The notes beneath the pieces are model-generated. The model made no database searches and had not been told where the DNA came from. It saw only the letters and a list, made by a program, of their open reading frames with translations. A stretch of DNA of 64,000 nt from Liolophura sinensis (taxonomy: Eukaryota; Mollusca; Polyplacophora; Chitonida; Chitonidae). Where the stretch lies: the NCBI RefSeq assembly GCF_032854445.1, contig NC_088297.1, positions 5,393,991 to 5,457,990 on the forward strand, in the 5' to 3' direction. Both the position numbers and the translations under genes were made by a program. Positions 1 to 64,000 of the stretch are shown in pieces (within the stretch, counting starts at the first letter, position 1; each line of letters begins with the position of its first letter).

Positions 1-2506
1 TAACAGACAAAACAAAATTTATATTGGTAAGAATTATTTATTGAAGTCGTTATGAAGTCACTATGTCGTACAGGAAATATCTCTCACGGGTTTCTGGACA
101 AACGTCACTCGTGTAGCTGTTTAGCTTTCTAAAGTGGAAACACGAATCTAAGAATGTGAGATATAAATGTGTGAATGTGCCAAATATTCTGAACACTTTA
201 CTTTACACACCGATAAACCTTTCCTAGAGCAAATTCTTCACCAACTTCGTGATAATGTCTCAATTACAGGCTGTTGCGGTTAGTCTTATCCCCTGTTCCT
301 TGAAATCTTAAGCGCGGTTGTTCAAAGACTAAACCACCGTTGTGCAAAAAGGCCGCCATTGTGCAAAAAGGCCGCCATTGTGCAAAGTCTTGCCCAATTA
401 CCGTTGTGCAATCATCTCCGCTTCGCAATGTCGTAACTCCCGTTGGACAGATTCTTAGCCACCCCATTCCAGTTACATATGAAACTGGCTACTGACATGA
501 CCGAGTTTCTTGGGCATGTCAGGTCATTCTATGTCCCTATAAATAGCCCTGTACTTACACTCCAACCCAGTAAGGTCAGACGCCCTTTAAAGGAAAGAGT
601 GTTTAGAATTTGGAGCTGCCTCGCTCCATTTAACACCTTCAGAGTGTACAATATAACAAAATAGCGAAAATAGCCTCAAGGGTTGGGTTCCTGGATGCAC
701 TCTACACGCAGAACAGCTTTGTTTACTTGTTTATTGTCTGTATGGAGCCTGTCCTGAAAACACCTGAAAATAAGATGGTAACGATAGATTATACTTGATA
801 AACAACCACGCCCCCCACAATCTTGGACAACCAATGGATTTCGGGATTCCGCCACTCTCTTCAGTTGTCACCTGGACCAGCTAGCAGTGAACTGTGAACG
901 GCAGCCATGCGGCTGGTTTCGCAGGCGTGCAAATCCGAACATCACACGTGGGGAAGCTGTTTAATCATTTGCCAAAGGTCTGTGGTTTACCCCGGCCACT
1001 ATGGTTTTCTCCACCCATAAAACTGACCATGAATAAATATTCACGCGTCACACACTGACGGTGTCGCTTGTCTTCTTTTTATTTTAAAAGTAGCTAAAAG
1101 TAAAACCTGCAAATCGGTCATCTATACATCCCGATCTTGTATTTCCCCCAGAGTTTATGATAGAATAGCACACCAAAATCCACAGTCGTACTAATGCAAG
1201 TTCGCACCTGTGTTTTGCGCGGAGAATAAACGCTATACTTTCAAGAGACGGGCTGAATTGATCTGATTATAACTTGCTTGTTAGTTTCTTTATTTATTTC
1301 TTGAAGTTTTTCAGTGCCATATACTTCAATGTGACAGTGGTGTTTTCTTGGAATCGGTGCGAATGTTAACATATTCGTAATGTTGCATCACTAAAATGTC
1401 ATGCTGAACACACTAGAAATGAGCGAAAACCAGACAAATACATTTACTGACACCTAGCCGACCTCTATCAACCACATTCGATACTGAAGGAATTAATGGT
1501 TATGGCTTAACGCCACGCCGGCAATATTTCAGCAATGTCGTGGCGATATTCCGTACCTAACGCGGTTGTAAGTAATTTCAAAGTACATTAAATTGATACA
1601 ACTTTTCTTTAAATTTGAATTAAAATTTGTCTGATTATTAAAGGACAAAGTATCTTCTGAGTGCACTATTCACGTAGATGAATTTACTGGTGGACTTAAG
1701 AATCCAAACGCAGCCAAGGAAAACAACTGTGTCTCGCGAAGTTCATGACAATCAATTGGACGTCATAGCACCACCAAAATAGCGCCGGGTCTGGATTCGA
1801 ACCCAGATCTTATATTGCAGTGATTCTTTTTTTACGCAAATGGTTTCTTTCATGGTATGTATATATACCGGTACATGTATATGTAAGGAGAGGTAGAGAG
1901 GGATCGGGTCGCTATATAGCATTCATTTATTTCTTAGAAAGTTCTAAGTTTAATGAGTTTAATTTCCGTATTTGTCTAAGATGTGGATGTTTAGGAACAA
2001 CTGTGTATTATATTTAGTCTTACCGCGTAAACCAAGCCGTTATATTTATTACTAATACACCTCAATAAAATTTCCGGAAACGCGCGTGCAAATCTACCGT
2101 AGTCATTTCCTGTATGTGACGGACTTTTCAGTAAAAGGTATAATCCTTTTCAATTTTCTCTGACCACAGGGAAATTTGTCCATTGCTTTAAAAATAAAAC
2201 CAAAATATGTAAAACCACGTCGGCAAAAATACCGCCCAATCAGTGCGAAGCCACGTGACTCTTTGTCGATGATTCCGGGGATCCCCCGTTGCGTTCCGAG
2301 ACGATTACAATGCGAAAGACCAGTCAAAATAGTTGTGCATGCCTTTTTTCTGAAAATATATAGGATTGTATCTGTTTTGGTATGTATTAATTAAATTTAA
2401 GGTCACGAATCATTAAGCTCCGAAGAACTACTCACTTTTTTGTCATAATTACCAAAATTAAGAAAATATGAATTTCTTTTTGTTCTCTGTTAACACCCCC
2501 CCACTT

Positions 2507-2508
<2 letters not shown>
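1..2508. other. Intergenic region without a supported gene
   Basis: No exon with recognisable domain or convincing codon structure is seen on either strand; open frames are all under about 75 codons. Positions 340-385 hold a short direct repeat (gccgccattgtgcaaa). Positions about 890-1040 resemble a dispersed repeat seen again near 6600, 8000, 12440 and 19370 (see its own entry). Around 1740-1800 there is a tRNA-like B-box sequence (gattcgaaccc), probably a decayed SINE. Confidence 0.6.
888..1045 (+). repeat. Dispersed repeat family C fragment (decayed SINE-like)
   Basis: The phrase 'ccaaaggtctgtggtttacc' followed by 'cggccac' and 'cccataaaactgacc' recurs in diverged form near 6620-6710, 8060-8150, 12450-12510 and 19380-19440. 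It looks like the 3' part of an old tRNA-derived SINE. The boundaries are not clear. Confidence 0.4.

Positions 2509-2594
<86 letters not shown>
2509..2594. repeat. (AT)n microsatellite
   Basis: About 43 uninterrupted AT dinucleotides. Confidence 0.95.
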
Positions 2595-2597
<3 letters not shown>

Positions 2598-4895
2598 ATG
2601 TATAGATGCTTCAGAGAAAGATGGTAACTCGAATAAGTAATTCCATTACTAACTAATTTAGTTCTGTGTCCAGGTTATTCCATCAAATGCCTTCGCTCCA
2701 AGTTTCTTAACTTTCACATTGAGTATAATTCTCTTGTAAATAAAAAATATCTCTGGTGCTCTGCGTCATGATTATGTCTAATTCCAAGTACCCTGGGGTC
2801 AGAGGTTATATATTCGGGGTCAGAGGCTATATATTCATCGTGTTGAATCGATGACATCATTAGCCAAATTAATAAAAAAGTTATTTACAAAGTTTTGTGG
2901 AAGCTGCAATGGTGTGGCTAAAGTTTCATTGGGCGAAGAAAAGTTAGAAACTTTAATAAATAAATAAAGTTAGAAAAGTATACTTGTGAAACTTAAATGT
3001 GATAAGTACATGAACCATGCCTATTCATTACGTATCTGGTTTTTGTTGTTTTTGAAACTAACTTTGGCCTAACTTCTTCCGTAAATGATAAAACTTTCTA
3101 TAGGATGTGTATCTATTTTTTTTTTGGCCTAACTTCTTCCGTAAATGATAAAACTTTCTATAGGATGTGTATCTATTTTTTTTTTTGGCCTAACTTCTTT
3201 CGTAAATGATAAAACTTTCTATAGGATCTGTTTAGACATGACTATTCTCGTGAATCGCAATACTATATTTAAATTTCCAGCCTTATTTTTTTTTCACGCA
3301 AACACGTGGGTTTAAACCGTGTCTTTATTAACTGGGTTTGACAAAAACTACTATTTTTGAAACATGCGTTAATTTTTCTGACATTTATCAGAAGATTACA
3401 AGATAGATTCGTGCCGTTGTCGTACAAACACCAAATCATACAGTTCACAGGGCCGGATTTTACAAAATGCTTGATGTTTATCTTCTCTTTTTTTTCACCG
3501 AATTGAAACTGTTCAAATATAGTAGGCCTACAACAGTGACACCCTATACTGGGCTATGCTCACTGACATTGAAGATACATAACGTGAAGACTTTCTCAGT
3601 CAGCGAAGGACGTTATGTAGCCTATATTTACATTAAAAAGCATACATTATGCTATATTGTTCGATTTTCTGTCAAACATGCACGTTCACCAGGTCACGTG
3701 ACCACTGGGATGTGGGTAGATTGACGCCTTGCGCAAACCATGCAAGCGGCTTTATATACGGATCTATGGTTTACTATATAAGATTGGTAAGCCAGATCGG
3801 GATCCTTATCTTTGTGGTATATAGTGTGTATGTAGCATATACGTACATATGTATATATGTAATACACGTATTACCCTATAAGATACAAATCAGAATACTC
3901 ATATATACGGCCGGAGAAGGTGTTTTATATGTATATATACCTTTAATTGTTACCTGTCGACAAACTGAACTGTGGTGACACGGAATGCGGGAGAGGGATC
4001 ATGAGTGGCCTGAGAAGGCTACAGGTAGGATTAAATTATGAGTCAAAATGCACGTTACAGCTCTTTCGTTTATACCTTCACGATTTACTCCGGCTTGATA
4101 TGCATGTATTTATTTCCTTATTTTACATCATTCTCAGGGATAACTTTGGTGTTAAACTCCTGGGTCCAGTTGTTCCAAAGTGTATTAACTAATACTGGTA
4201 TTCAGTAATATTATATATTTAAAATTTTCGCCAAACTCAGGGGCCAATGCAGTCCTCCAAAGTCAGGGTATAACAGCCGAAATTTAGTTCATATGTAATA
4301 CACTGGTACGCAATTTTATTTACGTTTTTTGTGCGTTTTAGGTACAAAACTGAATACTTGGCTTAAAGTTAAATATGATATTAAGTCTTAAATCGGTTTT
4401 AAACAACCGGGCCCTGCAGTTTTTCACCGAATGTTACTGGCTGTATGTACATGATATAGGCACCATAGTGAATACATTACGTTGTCTAGATACGTTTAGT
4501 GCTGTATTGTCAACGTCCTTATATATATTTCATGAATTGTTGAGCACGACCGTAAACTCTCTCACTCACTATATTTCAGGAGCGGCGGAACGTTATAAAA
4601 TTGGGTGGAGGTGGGGAGGGGGAGGGGCTGATGCGGCGGTAGTGGTGTCCTTTAGTATGCCTTAGCCCCTCCACTTTAACTTCAAACCCCCTGCCCCCAC
4701 CCCCACCCCCCTCGGGTTCCGTCGCCTATGTATTTATAGGCCAAACTGTTAGTAAGATATTGTGTGGGATCATGTAGGTACTAAATGTAACATAAGACTT
4801 GGACACAAAATTTAACCTAGTGCATTAAAATGACCCACATGTAGGTACATGTTGTATAGAGACTGATGGATCGATACAGGTGTCATAATTTATGT

Positions 4896-4899
<4 letters not shown>
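2595..4899. other. Intergenic region, AT-rich, no supported gene
   Basis: Only short open frames are present. It contains the three-copy 61-bp repeat at 3062-3236 and a C-rich tract at 4680-4712. Nothing with domain character was recognised. Confidence 0.55.
3062..3236. repeat. 61-bp tandem repeat, 3 copies
   Basis: The unit, starting with 'ggcctaacttcttccgtaaa', occurs three times in a row with almost no change except in the T-run between units. Confidence 0.9.

Positions 4900-4937
<38 letters not shown>
4900..4937. repeat. (AT)n microsatellite
   Basis: About 19 AT dinucleotides, flanked by 'gtactata' and 'tatagtac'. Confidence 0.9.
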
Positions 4938-4941
<4 letters not shown>

Positions 4942-4978
4942 ATTGCAATCATATTCAGAGAATACATCGAGTAGATAT

Positions 4979-5142
4979 GATTTCCTACACTGATAATTAA
5001 GTCCTTAAGTTGTGAGTTCGAGTCTCACTCGAGCTAGTATTTTCGCTGGTCTCCAATTATCAGTGTAGGAAATTAAGTCGTGAGTTCGAGTCTCACTCGA
5101 GCTAGTATTTTCGCTGGTTTCCAATTATCAGTGTAGGAAGTC
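4979..5142. repeat. Duplicated segment with inverted ends
   Basis: The sequence 'gtgagttcgagtctcactcg' with its following 45 bases is present twice, about 64 bases apart. The left end 'tttcctacactgataatt' is the reverse complement of 'aattatcagtgtaggaaa', which ends the first copy and recurs after the second. A small foldback element that suffered a tandem duplication is likely. Confidence 0.7.
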
Positions 5143-8100
5143 ATTTCCACTTGAAAATGTAGCACATGCATGATGCTTACATAGGTTGTGTATGTCCTAT
5201 TATTAGGGAATTACTCGACAGGCCCATGGTTAACCCAGAGTGTAAGCATGTATAAGATTCAACCTCGTTTTTAACCCATAGATTCTTGTCTTACCTGTGT
5301 AGGTTGATAACCCAATAATGTTGTCACGATTTATGGCTCAGCACATTCAGTGATTAACTTTTAATATTACAGCATTATTTGGTGCATGTTTGATAGAAGT
5401 TTTTGACACACGAGTTTTTCTTATTTTAGACCCACAGCTTCTTGTGGGTATATAGGCTACGTTGATGGACACATAATATGTCTGGTCTAGTAATGTATGT
5501 ATGTATGCTTGGGGTTTTTACGTCACGCCGTCTTAAACTGTAACCCACGGGTCAGTTCCATTCATGTATGTACCTGTAGCCCCGGAATCCAGTCGCCTAT
5601 CTTTCTCCTGTTTGCCGTATATACCTTAACTTATGGATTACAGACAATATCGAAGAATGCACAAGATTATTTCATTTTCACGGTGGCGTTTACAGATTTT
5701 ACGCTTGAACGTTGTGTATAACAAATCTGTCTATGCACAACATGTACACAGTGGCCATGCTTGAACGGTCTTGCGGAACGGATATTTTGAGTGCGATACC
5801 TAAAAAAGTTTTCATTCAGTCGTGTAGCAGATCGATAGCATGTACGATATCTACAAGTTTTCCTACCTGAGTGAAGTGCTCATGGTAAATCTACAGCGTA
5901 CAACAGGTACACAATCTTGCAAGGTGATCGGCATTGCTTTTCATATCTGCCCTGGGTTACACTCAATTCTCTGTCACTTTGCTAACTATCTTCAAGTCTA
6001 TATTCAGGAGGAGGTTCACTATGTTTTATGTACATTTATCAATATTATATATTATTTCGTACTTATTCCTTTGGGGAATGTTGTTTCAAGTTGTTTTGAG
6101 AATTAGTCGAGCGATTATCCATTATCGACTTTTAACGCCCCTTTATATCATAACAAATACATGGATCGCAATTCCTATGCGAAATATCATGATTACCTAC
6201 ACCGAAATGTCGCCCACTGAATAAACAGAAGTTGTGATCTATATATTTGTTATCTCATCGAACTCAACTTCTAAATAGCATTAAATTAATCCCATTTTCA
6301 TTGTCAGTGAGCGGTATTGACAGTGCGAGTGCATGGCGGAGTAGTGTGGGTGGAAGCTTTGAGGGAGGGGTGATGGGGGGGGGGGGGTCGATTGAGGGAC
6401 CCCAATCACTCAACAAAGTGAACTTATGTAGAGAATGGATTAAACCAGCTTTCCGGTATAAGAAAAGAAATAAATGGTATAAGTGAATGACCTGATGTGG
6501 TGTTATAATACAGTTTTGCCGTCACTTTTTATACATTTTTAGGGTATTGTATATATGAAGCGGTGGTTTCAAGACAATACAATGTCATGACAAAAAAGGT
6601 ATTCATATTGATATATTACAACATGTATTACAAAGTTCGTTAGTGGCTTGCCAAAGTTCGATGGTTTAACACGGTCTCTTGGGTTTCCTTCAACCATAAA
6701 ACTGTCCGCTGTTGTGTGAGTGAAAAAGTCATGTACACACATATCTTTACACAACAATCTTTCAATCTATAAGTCAAACAACTGCGTGACATAACTCTAT
6801 ACTGGCCATTACAGTATGTTGTTACTCAGGATTTTCCGTCGCCAAGGAGGTTACGATTTTTTCTCATCTTTTGATTTTTGGATTAAATTTTTGGCCCCGA
6901 TTGGCCTTGGACTACGGACTCAAGCATTCATTACATTTTACTGGTGATCCAAATCGGGATCCAAATCTGCATCCAGCGTATTTTAAAACGATTCTTTCCC
7001 ACTGAGAAATTGGACACTGGCGCAGAGTGAACCTTGTGTCCAGAATCATGGAATTTCTACACTTAAGTGTCGCAAACGCATGCGCTCTCAGAGTGATTTC
7101 TAATTTGTTCTTGTGTGAGTCACTATTTACGATCATTTCCTAGTTACAAATCTCGCTTTACCGAACGATTTTTATCTCTGCACTCAAGCAGTCTGTATCG
7201 CTAGCTAAGTTTCGTAGTGTTATCTGCCCTGTACGGGAAAGGGCAACTGTTATCAGCAGTGAACGTGTGTAGGTGTGTTTGTATACTAGTACATCGTTGT
7301 CGCCGTCATCACTATATGTCACATATATCCACGAACCTTGCATACCGATATAGGCTTTATATGAGACAAGAATGAAAAATTAGATTCGGATGTTAATTGG
7401 CCCCATGTAAGGACGAAATCGGCCATTTTTCAGAATCGCTTTCCTTCAGTATTCCTGGGGTTCTCTGGCGGATTAGTCTGGTAATCCGTAGGCCCATATG
7501 CTGGAGTTAATCGGGGATCATTCCCTTCCCATCATCATTTTGGAGCAGGTGCGTGAGACAACTTCTTTCAATGAAAGTATTCCTGGGGTGGCGTAAAAGA
7601 CAAATAAATCAGTCAATCGATCAAGTTTGCATTTAATTTGTTCGAATTTGGATCGAGTAGAATTTATCACTGTGCGGATTTAGACAATTTGTTATATAGG
7701 ACAAACTATAATACGTGGATAATACAGTATTTTGGATCTGTTTTCTATAGACTGTGGATGAATAGGTTGCTCCTAATAAGATTTTAAATTAATGAAATTT
7801 TCATTCTAATAAATCGGCAAATACTGATCTAATCCAAAATATATATATATATTCATGGCATAAACTTGGAAACTTGAGGATTTAAATTTTATTTAATGGG
7901 ATTAATCTCTTGAAATATGGACATCTAAAAGCACTGTAGGGATGGTGAGTTTTTTTATCTGACGACAACTTGAATTTAAAGAAAGCACGTATTGGATTAG
8001 TAATAAGTGCTACTAACATGCGTGGAATGACCCATTGCTGCATGGGGCAGTGGGCCGTTCGCCAGTAACTTACCTAAGGCCGGTGGTTTATGCCGCGAAC

Positions 8101-8914
8101 ATCGGTTCCTCCACTAACTTGTATAACTGACCGCCATCGCCTTAAGGAGCGAAAAATTCTTCAGTGTACATTTCATAAACTCCAATCAAGTAAATATGCC
8201 ACATGCATAAATGATCAAAGTATGAAGTGTTGATCATTCTCGTCGTAGCCGAAAGGTCACAGGCTCGAATCCAACTGTCACTGACTATTTCTTATATAAG
8301 TCAAGAGATTTAACCCAGCTGACAAAGGGCGGGGCTTTTCTCTGTAGCCAACACTCCGAGTTCCTCTATGTATAAACCTGATGGTCTTCTGGAAAGAGAA
8401 GTATTCTTAAATGTGACGTTAAAAACCAATCAAGAAAAAATACGTACAATTGAATAATTGCACACACAACGTCTATAGCTCCAACTCTTTTCATTAAGAC
8501 ACCGGAAGTAAAATTTTGTTCTAATGTAAGAAACACTGACGCATATAACAGGTATGGCTTCCGAAATTCCAGTTCCTATTAAATGCACCCGTTTTTAAAC
8601 GTGGCATATCATCACGTTAGATTAGACTGGTTATATCTTTACGTGTTTATACGTGGGCAAGTTATATATATCGTGATGTTATACAATCAAGTGGGCGGAG
8701 CACGTTTGTGTAGGGGGGTCGGGGAGAGGCCCGGGGTTGTATACCGGGCTCTGGCGTCTTACCCAATCGTATTGTCGCATTTCAACCCGCTAAGCCCCAA
8801 GTTTTAGAAGGAAATGAGAAAGTACTCCACGCGTATTCTAAGCACACTCCTCGGAAATAATCCGCTTAACTCCACCACATCCGGTCCTCGTCGTATTTTA
8901 ATAGCTGCTGTCGA
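5143..8914. other. Intergenic region without a supported gene
   Basis: Open frames are short and have no recognisable domain. A G-rich run lies at 6374-6387. Repeat family C fragments lie near 6610-6715 and 8050-8150. A tRNA-like B box (ggctcgaatcc) at about 8262-8272, followed by a segment ending 'aaaaaccaatcaag', suggests an old SINE at about 8236-8440. Confidence 0.5.
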
Positions 8915-8922
8915 TATAAAAA
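8915..8922 (+). promoter_or_regulatory. Possible TATA box of the protease gene
   Basis: The sequence TATAAAAA lies about 180 bases before the first in-frame ATG of exon 1. Spacing would place transcription start near 8945. AT-rich surroundings make chance matches common, so this is only a candidate. Confidence 0.25.
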
Positions 8923-9096
8923 TAAAACGAATTGATGGATGCATCTGTTGAGTGGTACAACAGGTTTAAGTGCATGTCACCACATGTAAACACGCTTGTA
9001 GTCTAGTAAAAACAACTACGAGCAGGAGCAGAATGCCTTCAAGTTCAACACGTATATGTCATACGCCAATCACACCATACAGTCAGTAGTGATTTC

Positions 9097-9189
9097 ATGG
9101 ACTATAAACGCACAGACCTGTGTAAGCAACAAATTAATAACGGCATTATAGACATGGCGCCTTACCAGAGCAGATCTAGTAAATATACG
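9097..9189 (+). CDS. Exon 1: start of the cytoplasmic tail
   Basis: The first in-frame ATG is at 9097 ([10 protein letters not shown]). A second at 9154 ([12 protein letters not shown]) has the better context, with G at -3 and G at +4, and may be the real start. The exon ends at a good donor (acg|gtaaga), phase 0, matching exon 2. An out-of-frame ATG at 9033 would open an 18-codon upstream frame if transcription starts before it. The frame is open back to a stop at 9007. Confidence 0.5.
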
Positions 9190-9280
9190 GTAAGAATTAT
9201 ATAAGTGTTTCTTGTGATTTTATTCATTTCAATTTGACCTTTATTTATTTATTCATTATAAAACTGAAGTTCCCTTAAGT

Positions 9281-9362
<82 letters not shown>

Positions 9363-12300
9363 TAAGGGAGCCTTTCAGTTCGAAATGATTTACGTAGTGT
9401 TTTGATATACTATCCCCGGGATCACGAAGCGATCTTAGACTTAAGTCGAAAGTTCAGATCACTTTAAAATTGTTACTTCTTACGTAATAAGGTCAAAATA
9501 TTGCACAACAACGTAAATTCTGGGTAAGTTAGTGTAAAACAATTTTCAGCTAAAATTACGGAAATGAACATACCCACGGAAATTTTAACTTGAGTCTAAG
9601 ATCGCTTCGTGATCCCGAGGCCAGGCGAGTATGGTGTAATGTTTTGTGTTCTTTGTAACGTCGGGAAATATAATCTCTTGTAATGAAATGCCTTTCGTCG
9701 ATTAGGAATCTTCGAACCCAATATATAAGTACATATCCTAATTCATGGTTAGCGTGAAATCAATGGTTACCGACCTGGTATCCATAGTTTCGAGAACCCG
9801 AGCTCCTCCCCAGGAACTGAAGGTGATAAATAACGAGGCTAAGTGGGCCAAATGATGATTTTTACCTATTACGAAAGTTGAAAGTACTACAGAACACTGA
9901 AATAATCATATCTAATGGCTAGACACATTCTGATTACTTTTCCTGAAATAATTACTATCGGAATATCTATAATTTTCATGTTTTAATCTAAAATCTTCTT
10001 CGGTGCGTATCTCATCTGGGATAAATTTGTTTTTTTTTCCACCTCCAATAATTTAGTCACGTGACCAAAGAGCCCAGAGCAGCTGTGCTCATTGTAAAGC
10101 TACGAAAGTAATATCTCTTTAAGACGTTATCAAAACATACTGAATTGTAATGTAATTCAATAAGGTTATGTACATTCATTCATTTCTTCTTACTTTCTTC
10201 ATTTATAGATTAATTCCTTTCTTTCTTCATTCATTCATAAATCAATTCATTTCTTCTTTATTCATAAATGAAATTATTTTATCTTCATTCATTCATAAAT
10301 GAATTCATTTCTTCTTTTGTTCTTTCATAAATCTAGTGCTTACGATAGTCTAGTAGGCCTATGTCAGTTTTAATACAGGAATTCAAATTGATTAAAATTT
10401 ATTATTCCTTTTCTCCTTTGTTCAATCCTTTATTCATTCCTTCATGATCGTTCACTCCTTCTTTCATCTATCTGTTTCTTCATTCATATATTCCTTCATG
10501 TGTCTCATCATTTTTGTTGCAGAATACTAACGAAAGCAGTACAGACGTATCCCCAACAGACACACGGGGCCCCCCTTGGAGCAGAGAAGCCGGAAACGAC
10601 TTCCTGAACTACCCCGACAAGGAGGACAACACCCGAATATCAGTGATCAACTATAATAACCAACCCCCTCGAGGTTCTTTCCGGTCCCGGAATGGACGGC
10701 CCCAGGTCCAAATGACGAAGTCCGAGAAGAGGAACATCGCTGTGCGCGGCGCCCTCTGCGCTTTGATTGGGGTGTCCGTACTTGTGGCTATAGCCGCAAT
10801 TATAGCCTTGGCTATTGTCCTGACCGACAAAAACAGAGGTCAGTGACATGTACAGCTACACGTATATACACGGCCGTCTATAGACTAAAATCAACTCTCC
10901 TAATGGTTGATGGATATTTGATAAAATAGAAGTTTTGAGAATTGAGAGGATATACGGGTAATTTTCAGTACATAGCCTTACGCAGATAGTAGAAACAAAG
11001 AAAGAAAGACGTAGAAAAAAAAATGACGAAGGAAAATTAAGAAGAATTGACGGACCGATGTGTATTTTATATAAGAGGAAAAAGAAAATAGGTAAAATAT
11101 TATAAAATAGTTATTAAAACAGTCTGATTAATTATATCTTTATTCACTAAACTGAACATATGAAAAGCATTGCTTTCATTAACACATTCATAGAAGCGAC
11201 TCAGCATTTCTTTTCTTTCACTTTCGTTTTTGGTGACCATCCCTGGCCTCACGAACAGAACCGTCCACAACACCCCGTCCACAGACGTATGGTACGTGTT
11301 TCATTTTTTTTTTTTTTTTTTTTTTTGAGAATGTAACCATAATCTTTGGTTTCATTCAAAGCAGTTGTAATTTAATTTATTGGCAGATATGGATGAATCT
11401 TGGATCTGATTTTTTTATTTCTTCTGCAACCTATGCCGTCGTGACCACCGAGCACATCTGCCGGGAACTCCCGAAGGCAGCCGATTGATATCATTTACAA
11501 CGTGGCGGGAGTTCTTGAAAGTTGCGAGAACTGTTAAGTCCCTAGCAAATCCCAGTTTAATGCCACAGACCAACGATTTATATCAAATATGCCAATGGTG
11601 AGACAGCAAATGCGACCACCGGAGACTTGGTAATCGGTTTCAACGCCTACAGGTCCTTGAACAGCCAAGTAAATGCTGTTAAACGTTGCGAGTTTGGCAC
11701 GAAAATTTCACCCTCAGTAATGTTTGCCATCTAAAACTCCGTCGTAATTTTCGTTAGATGAGAATATTTAACAGTTTAGCCATTATGACCGTAACAAAGA
11801 AACATTTTCCGTGCATAGTGCACCCTAGATACTGTTCGCTAAAGTAGGGAAACTTGGAAAAGCTGGGATATGGAAAGATGGAGCTGATGTTTTGCGCTGA
11901 AGTTCCAATGTTTAATCCCAGTGTCTGAAAATGGCGTCAGTATGACGCATGCTCCCAAAAGTTGACAATGTCAGATGTGCCCCTTTTTGTCCCGAAAAAC
12001 AATTGCAAGACAAAACAGTGTTGATGCCAAAAGTTAGCCAGAATCTAATGGACTGTGTATTTCTTCAACAACACATTTACCTTTCACCTGTACAGTTTGC
12101 AGAAATGTAGATTTCTGTGTATTACTGTTTCAAAGACAAAAGAAGTCTAGCAGTGTGAGGTGTTTGCCTGTTTATTGCTAGGACACACATGGTGCAGATC
12201 ACAGGTGCTCGAAAACAGCCCGTAAACCCTATACATGCCATATACCAGCCACATACCAGCCACCTACATATATATAAGAAGTACTTCTTATGGATTTGTG

Positions 12301-15300
12301 AGTTTATATATTCTGAGCTCTCATTGGTCTGGTAGACAGTGCTTGTGTCCCTGTTTGCACATTGAGATCTTTGTGGAAGACCACCTATCTTCCACCAGTC
12401 TGGTATACATATCTGTACCTCACGTCATGTGTGGGAAAGTTCATCAGTAAGCTGCCAAAGGTTGCAGGTTTATTTCCAGTTTCCTCCCAACATAAACATC
12501 TGCATTATTTTGCTGGATAGAAACTCTCACATGAAAGATTAACACGTGAATTGTGCACAATATTGTTGGAAATGCAAATGTTTGTGTGTATTACTACTAA
12601 AGCGTAGACAAATGCTGACATTCATTTGATTTTTCTTTTCATCTTTTTATTCGTTTTTCAGAAATAGTTCAGTACAGTGGTCAGTTCAGATTACAAGAAG
12701 AATGGAGCCCGGAACTGACCAATCAAACATCAGAGGAGTATCGGGCTATGGAAGCTCGTATTATAACACAGGTATAAAATGTGACGCTACGTCAAAATAA
12801 GGTAGTTCTCAACAATTTTTAATCTTTAGCTTATACCATGATTTTGCCTCACCTGTAAATTACCTGCCAGATTATACTGTGTATATTACAGTTGTCACAC
12901 AGTGAGTTAGACAGATCTGTTAGCTACTGTAATTCTTCAACCTTTTCGCGTGTTTGTAAGGTGTTTATTCAATCATATTATGAAGACATTAGTCCGTGTT
13001 GATGGATTAAATTATACTTTTTGTGAAGCTCTGACAATAGCCAATCCAGTCAATATATTTTTGTCACCAAATCAGATTAAAAATGTGCATAGATTACGTT
13101 GAAAGTTGCTCTTTCATATGCGAAAATGTTGAGGAATTAGAGTACATGCAGAAAGCAGGAGGTTCATTTGAAATAAAAGCTATCAAATGTAACCGGAAAA
13201 CTGATGATCCGTATTGTGATTCAACAGAAGGGCGTCTATGGCTCACTTGACTAGTGCGCTAGCGCAGCATAATGACCCGGGAGCCTCTCACCAATGCAAC
13301 CGCAGTGAGTTCAGCTCATGCTGGCTTCCTCTCCGACCGTACGTGGGAAGGTCTGTCAGCAACCTGCAGATAGTTGTGGGTTTCCCCCGGCCCTGTTTCC
13401 ATCCACCTTATTGCGGGCTGTCGTCGTATAAGTGAAATATTCTTGAGTACGGCGTAAAACACCAATCAAATTAATAGATAAATAAATAAATAATTCAGAA
13501 GATTTGTCTCCCCTGCTCTCAATAACAGTGAGTTGAAATGTTCTAATTTCAAATCATGTTCCTGTAAAGGCATTTTGCTCTCACGCTAAACCAACAAGTA
13601 GAGTTGTGACCTCACAGTTTTTACTTCATATTTTTTTTATTCTGCATCGAAGCAAATGTTTGAAAAAATCTGAACATTAGGAGTTAAGTAAAGAGTTATA
13701 AAAGTATCATATTTGTAGAAATTTCCCCCGTATGAAGGCACTAAACTCAACGGACCTGAGTAAATATTGGTCAGCTGACATGTCACAGAATCGTGTTGAA
13801 TGGAAATTGGGGAAATTGATTCGATGAAGATGTGACTTTAATAGGGCTTCACCGAAATACCTCTCTTGAGGAAATCTCCTGTTTGAAAGGTGATTTTCTA
13901 GAATTAAGCTGTGGTGAGGTCGGACCTCAGAAAATGGCTAATGGCAAGTTTGGGAGTCGAACTTCCATAGTCCTGTAAGCTAGCTGAAGACCTAGCTTTA
14001 AGACAGATTTTAATTGTGCTTTGTAAACGCCATGATATTTGTTATAAATTTTTTAAAAAATTCAGATAATTTTAAAAATCCTGGCCCTATTTGAATAAAT
14101 TAGACAGCTTCGGCGAACTCCCGTCAAATATGTTTATTGTTCCTCGGCTGAAAAACATTGTCTTCATTTATGGTCTCGCAGGTGTTCTGCCCCTCCCATT
14201 GGCCGATATTGTTTTTACCTTCAGTTGACTAGGAAATAGTTTTCACTGTCATTACATAACCTACATGCTTTAATAGGGAAGGTACAACCTTCATCTAGTG
14301 TCAATAACTTACCTCGCATTATCTCAAAATCACTGTTGTCTGTTAAACAAGGGAGACAATAATTCAGAGCAGGCCTGTGAAGTGGACAAAACATGTTTCT
14401 TTTTCAGCTGGACAAGGCTTTTATGAGCAGTGTTCTGTGGAGGTACTACAATCGTACAGAGATTGTCTCCCTTCAGTAAGTCTTTCTCATTTTCACTATC
14501 TCTGTCTTGATAAGCAATCAATCATTAGGCAGGATATGCATGACCTCGAGTTCAAATCTGAATCAGGTCAGGTGTAAGATTTTTACCCTTGCTATCATTA
14601 TACTAACACAAAAGTGTATGCTATGTTGTTGTCGGCCCTTTGCCAGGATACATTGACTTGGTGGGTGTCATCTCTTGTCAGTTAGTATACTGTCAACTTG
14701 TGACTGGTGCTAGGTGTCATGTCTGGTGTCTTTGGCAAAATCACAAATTATTGATTGGATAATGTAAAATACGCCAAGATTGAATGAAAACTAAAGACAA
14801 GTATGTGCCAGTTGAAAGGCCATTAAAATATGTTTAACATTTAGTTATTATTTTAGATTTTTGTTCATAATTTGTATAAAACGCATTTAAATACTTTAAG
14901 ACTCATGCTTATGTTTTTTCCTGTTTTTTTGTTTTTTTTTTGTTTTTTTTTTGTAAAGCAGTCTTGTCCCAGTGGTAGATAAAAGCTCCTTAATGTCAGA
15001 ATCACCTCTGGTGAAATCCTTAATGTTAAAAAATAATTTCTTTTCTTCTTCAAACATGACCTTTCATAGTTTCAAATATCTTGTTTTCTTTTTTAGAAAT
15101 GGCAGTATCATTACAGCATTTGACACGTTTTTCTCGGCTTTGAGAGAGTACACTCCCTTGGATCCTGACAAACCGACCAACATATCCGTCCCTGCCAGCA
15201 TGGTCGGTGCCATTATCGTGGACCAGTTCCTCAGTGGAGTGCTTGGTCTGGCGCTAGACAAGGAAAGTGTTGTCATTCAAAATGGTGGGTTTGATTCTAC

Positions 15301-18300
15301 TACGTACCTGTAGTACTGTTTATTTCATTGATGCGAGTCTTTCGTTGTACTAACAAAACTGACGAATACACTTGTACAGTGGCAGTGAAGTTTTAAGGTA
15401 GAATAGTTTCCTTGACCAGTGATTTTCTCAGTTTCCATCACACTCAACACAGTTTCTTTCATACTCAGCCTTTTCCTTCCACACTTGGCCATTCACCTCC
15501 ACACTTGGCCATTTTCTTCCGCGTTTGGCCATTCACCTCCACATTTGGCCATTCATCTCCACGCTTGGCCATTTTTCTCAATTCACACTTTGGGTTTTTT
15601 GTCCACACTTGGCCATTTTCCTCTACACTTGCCCATTCACCTCTGCACTTGGCCATTCACCTCCACACCTGGCCGTTTAACTCCACACTTGGCCATTTAC
15701 CTCCACACTTGGCCATTCACCTCCACAATTGGCCATTCACTTTCACAATTGGCCATTCACCTCTGCATTGCCATTTTCCTTCACCCAAAAGCAGACTGTC
15801 AGACTATTTCCTCCACCAAAGCAGTTACAATTTTTTCTCCCATTTTTCACTTCTTTCAGTTTTGGTGTTTGCTGATTTAACTTTTTATTGGTTATGCTCT
15901 TTTACAGTAACAACAACAACAACAACGGTAAGTTCAACAACAACAGAGATGAGCCCAACAACAGAAATGAGTACAACAACAGAAATGAGCACAACAACAA
16001 CAGTAGTGGTGACAAAAGAGCCATCTACTCCACTCACAACGACTGAAGGGCAAGGTAAGAGTGCACTGTCTTTGACCTACTTTTTCAGCTCAGAACATTT
16101 ATTTATTTGATTGGTGTCTTTCGTCATACTGAAGAATATTTCACTTATACGACAGCTGCCACCGTTATGGTATGAGGAAAGCAGGCAGAGTCAAGAGGAA
16201 ATCCATGACCATCCACAGGTTGCTGGCAGACTTTTCCTTGTACGTCCGGAGAGGAAACCAGCATGAGCTGGACTTGAACTCACAGCGACGGCATTGGTGG
16301 GAGGCTCCCGGTCATTGTTCAGCGCTGACATATAACTACTGACCCAAATTGAATGAAACATTACTCAAAGTTAGTGCTGTTGTGAATCAAAGGGGTTTTA
16401 GAAGAACGGCGGAAAGAAAGGAAAACAGATCGTTGTTTGTACTTTCTAACATGCCCAGAAATTGGGTTAAGCCATGATCCCTAGTTTACCTACCCTGACA
16501 ATCACTGGTAACCCTTGCACATGGTATCTAATTGCCTTTAACCTACTTTTTCATGTTTAGGTACATATTTCGCATCTAACGCTTCTGAAACCTTTCGACT
16601 GATTTCCTCAGATCAGTGTTCGTATTTGATTTGTTATATCATCAAAACTATACGGAGCCAAATGCAATGAAAGTTGGAATCACTGTGTCCCCTCTCTACC
16701 CCCCCCCCCCCAACCCCGACACACCACAGTAACAATCACACAAGTGTGCCCTACGTATATATATATATAGTTCTACTGAAAGATACTTACACTATTAGTA
16801 TCCTGTCTATTTACATGAAACTACGATTCATCATGACAACCACGAAAACTGGCACCCAATGGAGATAGGTCTTCAGTACGGATTCAGGTTCTCGGGAGTT
16901 CCGCGTGACAGCGCTTGCTCATATACCGGAAATTGGAGTTACATTCGTAGCAATGGAGGGCCTTCGCTGCGTGAGTGTTGTGCGAACTCCAGAGAACCTG
17001 AATCCGTAATAGGGCCTATAGTGTCCGTGCTGCTAGCATTTACTTACTTCGAAAATAACTGCTTTATCTTACAAATAATCATGTCTATCACTACAGGCTA
17101 TTTCTATGATTAAAAAAGAGAAAATCTCTAACAATGAAAATATATTATACCTGAAAAGTGATACCCCTGGAAAATTATCAGCCCAAAAATGGTGGGTTGA
17201 CCTTAGATGTCATTGTGATCTGAGCATATCCAAGGGCGATAACTTTGGTTTGCTGTTATGAACCAACCTATATATGACCCTCATGCATTGCTCTTGCTGC
17301 AGTTGTACTCATTTCTTCGTTTGTCTGTTCATGAAAATTTTACGTAGAATTTGTACTTTATTATGCCACTTTTCCGTGTTTGTGCTATTCACGCACAAAA
17401 ACTCTGGAAACAAACTGACGGATGTTTTTTTTATCCTTTCTTTCAGATTTGTGTCACCTTTTGGAATTCTCAGAGTGTCAAGGCATTTACAACTACACGA
17501 TTTTGCCAAGTCAAAATCAGACGCAACTCCATGGCGTGTTTCTGGCTCGTTATGGCACTTTATTGAATAGCAGCTGCTCCGCGAAGGCACGGCCATTTTT
17601 CTGTGCACTGACGTTTAGGAAATGCGACCCATTGACGGAAAGTGAAGTGTTGCCATGCCGACAGCTTTGTCAAGGTAAGATTTGGTTGTTCTGCAGTGGT
17701 TCCAATATATTGCAGATTTATTCCCCATTCCAGATACCTGATTGGATAATTACATCTCTCAGACAACCAATGAAAAACCATATCATAGTCTTTATGGTGA
17801 GCTTATATGGTTGTTCACGGTAATTGCTGTTCAGATCAATGAATGATTATTGCTTTAAGCCACATCGGCAGTATTTCAGCCATGTTGTTTCGAGAACACA
17901 CGTAAACCAAGAAGCAGACTATTGAAGATGATAGGAATAATTTCAGGTTTCCATGGCAACATCAATCATAGTGATAGTGGACAGTTTGCTGATGTAGAGA
18001 TGTCATGAGCACTTTAAAAACCAAAGTTTCTTTGGTATGTGATGTTTTACTTTATAATGTTCTACAAATCTGTATTCCTAATTAGAACAGGTTCTGTAAT
18101 TACCCTAAACGACCTAAAATCTCATCCACAAAGTGGATTTTTAGAGTCAAATAAATATCACAATATACTGTATTATTTTTTGTACTGAAACTTACAGTTT
18201 TCCAGTAGAATATCATCCCATATTCCAAGGAAACCTTGAAACACCATTCTAAAATGAATAGAACTCAACCTTTTTGCACATATAACAGCAAATTTCAGTG

Positions 18301-21300
18301 TGATTTGTACAGTGTATTAATTTGACAAAACTACATTGGTTGGATTTGTGCAAATTTCAGGGTGTTACAAGAGGTATAATCAATCTACACAGAATAATGC
18401 CCTCAGGCCAGGCTTGAGTTAACAACTTGGAAAAATGTGAAAATTTTGAGGAATTGTGGTATTTTGTGTCAGATTGGTGAATTTCTGGCCTCGGGATCAC
18501 AAGCGATCTTAGACTTAAGTCAAACTTTCTGTCGTTAAATTTGGTATGTTCTTTCCACTGTTTTAACTGAATTTGTTGTGCAATAACTTACCCAGGATTT
18601 ACATTGTCAAGCAATATTTTGACCTGGTTTACATGAGAAATAACAATTTTTAAGTGATTTTAAACTTTAACTTAAGATCGCTTCGTGATTACATCTACTA
18701 AGTAATGCTAAAATTGAACTGGGGGCCTCCGTGGCTCAGTCGGTTAGTGCGCTAGCGCAGCGTAATGACCCAGGAGCCTCTCACCAATGCGGTCGCTGTG
18801 AGTTCAGGTCCAGCTCATGCTGACTTCCTCTCCGGCCGTAAGTGGGAAGGTCTGCCAGCAGCCTGCGGATGGTCGTGGGTTTCCCCCGGGCTGTGCCCGG
18901 TTTCCACCCACCATAATGCTGGCCGCCATCGTATAAGTGAAATATTCTTGAGTACAGCATAAAACACCAATCAAATAAATAATAAATAAATAACATTGAA
19001 CTGGGACCATATAGTATTTAAAGTTGGTCTGCAGAGGGATTTAATTTCGTTACGGGTGACCCGTGTTTAGAAATACATGTATGTCTCACACTCAGTTTCA
19101 ATGTTTTCCAGAGGTGTCACGAGAGTGTGCTCTAATGATATCATGTGATGGTTTGCCCCAAGCTCCTGCCACCTGCTTTGCTGGAGGTAAGACAATGACC
19201 ATGGTTACAGGAGTTGTGGATATGGTTGTTAAAGGTTTATCTGAAATCTTAAATATCAGTAATGGAATTGCGTCCCACAGGGTTTCTCGCATACTTGTTG
19301 TCCGGTATTTTGCGCCATCTCTTCCAGTTTGATTGGTGTTCCTGCAGCCGTGGCTTTAAGTCAGGAGATTTGTCAGATATTTGACCAAGATCATTGGTTT
19401 ACTTCGGCCACTCTGATTTCTTTTGCCCATAAACCTGATTCCAGTTTCATGGGAGAAAATCCTTTAAACTCAATCGGGGACCACCGTGGCTCAGTTGGTT
19501 AGCGCACTAGTGCAGCGTTATGACCCAGGAGCCACTCGCCAATGCGGTTGCTCTGAGTTCAAGTCCAGCTCATGCTCGCTTTCTCTCCGGCCCTATGTGG
19601 GAAGGTATGGCAGCAACCTGAAGATGGTCGTGGGTTTCCACCAGGGTCTGCCTGGCTTCTTCCCACCATAATGCTGGCCGCCGTTGTATTAGTGAAATAT
19701 TCTTTAGTACGGCGTTAAACACTGATCAGATTAATAAATAAATAAATAAAATAAATATTATGCCAGTGCCAGTGTCTTATCACAGAAGAAAGTAAAATAA
19801 CCAACATTTATTTATTAGCTTATTAGACCGGATCTTGATACCTGATATAATCAACATCAATCAACACATGAATTTAAACTCAATGAGTCAATTAATCAAT
19901 CAATCAATCTCCCATGTTGACCCAGTCTTAATAGAATTTCTAAGGTGTGCTTTGATTTTAATCCTATTTACCAAATGTATAACATAAAATATTTATCACC
20001 TTATTTCTGACACCATGATCAACCCAAAAAAAAAAGAACAAAAGAAAAAACAAGAAAAAAAACAAAATCGAGACCAGATTTGAAACTGTGAAAGAAACAT
20101 TTGAGTTGAAGGTAGTAATTATGTTCTTGAAAACCATATGAAGCAGTGGTTAATAAATGATTTAAAAATCTTTTGAAACTGTGTGGTGGAGAGATCTAAA
20201 TTGACACAGATTTTGACATGCGTGAAGTTCCTAATGTGAATGGTTTAAATGTCTGAGTGTCAGTCATTTAATCAATCAATCATTCTCCCATGTTGACCCA
20301 GTCTTAATAGAATTTCTATTAATAGAATTAATAGCTTTCCCCTGGGCTCGGACCGGTTTCCTCCCACCATAATGTTGACCACAGTCATATACCAGGAAGG
20401 GAAATACCCTTGAGTATGGCGTAAAACGCCAATCAGATAAATATATAAATTGGACTGTCAGATTAGTATTTGTGTAACTGTTCCAGGAATGTCTTCAGAG
20501 ACGCCGCCGACACTAACCACACCACAGGTGACCACTCCGACAACATCTGTCACCACCGTCTCAGGTATTTAGAAACATTCTCTTCTGCCGTACTTCTTTT
20601 TTTTTAATGATTCCTGCAACAAAGTTGTATTGCATTCAACTGTGTATCACTATGTAATCTACATATTATGTCAGGGAATCATTTATGTCTCGCTTTGAAA
20701 GATGCATCTTTGAAAAGCCTGTGGGGAAACTGTCACAACTGTCTGACAGTGGTGAGCGGTCAGTCTTGGGACGGCTTAGAATGCCAAGCCAAAACGGCAC
20801 CATCACCTGTGTTGTTGAAGTGAACCTCTGTAAAGAGAAAGGTATACAGTAGCACAGTTATACATTGTTTAAATGAAGGTTTCATTCATTAATCTGGTTA
20901 TACTTTCGTTCATTTATTCATTCATTCATTCACATTTATTCATTCATTCATTCAAGCATTCATTCATTCATTGATTTATTGATTGATTGATCCATCAATT
21001 CATTCATCATCCATCCATTCATTCAAAAATCATTCACAGAGTGTATCAAGTGAAGTGTTTTGCCAGCTACATGTAGCTATAGACTGGTGCAGAAACATTC
21101 AATCATTCGATCAATCAACCATTTACAGAGTGTATCGAGTGAAGTGTTTTGCCAGCTACATGTAGCTATAGACTGGTGCAGAAACATTCAATCATTCAAT
21201 CAATCAACCATTTACAGAGTGTATCGAGTGAAGTGTTTTGCCAGCTACATGTAGCTATAGACTGGTGCAGAAACATTCCTTCATTCGATCAATCAATCAT

Positions 21301-24300
21301 TTACGGAGTGTATCGAGTGAAGTGTTTTGCCAGCTACATGTTAGACTTGTGCAGAATCAGACACCACTGTGACACGGATGGTCTGATTAATAGATCATAC
21401 ATGTATCAAAAGCAACCATGGGGCCACGTCAGTTTGAACTTTTTGCTTTACGGGCAGAATAAATCTTTTGTCAATGTCGTCGGAGGAAATGCCAGAATAT
21501 TAAAATATAGGCTCTATATAAAGCGTACAGATATACATTCATTCATTCATTCATTTATTCATTCAGTCATTCATTCGTTCATTCATTCATTCACTCATTC
21601 AGTCATTTATTCACTCGTTCATACATTCATTCATTTATTCATTTACTCATTCTTTCATTGATTCGTTCAGAATGGGTAACTTGTGAAACTCCTTCCTGCT
21701 TGTATCAAGACGGTTCAAAGCTGTGAACTCATTTGTTCTTTCCCACTGGGGTCAGTGTTCCATCATATGTTGAAGTTCTTTGTGTGTAATTTTATTTTTT
21801 TAATTTTGCTTTATTTTTTTCACCCAGGTTTGTGTCACAGTTTGGAGTTCTCTGTGTGTCAAGACCTCTACAGCTATACAAAGATACCCAGCAAAAATCA
21901 GGGGCAGCTTGCCACCAGGTTTCTGGCAGTTTTCACGAGCTACTTGAGCAGCAACTGCTCCGTGATGGCACGACAATTTTTCTGTGCAACCATGTTCGGA
22001 AAGTGTGACCCAGAGACAGGAAGTGGTGTGCCACCATGCCAACAGCTTTGTCAAAGTGAGTAATCTATATGTTATATGCGTTCTGATTAGTTAATTCTCG
22101 GCTAACAGTGGTTTGCTTGGACGTTTCTGATTGGTCAGTAATTAACATATCAGGTAGTTTAGTGGAAAGTATTTTTTTTAATGTTATTGTCACATTGTGT
22201 TAAGGAATTTAAGAACTTAGTTGTGTTGTTTTCCTTTTTGGGTTCATCTTGTGTAATTATGATTTGTAACCAATTACTTGTTGATTAGATGTTTGAACTC
22301 ACTTTTGACAGAGAATGAACCTTGAAACAACTGTTTCAAGTGAAAAACATGGATTTGATGTCACTGATGTTGTGCGCTAAGTTATTGATGAGGAATGCTT
22401 TCTTAAACATTTCTTTTCTTTTGCTTTTCAGAGGTGTCACGAGAGTGTGCTATAGATGTTTCCTGTGCTAATTTTCCCCAAGCTCCTGACACCTGCTTTG
22501 ATGGAGGTAAGTACAAGACAGTTTCACTCCGCACATGGGTAATTTTGTCTGTCTGTGAAATCCAGATGTTCAGACATCATCTTGTATTTTGTATTTTACA
22601 CATTATCTGGTATTTTACACATCTCGAATTTTACACATTTTCTATTTTACACATATTCTTGTATTTTACACATCTCATGTTTCACACATTGTCTCGTATT
22701 TCACACATCGTCTCGTATTTTACACATCATCTCATATTTTACACATCATCTCATATTTTACATATCATCTTGTATTTTACACATCGTCTCGTATTTTACA
22801 CATCATCTCATATTTTACACATCATCTCATATTTTACACATCTCGTATTTTACACATCATCTCATATTTTACACATTGTCTTGTATTTTACACATCATCT
22901 CGTATTTTACACATCATCTCATATTTTACACATCATCTCAAAATTTACCTCCCTATCCCATGTTAAGCTGGTCAGACTCTGTGAAACAACCCAACAACTA
23001 GACTTTTTTGCATTAAAAGAAAGTTTGCTTTGTCTTCAGTATATGGTACTTATTTGTGAAACTTTAATTGCAAAGTTTTGTCCCAAGTTTCACAGATTTT
23101 AAATTTTTATGTGAAAATCTGACAGCTTTACACTGAGCATTCATTAAATGGTCTACAAAACTTTTTTTAACTTCTAAATTGTACTGCTGAGAAAAGCTAT
23201 AATTATGACTTCCTCATGTGGATGGGTTAAATTTCTGATTGTCGTTTTTCTATGAAATTTTCCAGGAATGACTCTAGAGACAACTCCGGTGTTGACTACG
23301 CCACAGGTGACGAGTCCAGCCACACCTGTCACGACTGCTTCAGGTAATTACGAACATTGGGCTTGTAAATTTAGCAGTCCATCCAACCGTCAGTCATGTC
23401 ACCCATGTTTTCATCCGTCTGAAAACAATTTTCGACCCTTGTTTTTTTAAAAAAAAAAAGACGCTTCATCATATTGAATTGAAACTGTGTGCATGTACAT
23501 CGTTTCACCATGTTATTCATTAATGCTGTAAAACTTTGACATAGATGTATTGTTCTGAGTTAGGGGACATGCACTATTGCTAAAGTAATATGTCAGGCCT
23601 CCAATTAGTTCACTGCCGAAAACACGCTTTATTGCTCCAGGTAATACTATAGTGTTCATTTATACATGTTATATAGGTTGATCAAGGCATCTCCCCTAAT
23701 TCTTCAACCTTTTCGCATATGAAGGACCAACTTTCAGTGCAATTTATACACATTTTTAATTTGATTTTGGAGACAGAACTACATTGGTTGGATTAGCCAA
23801 TGTCAGGGCTTCACAGTATAGTATTAGTAAGCACAGAATAATGCCTTCAGAGCATGCTTGAACAAACATCCTTCAATTTAAAAACATGCAAAAAGGTTGA
23901 AGAATTACAGTATATATATATATATGTATATATATATACTTCTAATTTTTGACCGGCCCGGATAGCACAGTTGGTAGAGCGTCCGCTTCAGGACTGGTAG
24001 ATCCAGGATCAATCCTTGATCGAGTCACACCTAAGACTTTAAAAGAGAAAGTTGTAACTTCCTCGCTTGGCGTTCAGCATGAAGGGGATAGTGCAACGAC
24101 TGGTTGACCCGTATCAGTATAATGGCTCGGGCGGGGCGGCTTACTTGCCTTCGGTAAGCCGTCTCAGTGAAGCAGCACTAAATAAAAGAGCGGTGGAAAT
24201 CCGTCCTGCAACAAGGAGGCACATTACACGTACATGCACCCTAATGATTCCTTCGTCGTCATATGACTGAAAAATTGTTGAGTACGACGTTAAACCCCAA

Positions 24301-27300
24301 GCACTCACTCACTCACTCACTCTAATTTTTGAATTATTTTAAGTGTGAAATAAAGGATTATTATTATTACTCTTAGAATGCTTGTTTTTTTTTTTTAATA
24401 TTTGTTTAACCACCTTTTTTGAGGGGGCCAGCGTGGCACAATGACCCATGAGCCTCTCACTAATGCGGTCGCAGTGAGTTCAAGTCCAGCTCATGCTGTC
24501 TTCTTCTCCAACTGTTTATGGGAAGGACTGACAGCAACCTCATGGGTTGCTCATGGGTTTGGGCCAGGCTCTGCCCAGTTTCCTCCCACCCATAATGCTG
24601 GCCGCCATCGTACCAGCGAAATATTCTTGAATACGAGGTAAAACATCAATCAAATAAATAAGCAAATAAATCCCCCTTTTTTTTGGTTTTCTGCAGACAT
24701 GTGCCACACCCTAGAGTTCTCCTTGTGTCAAGATCTCTACAACTATACAACTGTTTCTAGCCTGAACCAGTCAGAGGTAGCCGCCAGATTTCAGCCATAT
24801 TTTGGCAGCTACTTGAGCAACAACTGCTCAGTTAGGGCACGGCCGTTTTTTTGTGCAATCTCGTTCCCAATATGTGATCCGAAGACAGGAAGTGTGGTGC
24901 TGCCATGCCAACAGCTTTGTCAAGGTGAGAAATCAATATGTTACATGCATTCTGGTTGGTTAATTCTGGACTACACTGTTTAGCCAAGTCATTTCTGATT
25001 GGTGACAATTGTGCCAGCATATTACATTATGTGGGATTTTATAAAAGTCTGTCCTGTTTAATTTTTCTCACGAGACTCCCGCCAATCTGTTGCATGTATA
25101 GTTTGAGCTCATTTCCACATGTAAATAGCTGTAAGTAACACGTGGAAAGGTTTGTCATTTACTTACCAAATGCCAGTGGTTTACCTCTAGCACTCACACC
25201 TTCACACACGATAGGGACTCACTCATGCAATGGTCAAGACCCCTGGGGTCTCCGGGGAGAAAGAATAGAACCTCAACACTCAAGGCAAGCTTGTCGAAAT
25301 GGCGACTTGCCTGGAACCGTCCATCGTGAGCCCACCGAACAGAGCAGGTCCACATCATTTAAAACAAATATTTTGTCATTGGTAGGACGTATTTTTTTGG
25401 AAATGCGTTCTGATTGATAAGTCTGTATTTCAATTGTTTGCACTTTAAATACATCTCACTGTGTGGTTTGTTGTTGTATTATCAGAGGTATCCAGAGACT
25501 GCTCTGTGGAACTCCAGTGCTCCAGTTTTCCTCCGTCTTCAGACAGCTGCTATAATGGAGGTAGGACTGCCCACATTTGTACCTGCATGGTTTTGGTGCC
25601 GTCTATGTTTGGAAATGTTACGCTGTCACACAGTAAAATTCAATTTGTAACCTTGTTTTCTTCGTCCTGAGCTTTATTGGGTCACAGATGTTTTACTGTA
25701 TTTCTTCGTATGCCGCCGTTTTGGAGTGGATTTAACAGGCAATTTTGTTCCGTAAAGTGCCTTGCAAAATGGACCTACCATTCTGCAAGGCACTTTGGTT
25801 TTTTAATTCAACGATTAAATGTTGAGGCAGGTAACTATTGGAAATTGTTGATAATAGGCCTCAACGTTTAATTAATTGAACTAGTGTACCTTGAAGTTCT
25901 GACTCTCTGTTTTGTTCTGTTTTTTCAGGCTCGTTGCCACAGACAACGGTCTCACCACCATCGTCCACGCCAGACTATGGTAATAACTGCTATCAGCAAA
26001 GAATGCTGTAATTCTTGAACCTTTTTGCATGACTCCAAGGTGTTTATTCAAGCATATTCTGAAGGCTTTATTCTGTGTTGACTGCAGATGATAAAATCAT
26101 ACTTTTTATGAAGCCCTGAATCTGGCCAGTCCAACCAGTGTAGTTTTGTCTCCAAAATCATATTTAAAATATGCATAAATTTTGCTGAAAATTGCCCTTT
26201 CATACGCGAAAATGTTGACGAATTAAGGTACATCCAGAAACTAGGAGGTTCATTCGAAATAAAAGCTGTCAAATGTAACTGGAAATTTGATGATGGAATG
26301 ATATGAAATGTGTGAGTAAATCAATAGAATTAAATGAGTAAATTTAATAAAAGAAATTTTATTATCATAATATAATAAATACTAACTAATGGCATTAAGT
26401 AAATTAATTGATAAATTTAAAAATATTTAAATGAATTTTTATGTGTGATGTCAAACAATCATTTATGGAATATATAAATAAATAAATAGGTAAAATTCAG
26501 TGAAGTAGATATATACATTTGATCTTCATATACACCTAGGTTTCTGTGAGGTGGTTCCCGTGGCAGAATGCAAGTCTCACTACAATATGACAGTGTTCTT
26601 CTCTGGCCAGAACAAGACAGCCGTGATCGAAAAGTTCGCTGAGTACAGGCTCATTCTAGATTCTGGTTGCTCGGCCATGGCCTCCTTGTTCCTCTGTGCC
26701 AACTCCTTCCCCAAATGCGAGCCCAGGGAAGGGTTGCCCATCTTCCCGTGCCAGGATCTCTGCTCCGGTAAGGACACACAAATTTTGTTAGTTTTTTTTT
26801 TTCAGACAATTAAGAAATGATAAGAGTACAACCTGGAAGAGCGTTCACAGAGCTTAACTTTCGACAAGATTTTGGAAGTCGGACTCTTGTTCTGACTCAT
26901 GAAGTCGAGCTCTACTGGAAATTGGAATCTGGAAGTTTGGATTTCTGTGAAAGAAAATCACATTCAGGTTCATAGTTTTATTACAATAGGGAGCCTGCGT
27001 GGCTTAGTTGGTTAGCGCGCTAGCGCAGCGTAATGACCCAGGAGTTTCTCGCCAATGCGGTCGCTGTGAGTTCAAGTCCAGCTCATGTTGGCTTCCTCTC
27101 CGGCCGTATGTGGGAAGGTCTGCCAATAACCTGCGGATGGTCGTGGGTTTCCGCCGGGCTCTGCCCGGTTTCCTCCCACCATAATCATGGCAGCCGTCGT
27201 ATAAATGAAATATTCTTGAGCACGGCGTAAAACACCAATCAAATAAACATTACAATAGAATACACATTGTTTCATATCATGAGTTTAAGTATATTGCTCT

Positions 27301-30300
27301 GGCAGCTCCAACTAACTCAGACAATGACTAGACCCATTGTAATTAAAACTGTTTGATATAAATAAAACCGAAATATTAAATCCTGCGTCATTTGTTGAGT
27401 AGCAACAGTGTGCTCTACATTGTAAAGCTTGTCTGCGGAAATAGACATATTCGGTTCATTAAAGTAACTTGAAATCATCAAGATATGACCGCTGCTACTG
27501 TGTATGCCTAAAGCCTTTATTTGGAGCTACTGCTTGTAATTTAATTAATTTAATTTAATATTAAATTAATATTAATGTAATTTAATATTAAATTTAATTA
27601 ATTCTCGTGGACTCTCGCAAAGCGAATCTAAGAGAATCCATTTAATATAATCTGCTTAAAAAATGATGAAACTAAAACCCTGAATAAGATCTGGGTTTTC
27701 CGTGACATGCCAGGTACTTCCATTATTGAACTTATTTAAAGGCATTGATTCAGTTCAATTTATCAATTTACTCTTCATGAGTCCTTATGACCTGATTAAG
27801 TGTTAATTAGATTCTGGAAATTAAAGTTCATTTATGTATTTGATTGCGTTGTACGCCATACTCAAGAACATCTGAATTTTCACTTATGTGACAGCGACCA
27901 GCCTTATGGTGGGAGGAAAATGACAGAAATTTAAAAATTGTTGCTACAGGGGTCATACACATGTAGATTTATTGGAAATAGTGTTACCATTTTATTGTAC
28001 TAAACCAAAAAAAAAAAACAAACTGATGGAGTAAATTGTGAGTAATTTCTGTAAATTTCAGTAAATTAATACTGTTGCTTACCAGGTGTGTGAAAAAGTT
28101 TGGAGAAAGTAAAAAACTGTTAATAATGTTAATTTTGCGTGTATTTCTTTATATTTAATAAACATCTTTTTAGGCCTGGAAAAGTATGGTACCTTTGCTG
28201 GTTTAAATCATCTATCTCTTCAACTGATCTTTGTTGTCTTGCAGCTTTTATGAATGGTTGCAGTACGAGATTTAACCTGGCCTATCAGTGTAGCAAATAC
28301 CCACCGGCTGGGGGTACCTGTATCAGTGTGAACGGTGAGTGATTTACCTCATTCTGATTGGCTAGCAGTATACTGCCACTCCTCATTCTGATTGGCTAGC
28401 AGTATACTGCCACTCCTTCTCATTCTGATTGGCTAGCAGTATACTGCCACTCCTCATTCTGATTGGCTAGCAGTATACTGCCACTCCTCATTCGGATTGG
28501 CTAGCAGTATACTGCCACTGATTGACTAGTGAGTTAGCCAATGGGGAACTTTTAAAACTCCTTCCTGTCTGTATCAAGACAGTTCAAAGCTGTGAACTCC
28601 TGCGTTCTTTCCTTTCCTTAAAACGTATGTAAAGTACACATGCACTGCAATGTCACAGAAGAAAACAAAGCGTACTACTGTTGTTTGGACCTTCTGTGTA
28701 AGCTCATCCTCAAAACTCCCAATTGTACTGAGAGCAGTAGGTATCAGTATAGTGTAAAGTCGATCAAAACCACCATGGAATCATCTGCCGTCAGAGATAT
28801 GTTTACCAAAGCTGTCACAGTCAGCTTAACCTATGATTGCTTACCGTAATATTGGATAAACAGGGCCCGTGTACATGTAATTAGACTGTCACAGTGTCCA
28901 AGGGTGGGGTGCTAACGGCCGCCGGCCTCAAAGCATTTATTGGAAACGACAAAAAAATTCTGTTTTTGTATTTTCCCTGACACTAACAACAGCAGTTTTA
29001 ATAAAATGCAATTTGTTTACAACTCTGAAAGCGTTTAAGATTATCTTGATCCTTGTCGTTTAACCCTGCTTTGAAGACTTACAGGCCTTGACAATGTAGT
29101 AAACATTTGAAACATTTTAAAGTTTAGCATGTAAAACTTCACTTTCAGAAGCACAAATTAAAGGCCTTATGTATAAAATCCACCTTTCTGTTTTGTTCCA
29201 TCATAAAGTTTAGTGTGATTTTATTCAATGATGTTTCATGCTTGTATAGTACTGTAGTGAGGGTTTGCAATTTTTTTATGCATTCTTTACAGTGTGATCA
29301 TTTTTAGGCTACAATTTACAACTTTAAACACTTACTTTACTTTGTTAACTTACTTAATTTACATAATTGACATTTGTAGGTCCGGCAAGTTCAACACCAG
29401 CTATAACAACCACTACCACAGGTATGATTACATATATCAGATGTATGTGTCCCTATTGGTCATTTGGTTCTCCAAGCTTTGATTTGTGAAGATGAACACT
29501 TTCAAGAAACATGAATATCTTAATTAATATCTTAATTAATACGGGGGCCTCCATGGTTCAGCTCTCTGACGTTGGTTTGGGGCCATCCTTGGCTGAATAA
29601 AATTTTGACCAAATTAACATCAGAGCAATCGTGGACTCACAGAAGCCGATCTACTCTTGACCATTGAAGTCTCACATTTAAAGCCAGCTAAGGAAGCACC
29701 AAAATTGTTTTTTTTTTGTACGGGCTCTAAAAAATTCAAAATGGAGAAAAGTAAAACTATAAATCAATCTTTGAATTTTGGGCGATTCTCTCTGTTTTTA
29801 TGATTTTCTTGGATTTCTGAGCTTCCCTATCGTGTAAAAATTAGGGTGGCCAAACTCTTGCTTGCTCGGCACCAGCTTTTGTCCGGAGGTTAGTCTGGAG
29901 GTTTGTCTGAAGGTAAGTCAGGAGGTTAGTCAGGAGGTTAGTCAAAGGAGTAGTCATTAGGTTTGTCTGGAGGTTAGTCATTAGGTTTGTATGGAGGTTA
30001 GTCATTAGGTTTGTCTGGAGGTTTGTCTGAAGGTAAGTCAGGAGTTTGTCAGGAGGTATGTCTGGAGGTTTGTTGGGAGGGTTGTCAGGAGGTTTGTCTG
30101 GACGTTAGTCAGTGGGTTTGTCTGGAGGTTAGTCAGGAGGTTTGTATGGAGGTTAGTCGGGAGGTTTGTCAGGGGGTTTGTCAGGAGGTTTGTCAGGAAG
30201 GTTTGTCAGGAAGGTTTGTCTGGAGGTTTGTCAGGAGGTTTGTCTGGAGGTTAGCCTGGAGGTTAGTCAGGAGAAGGGGATGGTAATCCAATCTTATCTA

Positions 30301-33300
30301 TTTTTTGTTTACAGAAGTTTCAACAGTTCCAGTATCAACAACTGAAGCAGTTTACAGTATGTACACTCATTTATGATTGACATGTACTTTATCTACTCAA
30401 TTTTAATATAGATTGATATTCAAGGACGACATTGGAATATGTAGATTAAACACAAACAGATGCACAGGCTGGTAATCAGAAAATGCTGTCTAAAAGCATG
30501 TTTGTCTTTGTTCTTAACATTTCAAGGTTTCTTCTGCTGTGTGAAGAAAATACTATAAAAGTGGAGGGCTTAGTACTGATTATAGAATTTTCTTTAAAAT
30601 GATAAATGTTGCTTATATTTAGTCATCCGCATGATTTCGTTGGCTCTTTTTTTTCCAGCTTGCCAGCCAGTTCCAGCAGGTGCTTGTAATGGCGTATTAC
30701 CTTACGCCTTCACTTCCTTTCCTAACGAGTTTGGCCATGAATCAGCCCCGTCTGCATCTGGGGCTCTGCTGGAGCTCCTTGACAGCAGTTCGCAGTGCCC
30801 CCTGGTGGACAAGGAGCTGCTAATCTGTCCGATTTTGTTTCCCAAGTGTGAAGCCTCCAAGCAGATTCCAGCTTGTCGAGCTCTGTGTGAAGGTTTGTAC
30901 AAGTACGAAGTAAATTTTTGTAATTTTTCCACCACCACCGAGGTACAAGTTGATAAATTTTTGCCTGATTTGATTTATTTATTTGATTGGTGTTTTACGC
31001 CATATTCAAGAATATTTCACTTAGACAACGGTGGCCAGCATGGTGGAAAGAAATTGGGCAGACACCATAGGAAACCACGACCATCTGCGGACTATGGGCA
31101 GACCTTCCCACTTACGGCCAGAGAGAAAGCCAGCATGAGCTGGATTTGAACTCACAGCGACCGCATTGGTAAGAGGCTTCTGGGTCATTGCGCCAGGTTG
31201 CCGTGCTAACCACCTTGTGACCTTTCAGCTGTCTCTTGTTCAGCTGTAATTCCAAACCTGATGTGAATGTAAGTTTTTTAAAAACATTTTTGTATTTCTC
31301 ATAATTATATTAATTAATGACTTTTAAAAAAACATTTGGGAATGATGTAAATGGTTGATTTTATGTCAATTTTATGTCGGTTTCAGCATTACCCATGACT
31401 TGTATTCAGTTTCTTGGTCTTGACTGTCGTGCCTTCCCCAATGATGACGACCCTAAAGTGTGTGTGACAGCAGGAGTTGTGGACACATGTAAGTTAGCTG
31501 AGAAACCTTGCCTGTGACAGTTTTGGTAACTAAACCCGTTGTTACAGCCAAGAAGCCGAGAAACCCTGCCTGTGACAATTTTGGTAGCTAAACCCATTGT
31601 CACAGCCAAGAAGCTGAAAAAACCTTGTCTGTGACAATTTTGGTAGGTAAACCTGTTGTTGCAGCCAAGAAGCCCTGCCAGTGACAATTTTGGTAGCGAA
31701 ACCCGTTGTCACAGCCAAGAAGCTGAGAAACCCTGCCTGTGACAATTTTGGTAGCTAAACCCGCTGTCACAGCCAAGAAGCTGAGAAACCCTGCCTGTGA
31801 CAATTTTGGTAGCTAAACCCGCTGTCACAGCAAAGAAGCTGAGAAACCCTGCCTGGGACAATTTTGGTAGCTAAACCAGTTGTCACAGCCAAGAAGCTGA
31901 GAAACCCTGCCTGTGACAATTTTGGTAGCTAAACCCGTTGTCACAGCCAAGAAGCTGAAAAAACCTTGTCTGTGATAATTTTGGTAGCTAAACCTGTTGT
32001 GGCAGCCAAGAAGCTGAGAAACCCTGCCTGTGACAATTTTGGTAGCTAAACCAGTTGTCACAGCAAAGAAGCTGAGAAACCCTGCCAGTGACAATTTTGG
32101 TAGCGAAACCCGTTGTCACAGCCAAGAAGCTGAGAAACCCTGCCTGTGACAATTTTGGTAGCTAAACCCGTTGTCACAGCCAAGAAGCTGAGAAACCCTG
32201 CCTGTGACAATTTTGGTAGCTAAACCCATTGTCACAGCCAAGAAGCTGAAAAAAACCTTGTCTGTGACAATTTTGGTAGGTAAACCTGTTGTCGCAGTCA
32301 AGAAGCCCTGCCAGTGACAATTTTGGTAGCTAAACCCGTTGTCACAGCCAAGAAGCTGAGAAACCCTGCCTGTGACAATTTTGGTAGCTAAACCAGTTGT
32401 CACAGCCAAGAAGCTGAGAAACCCTGCCTGGGACAATTTTGGTAGCTAAACCCGTTGTCACAGCCAAGAAGCTGAGAAACCCTGCCTGTGACAATTTTGG
32501 TAGCTAAATCCATTGTCACAGCCAAGAAGCTGAGAAACCCTGCCTGTGACAATTTTGGTAGCTAAACCCGTTGTCACAGCCAAGAAGCTGAGAAACCCTG
32601 CCTGTGACAATTTTGGTAGCTAAATCCATTGTCACAGCAAAGGAGCTGAGAAACCCTGCCTGTGACAATTTTGGTAGCTAAACCCATTGTCACAGCAAAG
32701 AAGCTGAGAAACCCTGCCTGTGACAATTTTGGTAGCTAAACCCGTTGTCACAGCCAAGAAGCTGAGAAACCCATTGTCACAGCCAAGAAGCTGAGAAACC
32801 CTGCCTGTGACAATTTTGGTAGCTAAACCTGTTGTCGCAGCCAAGAAGCTGAGAAACCCATTGTCACAGCCAAGAAGCTGAGAAACCCTGCCTGTGACAA
32901 TTTTGGTAGCTAAACCTGTTGTCGCAGCCAAGAAGCTGAGAAACCCATTGTCACAGCCAAGAAGCTGAGAAACCCTGCCTGTGACAATTTTGATAGCTAA
33001 ACCAGTTGTCACAGCCAAGAAGCTGAGAAACCCTGCCTGTGACAATTTTGGTAGCTAAACCAGTTGTCACAGCCAAGAAGCTGAGAAACCCTGCCTGTGA
33101 CAATTTTGGTAGCTAAACCCGTTGTCACAGCCAAGAAGCTGAGAAACCCTGTCTGTGACAATTTTGGTAGCTAAACCAGTTGTCACAGCCAAGAAGACCC
33201 TATAGCTGAAAAGTGATATAACATTCAGCCTGCCTCCTCAGACATTTGCAGAGCCTATGAGTGTATTTAACTACTAGAAATCAGGTAGGCTGTTTACTTA

Positions 33301-36300
33301 AAACCACTTGATAAGGCCGTGAGAGCCCCAGAAGTTTGGAAAACCAACCAGAATCGCAAAAGATTAGAAATGCTTTGGTCCAGGTTGAAAAAATCGTGTT
33401 GTTTTCACAGTCTAACATTTGCTGAAGATTACCTGTGATCTGATGTTATTGTATCAGTGGAATCGTATCAGTGGAAAAATTCTTCAGTATGATGTGAAAT
33501 CCCAAAAATACATGTAGATAAAATTCTTCCATAAAACATTCTTCTGTAATCGCACATGGCTGCAACAAAGACGCTGGAAAATATGTATTTATGAAGAAAA
33601 ATGTTCATATTCTGATGTGTGAAAATGTGAGAAATCAGACTCAAATGCAAGAGCGTAAATCAGAGACCCTTCAGACGAATAATAAATAAATTTCTTTTGT
33701 AGGGATAAACGCCACTGACACACAATCCTGTTCTGGATTTCACTGTAATAATGGCAGATGTCTGCTGGAAAATAGCAACGTTTGTGATGGGAGCAATGAT
33801 TGTGGTGATAGCACTGATGAAATCTTCTGTGGTGAAGGTAAGAAAATTTGCACCTAACAAGTGATGCGCACATAATTGATATGCACATGACAAGTAATAT
33901 GCACATAACAAATGATATGCACATGACACGTGATATGCACATAACAAGTGATAGGTACATAACAAGTGATATGCACATAACAAGTGATAGGCACATGACA
34001 AGTGATAGGCACATGACAAGTGATAGGCACATGACAAGTGATATGCACATGACAAGTGATAGGCACATGACAAGTGATATGCACATGACAAGTGATAGGC
34101 ACATGACAAGTGATAGGCACATGACAAGTGATAGGCACATGACAAGTGATATGCACATGACAAGTGATAGGCACATGACAAGTGATATGCACATGACAAG
34201 TGATAGGCACATGACAAGTGATAGGCACATGACAAGTGATATGCACATGACAAGTGATAGGCACATGACAAGTGATATGCACATGACAAGTGATATGCAC
34301 ATAACAAGTGATATGCACATAACAAGTGATATGCACATAACACGTGATATACACATAACAAGTGTATGCACATAACACGTGATATTCACATGACAAGTGT
34401 ATGCACATAACACGTGATATTCACATGACAAGTGTTATGCACATAACAAGTGATATGCACATGACAAGTGATATGCACATGACACATGATATGCACATAA
34501 CAAGTGATATACACATAACAAGTGATATACACATGACAAGTGATATGCACATGACACGTGATATGCACATAACACGTGATATACACATAAGTGTATGCAC
34601 ATAACACGTGATATTCACATGACAAGTGTATGCACATAACACGTGATATTCACATGACAAGTGTTATGCACATAACAAGTGATATGCACATGACACGTGA
34701 TATACACATAACAAGTGTATGCACATAACAAGTGATATACACATAACAAGTGATATACACATAACAAGTGATATGCACATGACAAGTGATATGCACATAA
34801 CAAGTGATATGCACATAACAAGTGTATGCACATAACATGTGATATTCACATAACAAGTGATATGCACATAACATGTGATATACACATAACAAGTGATATT
34901 CACATAACAAATGATATTCACATAACAAATGATATGCAGTTGGAAATGGATTGGTGGTGAATTCACTAGTTAACTTCACATGTTGTTTTTTAATTTAGTT
35001 TCATTATCATTCTGATTAGAAAAAAAATACCCCACACTGATTTTCATTCACTGAAGCCAGTCTTCTTGGAGATATTTACTGCCTATACACGGTACTTTTC
35101 TTTTAACCAAGTCAGTATATTTTGACAAAACTTATGAAAGTTATTGGTTTATTTTATGATTTTTGTGATTTTGATAAACATACATTGTGCATGTATCAGT
35201 TAAAATCTGTAAAATGATTATATATGTATTAATAATGAATCGTTTTAACCTTTTGTTTCAGAGTCTGCAGCAGATTGTAGTTTTGAGGACGGGACTTTGT
35301 GTAATTATGTTCAGGATAGCAACGACGACCTTGATTGGCTGATTCACAGGATGGCCACGCCCTCTCTTTTCACGGGTCCCCGCCTTGATAACACGTACAG
35401 GAACCAATCAGGTTAGAGCTCAGTCTGTGATAACCGACGGTCACAGTTGTGTTAGTACCCTAATTCCTCAACCTTTTCTCAAATGAAAGAGTAACTTTCA
35501 GTACAATTTTTGCACATTTTTGATTTGATTTTGAGGACAAAATTACTTTGGTTGGATTGGTCCATTTCAGGACTGCACAAAAAGTATGATTTTATCAGAC
35601 AAAACAAAAAATGCTTTCAGAATATCCTTGAATAAACACTTTGAAAACATGTGCAAAGGTTGAAAAATAACGCTATCATCGTGAGACATTTACTCACTCA
35701 CTCACTCACCTGTCTTAATCTTGTAGGTCATTACCTGTATTTAGAGGCCACAGGTGTGTTACCTGGTAATAAAGCGCGCCTCACCCTCCCAGAGAGGAGC
35801 TGGCAGGAGCACTGTCTGCGTGTGGCTTATCACATGAGGGGGCAGGGCATGGGCTCTCTTAAGGTACAGTCATTGTTAGTGTGTTTCCAGTGTTACGGTT
35901 GAGGTACAAGATTTTGGTGTTCTGAAAGCCATTGTAATGAAATATATCAAAAAGGGCAGTTTCCCTAAGTACATATTACAGGGTTTACGGAAGGATGTTT
36001 GTTATCAATAATTTTTGTGTTTTTGTAAACTTGCTTTTCTGGGACAGGACTATTTATACTAATAATTTTGGAAAGTCTTTTTTTGAAATGTTAAGATCAA
36101 ATTCGTATAAAATGTGTATTAACTCTTATAAATGAGTTAATGAGTTATCAAAGTAACTGTATGAAAAATAGCTGTAATTGTTCTTATTTTTAGTCAGACA
36201 TTTTAATTTGAGCATTTAGGTTGTTCTTAGCACTCAAAACTTCTACGATATATGTCTTCCACAGGTTTTGACAGAACAGACGATGTCTAAAACATCCACT

Positions 36301-39300
36301 TTGCATTGGGTTGTCAATGGTAACCTGGGCACCATGTGGAAGACCGCAGCCATTACTCTACCAAGGGGAGACTACTCTATCATCCTAGAGGGCAGCAGGG
36401 GTTCTGAGTACACTAGTGACATGGCCATTGATGATATCACATCCAGATTGGGGGCCTGTCCAGCTGTGAATTTCAGTTAGTAATGGTTTTTGCTGAATGA
36501 CTTTTTCAGCAAAGTTTTTAGTTCCTAACCTGACCAAGATTGGGACCTGCGTGGCTGAGTGGTTAGCGTGTTACCGCAGAACAATAATGCCACCAGTGTG
36601 GTTGCAGCTCAAACTGGCTTCCTCTACAGTTGTATGTAAGTGGAAAGATCTGCCAGCAACCTGCAGGTGATCATGGGTTTCACTTGGGCTCTGCTCAGCT
36701 TCTTCCCACCATAATCCTCGCTGTTGTCGTATAAGTGAAATGCTTTTGAGTACAGTGTAAAACACCAAGCAAATGAGTAAATAAATAAATAAATAAACTT
36801 GATCAAGAAACTTTAAACTGTATCGATTGTCGGTGGTATACCTGATACCTGTTCAAAGGTGGAGAGATTTTGCCTGGTGTCATGGTTTGTAATAGTAGAA
36901 GCAAGCAAGGTAATATGACCAGGGTATGGAAGTAATACAGCTGTTGTGGCGTTAAAGGAAAAAACCTCTAAACATTGAAGCAGACATCGCTAAATAGACC
37001 ACTTAAAACTATGCATAAATATACTTTCATTTGTTTTCTTTAGATTTTTGTGAAGACAGATAAAGGCACTCAAACATTTGAATTCTAAGGTGGGCTTTAC
37101 GGGACCATACTATCAAAGGGTAGGAATTCTGACGTCACAGGAAGTTTACCCAACTCTAATCACGTCACTGAATATTAGAATAACTCTCTTTACCTATGAG
37201 TAAAAGATTACTGAAATAATGTGCTAAAAAATTCCTTCCTTCTGGTGAAGATGTGACGTCAAGAGTTCCCAGATACCTTCTACATGGCCCATAAAGCGCG
37301 CCTTACTATTCAAATACTTTGTATTTGAATGCCTTTCAACACTCCAAAAAATCTGAAAAAATTTCCAGTTGTCTGTATGATGAACCTTAACTTCATACTT
37401 TAGCTTTCATTTACTTTAAAGCAGTGATCATTCATTTTACGTCATGTGACACTCTGTCTTATTTATTTTTATCCAGGTTGCCAAGACGATCAGTTCTCCT
37501 GTCACACCACAAACTTGTGTTTGCCGATGTCAAAGCGATGTGATACTGTGAATAATTGCGGAGACTTCAGTGATGAGATGGACTGTGGTGAGTGAACATG
37601 TTTGTTTTTGTGCGTGTATGTTTTTTTTTGTCATCAGATAAACAGGGTGTGAGCTCAATCCTCGTCTTAGACACGCAATTTTGAAATTTCCTCTCATTTT
37701 TCAGTTTCAGGGAACTTGGTGAGGATAATCAGGTGATTCGCACGGTCTATAGTTTGTTGAAAACAACTTTTCTTTCACCAGAATGGTGTGCATATCATTG
37801 CGTCACACGTAGAAAAATTTATCAGCAGCTTGCGGGGAAAATAAGTGGCTGATAGCGCTAATGGGGTCATTTTGCATTGTGACCCCTGCTGTTGACTCCT
37901 GTCTTCCACCTACATGGTGTACTGGACTTATTTAAGCACCTTTAGAGTCAAACGACGTAGTGTTATCTAAAGCTGCGTGGAAGATGCAGGGCTGAGGAAT
38001 GCCGCAATTCTTATGTACAAGTACTTTTGTACAATTGTCTTTGCTCTTACAGGTTAGGGTTTGGCTTTGTGTCAAAAGGTTTGTTGTGTATTTGACGAAG
38101 GGCTGTGGTATACATACAACACTCAGTTCCCAGCACGCTTGATCAGCATTAGCCTAATTCCTCAACCTTTGGGGACCAGCCCCGATAACACAGTTGGTAG
38201 AGGGTCCGGGGCCAGAGCAGTAGATCCAGTCTCAATCCTGGGTCGGGTCACCTAAGGATTGGGTATGCCTAAGACCGTAAAAAAGAGGAAGTTGTAACTT
38301 CCTCACTTGGCGTTCAGCATGGAGGGGATAGTGCAATGACTAGTTGACCTGTATCAGTATAATGGCTCGGGCTGTGTGGCTTACTTGCCTTTGGTAAGTC
38401 GTTTTAGCGAAGCAGCACTTGATAAAAGAGCGGTAGAAATCCGTCCTGCAACAAGGAGGCACATTACATGCACTCTAAGGACTCCTTCAAAGACGTAAAT
38501 AATTAGTACCTGTATCTTGAATTAATTTATGCATTTCTTGTGGTTGCAGAATGTACAGACAAGCAGTACTATTTCCAGTGTAACTATGGCAACTGTATCA
38601 AGGCATACATGCAGTGCGACAACAACACAGACTGTCCAGACGGGAGTGATGAAGTAAACTGTGGTGAGTTAAGAGAGTGAAGTACTTGTGAAGAAATGGT
38701 GATTGTTCACAGAGAGAGGAAAGTCTGTTCGAAGTGTGAACTGGAAATTTTGACCGTGAACTATAACTGTCATCTGAAGTCAGTTAACTCGTGCTGCTAT
38801 GAAATGATCTATATTAAACTGTTTTCCCATTACTGCTGATTTGGATCTTGACTTAGACTGGTCTCAGTTTTCAGCACTAGAATCTTACATCCAGGAAGTG
38901 CAATCAGTAGTATTCGTAACAGTGTCTCTTAAAATCAACTTTCTTAATGAAATCGACCGGCCCGGATAGCACAGTTGGTAGAGCGTCCGCTTCGGGACCG
39001 GTAGATCCAGGAGCAATCCTTGATCGAGTCACACCTAAGACTTTAAAAGAGGAAGTTGTAACTTCCTCGCTTGGCGTTCAGCATGAAGGGGATAGTGCAA
39101 CGACTGGTTGACCCGTATCAGTATAATGGCTCGGGCGAGGCGACTTACTTGCCTTCGGTAAGTCGTCTCAGTGAAGCAGCACTAAATAAAAGAGCGGTGA
39201 AAATCCGTCCTGCAACAAGGAGGCACATTACACGTACATGCACCCTAATGATTCCTTCGTCATCATATGACTGAAAAATTGTTGAGTACGACGTTAAACC

Positions 39301-42300
39301 CCAAGCACTCACTCACTCACTCTTAATGAAATCCCTCAGTCTGACATCTACACCCGTGTCAAGTGTGGGAGAAAGGGCCCCATGGCCAAGTTTGTTGGTG
39401 TGTTCGCACAGCAGAAGGACCCAGTAGCCGCTCACCAATGCTATCACTGTGAGTTCAAGTCCATCTCATGCTAGCTTTCTGTCGTGCGTGAGAAGATCTT
39501 CCAGCAACCTGAAGATAGTCACAGATTTTCCTCTCGTCATAATGCTGGCTGCTTTTTGTTCATTTTAATGTGAAATATTTTCAACTACATCATGAAACCC
39601 AAATCAAATAAATAAATTTATAAACCTGTCCATATTGATGTTTTGTACAGTGTGTCCCCGGGGTCAGGCCCAGTGCCCAGACGGGAAGTGTATCATGTCA
39701 GAGTGGCTGTGTGATGGAGATTGGGACTGTCGCGATGGCTGGGATGAGGACAACTGCTGTAAGATACCAGTCTCACTATGACTAGTACATTGCTCACCTT
39801 TATCAGGCTGTACATGAATATTAAGGAGATTTAATATTGAGGATTAAGAAATATTAATGTTTAATAATTTGTTTATATATAATCAACTAATAAATTAAAA
39901 TGTATAAAAAAAAAAATGTATTAATATCGGTGTGCTATCACAATTCAGACCTGGTGTGTCGTGTTGTGACAAGGTTGACGTCGTTGGGTGTGCCTTTTTG
40001 TGCACACAGGTGTTACTCATCATTCCATTATACATATCTGTGAGAAAGTTTGTCTGTAACTCGGATAGGTACTGTGTATGGCACTATCATGATTATAGAA
40101 CAGTTTTGGCCATTGAACAAAAACCAAAAAAAAAAACAAAAAGTTTGTTAATATACAATTGTTTTGTTGTTACTATAAATCTTGCACCTTTTTAACCTCT
40201 TAAGCTTTTTTTTCAGTACAATTTACGTATACAGATATTATGAAGATGATGCTGAAAATGATGTAAGCTTCAGAAAACTGCAAATTATTTCTTTACAGGC
40301 TGTAGTTCTTTCGGAATGTTTCAATAAATATTGGTCACGGGAAAAGTTGAAGAATTAGGTTAGTGTATATCTGATTTGTTGAAAACATTTAAGTTTTTTA
40401 GCTGTACCCTCATTGTGTTGACAGTAACCTGTAAGCTTGACGAGCACACCTGTCAGGATTACACCTGTGTTCCTCAGAGTCAGGTGTGTGATGGAGAGTA
40501 CAATTGTGCTGATAGATCAGACGAGGAGTACTGTGGTAAGTGGCAGATCGAGAGTTCAATCCCGACTGATTCCATATCTGATGATTTTTTCTTTCATTTT
40601 TTTTTTTGTGGAAAAACTCTTTTTCCTAAGAGTGGGTTATTGCCTATTCACAGGTCAGAAATTTTGCATATACTTAATTGCTTTCCAGAAATGTTTTGAG
40701 TAAAGAACCTCTCCTTGTAACAATTTAGATTTGTGCAAATTGAATTAAACAGGTTCTGTCTGAACTGAATCGAGATAACAAACTTTTCTGAATTGATACA
40801 TGCAGATGACAATTTATGTCCAAAGGAATTATTTACGAAACAGCTTGGGAAAAGATGACACACTGATGTTTATCCCTGTTTCAGTGCGTCGTAGGTCCTG
40901 GGACAGCATGCTGGAAGTGCGTCATGGATTGTCATGGTTACCAGTGTGCTACTCTGACTGGGATGCGGGTCTTGGACACGAAATCTGTGACATCACGGGT
41001 GAAGGGTAAGATTTGTACACATGGACAACACAGAGGGAAATAAGCCATCTGAAACTTTCTGGGAGGGAGTACTGGAGAGGGAACTTCAGTCAGTGTAAAT
41101 TCTATTAAATAACACCAGAGCAAAATACAAGGACATTGTGATATACCCTTACCGGTGAACAAAATACAAGGACATTTTGACATACCCCTTACAGCTGAAC
41201 AATATACAAGGACATTTTGATATACCCTTATAGGTGAACAATACACAAGGACATTTTGATATACCCTTACAGGTGAAAAGTTACAGCTCACCCTAAAGAA
41301 GTCCAAAATTATGGAAAATATTGCCGGATGAATTTAACTTAAATGTTCAAAATATTATCCTGTGTTTATGTACACCAACTGTACAGAGATTTGCCATTAA
41401 TTCCTGTGCTTGTTTCACATTTGAGAAAGACAGGGAATTTCCGAGCTCTCATTGGTCGTGGAGCCTTGGTGATAACAACTGTGGGTCAGTGATGCTTCAA
41501 AGTCTAACGTTTACGTCACAGGTGGGAAAGAAGTATCAAACCTACGTGTTCAAGTGTCTTGCACTGTTTCTTTTTGACTTTTCCCCCCTAGACCTTATAA
41601 TGGGACAGTCCGTCTGAATTACGCCAGCTCCTCCTACCTCAGGCTGAGGGAACAACGAAACCAGCTGGATGAAAAACTTAAACAGGAGGTGAGAATTCTC
41701 AAACATTCAGTGTATTTATTTATTTATTTATTTGATTGGTGTTTTACGCCATATTCAAAAATATTTCACTTATACTACGTCAGCCAGCATTATGGTGGGT
41801 GGAAACCGGGCAGAGTCTGGGGGAACATTCAATGTAGATTTCATCTTGAGAGTTTGAGGGTGGAATGTGTGAGTATGTAATATGTGAGTGTGTAATATGT
41901 GAGTGTGTAATGTCTGAGTATGTAATATGTGAGTGTGTAATGTCTGAGTGTGTAATGTCTGAGTATGTAATATGTGAGTGTGTAATGTCTGAGTGTGTAA
42001 TGTCTGAGTATGTAATATGTGAGTGTGTAATGTCTGAGTGTGTAATGTCTGAGTATGTAATATGTGAGTGTGTAATATGTGAGTGTGTAATGTCTGAGTA
42101 TGTAATATGTGAGTGTGTAATGTCTGAGTGTGTAATGTCTGAGTATGTAATATGTGAGTGTGTAATGTCTGAGTGTGTAATGTCTGAGTATGTAATATGT
42201 GAGTGTGTAATGTCTGAGTGTGTAATGTCTGAGTATGTAATATGTGAGTGTGTAATGCCTGAGTGTGTAATGTCTGAGTGTGTAATGTCTGAGTATGTAA

Positions 42301-45300
42301 TATGTGAGTGTGTAATGTCTGAGTATGTAATATGTGAGTGTGTAATATGTGAGTGTGTAATGTCTGAGTGTGTAATATGTGAGTGTGTAATATGTGAGTG
42401 TGTAATGTCTGAGTATGTAATATGTGAGTGTGTAATGTCTGAGTATTTAATATATGAGTGTGTAATGTCTGAGTATGTACTATGTGAGTGTGTAATATGT
42501 GAGTATGTAGTATGTGAGTGTGTAATGTCTGAGTATGTAATATGTGAGTGTGTAATAGTATGAAATCAGTGTGTCATTTAGCGTGAATAATCAAAATAAA
42601 TCCATAAAATCTGAAAACTTGTTTTTGGTTTTCAAATTTACGTGAAGTAAAATAAAGTTGTGTTGTGGAATTGGGTACTTCAACGATGTCATGAATGCCT
42701 CTGGACAGTGGTTGTTGATAATGTCATGCAGTTACTAAGCAGACAAACAAGTAGGTGAACTTTTTCACGGGTTTGACTTTGCTGTTGGGTTTTAACTACC
42801 TGTGGTACCTTGTACTACACTTAAGCAATAATCTTAACACTTGGTGACTTGTCTTTTACAGTATTGGGTGTGAAGACGCAGCTGTTGTTGGGGTGAAATG
42901 TGAGTCCCGAGGTCAGTACACTTGTATAATCAGTCCTACAGACATTTTCGTCGATTGAACTCAATTAGCCAAGGACAGTGATCATGTCAATGTATCATTC
43001 ATAAACAACATACTGTTAATGTTTCTGAAAAACAGGGTGTCCATATAACCAGCACAGTTAGGTTTTGAAATAGTGTGCCTTTGTATACAAGATAGCCATA
43101 GGGTAGACAGTATTGTCTCACAAGATGTCGTATATTTGACCAGTGATGTTACCTTAATTTTCTGCACTTGTTCGAAGGATTTGGACCCAGAGCATTTAAT
43201 TTTACTGTGATCATTGGAGAGTTCAGGCCCAACTGTGATAACCCACTAACGTAATGTACCCTCTCACATGTCAGTGGGGCAGATATGTGAAGGACTGTTG
43301 GTAACCTGGTCGAGGGTTCCCCCCCCCCCCCCCCCCCCCCCCCGGGCTCTGCCTGGTTTCCTGCCACCGTCGTACAAGTGAAATATTCTTAAGTATGACA
43401 TAAAACACCAATCAAATAAATAAATAAATAAAGGCCTGGAAAGCATATTGTTATCATTGGAATTATTATTTTAAATATTATTCTTGAAAATAACTTCCAC
43501 ACAGGTGTCAGTTGTCTGAGAGACCACACATGGGAAAATTTTTCTGTGCAATTTCAAACTTTCAGCTTGACCTCGGCGGCCATATTGATATTATTAATCA
43601 GCTGTGTGAAGACATCTTGGAAGCCGCAAAACTGCTGGCAGTTTTAGTTGTTTGCTTGGGGATTCTAATCATCATCCATGTGTAATGCAAAAATGTTGTC
43701 AATGCAAAAATGTTGTTAATGCAAAAATGTTGTTAATGCAAAAGTGTTGTTAATGCAAAAGTGTTGTAAATGCAAAAATGTTGTTAATGCAAAAGTGTTG
43801 TTAATGCAAAAATGTTGTTAATGCAAAAATGTTGTTAATGCAAAAGTGTTGTTAATGCAAAAATGTTGTTAATGCAAAAGTGTTTTTAATGCAAAAATTT
43901 TTTCGAATCAGATACAATTTTAGCTGTTTTATCCTTGAACACGAGGGAGCTTTGTACAAAGACCCTAAATGACCCTAAATTTCGTCCATGACTAATTTGC
44001 CCATTTTTCCTGTTTCTGAGAATTCTGTTTTGGAAAGGTGTTTTGAGGTTTGCTTGCACATGGGATGATATTCTAAAGGAAAATTGTTTCGGAGCCAAAA
44101 ATTACATTTTATGACATTTATTTGCCTCTAAAAATGCACTTTTGTGGGTGAAATTTTAGGTCATGTAGGGTAAGTACTGAAAAACAAACTTGCCTAACCT
44201 TCATGTGTTCTTATTTCAGGCTGTGGGACAAGGTCAGTGGCCTTTGCCAGCACATACATTGTAGGGGGCAATAAATCCCCTGGGGGGAAGTGGCCGTGGA
44301 TGGCTTCCTTCACGTTCCGCGGGACACACGAGTGTGGGGGAACGCTGATAGCTCCGCAGTTTGTGCTCACAGCTGCCCACTGCATACAGTAAGTGTTTCT
44401 TACCAACGCTGATAGCTCCGCAGTTTGTGCTCACAGCTGCCCACTGCATACAGTAAGTGTTTCTTACCAACGCTGATAGCTCCGCAGTTTGTGCTCACAG
44501 CTGCCCACTGCATACAGTAAGTGTTTCTTACCAACGCTGATAGCTCCGCAGTTTGTGCTCACAGCTGCCCACTGCATACAGTAAGTGTTTCTTACCAACG
44601 CTGATAGCTCCGCAGTTTGTGCTCACAGCTGCCCACTGCATACAGTAAGTGTTTCTTACCAACGCTGATAGCTCCACAGTTTGTGCTCACAGCAGCCCAC
44701 TGCATACAGTAAGTGTTTCTTACCAACGCTGATAGCTCCGCAGTTTGTGCTCACAGCTGCCCACTGCATACAGTAAGTGTTTCTTACCAACGCTGATAGC
44801 TCCGCAGTTTGTGCTCACAGCTGCCCACTGCATACAGTAAGTGTTTCTTACCAACGTTGATAACTCCGCAGTTTGTGCTCACAGGCTGCCCACTGCATAC
44901 AGTAAGTGTTTCTTAACCAACGCTGATAGCTCCGCAGTTTGTGCTCACAGCTGCCCACTGCATACAGTAAGTGTTTCTTACCAACATTGATAGCTCCGCA
45001 GTTTGTGCTCACAGCTGGCCACTGCATACAGTAAGTGTTTCTTACGAACGCTGATAGTCTGCGCAGTTTGTGCTCACAGCAGCCCGCTGCATACAGTAAG
45101 TGTTTCTTACCAACGCTGATAGCTGCGCAGTTTTTGCTCACAGCTGGCCACTGCATACAGTAAGTGTTTCTTACCAACGCTGATAGCTCCGCAGTTTGTG
45201 CTTACAGCTGGCCACTGCATACAGTAAGTGTTTCTTACCAAAGTCTTTAAAAACGGTACTTTTTGCTGCCTTGCTTGGCACTCACTACTGAGAGGTTAGT

Positions 45301-45595
45301 GCAGAGAAGCAGGACTGGTCGGCATGGTGTCAGGATAATGTGACTGGGCGCGGTGTCATGTGTGGTGTCTTCAGCACAATGCTTCAGTGGGGAACACATG
45401 GGACTGGGTTCATATTCATAGCTCTGTATGCATATGCATTTTGAAGACAGAAACCTAGCAGGCTGTGTGTGTTAAGTGGCAAAAGACTGATGCGGCATCT
45501 CCTATCACAGTGTGGTCAGAAAAGGCTGCAAACCATTTTCCTCGCTAGTTTTTAATGGTGTTTCATGCCACATTTATATATTTATCTCGTGTATG

Positions 45596-45633
<38 letters not shown>

Positions 45634-48600
45634 CATATCATATGCATCTCACATATGCTTTATGTTCGTGTTTTTCTTTTTACCTTTAATGATGATATGC
45701 TTAGTTTATGTTCTAAGATCTTGATTGGTGTTTTACGCCGTACTCAAGAATATTTCACTTACATGATGCTGGCCGCCGTCGTATAAGTGAAATATTCTTG
45801 AGTATGGCGTAAAACACCAATCAAATAAATAAATAAATAAATACATGACGACAGCCAGCATTATGGGGGGGAGAAAGTGAACAGAACTGTTAGACCTTCC
45901 CATGTACGGCCAGAGAGGAAGCCAGCATGAGCTGGATTTGAACTCACAGAAGGGGTGTGCTTGTTGCAAGATTCTGTGTAGAATTGTGTATATTAATTTA
46001 CGATGTTTTCATTACAACATTTTTAGAAATACCCATTGAATACTTTTAAGAAACTCTTAAACACATTATTAAAATTGACTGAAAAAATAGATGAAACAAA
46101 ACTCACTGTGTTTCTCTTCCCTGCCCATCAGACGTTATGTCACCAGTGCCCTTCCTGCTGAAGGTGGTTCTGGGGGGTACAGCCTGGGGGTCATCACAGC
46201 CTAACCGCAAACAGCTCGCCGTGGAGAAGGTCATTCCCCACCCAGACTTTGTGGCGTTCTCCGGGAATGACATCGGGCTGATCCAGCTACAGGCACCCTG
46301 TGGGACTATGACTCGTACATCAGGCCCTGCCTGTATGCCCCAGAGGGAGGAGGTTCTTCCCCACTAGCAGTCTGTGCTTTGTGACAGGGTGGGGGGCAGC
46401 GCAAGCCAGGCAGTGAGTACTATAAACAATCAAAGGTTTTGGACTTAAGTCTTGAGTTGCTTGATAAATACAGGCCCTGAGATCTTATTTGTGAACTAAA
46501 GAGCTGAGTGATAAATTTGTAAGTGCTTTAAAAGCCAAATTAAAGAAGAAAAAATTCAAATTGTGGTTGGTACATTGTTTTGCAGTAAAAAATCAGTGCA
46601 CACATTTTAATCGTATTGGAACAAAAACATTTTAATTGGGGTTGGGTTTGAATTTTTTGACATGAAGGAGAAGAAAACATAAAAATGATGCCAAAATCAG
46701 ATGAAAGAGCATCAAAAACTTTTATGCAAATATGATCTTTTTTTAAGAAAATATTTTTGTATTCTGGGTATTTGGGACCAACTTTTGGTATTTATTGTTG
46801 TTGCATAATAATGTTTTAAATAAAAACATATGCATATAACCTAAATTATGATAATATTTATGAACATATTTAAAATGTAAATATGATCCAAATTGAGGTT
46901 TAATACATTTGTTAGCTGAAAAGAACAAATCCCAGTGCCAAAATATTTATTAAACCTGTGTTACATCCTCATTTATGACATTATTAAACAAAGACTATAA
47001 ATACCAAAAGGTGGGCATTTACAAAAATTATTTTCAAGTGTCTTTTTCTCCTTAAGGAAAAATCGGAAAAAATATTGAAGACCACATTTGGGAATATATT
47101 TTCGCTCTCTGTCATCTGAATCTAATGTGATTTTTATGTTTTCTCCACCTTTAAGGCTTAACATGTGTGATAAATATAGGCCCTGGCCCCAGGGTCATAA
47201 AACGATCTTAGATTTGAGTCGAATTTTAATCATTAAATTTGGTATGTTCCTTTCCGTTATTTCAGCTGAAATTTGTTTTACAATAACTTAGCCATAATTT
47301 ATGTTGTCAAGCAATATTTTAACTTTGTTACATAGGAAATAACGATATTAGCGTCATTTGAGCTTTTGACTTAGGTCTAGGATGGCATTGTGATCCCAGG
47401 GCCTTTTTTCATTGTGAATTTTGTGACACAATAAGCAGTAAGTGAATAATTGTGACATGTGCTGGCCCCAATTTGTTCCTGTATCCTAGCGGGCATTGTG
47501 AATAATTGTGACATGTGCTGACCCCAATTTGTTCCTGTATCCTAGCGGGCATTGTGAATAATTGTGACATGTGCTGACCCCAATTTGTTCCTGTATCCTA
47601 GCGGGCATTGTGAATAATTGTGACATGTGCTGACCCCAAATTGTTCCTGTATCCTAGTGGGCATTGTGGATCTGTTACGAGAAGCCAAGATCAAACTGTG
47701 GCAGACGTCCAAGTGTAATGGGTCACTGGCCTGGAACGGCAGTCTGAGCAGCTCCGACTTTTGTGCCGGCTACATCTCGGGAGCCATCGGAACGTGCCAC
47801 GTAAGTGAGACGGAGTTTCGACCAATCTGTGCAATGTTAGGTGCAAAAACAATTCATGGTTTGAATGTGAAGAGTGATATATTATACACATGTTTATTCA
47901 ACTTGCATATTTAACGATGAAGAAAGCTTTTCCGGGTGTGAGTTACTGTAGGTATCTAGAAGAAATACCAATCCTTATTTTTGCATTATCAAATTTATTT
48001 CTGGAAAATCTCAACTATTTGATGTAAAGCTAAATATTTCCCCAATATTACATCTTTTTCGGAGGAATGTGTGTCCAGTTTCAGCTTTCTATATTCGGTT
48101 ATTTATGCCCGTAAAAACGTGAAATCTGGGAGTTTCATGGGTGTACTTCCTTGGTCATGTACACAACACAAGGGCACACAACAAGTACTATTTGGACACG
48201 TGTCAGTGTGCTTTTATATGGTAAAGTGTCATGCCCCTGGGTCTTCAGCATGGCATTCCAGTGAGGCAGCGCTACAAACAGGTGGCCAATGAATCTGCAA
48301 AGCAACAAGCATACATGTATGACTAAAGTTAAGTGGAAGGTGATATTATTATAAATTACAGGCATGGGAATTTTCCTCCAATTGGCCAGTTTGTAGACTT
48401 TTTTTGTTTAAAATTTGAGAAGCGAAAAGCAACGGATATCATGAAAACAAATTAGACTTTTCTTTGACAGACTTCAGTTTTTTTTCTGACCATCAGTTCC
48501 CCATGCCTGAAACAGCAATGAAATAAACAATATGTTATGAGACTTTCAAAGAGGGCCAAATGATTTGATTGTATTGCTCTCAAAATTTGTCTGTCTGATC

Positions 48601-51600
48601 CAATTTTGGGATTTGGAAACACTTCACTATGTATAATAGGCGATTGTGTTGACAGGGTGACAGCGGTGGCCCCCTGGTGTGCAGGGATCAGACCAAGCGC
48701 TGGAAGCTGGTGGGTATCTCCAGCTATGTGACTGGAGACTGTACCAAGCCAGGGTACCCGCCGGTCTTCACCGATGTCAGAGAACAGCTAGACTGGATTA
48801 ACTCACATATTGGTAATGCTCCTCACCATATTACTCTCCTTCTGGTATGGCCGGGAGTTCTGTCTGTCCGTCTGTTCGTCCGTCATTCTGCAAGCCTATC
48901 ACACTTCGTTTTTCCAAAACATTTTTTTCAAAATGGTTCATCGTATAGAATTGAAACTTTTAACAAAATATTTTCCATTTTTGACAGTTTCTGGACTAGT
49001 CCAGAATTGAATTGAATCTGGACACGTGACATCACCATGACAAATTAGTGATCCAGTTTGAGTTTCTTCCATTTTCATCAAAATTATGGCCATTTTTGTT
49101 TGACTGTGGCCTTTGACATAGCTATTGTTCTAGTGGCTCAAACCATCAGGTTACATAATTTAATTAAAATTAATTTCAGTTAGTAACTATTAACAAAACA
49201 TTAACTGATTCTTGTGTAGTTTTTAGAACTTTCCGAATCAAGAACAGGCAGTTGACCATTTGTAATCAATGTGGTTGCAAGTAGGTCACCCGGAAGTTCC
49301 AAATATTGGTGACAAATGTTTATTTGTTCTGTGACGTCATGGTGCCATCGGGAATGAAATGAAAAGTGACATCGTCATGTGAAGGGGCGATTGATCCATC
49401 CATTGCTAGGCTAAGATGTAAAAACAAAACTGTGAAATGCAAGAGGTGTTTCATAGCCACGTAAATATTTTTAAAAGACTTTTTGCTGATTACTTTACAG
49501 AATGTAAATTCCGTTGTGACAATGGGCGCTGTCTCTATGACAACGGCCAGGTGTGTAATCGGGAGAATGACTGCGGTGACAACAGCGATGAAACCAGGAC
49601 ATGCCGTAAGTTTCAGTCTGTTGGTGTTTTTGGGGGGGGGGGGGGGGGGGGGGGCATGCATGCTTGTCTTTATGCGCTTTTCTGTTGCATAATCATTGAC
49701 TGAACTTGTAACATTTCTAATCTTATGTACAAGTCGATCATATAGGGATCCTGAGCAGGCCTCCGTGGTTAGCGTGTCAGCACAGTGCACTGGCCCAGGA
49801 GCCTCTCACCCGCGGGGTTGCTGTGAGATCAAGTCCAGCTCATGCTGGCTTTCTCTCCAGCCGTACATGGGAATGTCTGCCAGCAATCTGTGGATGGCCG
49901 TGGCTTTCCACCCAGGCCCTGTTCGGTTTCCTCCTACCATAATGCTGGCCACCGTCGCATAAATGAAATATTCTTGAGTAGACATAAAACACCAGTCGGA
50001 TAAATACATAGGGATCCTCAGACCAAAAGATCCAAACAGTTGAGACCCCGAGTAGTAATCCAAATTGCTCATAAGATGAGCACATGATAGATGACATAGT
50101 TAGGTCTTACACAAGAGCAGGTGCCCTGAAGTTGAAGCAAAGCAACCCTCGACAGTCACACAATCTTCAGTAAATTTTGTGAATTTTGACATGACATCAG
50201 AGCCCATATGTATAAAGAGCCAGATATTCAGGCACAATTAAACACTTTCAATCTAGGATGGTTAAAATTTGTACACCCATTATTTTCTGCGTAACTCTTG
50301 TACAAAACATGTTCTTAGTTCATCTTTGCAAATATTTCAGTTTTATGACTTAAAAGGATACAGAATCGATGCTGATTGGCTGACAGAGCAGATAGGATTC
50401 CTTGGTTAAATCTTGCAGCCTTGGTCACGCTTGAATAAATGTTCCATACCTAAAATTCATCTTTGGCTAGGGATAGCCTGAACTTGTCTATCTCTTACAC
50501 CAGCCAATCAGAATCGATTCTGTATCCCTTTAAGTCTTAAATTAAACATGGAGTCTACAGTGTTGCACATGGGTATGAATTGTGACTTGCTTATTTGTCC
50601 TCCATGTGAGCTGTTTAACATATGCATGCTGATGCTCCATTCAGTACTGCATCTTTCTGGTGTGTTTAGGGTGCAGTGAGCCTCTAACTTTATGCCCTGG
50701 ATCATCTTCGTTAGAGGCTTGCTCTTTGTCATGGGCAGTTTCTTCTCAAGTTCTCTTTATGGCTCAATTACTCTTAAAGGGAAAGGAACATTAAAAATGA
50801 AGTATGCGTATTAAAGTAGAAAGGCCATTAAGAAGTGTATCCAATCAGCCAATCAGAATCAAGCAACAGTGAAACAAATCAGCGGATTTGGGTTTTTTGT
50901 CTGATTTCAGTGAATACCCTGAACTGCACGTTTGACTCGCCGTTCCTGTGTGGTTATGACCTAGGGGTATGGTTCCCGGCCACGGGAATGGGGCGGGCCA
51001 CCCCCTACCCCACTCACGACCACACCCAGGGCACCTACCCAGGTAAGAGCACCACTGATAATGTTGCCTCAGCCAGGTCAGTACACGATGCCTCGTTAAA
51101 GGTAAACCATGCCTCAGACCGGAGTCACCCTAATTCTGCTAATTTTTGGGACATCTGTTCCTCTCTTTTTAGCCAATATTGTAATTGTAGCAGAAATATG
51201 TATTTTTTTTCTTTTTGTTTTTTATTTTTTCTCACATGGTTAGTCCATCTAATGAACATGAACATATTCTATATTTATTTATCTAAAAAATACTTTGTGA
51301 AAAATATAATTCTTTACCTTCACCAGTAATATCTTAAACAAAAGAAGAATTTATCTTAAACAAAAGAAGAATTTATCTTAAACAAAAGAAGAATTTTTAC
51401 TGTAAATGACTCAGAGTTTTTCCTGATTCTGACAGTCATGGTGAGCTTAGAAATGTTTTGTTGTGGTTTGTTTGGAAGGGCAGGATATGGTAGGAAAAGT
51501 GTAAGTTTCAGCACCGAACGTAATATTTCACTCTTAAAATATTCCCTCTCTGCGTGCGAAATTTTAGGCCATTTACCGTACTGTACATATCTCACTTTTG

Positions 51601-54600
51601 GGGAGAAATCTTAGGCCATTTGCCATGCTGTACATATCTCACTTTTGGGGAGAAATCTTAGGCCATTTGCCATGCTGTACATATCTTACTTTGTGGGAGA
51701 AATCTTAGGCCATTTGCCATGCTGTACATATCTCACTTTTGGAGAGAAATCTAAGGCCATTTGCTATGCTGTACTTATCTCACTTTTGGGCAAAAATCTG
51801 AGGCCATTTGCCATGCCATTTGCCATGCTGTACATATCTTACTTTTGGGGAGAAATCTGAGGCCATTTGCCATGCTGTACATATCTCACTTTGTGGGAGA
51901 AATCTTTGTCCATTTGCCATGCTGTGCATATGTCACTTTTGGGGAGAAATCTTATGCCATTTGCCATCTGTACATATCTCACTTTTAGGGAGAAATCTGA
52001 GCCCATTTGCCAGATGGGACAGTTACATCTCTTTCTTTTGGGGAAAAATCTGAGGCCATTTGCCATGCTGTACATATCTTACTTTTGGGGAGAAATCTAA
52101 GGCCATTTGCCATGCTGTACATATCTTACTTTTGGGGAGAAATCTAAGGCCATTTGCCATGCTGTACATATCTCACTTTTGGGGAGAAATCTAAGGCCAT
52201 TTGCCATGCTGTACATATCTTACTTTTGGGGAGAAATCTGAGGCCATTTGCCATGCTGTACATATCTTACTTTTGGGGAGAAATCAGGCCATTTGCCATA
52301 TTGTATATGTATCACTTTTTTAATGCAAAATTTTTAGGTAATTTACGGTACTGTATCTGTTTTTCAGGTGTTTACTTGGCATCCAATGGCCAGGGAGGAT
52401 TGAAGAGCCCAGTCTTCAACCTGGACACAACACACTGTGTGCGTTTCTACTATAACTTCATCACTTCACCACAAGTGCTGACAGGTGACTTTACTGTCTC
52501 TGTGGATTACTTTGCACCGTCAGGGGGCGAACCAGTCGGAAATACGAAGTTCCGCGCTCCTAATGAGAGTGACACAGAGCTTTGGAGGATGGGACAGTTC
52601 CAGCTACCCCCTGGGAAATATCAGGTCATATTTCAAGGTTACAGATCACAGGTCGTTGCCATTGACGATGTCCTTGCCCTTCCCGGTGAATGTGCAGCTC
52701 AAGGTCAGCTTAGGTTACCTAACTCTTGCCTAATCTTTTTACTTTCTTTGATAAATTGTCAATTAATTCAGTGTAAAATGAGTTTCTTAATGAGTAAACT
52801 TTAGGAATAAATTATATGTTACCTTAAAAACATGGACACAAAAATATTACTGAAATGTGACCACTGGATTTTTTTTTTTTTTTAAATTTAATGGGACAAT
52901 AGGAGACTTTAATTTAAGTTGTGGGCTGTGACAATAAACAGTTGGGATCCATAGCACAAAATGTGGATATTTCTGGATATAATGAGTGAGTGCTTGGGGT
53001 TTAATGTTGTACTTAACAATTTTTTAGTCATATGACGACGAAGGAATCCTTTGGATATAATGACCTGTTTTTTTTACAAATTTTTTTTTACAAATTTACC
53101 CAAGACTTTCTATTGTGTTCTACACCTTAAGAGAAAAAAATTCTGTAAGACGGGTTGAAAGTTGGGGGGTCACGAAACCACCCTTTCATGTCTAAAACAA
53201 AATGGCTGCCCATTTTGTTAAGCATTAGACAAAAGTCACTTATTGCCACTTCGCTAGCAACCAGTAAGACTTAGTTGTACAAAATAACGTCACGAAAGCT
53301 CTGTAGAAATACTCAGACTATCTGGACAGCTGACAATTATACAAATTCAACAGATACAAGATCGCTTACAGCGACTCCAAAATAGGCATTTTCCTCTGCA
53401 GTAACATTGGGAGGGCCATTTTCTTCACCCACGTTGTTTGTTACTAAGAAGATAACATGATCTCTGGCTTCCCATCCGTCTCACAGAATAGTGCCGAGCA
53501 TGACTGTTATCAGTGAAAATTATATCAAGCGCAAAGTTGGATACCGTCCATTTAACTCATTTTAAACGTTCATTGACTTCAAGGTTTAGGTAAGGAATGT
53601 GTGTAAAATTGCAGAATACTTGGAGTTTGCTAATTCTAAAACACACTTTTCTTACCTCCGCAGAGTGTTTGGCAGGAGAGTTCCGCTGTGCCCAGTCCGG
53701 GTGTATAACTGAAGCAGAGGCGTGTAATTTGGCTGTACACTGTGCAGTGAGCCCAGATGATGAGTTTGTTTGCTCAGGTACATGTAGGGATCTGTAGGGT
53801 TCTCAAATGAAACTAAATATTTCAGGCCCTGTAAGACCTTGGAAGATTTGTCAGGTCATTGAAAAATATGCAGTTTTCAAATATTGTCTCCTTACACATG
53901 AGTTATCTACATCACAGAATACTGTAGTTCTTGAACCTTTTTCGCATGTTTGGAAGGTGTTCATTCAAGCATTTTCACTCTGACACAAAACTCTCACAAA
54001 TGTAAGTGAAACGTACTTGAGTCGCAGTTAAACCTAAGTGAAATAAAGAAAATTAACCCTTTTTCTTGCAATTCCAGACCGAAAGCCGTACAACTGTACG
54101 TTTGAGAACAATCTGGAGTGTGGTATAAGTCGGCAGTTTCAGACAAACGGGAACAGGTGGCTGCTAATGAATGGTACTAGGAACCACAATGTTAAGGCTG
54201 ATCACACTCTGGGCACAGCCAAAGGTAAATAAACTAACCACTACACTTATTTCTTTGCTTCAAATGTTGCAGCAAGACCGAGATTACACGTTGGCCGTTT
54301 GAAATAAATCTTTAAAAGCAGTATGAATTCTGTAGCCTACAGAGCAAAACAAAGGCAGTGACGGGTTTGAGGGTTTATTGGAACTTTTTCTGTAAATGCT
54401 AAATATTTCCAAGCTACACGCACCATACCATCATGGCTTAAGCAGAATTAGGTAAAAAAGAATAATAATATGGGTCAAAGGTAATATGTTATATTATAAA
54501 TTATTATTGTATTATTGTATTGTATTGTATTGTATTACAAATGGTCGTTTTGTTATTGAATAGGTGAAAAATTCATATGCCACGAAATTTCATGTCATCT

Positions 54601-57600
54601 TATACAAATTTCTGTTCAAACACATCGCTTTTTTTCCCTGTTAACGGAGGGGACAGAAGATAGATTTGTTTATTTATTTTTCAAATTAATAAATTGTTGA
54701 TGTATGTGTATTTGCCTACACAAACATTCCCTCGTTGATCTACCACTCTTTCTGAATCTTGTAACTGACAGAAACATGATGGCAGGATTTATTCACTTAA
54801 TCACGAGTCGCTTATTTAACATGATTATTTTTCTCCCCAGGTCAGTTTCTGTATTCCTCCTCTGGTGTTACGTCTTCATTTGGCCTGCTCGTGGTCCTGC
54901 CAGGGCCTCGGTACTGCGTTCAGTTCAACTACCAGGTCTTCTCCAAGCTGGCCCAGTTAACCGTGAGTATTGAGGAATGAAAACCTTACAGAGATTTCCA
55001 TGGTAACCATCCGGAATATTTACCTGACGAACATATTTGACATGTTCCACAAAATTGAATTTCCATGACAAGCATCATTGACTGACATTTCCGAGAAAAG
55101 AATGCCAAGATTTCCATGACAAAAGCTGCCTTGGCTGAATTGTCAATGACAAGCTGCCGTGGCTGAATTTTCCATGACAAGCTGCCTTGGCTGAATTTTC
55201 CATGACAAGCTGCCTTGGCTGAATTGTCAATGACAAGCTGCCTTGGCTGAATTTTCTATGACAAGCTGCCTTGGCTGAATTGTCAATGACAAGCTGCCTT
55301 GGCTGAATTTTCCATGACAAGCTGCCTTGGCTGAATTGTCAATGACAAGCTGCCTTGGCTGAATTTTCTATGACAAGCTGCCTTGGCTGAATTGTCAATG
55401 ACAAGCTGCCTTGGCTGAATTTTCCATGACGAGCTGCCTTGGCTGAATTGTCAATGACAAGCTGCCTTGGCTGAATTTTCCATGACAAGCTGCCTTGGCT
55501 GAATTTTCCATGACCAGCATATTTGACATTTCCATGACATTGGAATGTTCATGATAATGATAACTGACTAAGCACCTTTGAGATTTCCATGACAATCATA
55601 ACAGTTCGTGAGATTTCCATGACAATCATATCAGTGCGTGAGATTTCCATGACAATCATATCAGTACGTGAGATTTCCATGACAATCATATCAGTGCGTG
55701 AGATGTCCATGACAGTCATATCAGTATGTGAGATTTCCATGACAATCATATCAGTGCATGAGATTTCCATGACAATCATAATAGTTCGTGAGATTTCCAT
55801 GACAATCATATCAGTGCGTGAGATTTCCATGACAATCATATCAGTACGTGAGATTTCCATGACAATCATATCAGTGCGTGAGATGTCCATGACAGTCATA
55901 TCAGTATGTGAGATTTCCATGACAATCATATCAGTGCATGAGATTTCCATGACAATCATAACAGTTCGTGAGATTTCCATGACAGTCATATCAGTACGTG
56001 AGATTTCCATTACAATCATATCAGTATGTGAGATTTCCATGACAATCATATCAGTACGTGAGATTTCCATGACAATCATATCAGTATGTGAGATTTCCAT
56101 GACAATCATATCAGTGCGTGACATTTCCATGACAATCACATCAGTACGTGAGATTTCCATGACAATCATATCAGTGCGTGAGATTTCCATGACAATCATA
56201 TCAGTACGTGAGATTTCCATGACAACCACATCAGTACGTGAGATTTCCATGATAATCATATCAGTGCGTGAGATTTCCATGACAATCATATCAGTGCGTG
56301 AGGTTTCCATGACAATCATATCAGTACTAAGATTTCCATGACAATCATATCAGTACGTGAGATTTCCATGACAATCATATCAGTGCGTGAGATTTCCATG
56401 ACAATCATATCAGTGCGTCAGATTTCCATGACAATCACACCAGTATGTGAGATTTCCATGACAATCACATCAGTACCTGGAATTTCCATGACAAGTTTGA
56501 AGAGAAAGGCCATTGTCGTGTCACTTGTGCGTACGTGGCTAAAAGGCAAACAGGGTTTGCGTGTCATAAGGGGAAACTCCTGCATCCTCAGATTATAGAA
56601 ATAACCTGCATCTGATTTGTTAAATCTGATAATGGTATGGCGCTTTCAACCGTCTCAGTGTGCACATTTCCCTTACTATGAAGTGCAAAATTTCGATTGT
56701 GCTACATGCACACCATAAAAATGAAAATTAAACTTCTATATATGTATGTACACATATATACATACAAATATACATATATTTATACAGCTTGATGCAAGGT
56801 GGACCTTACCAGGCCAAACTGGGAGTAACACCCAGCGCTTACTGACCACGTCTGGCCGACGGAACGCCACCTGGAACAGAGTTATTGCCCCTGTCCCTGT
56901 TGTCCCGTATGCGGCCCTTTGGTTCACCTTCAGTGTCCCTCCTCGGGAGCAGGTCGAGACGACGTTTGCAGCTGTGGATGATATCACTATTGAGTTAGGA
57001 GAATGTCCAGTATTTGGTAAGATCATTCTCTTTCACATGGATTTTTTATGTATATGCTAAATCTTCAATAAATTTGTTCACCGGCCCGGATAGAACAGTT
57101 GATAGAGCGTCCGCTTCGGGACCGGTAGATCCAGGATCAACCCTTGATCGAGTCACACCTAAGACTTTAAAAGAGGAAGTTGTAACTTCCTCGTTTGGTG
57201 TTCAGCATGAAGGGGATAGTGCAACGACTGGTTGACCCCTATCAGTACAATGGCTCGGGCGGGGTGGCTTACTTGCCTTAGGTAAGTCGTCTCAGTGAAG
57301 CAGCACTAAATAAAAGAGCGGTGGAAATCCGTCCTGCAACAAGGAGGCACATTACACGTACATGCACCCTAAGGATTCCTTCGTCGTCATATGACTGAAA
57401 AATTGTTGAGTACGACGTTAAACCCCAAGCACTCACTCACTCACTCACTCAATAAATTTGACCGCTAAAATATAAAGAGTTGAGATAATAATCAACGTAT
57501 TTAATTAATGTTTGGATACATAATTCCCAAAATTTGTATTTGGTCAGGTAAGGAACTATGTAGAAATGAAGTATGCTGTCTATAACAGGTAATATTACAG

Positions 57601-60600
57601 ACCTCTAATGTGACAAGACATGTATGATGCCTGCGTGTTGTTCTCACTGCTACCAATCGCACCCTGATCAGTGTGATATCAGCTCGATTATGGTCAGATT
57701 TGTTAAGAATTTAGACTAACATTCGTTCCATCCCTTATGGAGCTATGTCGAGTGTTGTTCTCACTGCAACCAATTGGACCCTGATCAGTGTGATATCAGC
57801 GCGATTGTGGTCAGATTTGTTAAGAATTTAGACTAACATTCGTTCCATCCCTTATGGAGCTATGTCTGATTTAGTAAACTAAACCAAGTGTTGTTCTCAC
57901 TGCAACCAATTGGACCCTAATCAATGTGATATCAGTGCGATTGGACACCACACCTCTATCGGGTCCCCATTGTGTAAAGAACGATATCATAGCCTTCTAG
58001 ACGGTCAAAGACTTGCTAAAACGTGTTGTGAAACTTCTTTTTCAGATGCCCATGTTACAGTAAATGTGATTCTGCAATATTTGCTGATTTTTTACCTTAA
58101 GGAGTTTTACCTTTGGCAATAGAATAGTTCTCGAAACGTCTGAGTTCTTGAGCAATAGGGTTAACCTTAGACCCCAAAGAAATATATAAATAAATTACCT
58201 TATAACTGAGACAATACGATTTCCCGAATATCCATGACTGTAACATCTAATTTCATTGGTCATTTCAGATTGCCCGACAGGAACCCAGAAGTGCAAGGAT
58301 GAGAATTTCTGTATAACTCCGTCACAAGTCTGCGATCGCAAAGTTGACTGTAATGATCTCTCTGATGAGGCCAACTGCAGTGAGTAATCTCCCTTTGGCA
58401 GCTTTTCATCCAGGGACTTTGATACTTATGATACAAAGTTATGTAGTAAAAATTTAGTCCAATAATTCTAGTTTTATTCCCTGCTACACGTATTGGAGAA
58501 TAGTAATGTATTTGTAGTACTGGTTTTGCAGCAGTTGATCTCACTACTGATTTTGCAGCTGGCTACACTACTGATTTTGCAGTTGACTACACTACTGATC
58601 TTGCAGCTGACTACACTGCTGATTTTGCAGTTGACTACACTACTGATCTTGCAGCTGACTACACTATTGATTTTGCAGCAGTTGACTACACTACTGATAT
58701 TGCAGTTAACTACACTACTGATTTTGCAGTTGACTACACTGCTGATTTTGCAGTTGACTACTGATTTTGCAGTTGACTACACTGCTGATTTTGCAGTTGA
58801 CTACACTACTGATTTTGTAGTTGACTACACTGCCTGATTTTGCAGTTGACTACACTGCTGATTTAGCAGTTGACTACACTACTGATTTAGCAGTTGACTA
58901 CACTGCTGATTTTGCAGTTGACTACACTGCTGATTTTGCAGTTGACTACACTACTGATCTTGCGGTTGACTACACTGCTGATTTTGCAGTTGACTACACT
59001 GCTGATTTTGCAGTTGACTACTCTACTGATTTTGCAGTTGACTACACTACTGATTTTGCAGTTGACTATGCTTCTGATTTTGCAGTTGACTACACTACTG
59101 ATCTTGCAGCTGACTACACTGCTGATTTTGCGGTTGACTATGCTTCTGATTTTGCAGTTGACTACACTACTGATCTTGCGGTTGACTACACTGCTGATTT
59201 TGCAGTTGACTACTCTGCTGATTTTGCAGTTGACTACTGTACTGATCTTGCAGCTGACTACACTGCTGATTTTGCGGTTGACTATGCTTCTGATCTTGCA
59301 GTTGACTACACTACTGATCTTGCTGCTGACTACACTGCTGATTTTGCAGTTGACTACTCTACTGATTTTGCAGTTGACTACACTACTGATCTTGCGGTTG
59401 ACTACACTGCTGATTTTGCAGTTGACTACACTGCTGATTTTGCAGTTGACTACTCTACCGATTTTGTAGTTGACTACTCTACTGATCTTGCAGCTGACTA
59501 CACTACTGATTTTGCAGTTGACTACTCTACTGATCTTGCAGTTGACTACTCTACTGATCTTGCAGTTGACTACACTACTGATTTTGCAGTTGACTGCTCT
59601 GCTGATTTTGCAGTTGACTACTCCACTGATCTTGCAGCCTACTACACGGCTGATTTTGCAGCTGACTACACTTTGAAGAATAGTACTGGGATGTCATGAA
59701 AAAATACAATAACTGAATAGTCATGAATAAATGTCTCAGTGATAAATTTTTAATGGGTTTTCTCTTCTCTCATGTGTACATGTATGTACTGTTGGCATGA
59801 TCACTGCATGGGTGTTTTTCTCTTTATTATCATAGCCTGACAGTGAAACATCTAATCCACATCTGAGTGTAACTTTCTAATACTGGCCTTCAGATTTTGT
59901 TCTTCTGGAATTATTGTCAGATTTGATCTTAACAAGTCATGATTTATTGTTTTAAAATGTCTATGGCAGCCCTGCATGAAGTGAAGAAGTCATATTTTAA
60001 TTGTTAGGATTTTTGTATGTGTTTCTATTGGTTATAGTTGCTTGCCTATTGATCATGAGGACACATGAGGCGTGAGCTCAAACCCGTTGGGGGCTCAAAC
60101 CCAGCGTGAGCTCAAACCCGGCGTGGGCTTAAACCCAACGTGGGCTTAAACCCAGTGTGTGGTCTCAAACCCAGTGTGGGCACAAACCCAGTGTGTGGAC
60201 TCAAAAAATGCACTTGTATATAATGTTGAACTTAAATCAAATAAATGAATGCGTAATATTGTGTTTGGTTTTCAGCATGTGGGGAGACAGAGTTTCGCTG
60301 TGATAACGGTTTGTGCGTGCCCTCATCCCTCACCTGCAATGGAGTAGAGGACTGCCTGGATGGATCAGATGAGCGTGATGTTTGTGGTAGGTCCCTGGTA
60401 TCAGTAAAGTTGTTTCAGGTTTTGGTTGGAATCATGTTTTGGATAAAGAGAATGCATGTGTATAAATTATCACAGACAAAGTTCGAGACGGATTGTTTGT
60501 GTTTTTTGTCGTCATTTCCTGCCTTATCACTGTGACCCCAGTGAACTTGGCACTGTTCAAGATTTGTATACAAAATCTGCTATTGGTGGCAATGATGTAA

Positions 60601-63600
60601 AGCGAAAGGTGGAGTGTGATGCATGCGCCGTAAGGAGTATGGTTTTCTCCATGTGGGGCCATTTTTTGTTGATGTGATTAAACGGATTAAATTCCCATTA
60701 ATTGGCCCTGAGTCAGCAAAGTCAGAGGTTGATATCCAAGGTGATTCTTGGCGCAAGACTCTACCATTGGCAGTGTTGATGCTCATAAGCTGTTCAGACA
60801 GACCCAGAAGGAGTGGAACCATTTCTTCGGTACGTGGGAAGGCCTGTCACCAACCTTCGGATGGTCGTGGGTTTTCACCGGGCTCTGTCTGGTTTCCTCC
60901 CACCAACACAGTCATAATGTCAAGAAGATGATGTTGAGAAGGAGTTTAATTGGTATTAACTATTTAGTAGTAGTTTCTAGTTCAAACTTTTTCTATCGCT
61001 AAAGGTAGAAAAACTCCTACTGTATCATGTGACCTGTCAAAATTTAAGGCAACTGTTTCAGGATCACATTTACTATAACAGTGATGTCTGAAAGAAGTTG
61101 TCCAAAAAGTTCATTTAGAGTAGACAAATGATGGAGAAAATTGAGGAACTGAATGTTTTTGAACTTCAAAAAGAGGAAAGAGGTGTGATTTGTGCCTTTG
61201 TGATGCAGTGAGGCAAGTGATCAGTAATTTAATGTCTACAAAGGTTGTCTAACATTTTTCACAAGTCACATGATACAGTAGGACTGTTATTACCTTTAAT
61301 TACTGAAGAGTTCAAACTTGAAACTCACCTATTAATTAATAATAAGTCCAGCATGAAATATCCATGAAAAAAAATAAATTATTTGTAAAATATTCCTTTT
61401 AAAACATTGATAATGTGTCTGTCCTTTGTAGATTCCTTGCGTTCTGTGAACTGTGACTTTGAAGACGCGTTTATCTGTGGTTACAAGATCACCAGTGTCA
61501 GTCAGTATAGGTGGTTTAGAGAGTCAGGATCCACAAAAACCAGTAGGACGGGGCCATCTGTTGATAACACCTACAACAACTTTACAGGTATGCTTGAAGC
61601 GTTAATGACCTCCTGCAGGTATCAGTTGTGTGTGACCTTGCTGTGAATTTAACAGTTATATATTGTTATGCAATAAAATACTTTATGTTGTTCGGTTTAA
61701 TCTCTAAGCTGTCTTAAAGTAAAAGAAAGCTATAACACGAAGTAAAGTTCATCACACAGACAACTGAAAACTATGTGTAAAAATACTTTCATTTATTTTT
61801 TTAGATCTTTTTAAAAGTGATGAAAGGCATTCAAATATTTGAATTCTGTGGTGGGCTTTTTGGGCCATACTGACGGTATTTAGGAACTCTGACGTCACAT
61901 CAGCGTTTTTTTCCTGATGTTCACGAGAAGGAAGGAAGCTTTGGGAACATTATTTCAGTAATCTTTTACTCATGGGTACAAAGAGTTATTACAACATTCA
62001 GTGTCGTGATTATAGCTGGAAAATCTTCTCGTGACGTCAGAGGTCCTCAACTCTGGTCCATAAAGCCCACCTCAGAATTCAAAGCATTAAACAGCTTTAA
62101 CTCTCTTCACAAAAATCTAAAAAAAATAAATGAAAGTATAATTATGCATGGTGTTCAGTTGTCTGTATGATGAACCTTACTTTATATTTTAGCTTTGTTT
62201 TACTTTAAATGACAATAAATTTCACCCATGACCAACTTTCCCATTATGCTGGATTCTGAGAGTTCTATTGAGAAAGATGTTTTGAGGTTTGTTAGGAACA
62301 TGGAATGATAAATTGCTGGAAAATTGTTAATATCAGCATGGAAAATAATATTTTGTGACAGTTATTTGCCCCTGAAAATGTACGATTGTGGGTGAATATT
62401 TAGGTCATTCAGAGTAATCGACTGTGATCGAGAAATATGTGGGCTTTTATTTCTGGGCCGTAATGACCCAGGAGTCTCTCACGAATACGGTCACTCTGAG
62501 TTCAAGTCCAGCTCATGCTGGCTTCCTCTCCGGCCGTATGTGGCAAGGTCTTTCAGCAACCTGCGGATGGTCGTGGGTTACCCCCGGGCTGTGCCCGGCT
62601 TCCTCACACCATAATGCTGGCCGTCGTTGTATAAGTGAAATATTCGTGAGTACGGCGTAAAACACCAATCAAATAAATAAATCAAATTCTTTTTCAGGGC
62701 ACTATATGTACTCGGAGGCGAGTTTTGGTAACAAAGGGGACATAACTGAGCTGACCTCAACCACGTTCTCCGCAAATCTGAGCGACAACTTAGTGTTTTA
62801 TTACCACATGAGAGGTGCTAATATCGGAGAACTTGCTGTCCTGAGTGCTTCGGGTGCGGCAGGGCCACCAAAGCGAATCTGGGACAAATCAGGTGACCAC
62901 GGTAACGAGTGGAAGTTCGCATGCGTCCCATTACCGTCAGGAAGTGACATTCAGGTGACCTTCTTGGTAACCCACACAGGTGGTATCTACGGAGATGTTG
63001 CCATTGACGACATAGCAGTCACCAGCACACCTTGTCCAGGTATGTATAAATGTATCCATGGTAACCATTTTAATGAGCTAGTATTTATTTATTTATTTGA
63101 TAAGTGTTTTACGCTGTTCTCAAGAATACTTCACTTATACGACGGAGGCCAGCATTATAGTGGGAGGAAACCGGGCAGAGCCCGGAGGAAACCCACAGCC
63201 ATCTGCAGGTTGCTGTCAGAGCTTCCCGCGTACGGCCGGAGAGGAAGCCAGCCTGAGCTGGACTTGAACTCACAGCGACCACATTGGTGAGAGACTCCTG
63301 GGTCATTACGCTGGGCTAGCGTGCTAACCAACTGAGCCACGGAGGCCCCCAATGAGTTATTATGTGTCTTTGGATTTAGCTGTAACTTTAAGTCAGAAGG
63401 TTTCATTCGTACCAGTACCTGGTGAATTGACCTGGTTTACTGCAGGCGGTCTAGTAAATAGCTTAAATACTCATCAAAAAAATCTATACATAAATAACTC
63501 ACAGGATACCTCAGACTTCTACTGCCCACACCAGGTGTCTTAACCGTTATAAAGAAAACTTTTTGATTTCAGCATTATGTGCTGAAAATGTTGCATGTTC

Positions 63601-63726
63601 AGTGTATAGAGATGTTTTATGTCTTAATCCCTGTTATCATTTGCCATCTTTTTTAATAAAAATACAACATGTTTTTGTTTGCAGCAACCCCTGTGACGTC
63701 CACCCCTGGGTTTGCACCCACAGCAA
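9097..63726 (+). CDS. Mosaic type II transmembrane serine protease gene (SEA, 5 Fz, LDLa, MAM, SRCR, S1 protease), 48 exons, 3' partial
   Basis: This entry spans the whole gene; the exons are listed separately. The exons join into one frame with GT-AG introns, nearly all phase 1, giving about 2,270 residues before the window ends. Domain order is cytoplasmic tail, membrane helix, SEA, Thr-rich stalk, five Fz domains, LDLa, MAM, four LDLa, SRCR, S1 protease, LDLa, MAM, LDLa, MAM, two LDLa, MAM and a linker. The membrane-anchored SEA/Fz/LDLa/SRCR/S1 combination is known from corin and enteropeptidase-like proteases, so a cell-surface protease or adhesion role is inferred. In those families the protease is C-terminal; here it is internal. 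Substrate is unknown. Two places do not join cleanly: exon 31 to 32, and inside exon 34. No stop codon or polyadenylation site of the full product lies in the window. Confidence 0.85.
9283..9360. repeat. (AT)n microsatellite in intron 1
   Basis: About 38 AT dinucleotides with one interruption (tatgatat). Confidence 0.95.
9416..9623 (+). mobile_element. MITE family 1, copy with intact inverted ends
   Basis: The left end 'gggatcacgaagcgatctta' is repeated in inverted form at the right end ('taagatcgcttcgtgatccc'), about 205 bases away. The element is non-coding and about 208 bp long. Diverged copies lie at 18483-18693 and 47188-47403 in the opposite orientation. The transposase family was not identified. 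Confidence 0.8.
10175..10512. repeat. ATTC/TTCT-rich low-complexity tract
   Basis: An imperfect series of 'attcattc', 'ttcttt' and 'cataaatgaattcatttctt' motifs fills the last part of intron 1 up to the exon 2 acceptor. It supplies a long pyrimidine-rich stretch before the splice site. Confidence 0.7.
10523..10838 (+). CDS. Exon 2: cytoplasmic tail and membrane helix
   Basis: Follows 'ttgttgcag' and ends 'aaacagag|gtcagt', phase 0 to 1. The exon encodes a hydrophilic Ser/Pro/Asn-rich tail, then a basic cluster (KSEKR), then a hydrophobic span of about 25 residues ([18 protein letters not shown]...). Positive charge before the helix and all disulfide domains after it fit a type II orientation with N-in, C-out topology. 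Confidence 0.88.
10839..12661 (+). other. Intron 2
   Basis: No clear element is seen. There is a 22-base T run at about 11307-11328 and a family C repeat fragment around 12440-12545. Confidence 0.6.
12662..12771 (+). CDS. Exon 3: SEA domain, first part
   Basis: Phase 1 to 0. Begins [15 protein letters not shown] and ends ARIITQ. The start of a SEA domain typically has a beta strand of this kind followed by a helix leading to the Y..I/V pattern continued in exon 4. Confidence 0.8.
12921..13147 (+). mobile_element. MITE family 2 copy
   Basis: Left end 'taattcttcaaccttttcgc' and right end 'gcgaaaatgttgaggaatta' are inverted repeats. Related copies are at 18262-18463, 23693-23914, 26008-26233 and 35457-35677, with fragments elsewhere. 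No coding capacity. Confidence 0.75.
13229..13494 (+). mobile_element. SINE-A copy (tRNA-derived), full length
   Basis: The head has an A-box-like 'ggctcacttgactagtgcgc' and the element carries the internal core 'gggaaggtctgtcagcaacc' and the shared 3' end 'aaaacaccaatcaaattaat' with a TAAA tail. This family recurs about 18 times in the window on both strands. It resembles the core-containing SINEs common in molluscs, from memory only. Confidence 0.85.
14408..14475 (+). CDS. Exon 4: SEA domain, middle
   Basis: Phase 0 to 2. Encodes [20 protein letters not shown], typical of the SEA helix ending before the strand that carries the cleavage site. Flanked by 'tctttttcag' and 'cttca|gtaagt'. Confidence 0.82.
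14476..15096 (+). other. Intron 4
   Basis: Nothing is recognised apart from T-rich runs at 14917-14956. Confidence 0.6.
15097..15284 (+). CDS. Exon 5: SEA domain, end
   Basis: Phase 2 to 1. Begins [19 protein letters not shown]. The Gly-Ser followed by hydrophobic residues matches the place where many SEA domains self-cleave (G|S then three hydrophobic residues). The rest gives the last helix and strand ([20 protein letters not shown]). Confidence 0.88.
15466..15775. repeat. About 21-bp minisatellite in intron 5
   Basis: Around 14 imperfect copies of 'cacttggccattcacctcca' and relatives. The open frames across it are a side effect of the repeat period. Confidence 0.9.
15908..16054 (+). CDS. 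Exon 6: Thr-rich stalk
   Basis: Phase 1 to 1. Encodes a run of Thr, Ser, Glu and Met ([19 protein letters not shown] and so on). It is a mucin-like, probably O-glycosylated spacer between the SEA domain and the first Fz domain. Acceptor 'ttttacag', donor 'gcaag|gtaaga'. Confidence 0.82.
16098..16335 (-). mobile_element. SINE-A copy
   Basis: The reversed 3' end 'tttgattggtgtctttcgtc' is followed by the family core ending in 'cattggtgggaggctcccgg'. Diverged but nearly full length. Confidence 0.8.
16872..17013. repeat. Foldback element with about 25-base inverted ends
   Basis: 'acggattcaggttctcggga' near the left end pairs with 'gagaacctgaatccgtaata' near the right end. The element is about 140 bp, non-coding, and seen once in the window. 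Confidence 0.65.
17447..17674 (+). CDS. Exon 7: Frizzled-type domain 1, part A
   Basis: 228 bases, phase 1 to 1. Encodes [20 protein letters not shown] and seven of the ten Fz cysteines, ending [14 protein letters not shown]...LPCRQLCQ. The spacing C-x-F-FC, C-x(n)-PC-x(2)-LC matches the Fz cysteine-rich domain. The last three cysteines come from exon 8. Confidence 0.9.
18098..18160 (+). mobile_element. MITE family 4 fragment
   Basis: 'ttaccctaaacgacctaaaa' resembles the left end of the element at 43958-44173. Only the end is recognisable. Confidence 0.4.
18262..18463 (+). mobile_element. MITE family 2 copy, diverged
   Basis: It shares the middle 'caaaactacattggttggat' with the copies at 23693 and 35457, and ends with the inverted end 'gaaaattttgaggaattgtg'. 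Confidence 0.6.
18483..18693 (-). mobile_element. MITE family 1 copy
   Basis: Ends 'gggatcacaagcgatcttag' and 'aagatcgcttcgtgat' are inverted. The interior matches the reverse complement of the 9416 copy (tcaagcaatattttgacc). Confidence 0.75.
18719..18993 (+). mobile_element. SINE-A copy, well preserved
   Basis: Starts 'gggggcctccgtggctcagt', with A box (tggctcagtcggttagtgcg) and B-box-like 'gtgagttcaggtcc', and ends 'caccaatcaaataaataat'. 'attgaactggg' occurs on both sides, a likely target-site duplication. Confidence 0.9.
19112..19186 (+). CDS. Exon 8: Fz domain 1, part B
   Basis: 75 bases, phase 1 to 1. Encodes [20 protein letters not shown] and then TCFAG, giving the last three Fz cysteines. 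The same exon length recurs in Fz 2 and Fz 3. Confidence 0.88.
19474..19757 (+). mobile_element. SINE-A copy
   Basis: Full-length copy starting 'cggggaccaccgtggctcag' and ending in 'aataaataaataaataaa'. Confidence 0.88.
20336..20449 (+). mobile_element. SINE-A 3' fragment
   Basis: Only the last third is present ('cctgggctcggaccggtttc' to 'gccaatcagataaatatat'). Confidence 0.75.
20487..20564 (+). CDS. Exon 9: Thr/Pro linker after Fz 1
   Basis: 78 bases, phase 1 to 1. Encodes [20 protein letters not shown] and a few more Thr/Val/Ser residues. Its twin is exon 12, of the same length. Confidence 0.82.
20900..21012. repeat. (CATT)n tetranucleotide tract
   Basis: Imperfect 'cattcatt' series that merges into the 89-bp array. 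Confidence 0.85.
21020..21345. repeat. 89-bp tandem repeat, nearly 4 copies
   Basis: Units contain 'gtgaagtgttttgccagcta' and start at about 21039, 21128, 21217 and 21306 (period 89). Confidence 0.92.
21537..21668. repeat. (CATT)n tetranucleotide tract
   Basis: Second 'attcattcattcattt' tract in intron 9. Confidence 0.9.
21828..22055 (+). CDS. Exon 10: Fz domain 2, part A
   Basis: 228 bases, phase 1 to 1, same length and splice positions as exon 7. Encodes [20 protein letters not shown] and continues through [11 protein letters not shown] to PPCQQLCQ, with seven cysteines. Acceptor 'tttttcacccag'. Confidence 0.92.
22056..22431 (+). other. Intron 10
   Basis: Its first 100 bases resemble the start of intron 13 ('ctgattggtcagtaatt' versus 'ctgattggtgacaattg'), showing that intron sequence was copied with the Fz exons. 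No element seen. Confidence 0.6.
22432..22506 (+). CDS. Exon 11: Fz domain 2, part B
   Basis: 75 bases, phase 1 to 1. Encodes [20 protein letters not shown] then CFDG. Nearly identical to exon 8 at its 5' end (aggtgtcacgagagtgtgct). Confidence 0.9.
22583..22945. repeat. 19-bp minisatellite in intron 11
   Basis: About 19 copies of 'acacatcatctcatatttt' and variants. It begins about 75 bases after the donor of exon 11. Open frames in three phases are repeat artefacts. Confidence 0.93.
23266..23343 (+). CDS. Exon 12: Thr/Pro linker after Fz 2
   Basis: 78 bases, phase 1 to 1. Encodes [20 protein letters not shown] and a short Thr/Ala tail. Clearly a copy of exon 9. Confidence 0.85.
23693..23914 (+). 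mobile_element. MITE family 2 copy
   Basis: Inverted ends 'taattcttcaaccttttcgc' and 'gcaaaaaggttgaagaatta', about 220 bp. Confidence 0.8.
23951..24322 (+). mobile_element. SINE-B copy, full length with target-site duplication
   Basis: Starts 'gaccggcccggatagcacag', a tRNA-like head, and ends in a (CACT)n tail. 'tctaatttttga' is found on both sides. The same element is at 38174, 38955 and 57078. The short open frame inside it is not a gene. Confidence 0.9.
24423..24671 (+). mobile_element. SINE-A copy ending just before exon 13
   Basis: The 3' end 'catcaatcaaataaataagc' lies only about 25 bases from the exon 13 acceptor, so the branch-point region is probably SINE-derived. Confidence 0.85.
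24697..24924 (+). CDS. Exon 13: Fz domain 3, part A
   Basis: 228 bases, phase 1 to 1. Encodes [20 protein letters not shown], then [12 protein letters not shown] and LPCQQLCQ. It keeps all seven cysteines of this half-domain. Confidence 0.92.
24925..25485 (+). other. Intron 13
   Basis: The start is homologous to intron 10. A family C repeat fragment lies at about 25143-25190. Nothing else is recognised. Confidence 0.55.
25486..25560 (+). CDS. Exon 14: Fz domain 3, part B
   Basis: 75 bases, phase 1 to 1. Encodes [20 protein letters not shown] then SCYNG, supplying the last three cysteines. Confidence 0.9.
25754..25796. repeat. Short perfect-looking hairpin in intron 14
   Basis: Arms 'aaagtgccttgcaaaatgg' and 'ccattctgcaaggcacttt' pair over 19 bases with one mismatch and a five-base loop. 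A second, longer inverted pair follows at about 25808-25882 (ttgaggc / gcctcaa). Probably a foldback element. Confidence 0.7.
25929..25979 (+). CDS. Exon 15: Pro/Ser/Thr linker after Fz 3
   Basis: 51 bases, phase 1 to 1. Encodes [17 protein letters not shown]. Shorter than its counterparts, exons 9 and 12. Confidence 0.8.
26008..26233 (+). mobile_element. MITE family 2 copy
   Basis: Left end 'gtaattcttgaacctttttg', right end 'gcgaaaatgttgacgaatta'. It fills nearly half of intron 15, 28 bases after the exon 15 donor. Confidence 0.78.
26540..26767 (+). CDS. Exon 16: Fz domain 4, part A
   Basis: 228 bases, phase 1 to 1. Encodes [20 protein letters not shown], then [15 protein letters not shown] and FPCQDLCS. 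Same length as Fz 1-3 but much more diverged, so an older copy. Confidence 0.9.
26990..27248 (+). mobile_element. SINE-A copy, well preserved
   Basis: Full length, with 'attacaatag' on both sides as a target-site duplication. Confidence 0.9.
27832..27921 (-). mobile_element. SINE-A 3' fragment
   Basis: 'tttgattgcgttgtacgcca' to 'ccttatggtgggagg' matches the reversed 3' part of the family. Confidence 0.7.
28245..28334 (+). CDS. Exon 17: Fz domain 4, part B
   Basis: 90 bases, phase 1 to 1. Encodes [20 protein letters not shown] and then AGGTCISVN. Three cysteines complete Fz 4. Confidence 0.88.
28344..28522. repeat. 34-bp minisatellite, about 5 copies
   Basis: Unit 'cctcattctgattggctagc' plus 14 bases, starting 10 bases after the donor of exon 17. 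The unit resembles the conserved beginning of introns 10 and 13 (cattctggttggttaattct), so it probably grew from that duplicated intron seed. Confidence 0.92.
28634..28849 (+). CDS. Candidate alternative terminal exon after Fz 4
   Basis: An open frame starting [17 protein letters not shown] and ending [11 protein letters not shown], then a stop, lies after a pyrimidine-rich tract and a possible acceptor (gtaaag). It is in the right phase (1) to follow exon 17, and AATAAA occurs at 29000-29005. It would give a shorter protein ending after Fz 4 with a cysteine-rich tail. No family was recognised. It could equally be a relic of another gene. Confidence 0.3.
   Translation, partial: VHMHCNVTEENKAYYCCLDLLCKLILKTPNCTESSRYQYSVKSIKTTMESSAVRDMFTKAVTVSLTYDCLP
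29380..29421 (+). CDS. Exon 18: short Thr-rich linker
   Basis: 42 bases, phase 1 to 1, encoding [14 protein letters not shown]. Acceptor 'gacatttgtag', donor 'accacag|gtatga'. Confidence 0.75.
29878..30276. repeat. 12/24-bp GGAGGTTTGTC-type minisatellite
   Basis: Imperfect copies of 'gtcaggaggtttgtctggag' run to about 38 bases before the exon 19 acceptor. Confidence 0.9.
30315..30356 (+). CDS. Exon 19: short Thr/Val linker
   Basis: 42 bases, phase 1 to 1, encoding [14 protein letters not shown]. Donor 'ttaca|gtatgt'. Same size as exon 18. Confidence 0.75.
30659..30892 (+). CDS. Exon 20: Fz-like domain 5, part A
   Basis: 234 bases, phase 1 to 1. Encodes [20 protein letters not shown], later [20 protein letters not shown] and ACRALCE. 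The pattern of seven cysteines and the [11 protein letters not shown] core fit a diverged Fz domain. Confidence 0.87.
30968..31222 (-). mobile_element. SINE-A copy
   Basis: Reversed copy from 'tttgattggtgttttacgcc' to 'aagaggcttctgggtcattg'. Confidence 0.87.
31387..31488 (+). CDS. Exon 21: Fz domain 5, part B
   Basis: 102 bases, phase 1 to 1. Encodes [20 protein letters not shown] then [13 protein letters not shown], giving the last three cysteines. Confidence 0.85.
31497..33197. repeat. 58-bp minisatellite, about 29 copies
   Basis: Unit 'acaattttggtagctaaacc' plus 38 bases. The array begins within about 10 bases of the exon 21 donor and includes truncated units (e.g. 32761-32780, 32860-32880). 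Minus-strand open frames come from the repeat. Confidence 0.95.
33703..33837 (+). CDS. Exon 22: LDLa domain 1
   Basis: 135 bases, phase 1 to 1. Encodes [20 protein letters not shown] and then [14 protein letters not shown]. Six cysteines and the calcium-cage acids (D..C.D.SDE type, here STDE) are all present. Confidence 0.93.
33852..34940. repeat. 18-bp minisatellite, about 60 copies
   Basis: Unit 'acaagtgataggcacatg' and variants (atgcacataacacgtgat), starting about 15 bases after the exon 22 donor. The period is a multiple of three, so long frames appear on both strands; none is taken as a gene. Confidence 0.95.
35262..35411 (+). CDS. Exon 23: MAM domain 1, part 1
   Basis: 150 bases, phase 1 to 1. 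Encodes [20 protein letters not shown] then [12 protein letters not shown] and [11 protein letters not shown]. The C-F-E...LC start and the W then GP-x(2)-D pattern are standard MAM features. Confidence 0.9.
35457..35677 (+). mobile_element. MITE family 2 copy
   Basis: Left end 'taattcctcaaccttttctc', right end 'tgcaaaggttgaaaaataac'. It fills most of intron 23. Confidence 0.75.
35727..35863 (+). CDS. Exon 24: MAM domain 1, part 2
   Basis: 137 bases, phase 1 to 0. Encodes [20 protein letters not shown] and then [17 protein letters not shown], matching the MAM GxYL and C-x-F/V-xYHM-G motifs. Confidence 0.92.
35864..36264 (+). other. Intron 24
   Basis: AT-rich; no element seen. Confidence 0.6.
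36265..36475 (+). CDS. Exon 25: MAM domain 1, part 3
   Basis: 211 bases, phase 0 to 1. Encodes the final strands, W(K)[17 protein letters not shown] and [14 protein letters not shown], the usual MAM ending. The donor at 'ttca|gttagt' is weak but keeps the phase needed for exon 26. Confidence 0.9.
36540..36797 (+). mobile_element. SINE-A copy
   Basis: Diverged full-length copy ending '(aaat)n'. Confidence 0.8.
36975..37420. mobile_element. Long foldback element, family 3 (diverged copy)
   Basis: Shares 'gcattcaaa'-type arms, 'tgacgtca' motifs and the end 'agctttcatttactttaaa' with the copy at 61714-62209. Left part ('tgcataaatatactttcatt') pairs with the right part. Confidence 0.65.
37477..37587 (+). 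CDS. Exon 26: LDLa domain 2
   Basis: 111 bases, phase 1 to 1. Encodes [20 protein letters not shown] and then [16 protein letters not shown], with six cysteines and intact SDE. Confidence 0.93.
38154..38173 (+). mobile_element. MITE family 2 end fragment
   Basis: 'ctaattcctcaacctttggg' is the left end of MITE 2; it stops where the SINE-B copy begins. Confidence 0.5.
38174..38495 (+). mobile_element. SINE-B copy, diverged
   Basis: Starts 'accagccccgataacacagt'. It lacks the (CACT)n tail and has small indels against the other copies. Confidence 0.82.
38550..38663 (+). CDS. Exon 27: LDLa domain 3
   Basis: 114 bases, phase 1 to 1. Encodes [20 protein letters not shown] then [16 protein letters not shown], a complete LDLa module. 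Confidence 0.93.
38955..39322 (+). mobile_element. SINE-B copy with clear target-site duplication
   Basis: Flanked by 'tcttaatgaaatc' on both sides. Almost identical to the copies at 23951 and 57078, so a fairly recent insertion. Confidence 0.92.
39369..39619 (+). mobile_element. SINE-A copy, degenerate
   Basis: Recognisable parts: 'gacccagtagccgctcacca', 'gtgagttcaagtccatctca' and the end 'ccaaatcaaataaataaatt', about 30 bases before the exon 28 acceptor. Confidence 0.7.
39651..39758 (+). CDS. Exon 28: LDLa domain 4
   Basis: 108 bases, phase 1 to 1. Encodes [20 protein letters not shown] then [16 protein letters not shown]. The usual Ser of SDE is Trp (WDE); acidic residues are kept. Confidence 0.92.
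40185..40368. mobile_element. MITE family 2, very diverged copy
   Basis: Only the right end 'gggaaaagttgaagaattag' is clear; the left end is guessed. Confidence 0.4.
40425..40535 (+). CDS. Exon 29: LDLa domain 5
   Basis: 111 bases, phase 1 to 1. Encodes [20 protein letters not shown] then [16 protein letters not shown], a complete module. Confidence 0.93.
40536..40884 (+). other. Intron 29
   Basis: No repeat or hidden exon recognised. Confidence 0.6.
40885..41005 (+). CDS. Exon 30: SRCR domain, first part
   Basis: 121 bases, phase 1 to 2. Encodes [20 protein letters not shown] then [21 protein letters not shown]. The V-C-x-D-W-x(4)-G-x(2)-IC pattern is the SRCR core as found before the protease in TMPRSS/corin-like proteins. 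Confidence 0.88.
41108..41276. repeat. About 39-bp tandem repeat, 4 copies
   Basis: Unit 'caaggacattttgatatacc' with 'cttacaggtgaacaa', four times in intron 30. Confidence 0.88.
41592..41688 (+). CDS. Exon 31: SRCR domain, middle
   Basis: 97 bases, phase 2 to 0. Encodes [20 protein letters not shown] and then [13 protein letters not shown], aligning with the 'FMKL...' region of TMPRSS-type SRCR domains. The donor 'caggag|gtgaga' is good but leaves phase 0, whereas exon 32 needs phase 2. Confidence 0.82.
41708..41823 (-). mobile_element. SINE-A 3' fragment
   Basis: 'tttgattggtgttttacgcc' to 'gaaaccgggcagagtctgg', reversed. Confidence 0.8.
41868..42556. repeat. 15-bp minisatellite, about 46 copies
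   Basis: Two main units, 'tgtgagtgtgtaata' and 'tgtctgagtatgtaa', in a higher-order order. The 232-codon frame through it is due to the period of 15. Confidence 0.95.
42862..42911 (+). CDS. Exon 32: SRCR domain, last part
   Basis: 50 bases ending phase 1. Only one frame is open and it encodes [16 protein letters not shown], the SRCR C-x(5)-V-x-LKC ending. This frame requires an incoming phase 2, so joining to exon 31 shifts frame; a missed micro-exon or a one- or two-base error is needed to explain it. Confidence 0.75.
43240..43434 (+). mobile_element. SINE-A partial copy with internal poly-C
   Basis: The usual 'gggtttcccccgggctctgc' is expanded to about 25 Cs (43319-43343). The 3' end is normal. 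Confidence 0.78.
43505..43682 (+). pseudogene. Possible Fz-like exon relic in intron 32
   Basis: An open frame contains [10 protein letters not shown] and [15 protein letters not shown], then a hydrophobic stretch ([17 protein letters not shown]) and a stop. KFFCAIS matches the Fz 3 core (PFFCAIS). Acceptor 'cacag' is present, but the phase does not fit exon 32. Most likely a decayed copy of an Fz exon. Confidence 0.3.
43683..43900. repeat. 17-bp minisatellite, about 13 copies
   Basis: Unit 'taatgcaaaaatgttgt' with a/g variants. Confidence 0.93.
43958..44173 (+). mobile_element. MITE family 4 copy
   Basis: Left end 'gaccctaaatttcgtccatg' and right end 'gtgggtgaaattttaggtca' are inverted repeats. 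The second full copy is at 62210-62417. It ends about 46 bases before the exon 33 acceptor. Confidence 0.7.
44220..44388 (+). CDS. Exon 33: S1 protease, activation site and catalytic His
   Basis: 169 bases, phase 1 to 2. Encodes [20 protein letters not shown], then [33 protein letters not shown] is the mature N terminus and the His of TAAHC is catalytic. The residue before IVGG is Tyr, not Arg or Lys, so normal trypsin-like activation cleavage is not expected. The first Cys of GCG would bridge to the Cys of RPAC in exon 34. Confidence 0.93.
44341..45238. repeat. 64-bp tandem repeat copying the exon 33 / intron 33 boundary, 14 copies
   Basis: The unit covers the last 48 bases of exon 33 (with the catalytic His codon) plus the donor and 16 intron bases (cagtaagtgtttcttacc). 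The first copy is the real exon end; 13 more follow with few changes. Reading past the first donor meets TAA at once, so only the first gives a long product. Confidence 0.95.
45598..45632. repeat. (TA)n microsatellite
   Basis: About 17 TA dinucleotides in intron 33. Confidence 0.9.
45721..45955. mobile_element. Rearranged SINE-A with a head-to-head palindrome
   Basis: A reversed SINE-A 3' end (45721-45764) meets a forward 3' end (45765-45840), giving an inverted pair of about 45-base arms. The rest of the reversed copy follows to about 45955. Confidence 0.75.
46132..46412 (+). CDS. Exon 34: S1 protease, catalytic Asp region, with apparent frameshifts
   Basis: 281 bases. Protease sequence is clear but spread over three frames: RYVTS, then [20 protein letters not shown] to [11 protein letters not shown] (catalytic Asp in NDIGL), then DYDSYIRP, then [11 protein letters not shown], then [11 protein letters not shown], then a last segment in phase 1. 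Shifts fall near 46148 (ccc), 46296-46303 (ccc/ggg), 46325 (ccc), 46360 (cccc) and 46391 (gggggg). Either local sequence errors or a decayed exon. Acceptor 'gcccatcag', donor 'aggca|gtgagt'. Confidence 0.8.
47188..47403 (-). mobile_element. MITE family 1 copy, diverged
   Basis: Shares 'tggtatgttcctttccgtta'-like interior and 'tgtcaagcaatatttt' with the 18483 copy; ends are degenerate inverted repeats next to 'ggccc'. Confidence 0.7.
47441..47665. repeat. 56-bp tandem repeat copying the intron 34 / exon 35 boundary, 4 copies
   Basis: Units start at about 47442, 47498, 47554 and 47610. Each has the acceptor 'gttcctgtatcctag' and the first exon bases (gggcattgtg). Only the last copy leads into an open frame; the first three run into stops. 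Confidence 0.95.
47658..47800 (+). CDS. Exon 35: S1 protease, middle of C-terminal lobe
   Basis: 143 bases, phase 1 to 0. Encodes [20 protein letters not shown] then [18 protein letters not shown]. The LREAKI, KCN and FCAGY motifs are typical. The pocket position six residues before the active Ser is Gly (in IGTCHGDSGG), where trypsin-like enzymes have Asp. Confidence 0.92.
47801..48655 (+). other. Intron 35
   Basis: No repeat or hidden exon recognised. Confidence 0.6.
48656..48812 (+). CDS. Exon 36: S1 protease, catalytic Ser
   Basis: 157 bases, phase 0 to 1. Encodes [20 protein letters not shown], then [20 protein letters not shown] and [18 protein letters not shown] carries the active Ser. 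The S-Y-V at the pocket wall replaces the usual S-W-G, and P-P-V-F replaces P-G-V-Y. The domain ends normally, but the exon continues in frame into exon 37 instead of stopping. Confidence 0.94.
48813..49500 (+). other. Intron 36
   Basis: No element recognised; one stretch (about 48840-49010) is pyrimidine-rich with short open frames only. Confidence 0.55.
49501..49605 (+). CDS. Exon 37: LDLa domain 6
   Basis: 105 bases, phase 1 to 1. Encodes [20 protein letters not shown] then [15 protein letters not shown]. Complete module directly after the protease. Confidence 0.93.
49632..49654. repeat. Poly-G tract
   Basis: 23 consecutive Gs, 27 bases after the exon 37 donor. Confidence 0.95.
49755..50006 (+). 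mobile_element. SINE-A copy
   Basis: From 'gagcaggcctccgtggttag' to 'aaaacaccagtcggataaat'. Confidence 0.85.
50343..50543 (+). mobile_element. MITE family 5
   Basis: Left 'aaaaggatacagaatcgatg' + 'ctgattggctg' and right 'cagccaatcagaatcgattc' + 'tgtatccctttaag' are inverted repeats of about 33 bases. The adjacent 'gactta' / 'gtctta' extends the inverted arms. About 200 bp, non-coding. A partial relative lies near 50840-50870. Confidence 0.72.
50911..51042 (+). CDS. Exon 38: MAM domain 2, part 1
   Basis: 132 bases, phase 1 to 1. Encodes [20 protein letters not shown] then [21 protein letters not shown]. The CTF-x(n)-LCGY start and the D-H-T turn are MAM-like. Confidence 0.92.
51558..52335. 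repeat. 47-bp minisatellite, about 16 copies
   Basis: Unit 'gccatttgccatgctgtaca' with 'tatctcacttttggggagaaatc'. Ends about 30 bases before the exon 39 acceptor. Open frames on both strands are artefacts. Confidence 0.95.
52368..52703 (+). CDS. Exon 39: MAM domain 2, part 2
   Basis: 336 bases, phase 1 to 1. Encodes [20 protein letters not shown], then [39 protein letters not shown] and [14 protein letters not shown]. It joins what are two exons in MAM 1 and MAM 3. Confidence 0.94.
52704..53663 (+). other. Intron 39
   Basis: Contains a reversed SINE-B 3' fragment (52984-53056); no other element recognised. Confidence 0.55.
52984..53056 (-). mobile_element. SINE-B 3' fragment
   Basis: 'gagtgcttggggtttaatgt' to 'catatgacgacgaaggaatcc' is the reversed end of SINE-B. 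Confidence 0.8.
53664..53777 (+). CDS. Exon 40: degenerate LDLa domain 7
   Basis: 114 bases, phase 1 to 1. Encodes [20 protein letters not shown] then [17 protein letters not shown]. Six cysteines are kept, but the calcium-cage pattern D-C-x-D-x-SDE is replaced by HCAVSPDDE, so calcium binding is doubtful. Confidence 0.88.
53920..53975 (+). mobile_element. MITE family 2 end fragment
   Basis: 'ctgtagttcttgaacctttt' followed by 'tcgcatgtttggaaggtgtt' matches the left end of the 12921 copy. Confidence 0.55.
54078..54224 (+). CDS. Exon 41: MAM domain 3, part 1
   Basis: 147 bases, phase 1 to 1. Encodes [20 protein letters not shown] then [21 protein letters not shown]. Confidence 0.9.
54225..54840 (+). 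other. Intron 41
   Basis: Only a short 'attgt' repeat at 54505-54536 is seen. Confidence 0.6.
54841..54962 (+). CDS. Exon 42: MAM domain 3, part 2
   Basis: 122 bases, phase 1 to 0. Encodes [20 protein letters not shown] then [17 protein letters not shown]. Corresponds to exon 24 of MAM 1. Confidence 0.9.
55125..55512. repeat. 28-bp minisatellite, about 13 copies
   Basis: Alternating units with 'gctgccttggctgaattgtc' and 'gctgccttggctgaattttc', each followed by 'a/catgacaa'. Confidence 0.95.
55589..56495. repeat. 30-bp minisatellite, about 30 copies
   Basis: Unit 'gagatttccatgacaatcat' plus 'atcagtgcgt'. Frames of about 250 codons on both strands follow from the period of 30 and are not genes. 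It shares 'tttccatgacaa' with the neighbouring 28-bp array. Confidence 0.95.
56788..57016 (+). CDS. Exon 43: MAM domain 3, part 3
   Basis: 229 bases, phase 0 to 1. Encodes [20 protein letters not shown], then [20 protein letters not shown] and [14 protein letters not shown], a typical MAM ending. Confidence 0.92.
57078..57449 (+). mobile_element. SINE-B copy with target-site duplication
   Basis: 'tcaataaatttg' on both sides; near-identical to copies at 23951 and 38955. Confidence 0.9.
57634..57925. repeat. 118-bp tandem repeat, about 2.5 copies
   Basis: Units start 'gtgttgttctcactgc' at about 57634, 57752 and 57888; the third is offset by an 18-base insertion. Confidence 0.88.
58269..58379 (+). 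CDS. Exon 44: LDLa domain 8
   Basis: 111 bases, phase 1 to 1. Encodes [20 protein letters not shown] then [16 protein letters not shown], complete. Confidence 0.93.
58536..59670. repeat. 24-bp minisatellite, about 47 copies, with an acceptor-like motif in each unit
   Basis: Unit 'actacactgctgattttgca' plus 'gttg'. Each unit ends 'gattttgcag', which looks like a 3' splice site. A 292-codon frame (58821-59699) encodes repeats of DYTADFAV; it is more likely an intronic minisatellite than an exon. Confidence 0.93.
60068..60203. repeat. About 18-bp GTGGGCTCAAACCCA repeat
   Basis: Seven or so imperfect copies of 'gtgggctcaaacccag'. Confidence 0.82.
60276..60386 (+). CDS. Exon 45: LDLa domain 9
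   Basis: 111 bases, phase 1 to 1. Encodes [20 protein letters not shown] then [17 protein letters not shown], complete. Confidence 0.93.
60815..60912 (+). mobile_element. SINE-A core fragment
   Basis: 'cgtgggaaggcctgtcacca' to 'gtctggtttcctcccacc'. Confidence 0.72.
61432..61587 (+). CDS. Exon 46: MAM domain 4, part 1
   Basis: 156 bases, phase 1 to 1. Encodes [20 protein letters not shown] then [20 protein letters not shown] and NTYNNFT. Same start as other MAM domains (C-x-FED-x(2)-ICGY). Confidence 0.92.
61714..62209. mobile_element. Long foldback element, family 3
   Basis: The left end 'ttaaagtaaaagaaagctat' and 'ttcatcacacagacaactga' are inverted at the right end ('cagttgtctgtatgatgaac' ... 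'gctttgttttactttaa'). The arms extend over 150 bases or more, about 496 bp in all, with paired 'tgacgtca' motifs inside. Related copy at 36975-37420. Confidence 0.8.
62210..62417 (+). mobile_element. MITE family 4 copy
   Basis: Left 'aataaatttcacccatgacc' and right 'gtgggtgaatatttaggtca' are inverted. It abuts the foldback element on the left. Confidence 0.7.
62455..62684 (+). mobile_element. SINE-A copy ending just before exon 47
   Basis: 5'-truncated; its tail 'aacaccaatcaaataaataa' runs into 'atcaaattctttttcag', the exon 47 acceptor. Confidence 0.87.
62698..63039 (+). CDS. Exon 47: MAM domain 4, part 2
   Basis: 342 bases, phase 1 to 1. Encodes [20 protein letters not shown], then [40 protein letters not shown] and [16 protein letters not shown]. 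Confidence 0.95.
63079..63352 (-). mobile_element. SINE-A copy, full length
   Basis: Reversed copy from 'tttatttgataagtgtttta' to 'gagccacggaggccccc'; A box and B box visible on the minus strand. Confidence 0.9.
63685..63726 (+). CDS. Exon 48: Pro/Thr linker; gene continues beyond the window
   Basis: 42 bases, phase 1 to 1, encoding [14 protein letters not shown]. Donor 'agcaa|gtaagt'. It resembles the short linkers 18 and 19, so further modules or an end domain should follow downstream. Confidence 0.75.
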
Positions 63727-64000
63727 GTAAGTTGAACAAAGTTTTTCTTTTTGATCTCCTTTTGGAGGACATCTGCGTGGTCGTGTTTTCAGTTGTCTGA
63801 TAATCTTTTTGGGTGGTAAAAAAAACAAACCTGTCACGTTTTAGGGAGGGGTGCAGACATGTTTCAGTTCCAAGTTTTTATTGTTCTCATTTTCTCGTAT
63901 GTGGGGATACTGTTTTTGGCAGTCTTTAGTTTTGTGTCTGAAAACTTGGATGAAAATTTCTACCTGGGATACAGATTTATCTGTTAATTTTGTTGTGGGG
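63727..64000 (+). other. Start of intron 48
   Basis: No element recognised before the window ends. Confidence 0.6.

Follow-up and report, generated by a model that had tools for sequence, protein, structure and literature searches.

The locus analyzed here lies on the forward strand of contig NC_088297.1 of Liolophura sinensis (assembly GCF_032854445.1), at positions 5,393,991 to 5,457,990, and this whole stretch of 64,000 nucleotides is referred to as the window. The window holds a gene modelled as 50 exons on the plus strand, which runs from position 9097 to a stop codon 480 bases beyond the window and totals 6,999 nt (the last exon counted one base short) for a product of about 2,330 residues. 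A simple gene finder returned 81 exons, many of them tiny, and exons were kept on the basis of domain, homology or splice evidence; seven linker exons in the model are tentative. Plus-strand translation combined with Pfam searches gives the encoded order TM-SEA-5xFz-LDLa-MAM-4xLDLa-SRCR-S1-LDLa-MAM-LDLa-MAM-2xLDLa-MAM-LDLa, with module totals of five Fz, ten LDLa and four MAM, of which nine LDLa and four MAM lie inside the window. The window contains no tRNAs and no Rfam families at gathering score. The next gene recognised downstream is a SNRNP40-like (U5-40K) WD40 gene at about 72.4-78.0 kb in extended coordinates.

The first exon (9097-9189) carries the first ATG behind in-frame stops, encodes a predicted cytoplasmic N-terminus and ends at the donor GTAAGA. 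The exon at 10523-10838 continues the putative cytoplasmic tail and adds one hydrophobic helix, with a hydropathy maximum of 3.08 over 19 residues within the first 160 or so residues of the product. Four of the 15 residues ahead of this helix are lysine or arginine, and their placement on its N side suggests a type II orientation; the product is therefore predicted to have the N-terminal single-pass TM, with the N-terminus inside, that characterizes type II transmembrane serine proteases. A SEA domain follows on three exons (12662-12771, 14408-14475 and 15097-15284; Pfam SEA 1.6e-12; phases 1-0-2-1), and behind it a Thr-rich linker exon (15908-16054) was placed by composition and splice sites only.

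Five Fz domains come next, each encoded by two exons and split by a phase-1 intron: Fz1 (17447-17674 and 19112-19186; Pfam Fz 6.2e-12), Fz2 (21828-22055 and 22432-22506; 1.7e-11), Fz3 (24697-24924 and 25486-25560; 1.7e-12), Fz4 (26540-26767 and 28245-28334; 1.6e-12) and Fz5 (30659-30892 and 31387-31488; 4.7e-11). Singly, these stretches thus score between 1.6e-12 and 4.7e-11 in Pfam, and jointly they reach 1.6e-53. Identity to Fz1 declines along the array, from 62% for Fz2 and 50% for Fz3 to 33% for Fz4 and 26% for Fz5. Introns of the Fz exons also hold a dispersed 264-nt repeat with copies 84-89% alike (18721-18984, 19476-19739 and 26989-27252), and two alike open stretches with the motif GGSFEIKA[IV]KCN, possibly a repeat element, lie in introns at 13041-13247 and 26112-26303.

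Between the Fz array and the protease lie further modules of three kinds. LDLa1 (33703-33837), one of five Ldl_recept_a stretches that Pfam recognises in one joined translation, precedes MAM1, whose exons at 35262-35411, 35727-35863 (or -35878) and 36265-36475 match Pfam MAM at 2.3e-33 and whose last donor is weak (0.8). LDLa2 to LDLa5 (37477-37587, 38550-38663, 39651-39758 and 40425-40535) are likewise supported by Pfam and are all of phase 1-1. The SRCR domain occupies exons 40885-41005, 41592-41688 and 42862-42911. Its second and third exons do not join in frame, since the donor at 41688 is in phase 0 and the acceptor at 42862 in phase 2, and no additional exon that would restore the phase was found in 42558-42920. 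On pieces joined across this misfit SRCR_2 scores 7.3e-10; the first exon alone scores 2.9e-5 (25.1 bits, under the 27-bit Pfam cut-off). An LDLa proposed at 40885-41005 from its cysteines was rejected, as this stretch is the first SRCR exon. The module identities and the order given in the original prediction were each confirmed by Pfam on translated exons.

The S1 domain is encoded by four exons, three of which match the Trypsin profile when searched singly. The first (44220-44388; Trypsin 2.5e-14) holds the activation site ASTY/IVGG and the catalytic His, the second (46132-46412; 5.3e-6 on its longest open piece) the catalytic Asp in a reading frame that is broken in the assembly, and the last (48656-48812; 2.4e-11) the catalytic Ser; there the domain ends at a phase-1 donor without a stop. 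The exon ahead of the Ser exon (47658-47800), which carries GAIGTCH with Gly189 and His192, belongs to the gene model and has no Trypsin match on its own. The triad motifs AAHC, NDIGL and GDSGGP of S1A (PF00089) are thus all encoded, with the Asp exon out of frame in the assembly. Best PDB matches are TMPRSS6 (2.2e-12), prostasin and neutrophil elastase for the His exon, plasma kallikrein and TMPRSS13 for the Ser exon, and acrosin, weakly (1.1e-4), for the longest Asp piece. The Ser-exon donor is weak (GTAATG, 3.6).

A trypsin-like S1 domain has a basic residue ahead of its activation site and an Asp189, and neither was found here. Residues that are not trypsin-like are the Tyr before IVGG, Gly189 and His192 and, relative to kallikrein, Val216 and Pro226. 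Given the Tyr before IVGG, tryptic activation is not predicted. Two minisatellites abut the S1 exons. The first, a 64-bp unit repeated 14 times on the plus strand (44341-45241), combines the final 48 nt of the His exon with the first 16 intron nt and includes the 5' splice site GTAAGT, such that 14 similar donors stand in series; reading past the first of them meets a stop at once. The second, a 56-bp unit repeated four times (47442-47668), ends across the acceptor of exon 47658-47800.

Behind S1 the chain resumes after 688 bp with LDLa6 (49501-49605), whose acceptor is in phase 1. It is followed by MAM2 (50911-51042 and 52368-52703) and LDLa7 (53664-53783), these being two LDLa stretches and one of two MAM stretches recognised in one joined translation. 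MAM3 (54078-54224, 54841-54962 and 56788-57016; Pfam MAM 3.2e-26) has a phase-0 intron as in MAM1, LDLa8 (58269-58379) and LDLa9 (60276-60386) together match Ldl_recept_a at 2.1e-16, and MAM4 occupies 61432-61587 and 62698-63039 (6.1e-33). The original prediction had ended the gene at 63726. That position is instead the donor of a short, tentative Thr/Pro linker exon (63685-63726), and the gene continues beyond the window to a tenth LDLa at 64353-64480 in extended coordinates (Pfam 1.6e-7), with the stop codon at 64478-64480. With the four S1 exons as queries, the extended stretch of 103,910 bases yielded no additional S1, only repeats of the end of the His exon.

The domains had been described as forming one phase-compatible chain, and this holds for 48 of the 49 junctions of the model; the SRCR junction 41688/42862 does not fit, and the Asp exon 46132-46412, whose length fits (phase 2 to 1), has stops in its entry frame. 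The 48 in-phase junctions are weak evidence for a single gene, because seven short linkers were picked for fit and most modules are of phase 1-1, and for the latter reason adjacent genes made of like modules would fit too. The informative junction is the end of S1, where the Ser exon has no stop and a phase-1 donor lies exactly at the domain end.

The genome (609 Mb in 632 contigs) was searched with the His exon, which gave 30 matches, and the three best besides itself all lie on one contig, here C3: P2 (C3:11268808), P3 (C3:991798) and P4 (C3:11859110). The regions read around them were C3:11258001-11288000, C3:981001-1021000 and C3:11841001-11879000 (minus strand), respectively. P2 has ten LDLa-like matches and an S1 Ser exon that runs into a stop, which is the ordinary layout. 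In P3 the Ser exon ends with a phase-1 donor (8.6); an LDLa with a weak phase-1 acceptor (1.0) lies 492 bp further on and is followed by a MAM start. The same succession recurs in P4, where one phase-1 donor lies at the S1 end (4.6) and another 6 nt on (8.1), with the phase-1 acceptor of the LDLa 643 bp later and a MAM start behind it. Pfam supports the LDLa of P3 and P4 and the two P3 S1 exons that were scanned; the MAM-start exons of P3 and P4 alone score 0.047 and 0.033, below the Pfam cut-off. Searching the genome with the post-S1 LDLa of P3 gave 11 matches, and the best three of these were the post-S1 LDLa modules of P3, P4 and, third, the window gene. In all three, the S1 introns agree in phase: phase 2 behind the His exon, phase 0 ahead of the Ser exon, and an Asp exon that runs from 2 to 1. 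The window gene therefore has the arrangement of P3 and P4, a phase-1 splice from the S1 end into LDLa and then MAM. The proposal of an internal protease in one gene is strengthened by this repetition, and the internal S1 is shared among these loci rather than private to the window gene.

Resemblance among these loci has limits. The window Ser exon returned 24 genome matches, among which P2, P3 and P4 are absent, and the absence of P3 and P4 indicates that their S1 domains and that of the window gene are not close throughout. The S1 exons directly ahead of the Ser exons of P3 and P4 were searched for with little result, so that residue 189 could be read at just two of the loci, the window gene and P2, the latter likewise with Gly189 and His192. 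Eight S1 loci among the 30 His-exon matches were read at the residue before the activation site, which is Tyr in the window gene, P3 (L003), P4 (L004) and L005, Leu in P2 (L002) and L006, Phe in L007 and Arg in L008. Since seven of eight loci have Tyr, Leu or Phe there, a non-basic activation site is typical of these genes and, taken alone, does not point to decay. Ahead of its S1, P4 has a SEA-like stretch (phmmer 0.0057; no Pfam match), two LDLa modules and one exon resembling SRCR (0.093). The regions read around P3 and P4 yielded no Fz, the first of them not reaching the 5' part of P3, and Fz3 used as a query genome-wide matched five places, four of them within this gene, with a reach limited by the fact that it misses Fz5. 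The private feature of the window gene looks to be its Fz array, mainly on the evidence of P4 and this one Fz query. Separately, several weak SRCR-like stretches (0.024 to 0.36) lie behind the MAM and LDLa of P3 (L042, C3:1011001-1021000), and 21 of 24 MAM-start-like matches cluster at C6:46.78-46.92 Mb (L022-L027), where a 2,173-residue open frame takes in two of them.

How, then, are the frame breaks in the protease region to be read? In the Asp exon, the stretch with the catalytic Asp and a stretch with GWG lie in two non-entry frames, and the exit phase required by the following exon is the entry frame again, which implies a third drift. Searches for another Asp exon, one that is in frame, were negative in the 103,910-base extended stretch and in the genome, where the only match was the exon itself. 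One hypothesis is that the breaks are real and the protease is dead or dying, with transcripts that terminate within the Asp exon or bypass the SRCR-S1 cassette and leave a receptor made purely of Fz, LDLa and MAM modules; such a bypass is possible in frame, from the LDLa5 donor at 40535 (phase 1) to the LDLa6 acceptor at 49501 (phase 1). We consider this hypothesis unlikely, though it is the strongest competitor. In its favor, three of the four breaks fall within one 281-nt exon and the fourth at the SRCR junction, and all other exons of the model are free of stops. The chance of such concentration is about 2.5e-4 if breaks are spread evenly over 6,999 nt, and evenly spread assembly error does not predict it. 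Frame-tolerant alignment of the Asp exon to P3 and P4 scores 37 and 51 with two shifts and -80 and -58 without, and P3 aligned to P4 in the same way scores 164 with zero shifts. Moreover, the minisatellites overrun both neighboring splice sites, and with few copy-length differences in the 44341-45241 array and none in the 47442 array there is no plain sign of poor indel quality in this area.

Several observations argue instead for error in the assembly. The drifts in the Asp exon all run in one direction, its S1 motifs are intact, each in some frame, and its six homopolymer runs of 4 or more are the most among eight exons counted; the three remaining S1 exons (His, 47658 and Ser) are open throughout. 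In addition, 13 kb beyond the gene, a SNRNP40 exon that is the sole genome match shows a frame change between residues 320 and 322 of the U5-40K chain 3jcr_D, although this break runs opposite in direction to those in the Asp exon. That a single-copy conserved gene is also frame-broken in the same assembly makes assembly indels likely, and we regard them as a more likely cause of the Asp-exon breaks than real damage.

Alternatively, a protease gene could end at S1 and a separate LDLa/MAM gene start behind it. Reading on from the Ser exon adds 67 residues before a stop at 49013, with one ATTAAA at 49163, and S1 is the last domain of type II transmembrane serine proteases (PMC10376093). It is nevertheless very improbable, as just 688 bp separate the S1 end from the phase-1 LDLa6, and P3 and P4 repeat the succession of S1, LDLa and MAM start with the same phases; a new start exon behind S1 was looked for in the three-frame translation of 48813-49600. 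Hardly credible, too, is an ordinary orthologue of corin, which shares Fz, LDLa and SRCR (PMC10376093), or of enteropeptidase, which shares SEA, LDLa, MAM and SRCR, with a main isoform ending in S1 and the downstream modules in a minor splice form, given the five Fz, the occurrence of Fz and MAM together, Gly189, the Tyr that precedes IVGG, and distal modules that recur in P3 and P4.

The reading that we favor is that of one gene, probably encoding a type II single-pass protein of about 2,330 residues from one transcript and belonging to a family of at least three loci with a mid-chain S1, in which the Fz array is special to this member. The Asp exon out of frame, the SRCR misfit, the weak Ser-exon donor (3.6) and the weak P3 LDLa acceptor (1.0) are points against it.

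Under this one-gene reading, a mechanism can be proposed. The membrane-side arm (SEA, Fz, LDLa, MAM and SRCR) and the distal LDLa/MAM arm would keep partners or substrates close to a zymogen-like S1, and a chymotrypsin- or elastase-like enzyme would cut after Tyr at ASTY/IVGG. The propeptide half would stay joined by the disulphide usual for such proteases, from the cysteine before the cut to the cysteine in PACMP, and the distal arm would remain joined since there is no cut behind S1. The tethering on both sides of the catalytic domain after activation that was originally suggested is thus plausible. From the residues of its pocket, S1 is predicted to have a specificity that is not tryptic, or else to bind without catalysis. 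We tentatively hypothesize that this genome has a family of membrane-anchored proteins whose non-tryptic S1, activated after Tyr and not after Arg/Lys, acts as a mid-chain relay between two multi-domain binding arms: activation would alter the domain while both arms remain attached; the protease of the Fz member may be becoming a spliced-out or dead module. In the usual picture of membrane serine proteases, a stem carries the protease at its tip and the activation cut follows a basic residue. Were a whole family to combine a mid-chain protease with activation at a non-basic site, the usual layout would prove to be variable, and such genes would serve as a natural experiment on the function of modules distal to the protease. 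The five tandem Fz domains may connect a protease to Fz ligands.

An architecture like that of the window gene was not found in the literature searched, subscription papers lying mostly outside it, and several known systems share parts of it. Repeated LDLa and MAM modules, as in the distal arm, occur in MAM/LDLa array proteins (MALRD1-like), which are not known to have S1, Fz or SEA. Enteropeptidase (TMPRSS15) consists of SEA, LDLa, CUB, MAM, SRCR and then S1 last. The window gene has its SEA, LDLa, MAM, SRCR and S1 modules and differs in the Fz array, the S1 that is not terminal and the Tyr at the activation site; CUB had no match in the exons scanned, and the gene is not assigned to enteropeptidase. 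Type II transmembrane serine proteases are all described with a C-terminal protease (PMC10376093), and although parts and topology match, the window gene falls outside this class because its S1 is not C-terminal. Within the class, corin has two Fz, eight LDLa and SRCR, then S1 last, and thus has the N-terminal TM, Fz, LDLa repeats, SRCR and S1 in common with the window gene (PMC10376093). In contrast to corin, the window gene has five Fz, SEA and MAM, an internal S1 with LDLa and MAM behind it, Tyr before IVGG and Gly189, and it is not a corin. A parallel for the position of the protease is insect nudel, whose honeybee orthologue SP20 is given as 3LDLA-SP-3LDLA-pSP-LDLA(RGD)-2LDLA(pSP) (PMC1761132). 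Unlike the window gene, nudel has further partial S1 domains, its activation site is preceded by Arg (SQLR VVGG), and the domains listed for it include no Fz, MAM or SRCR. The window gene is not assigned to nudel; what the two share is an S1 in mid-chain with LDLa modules behind it.
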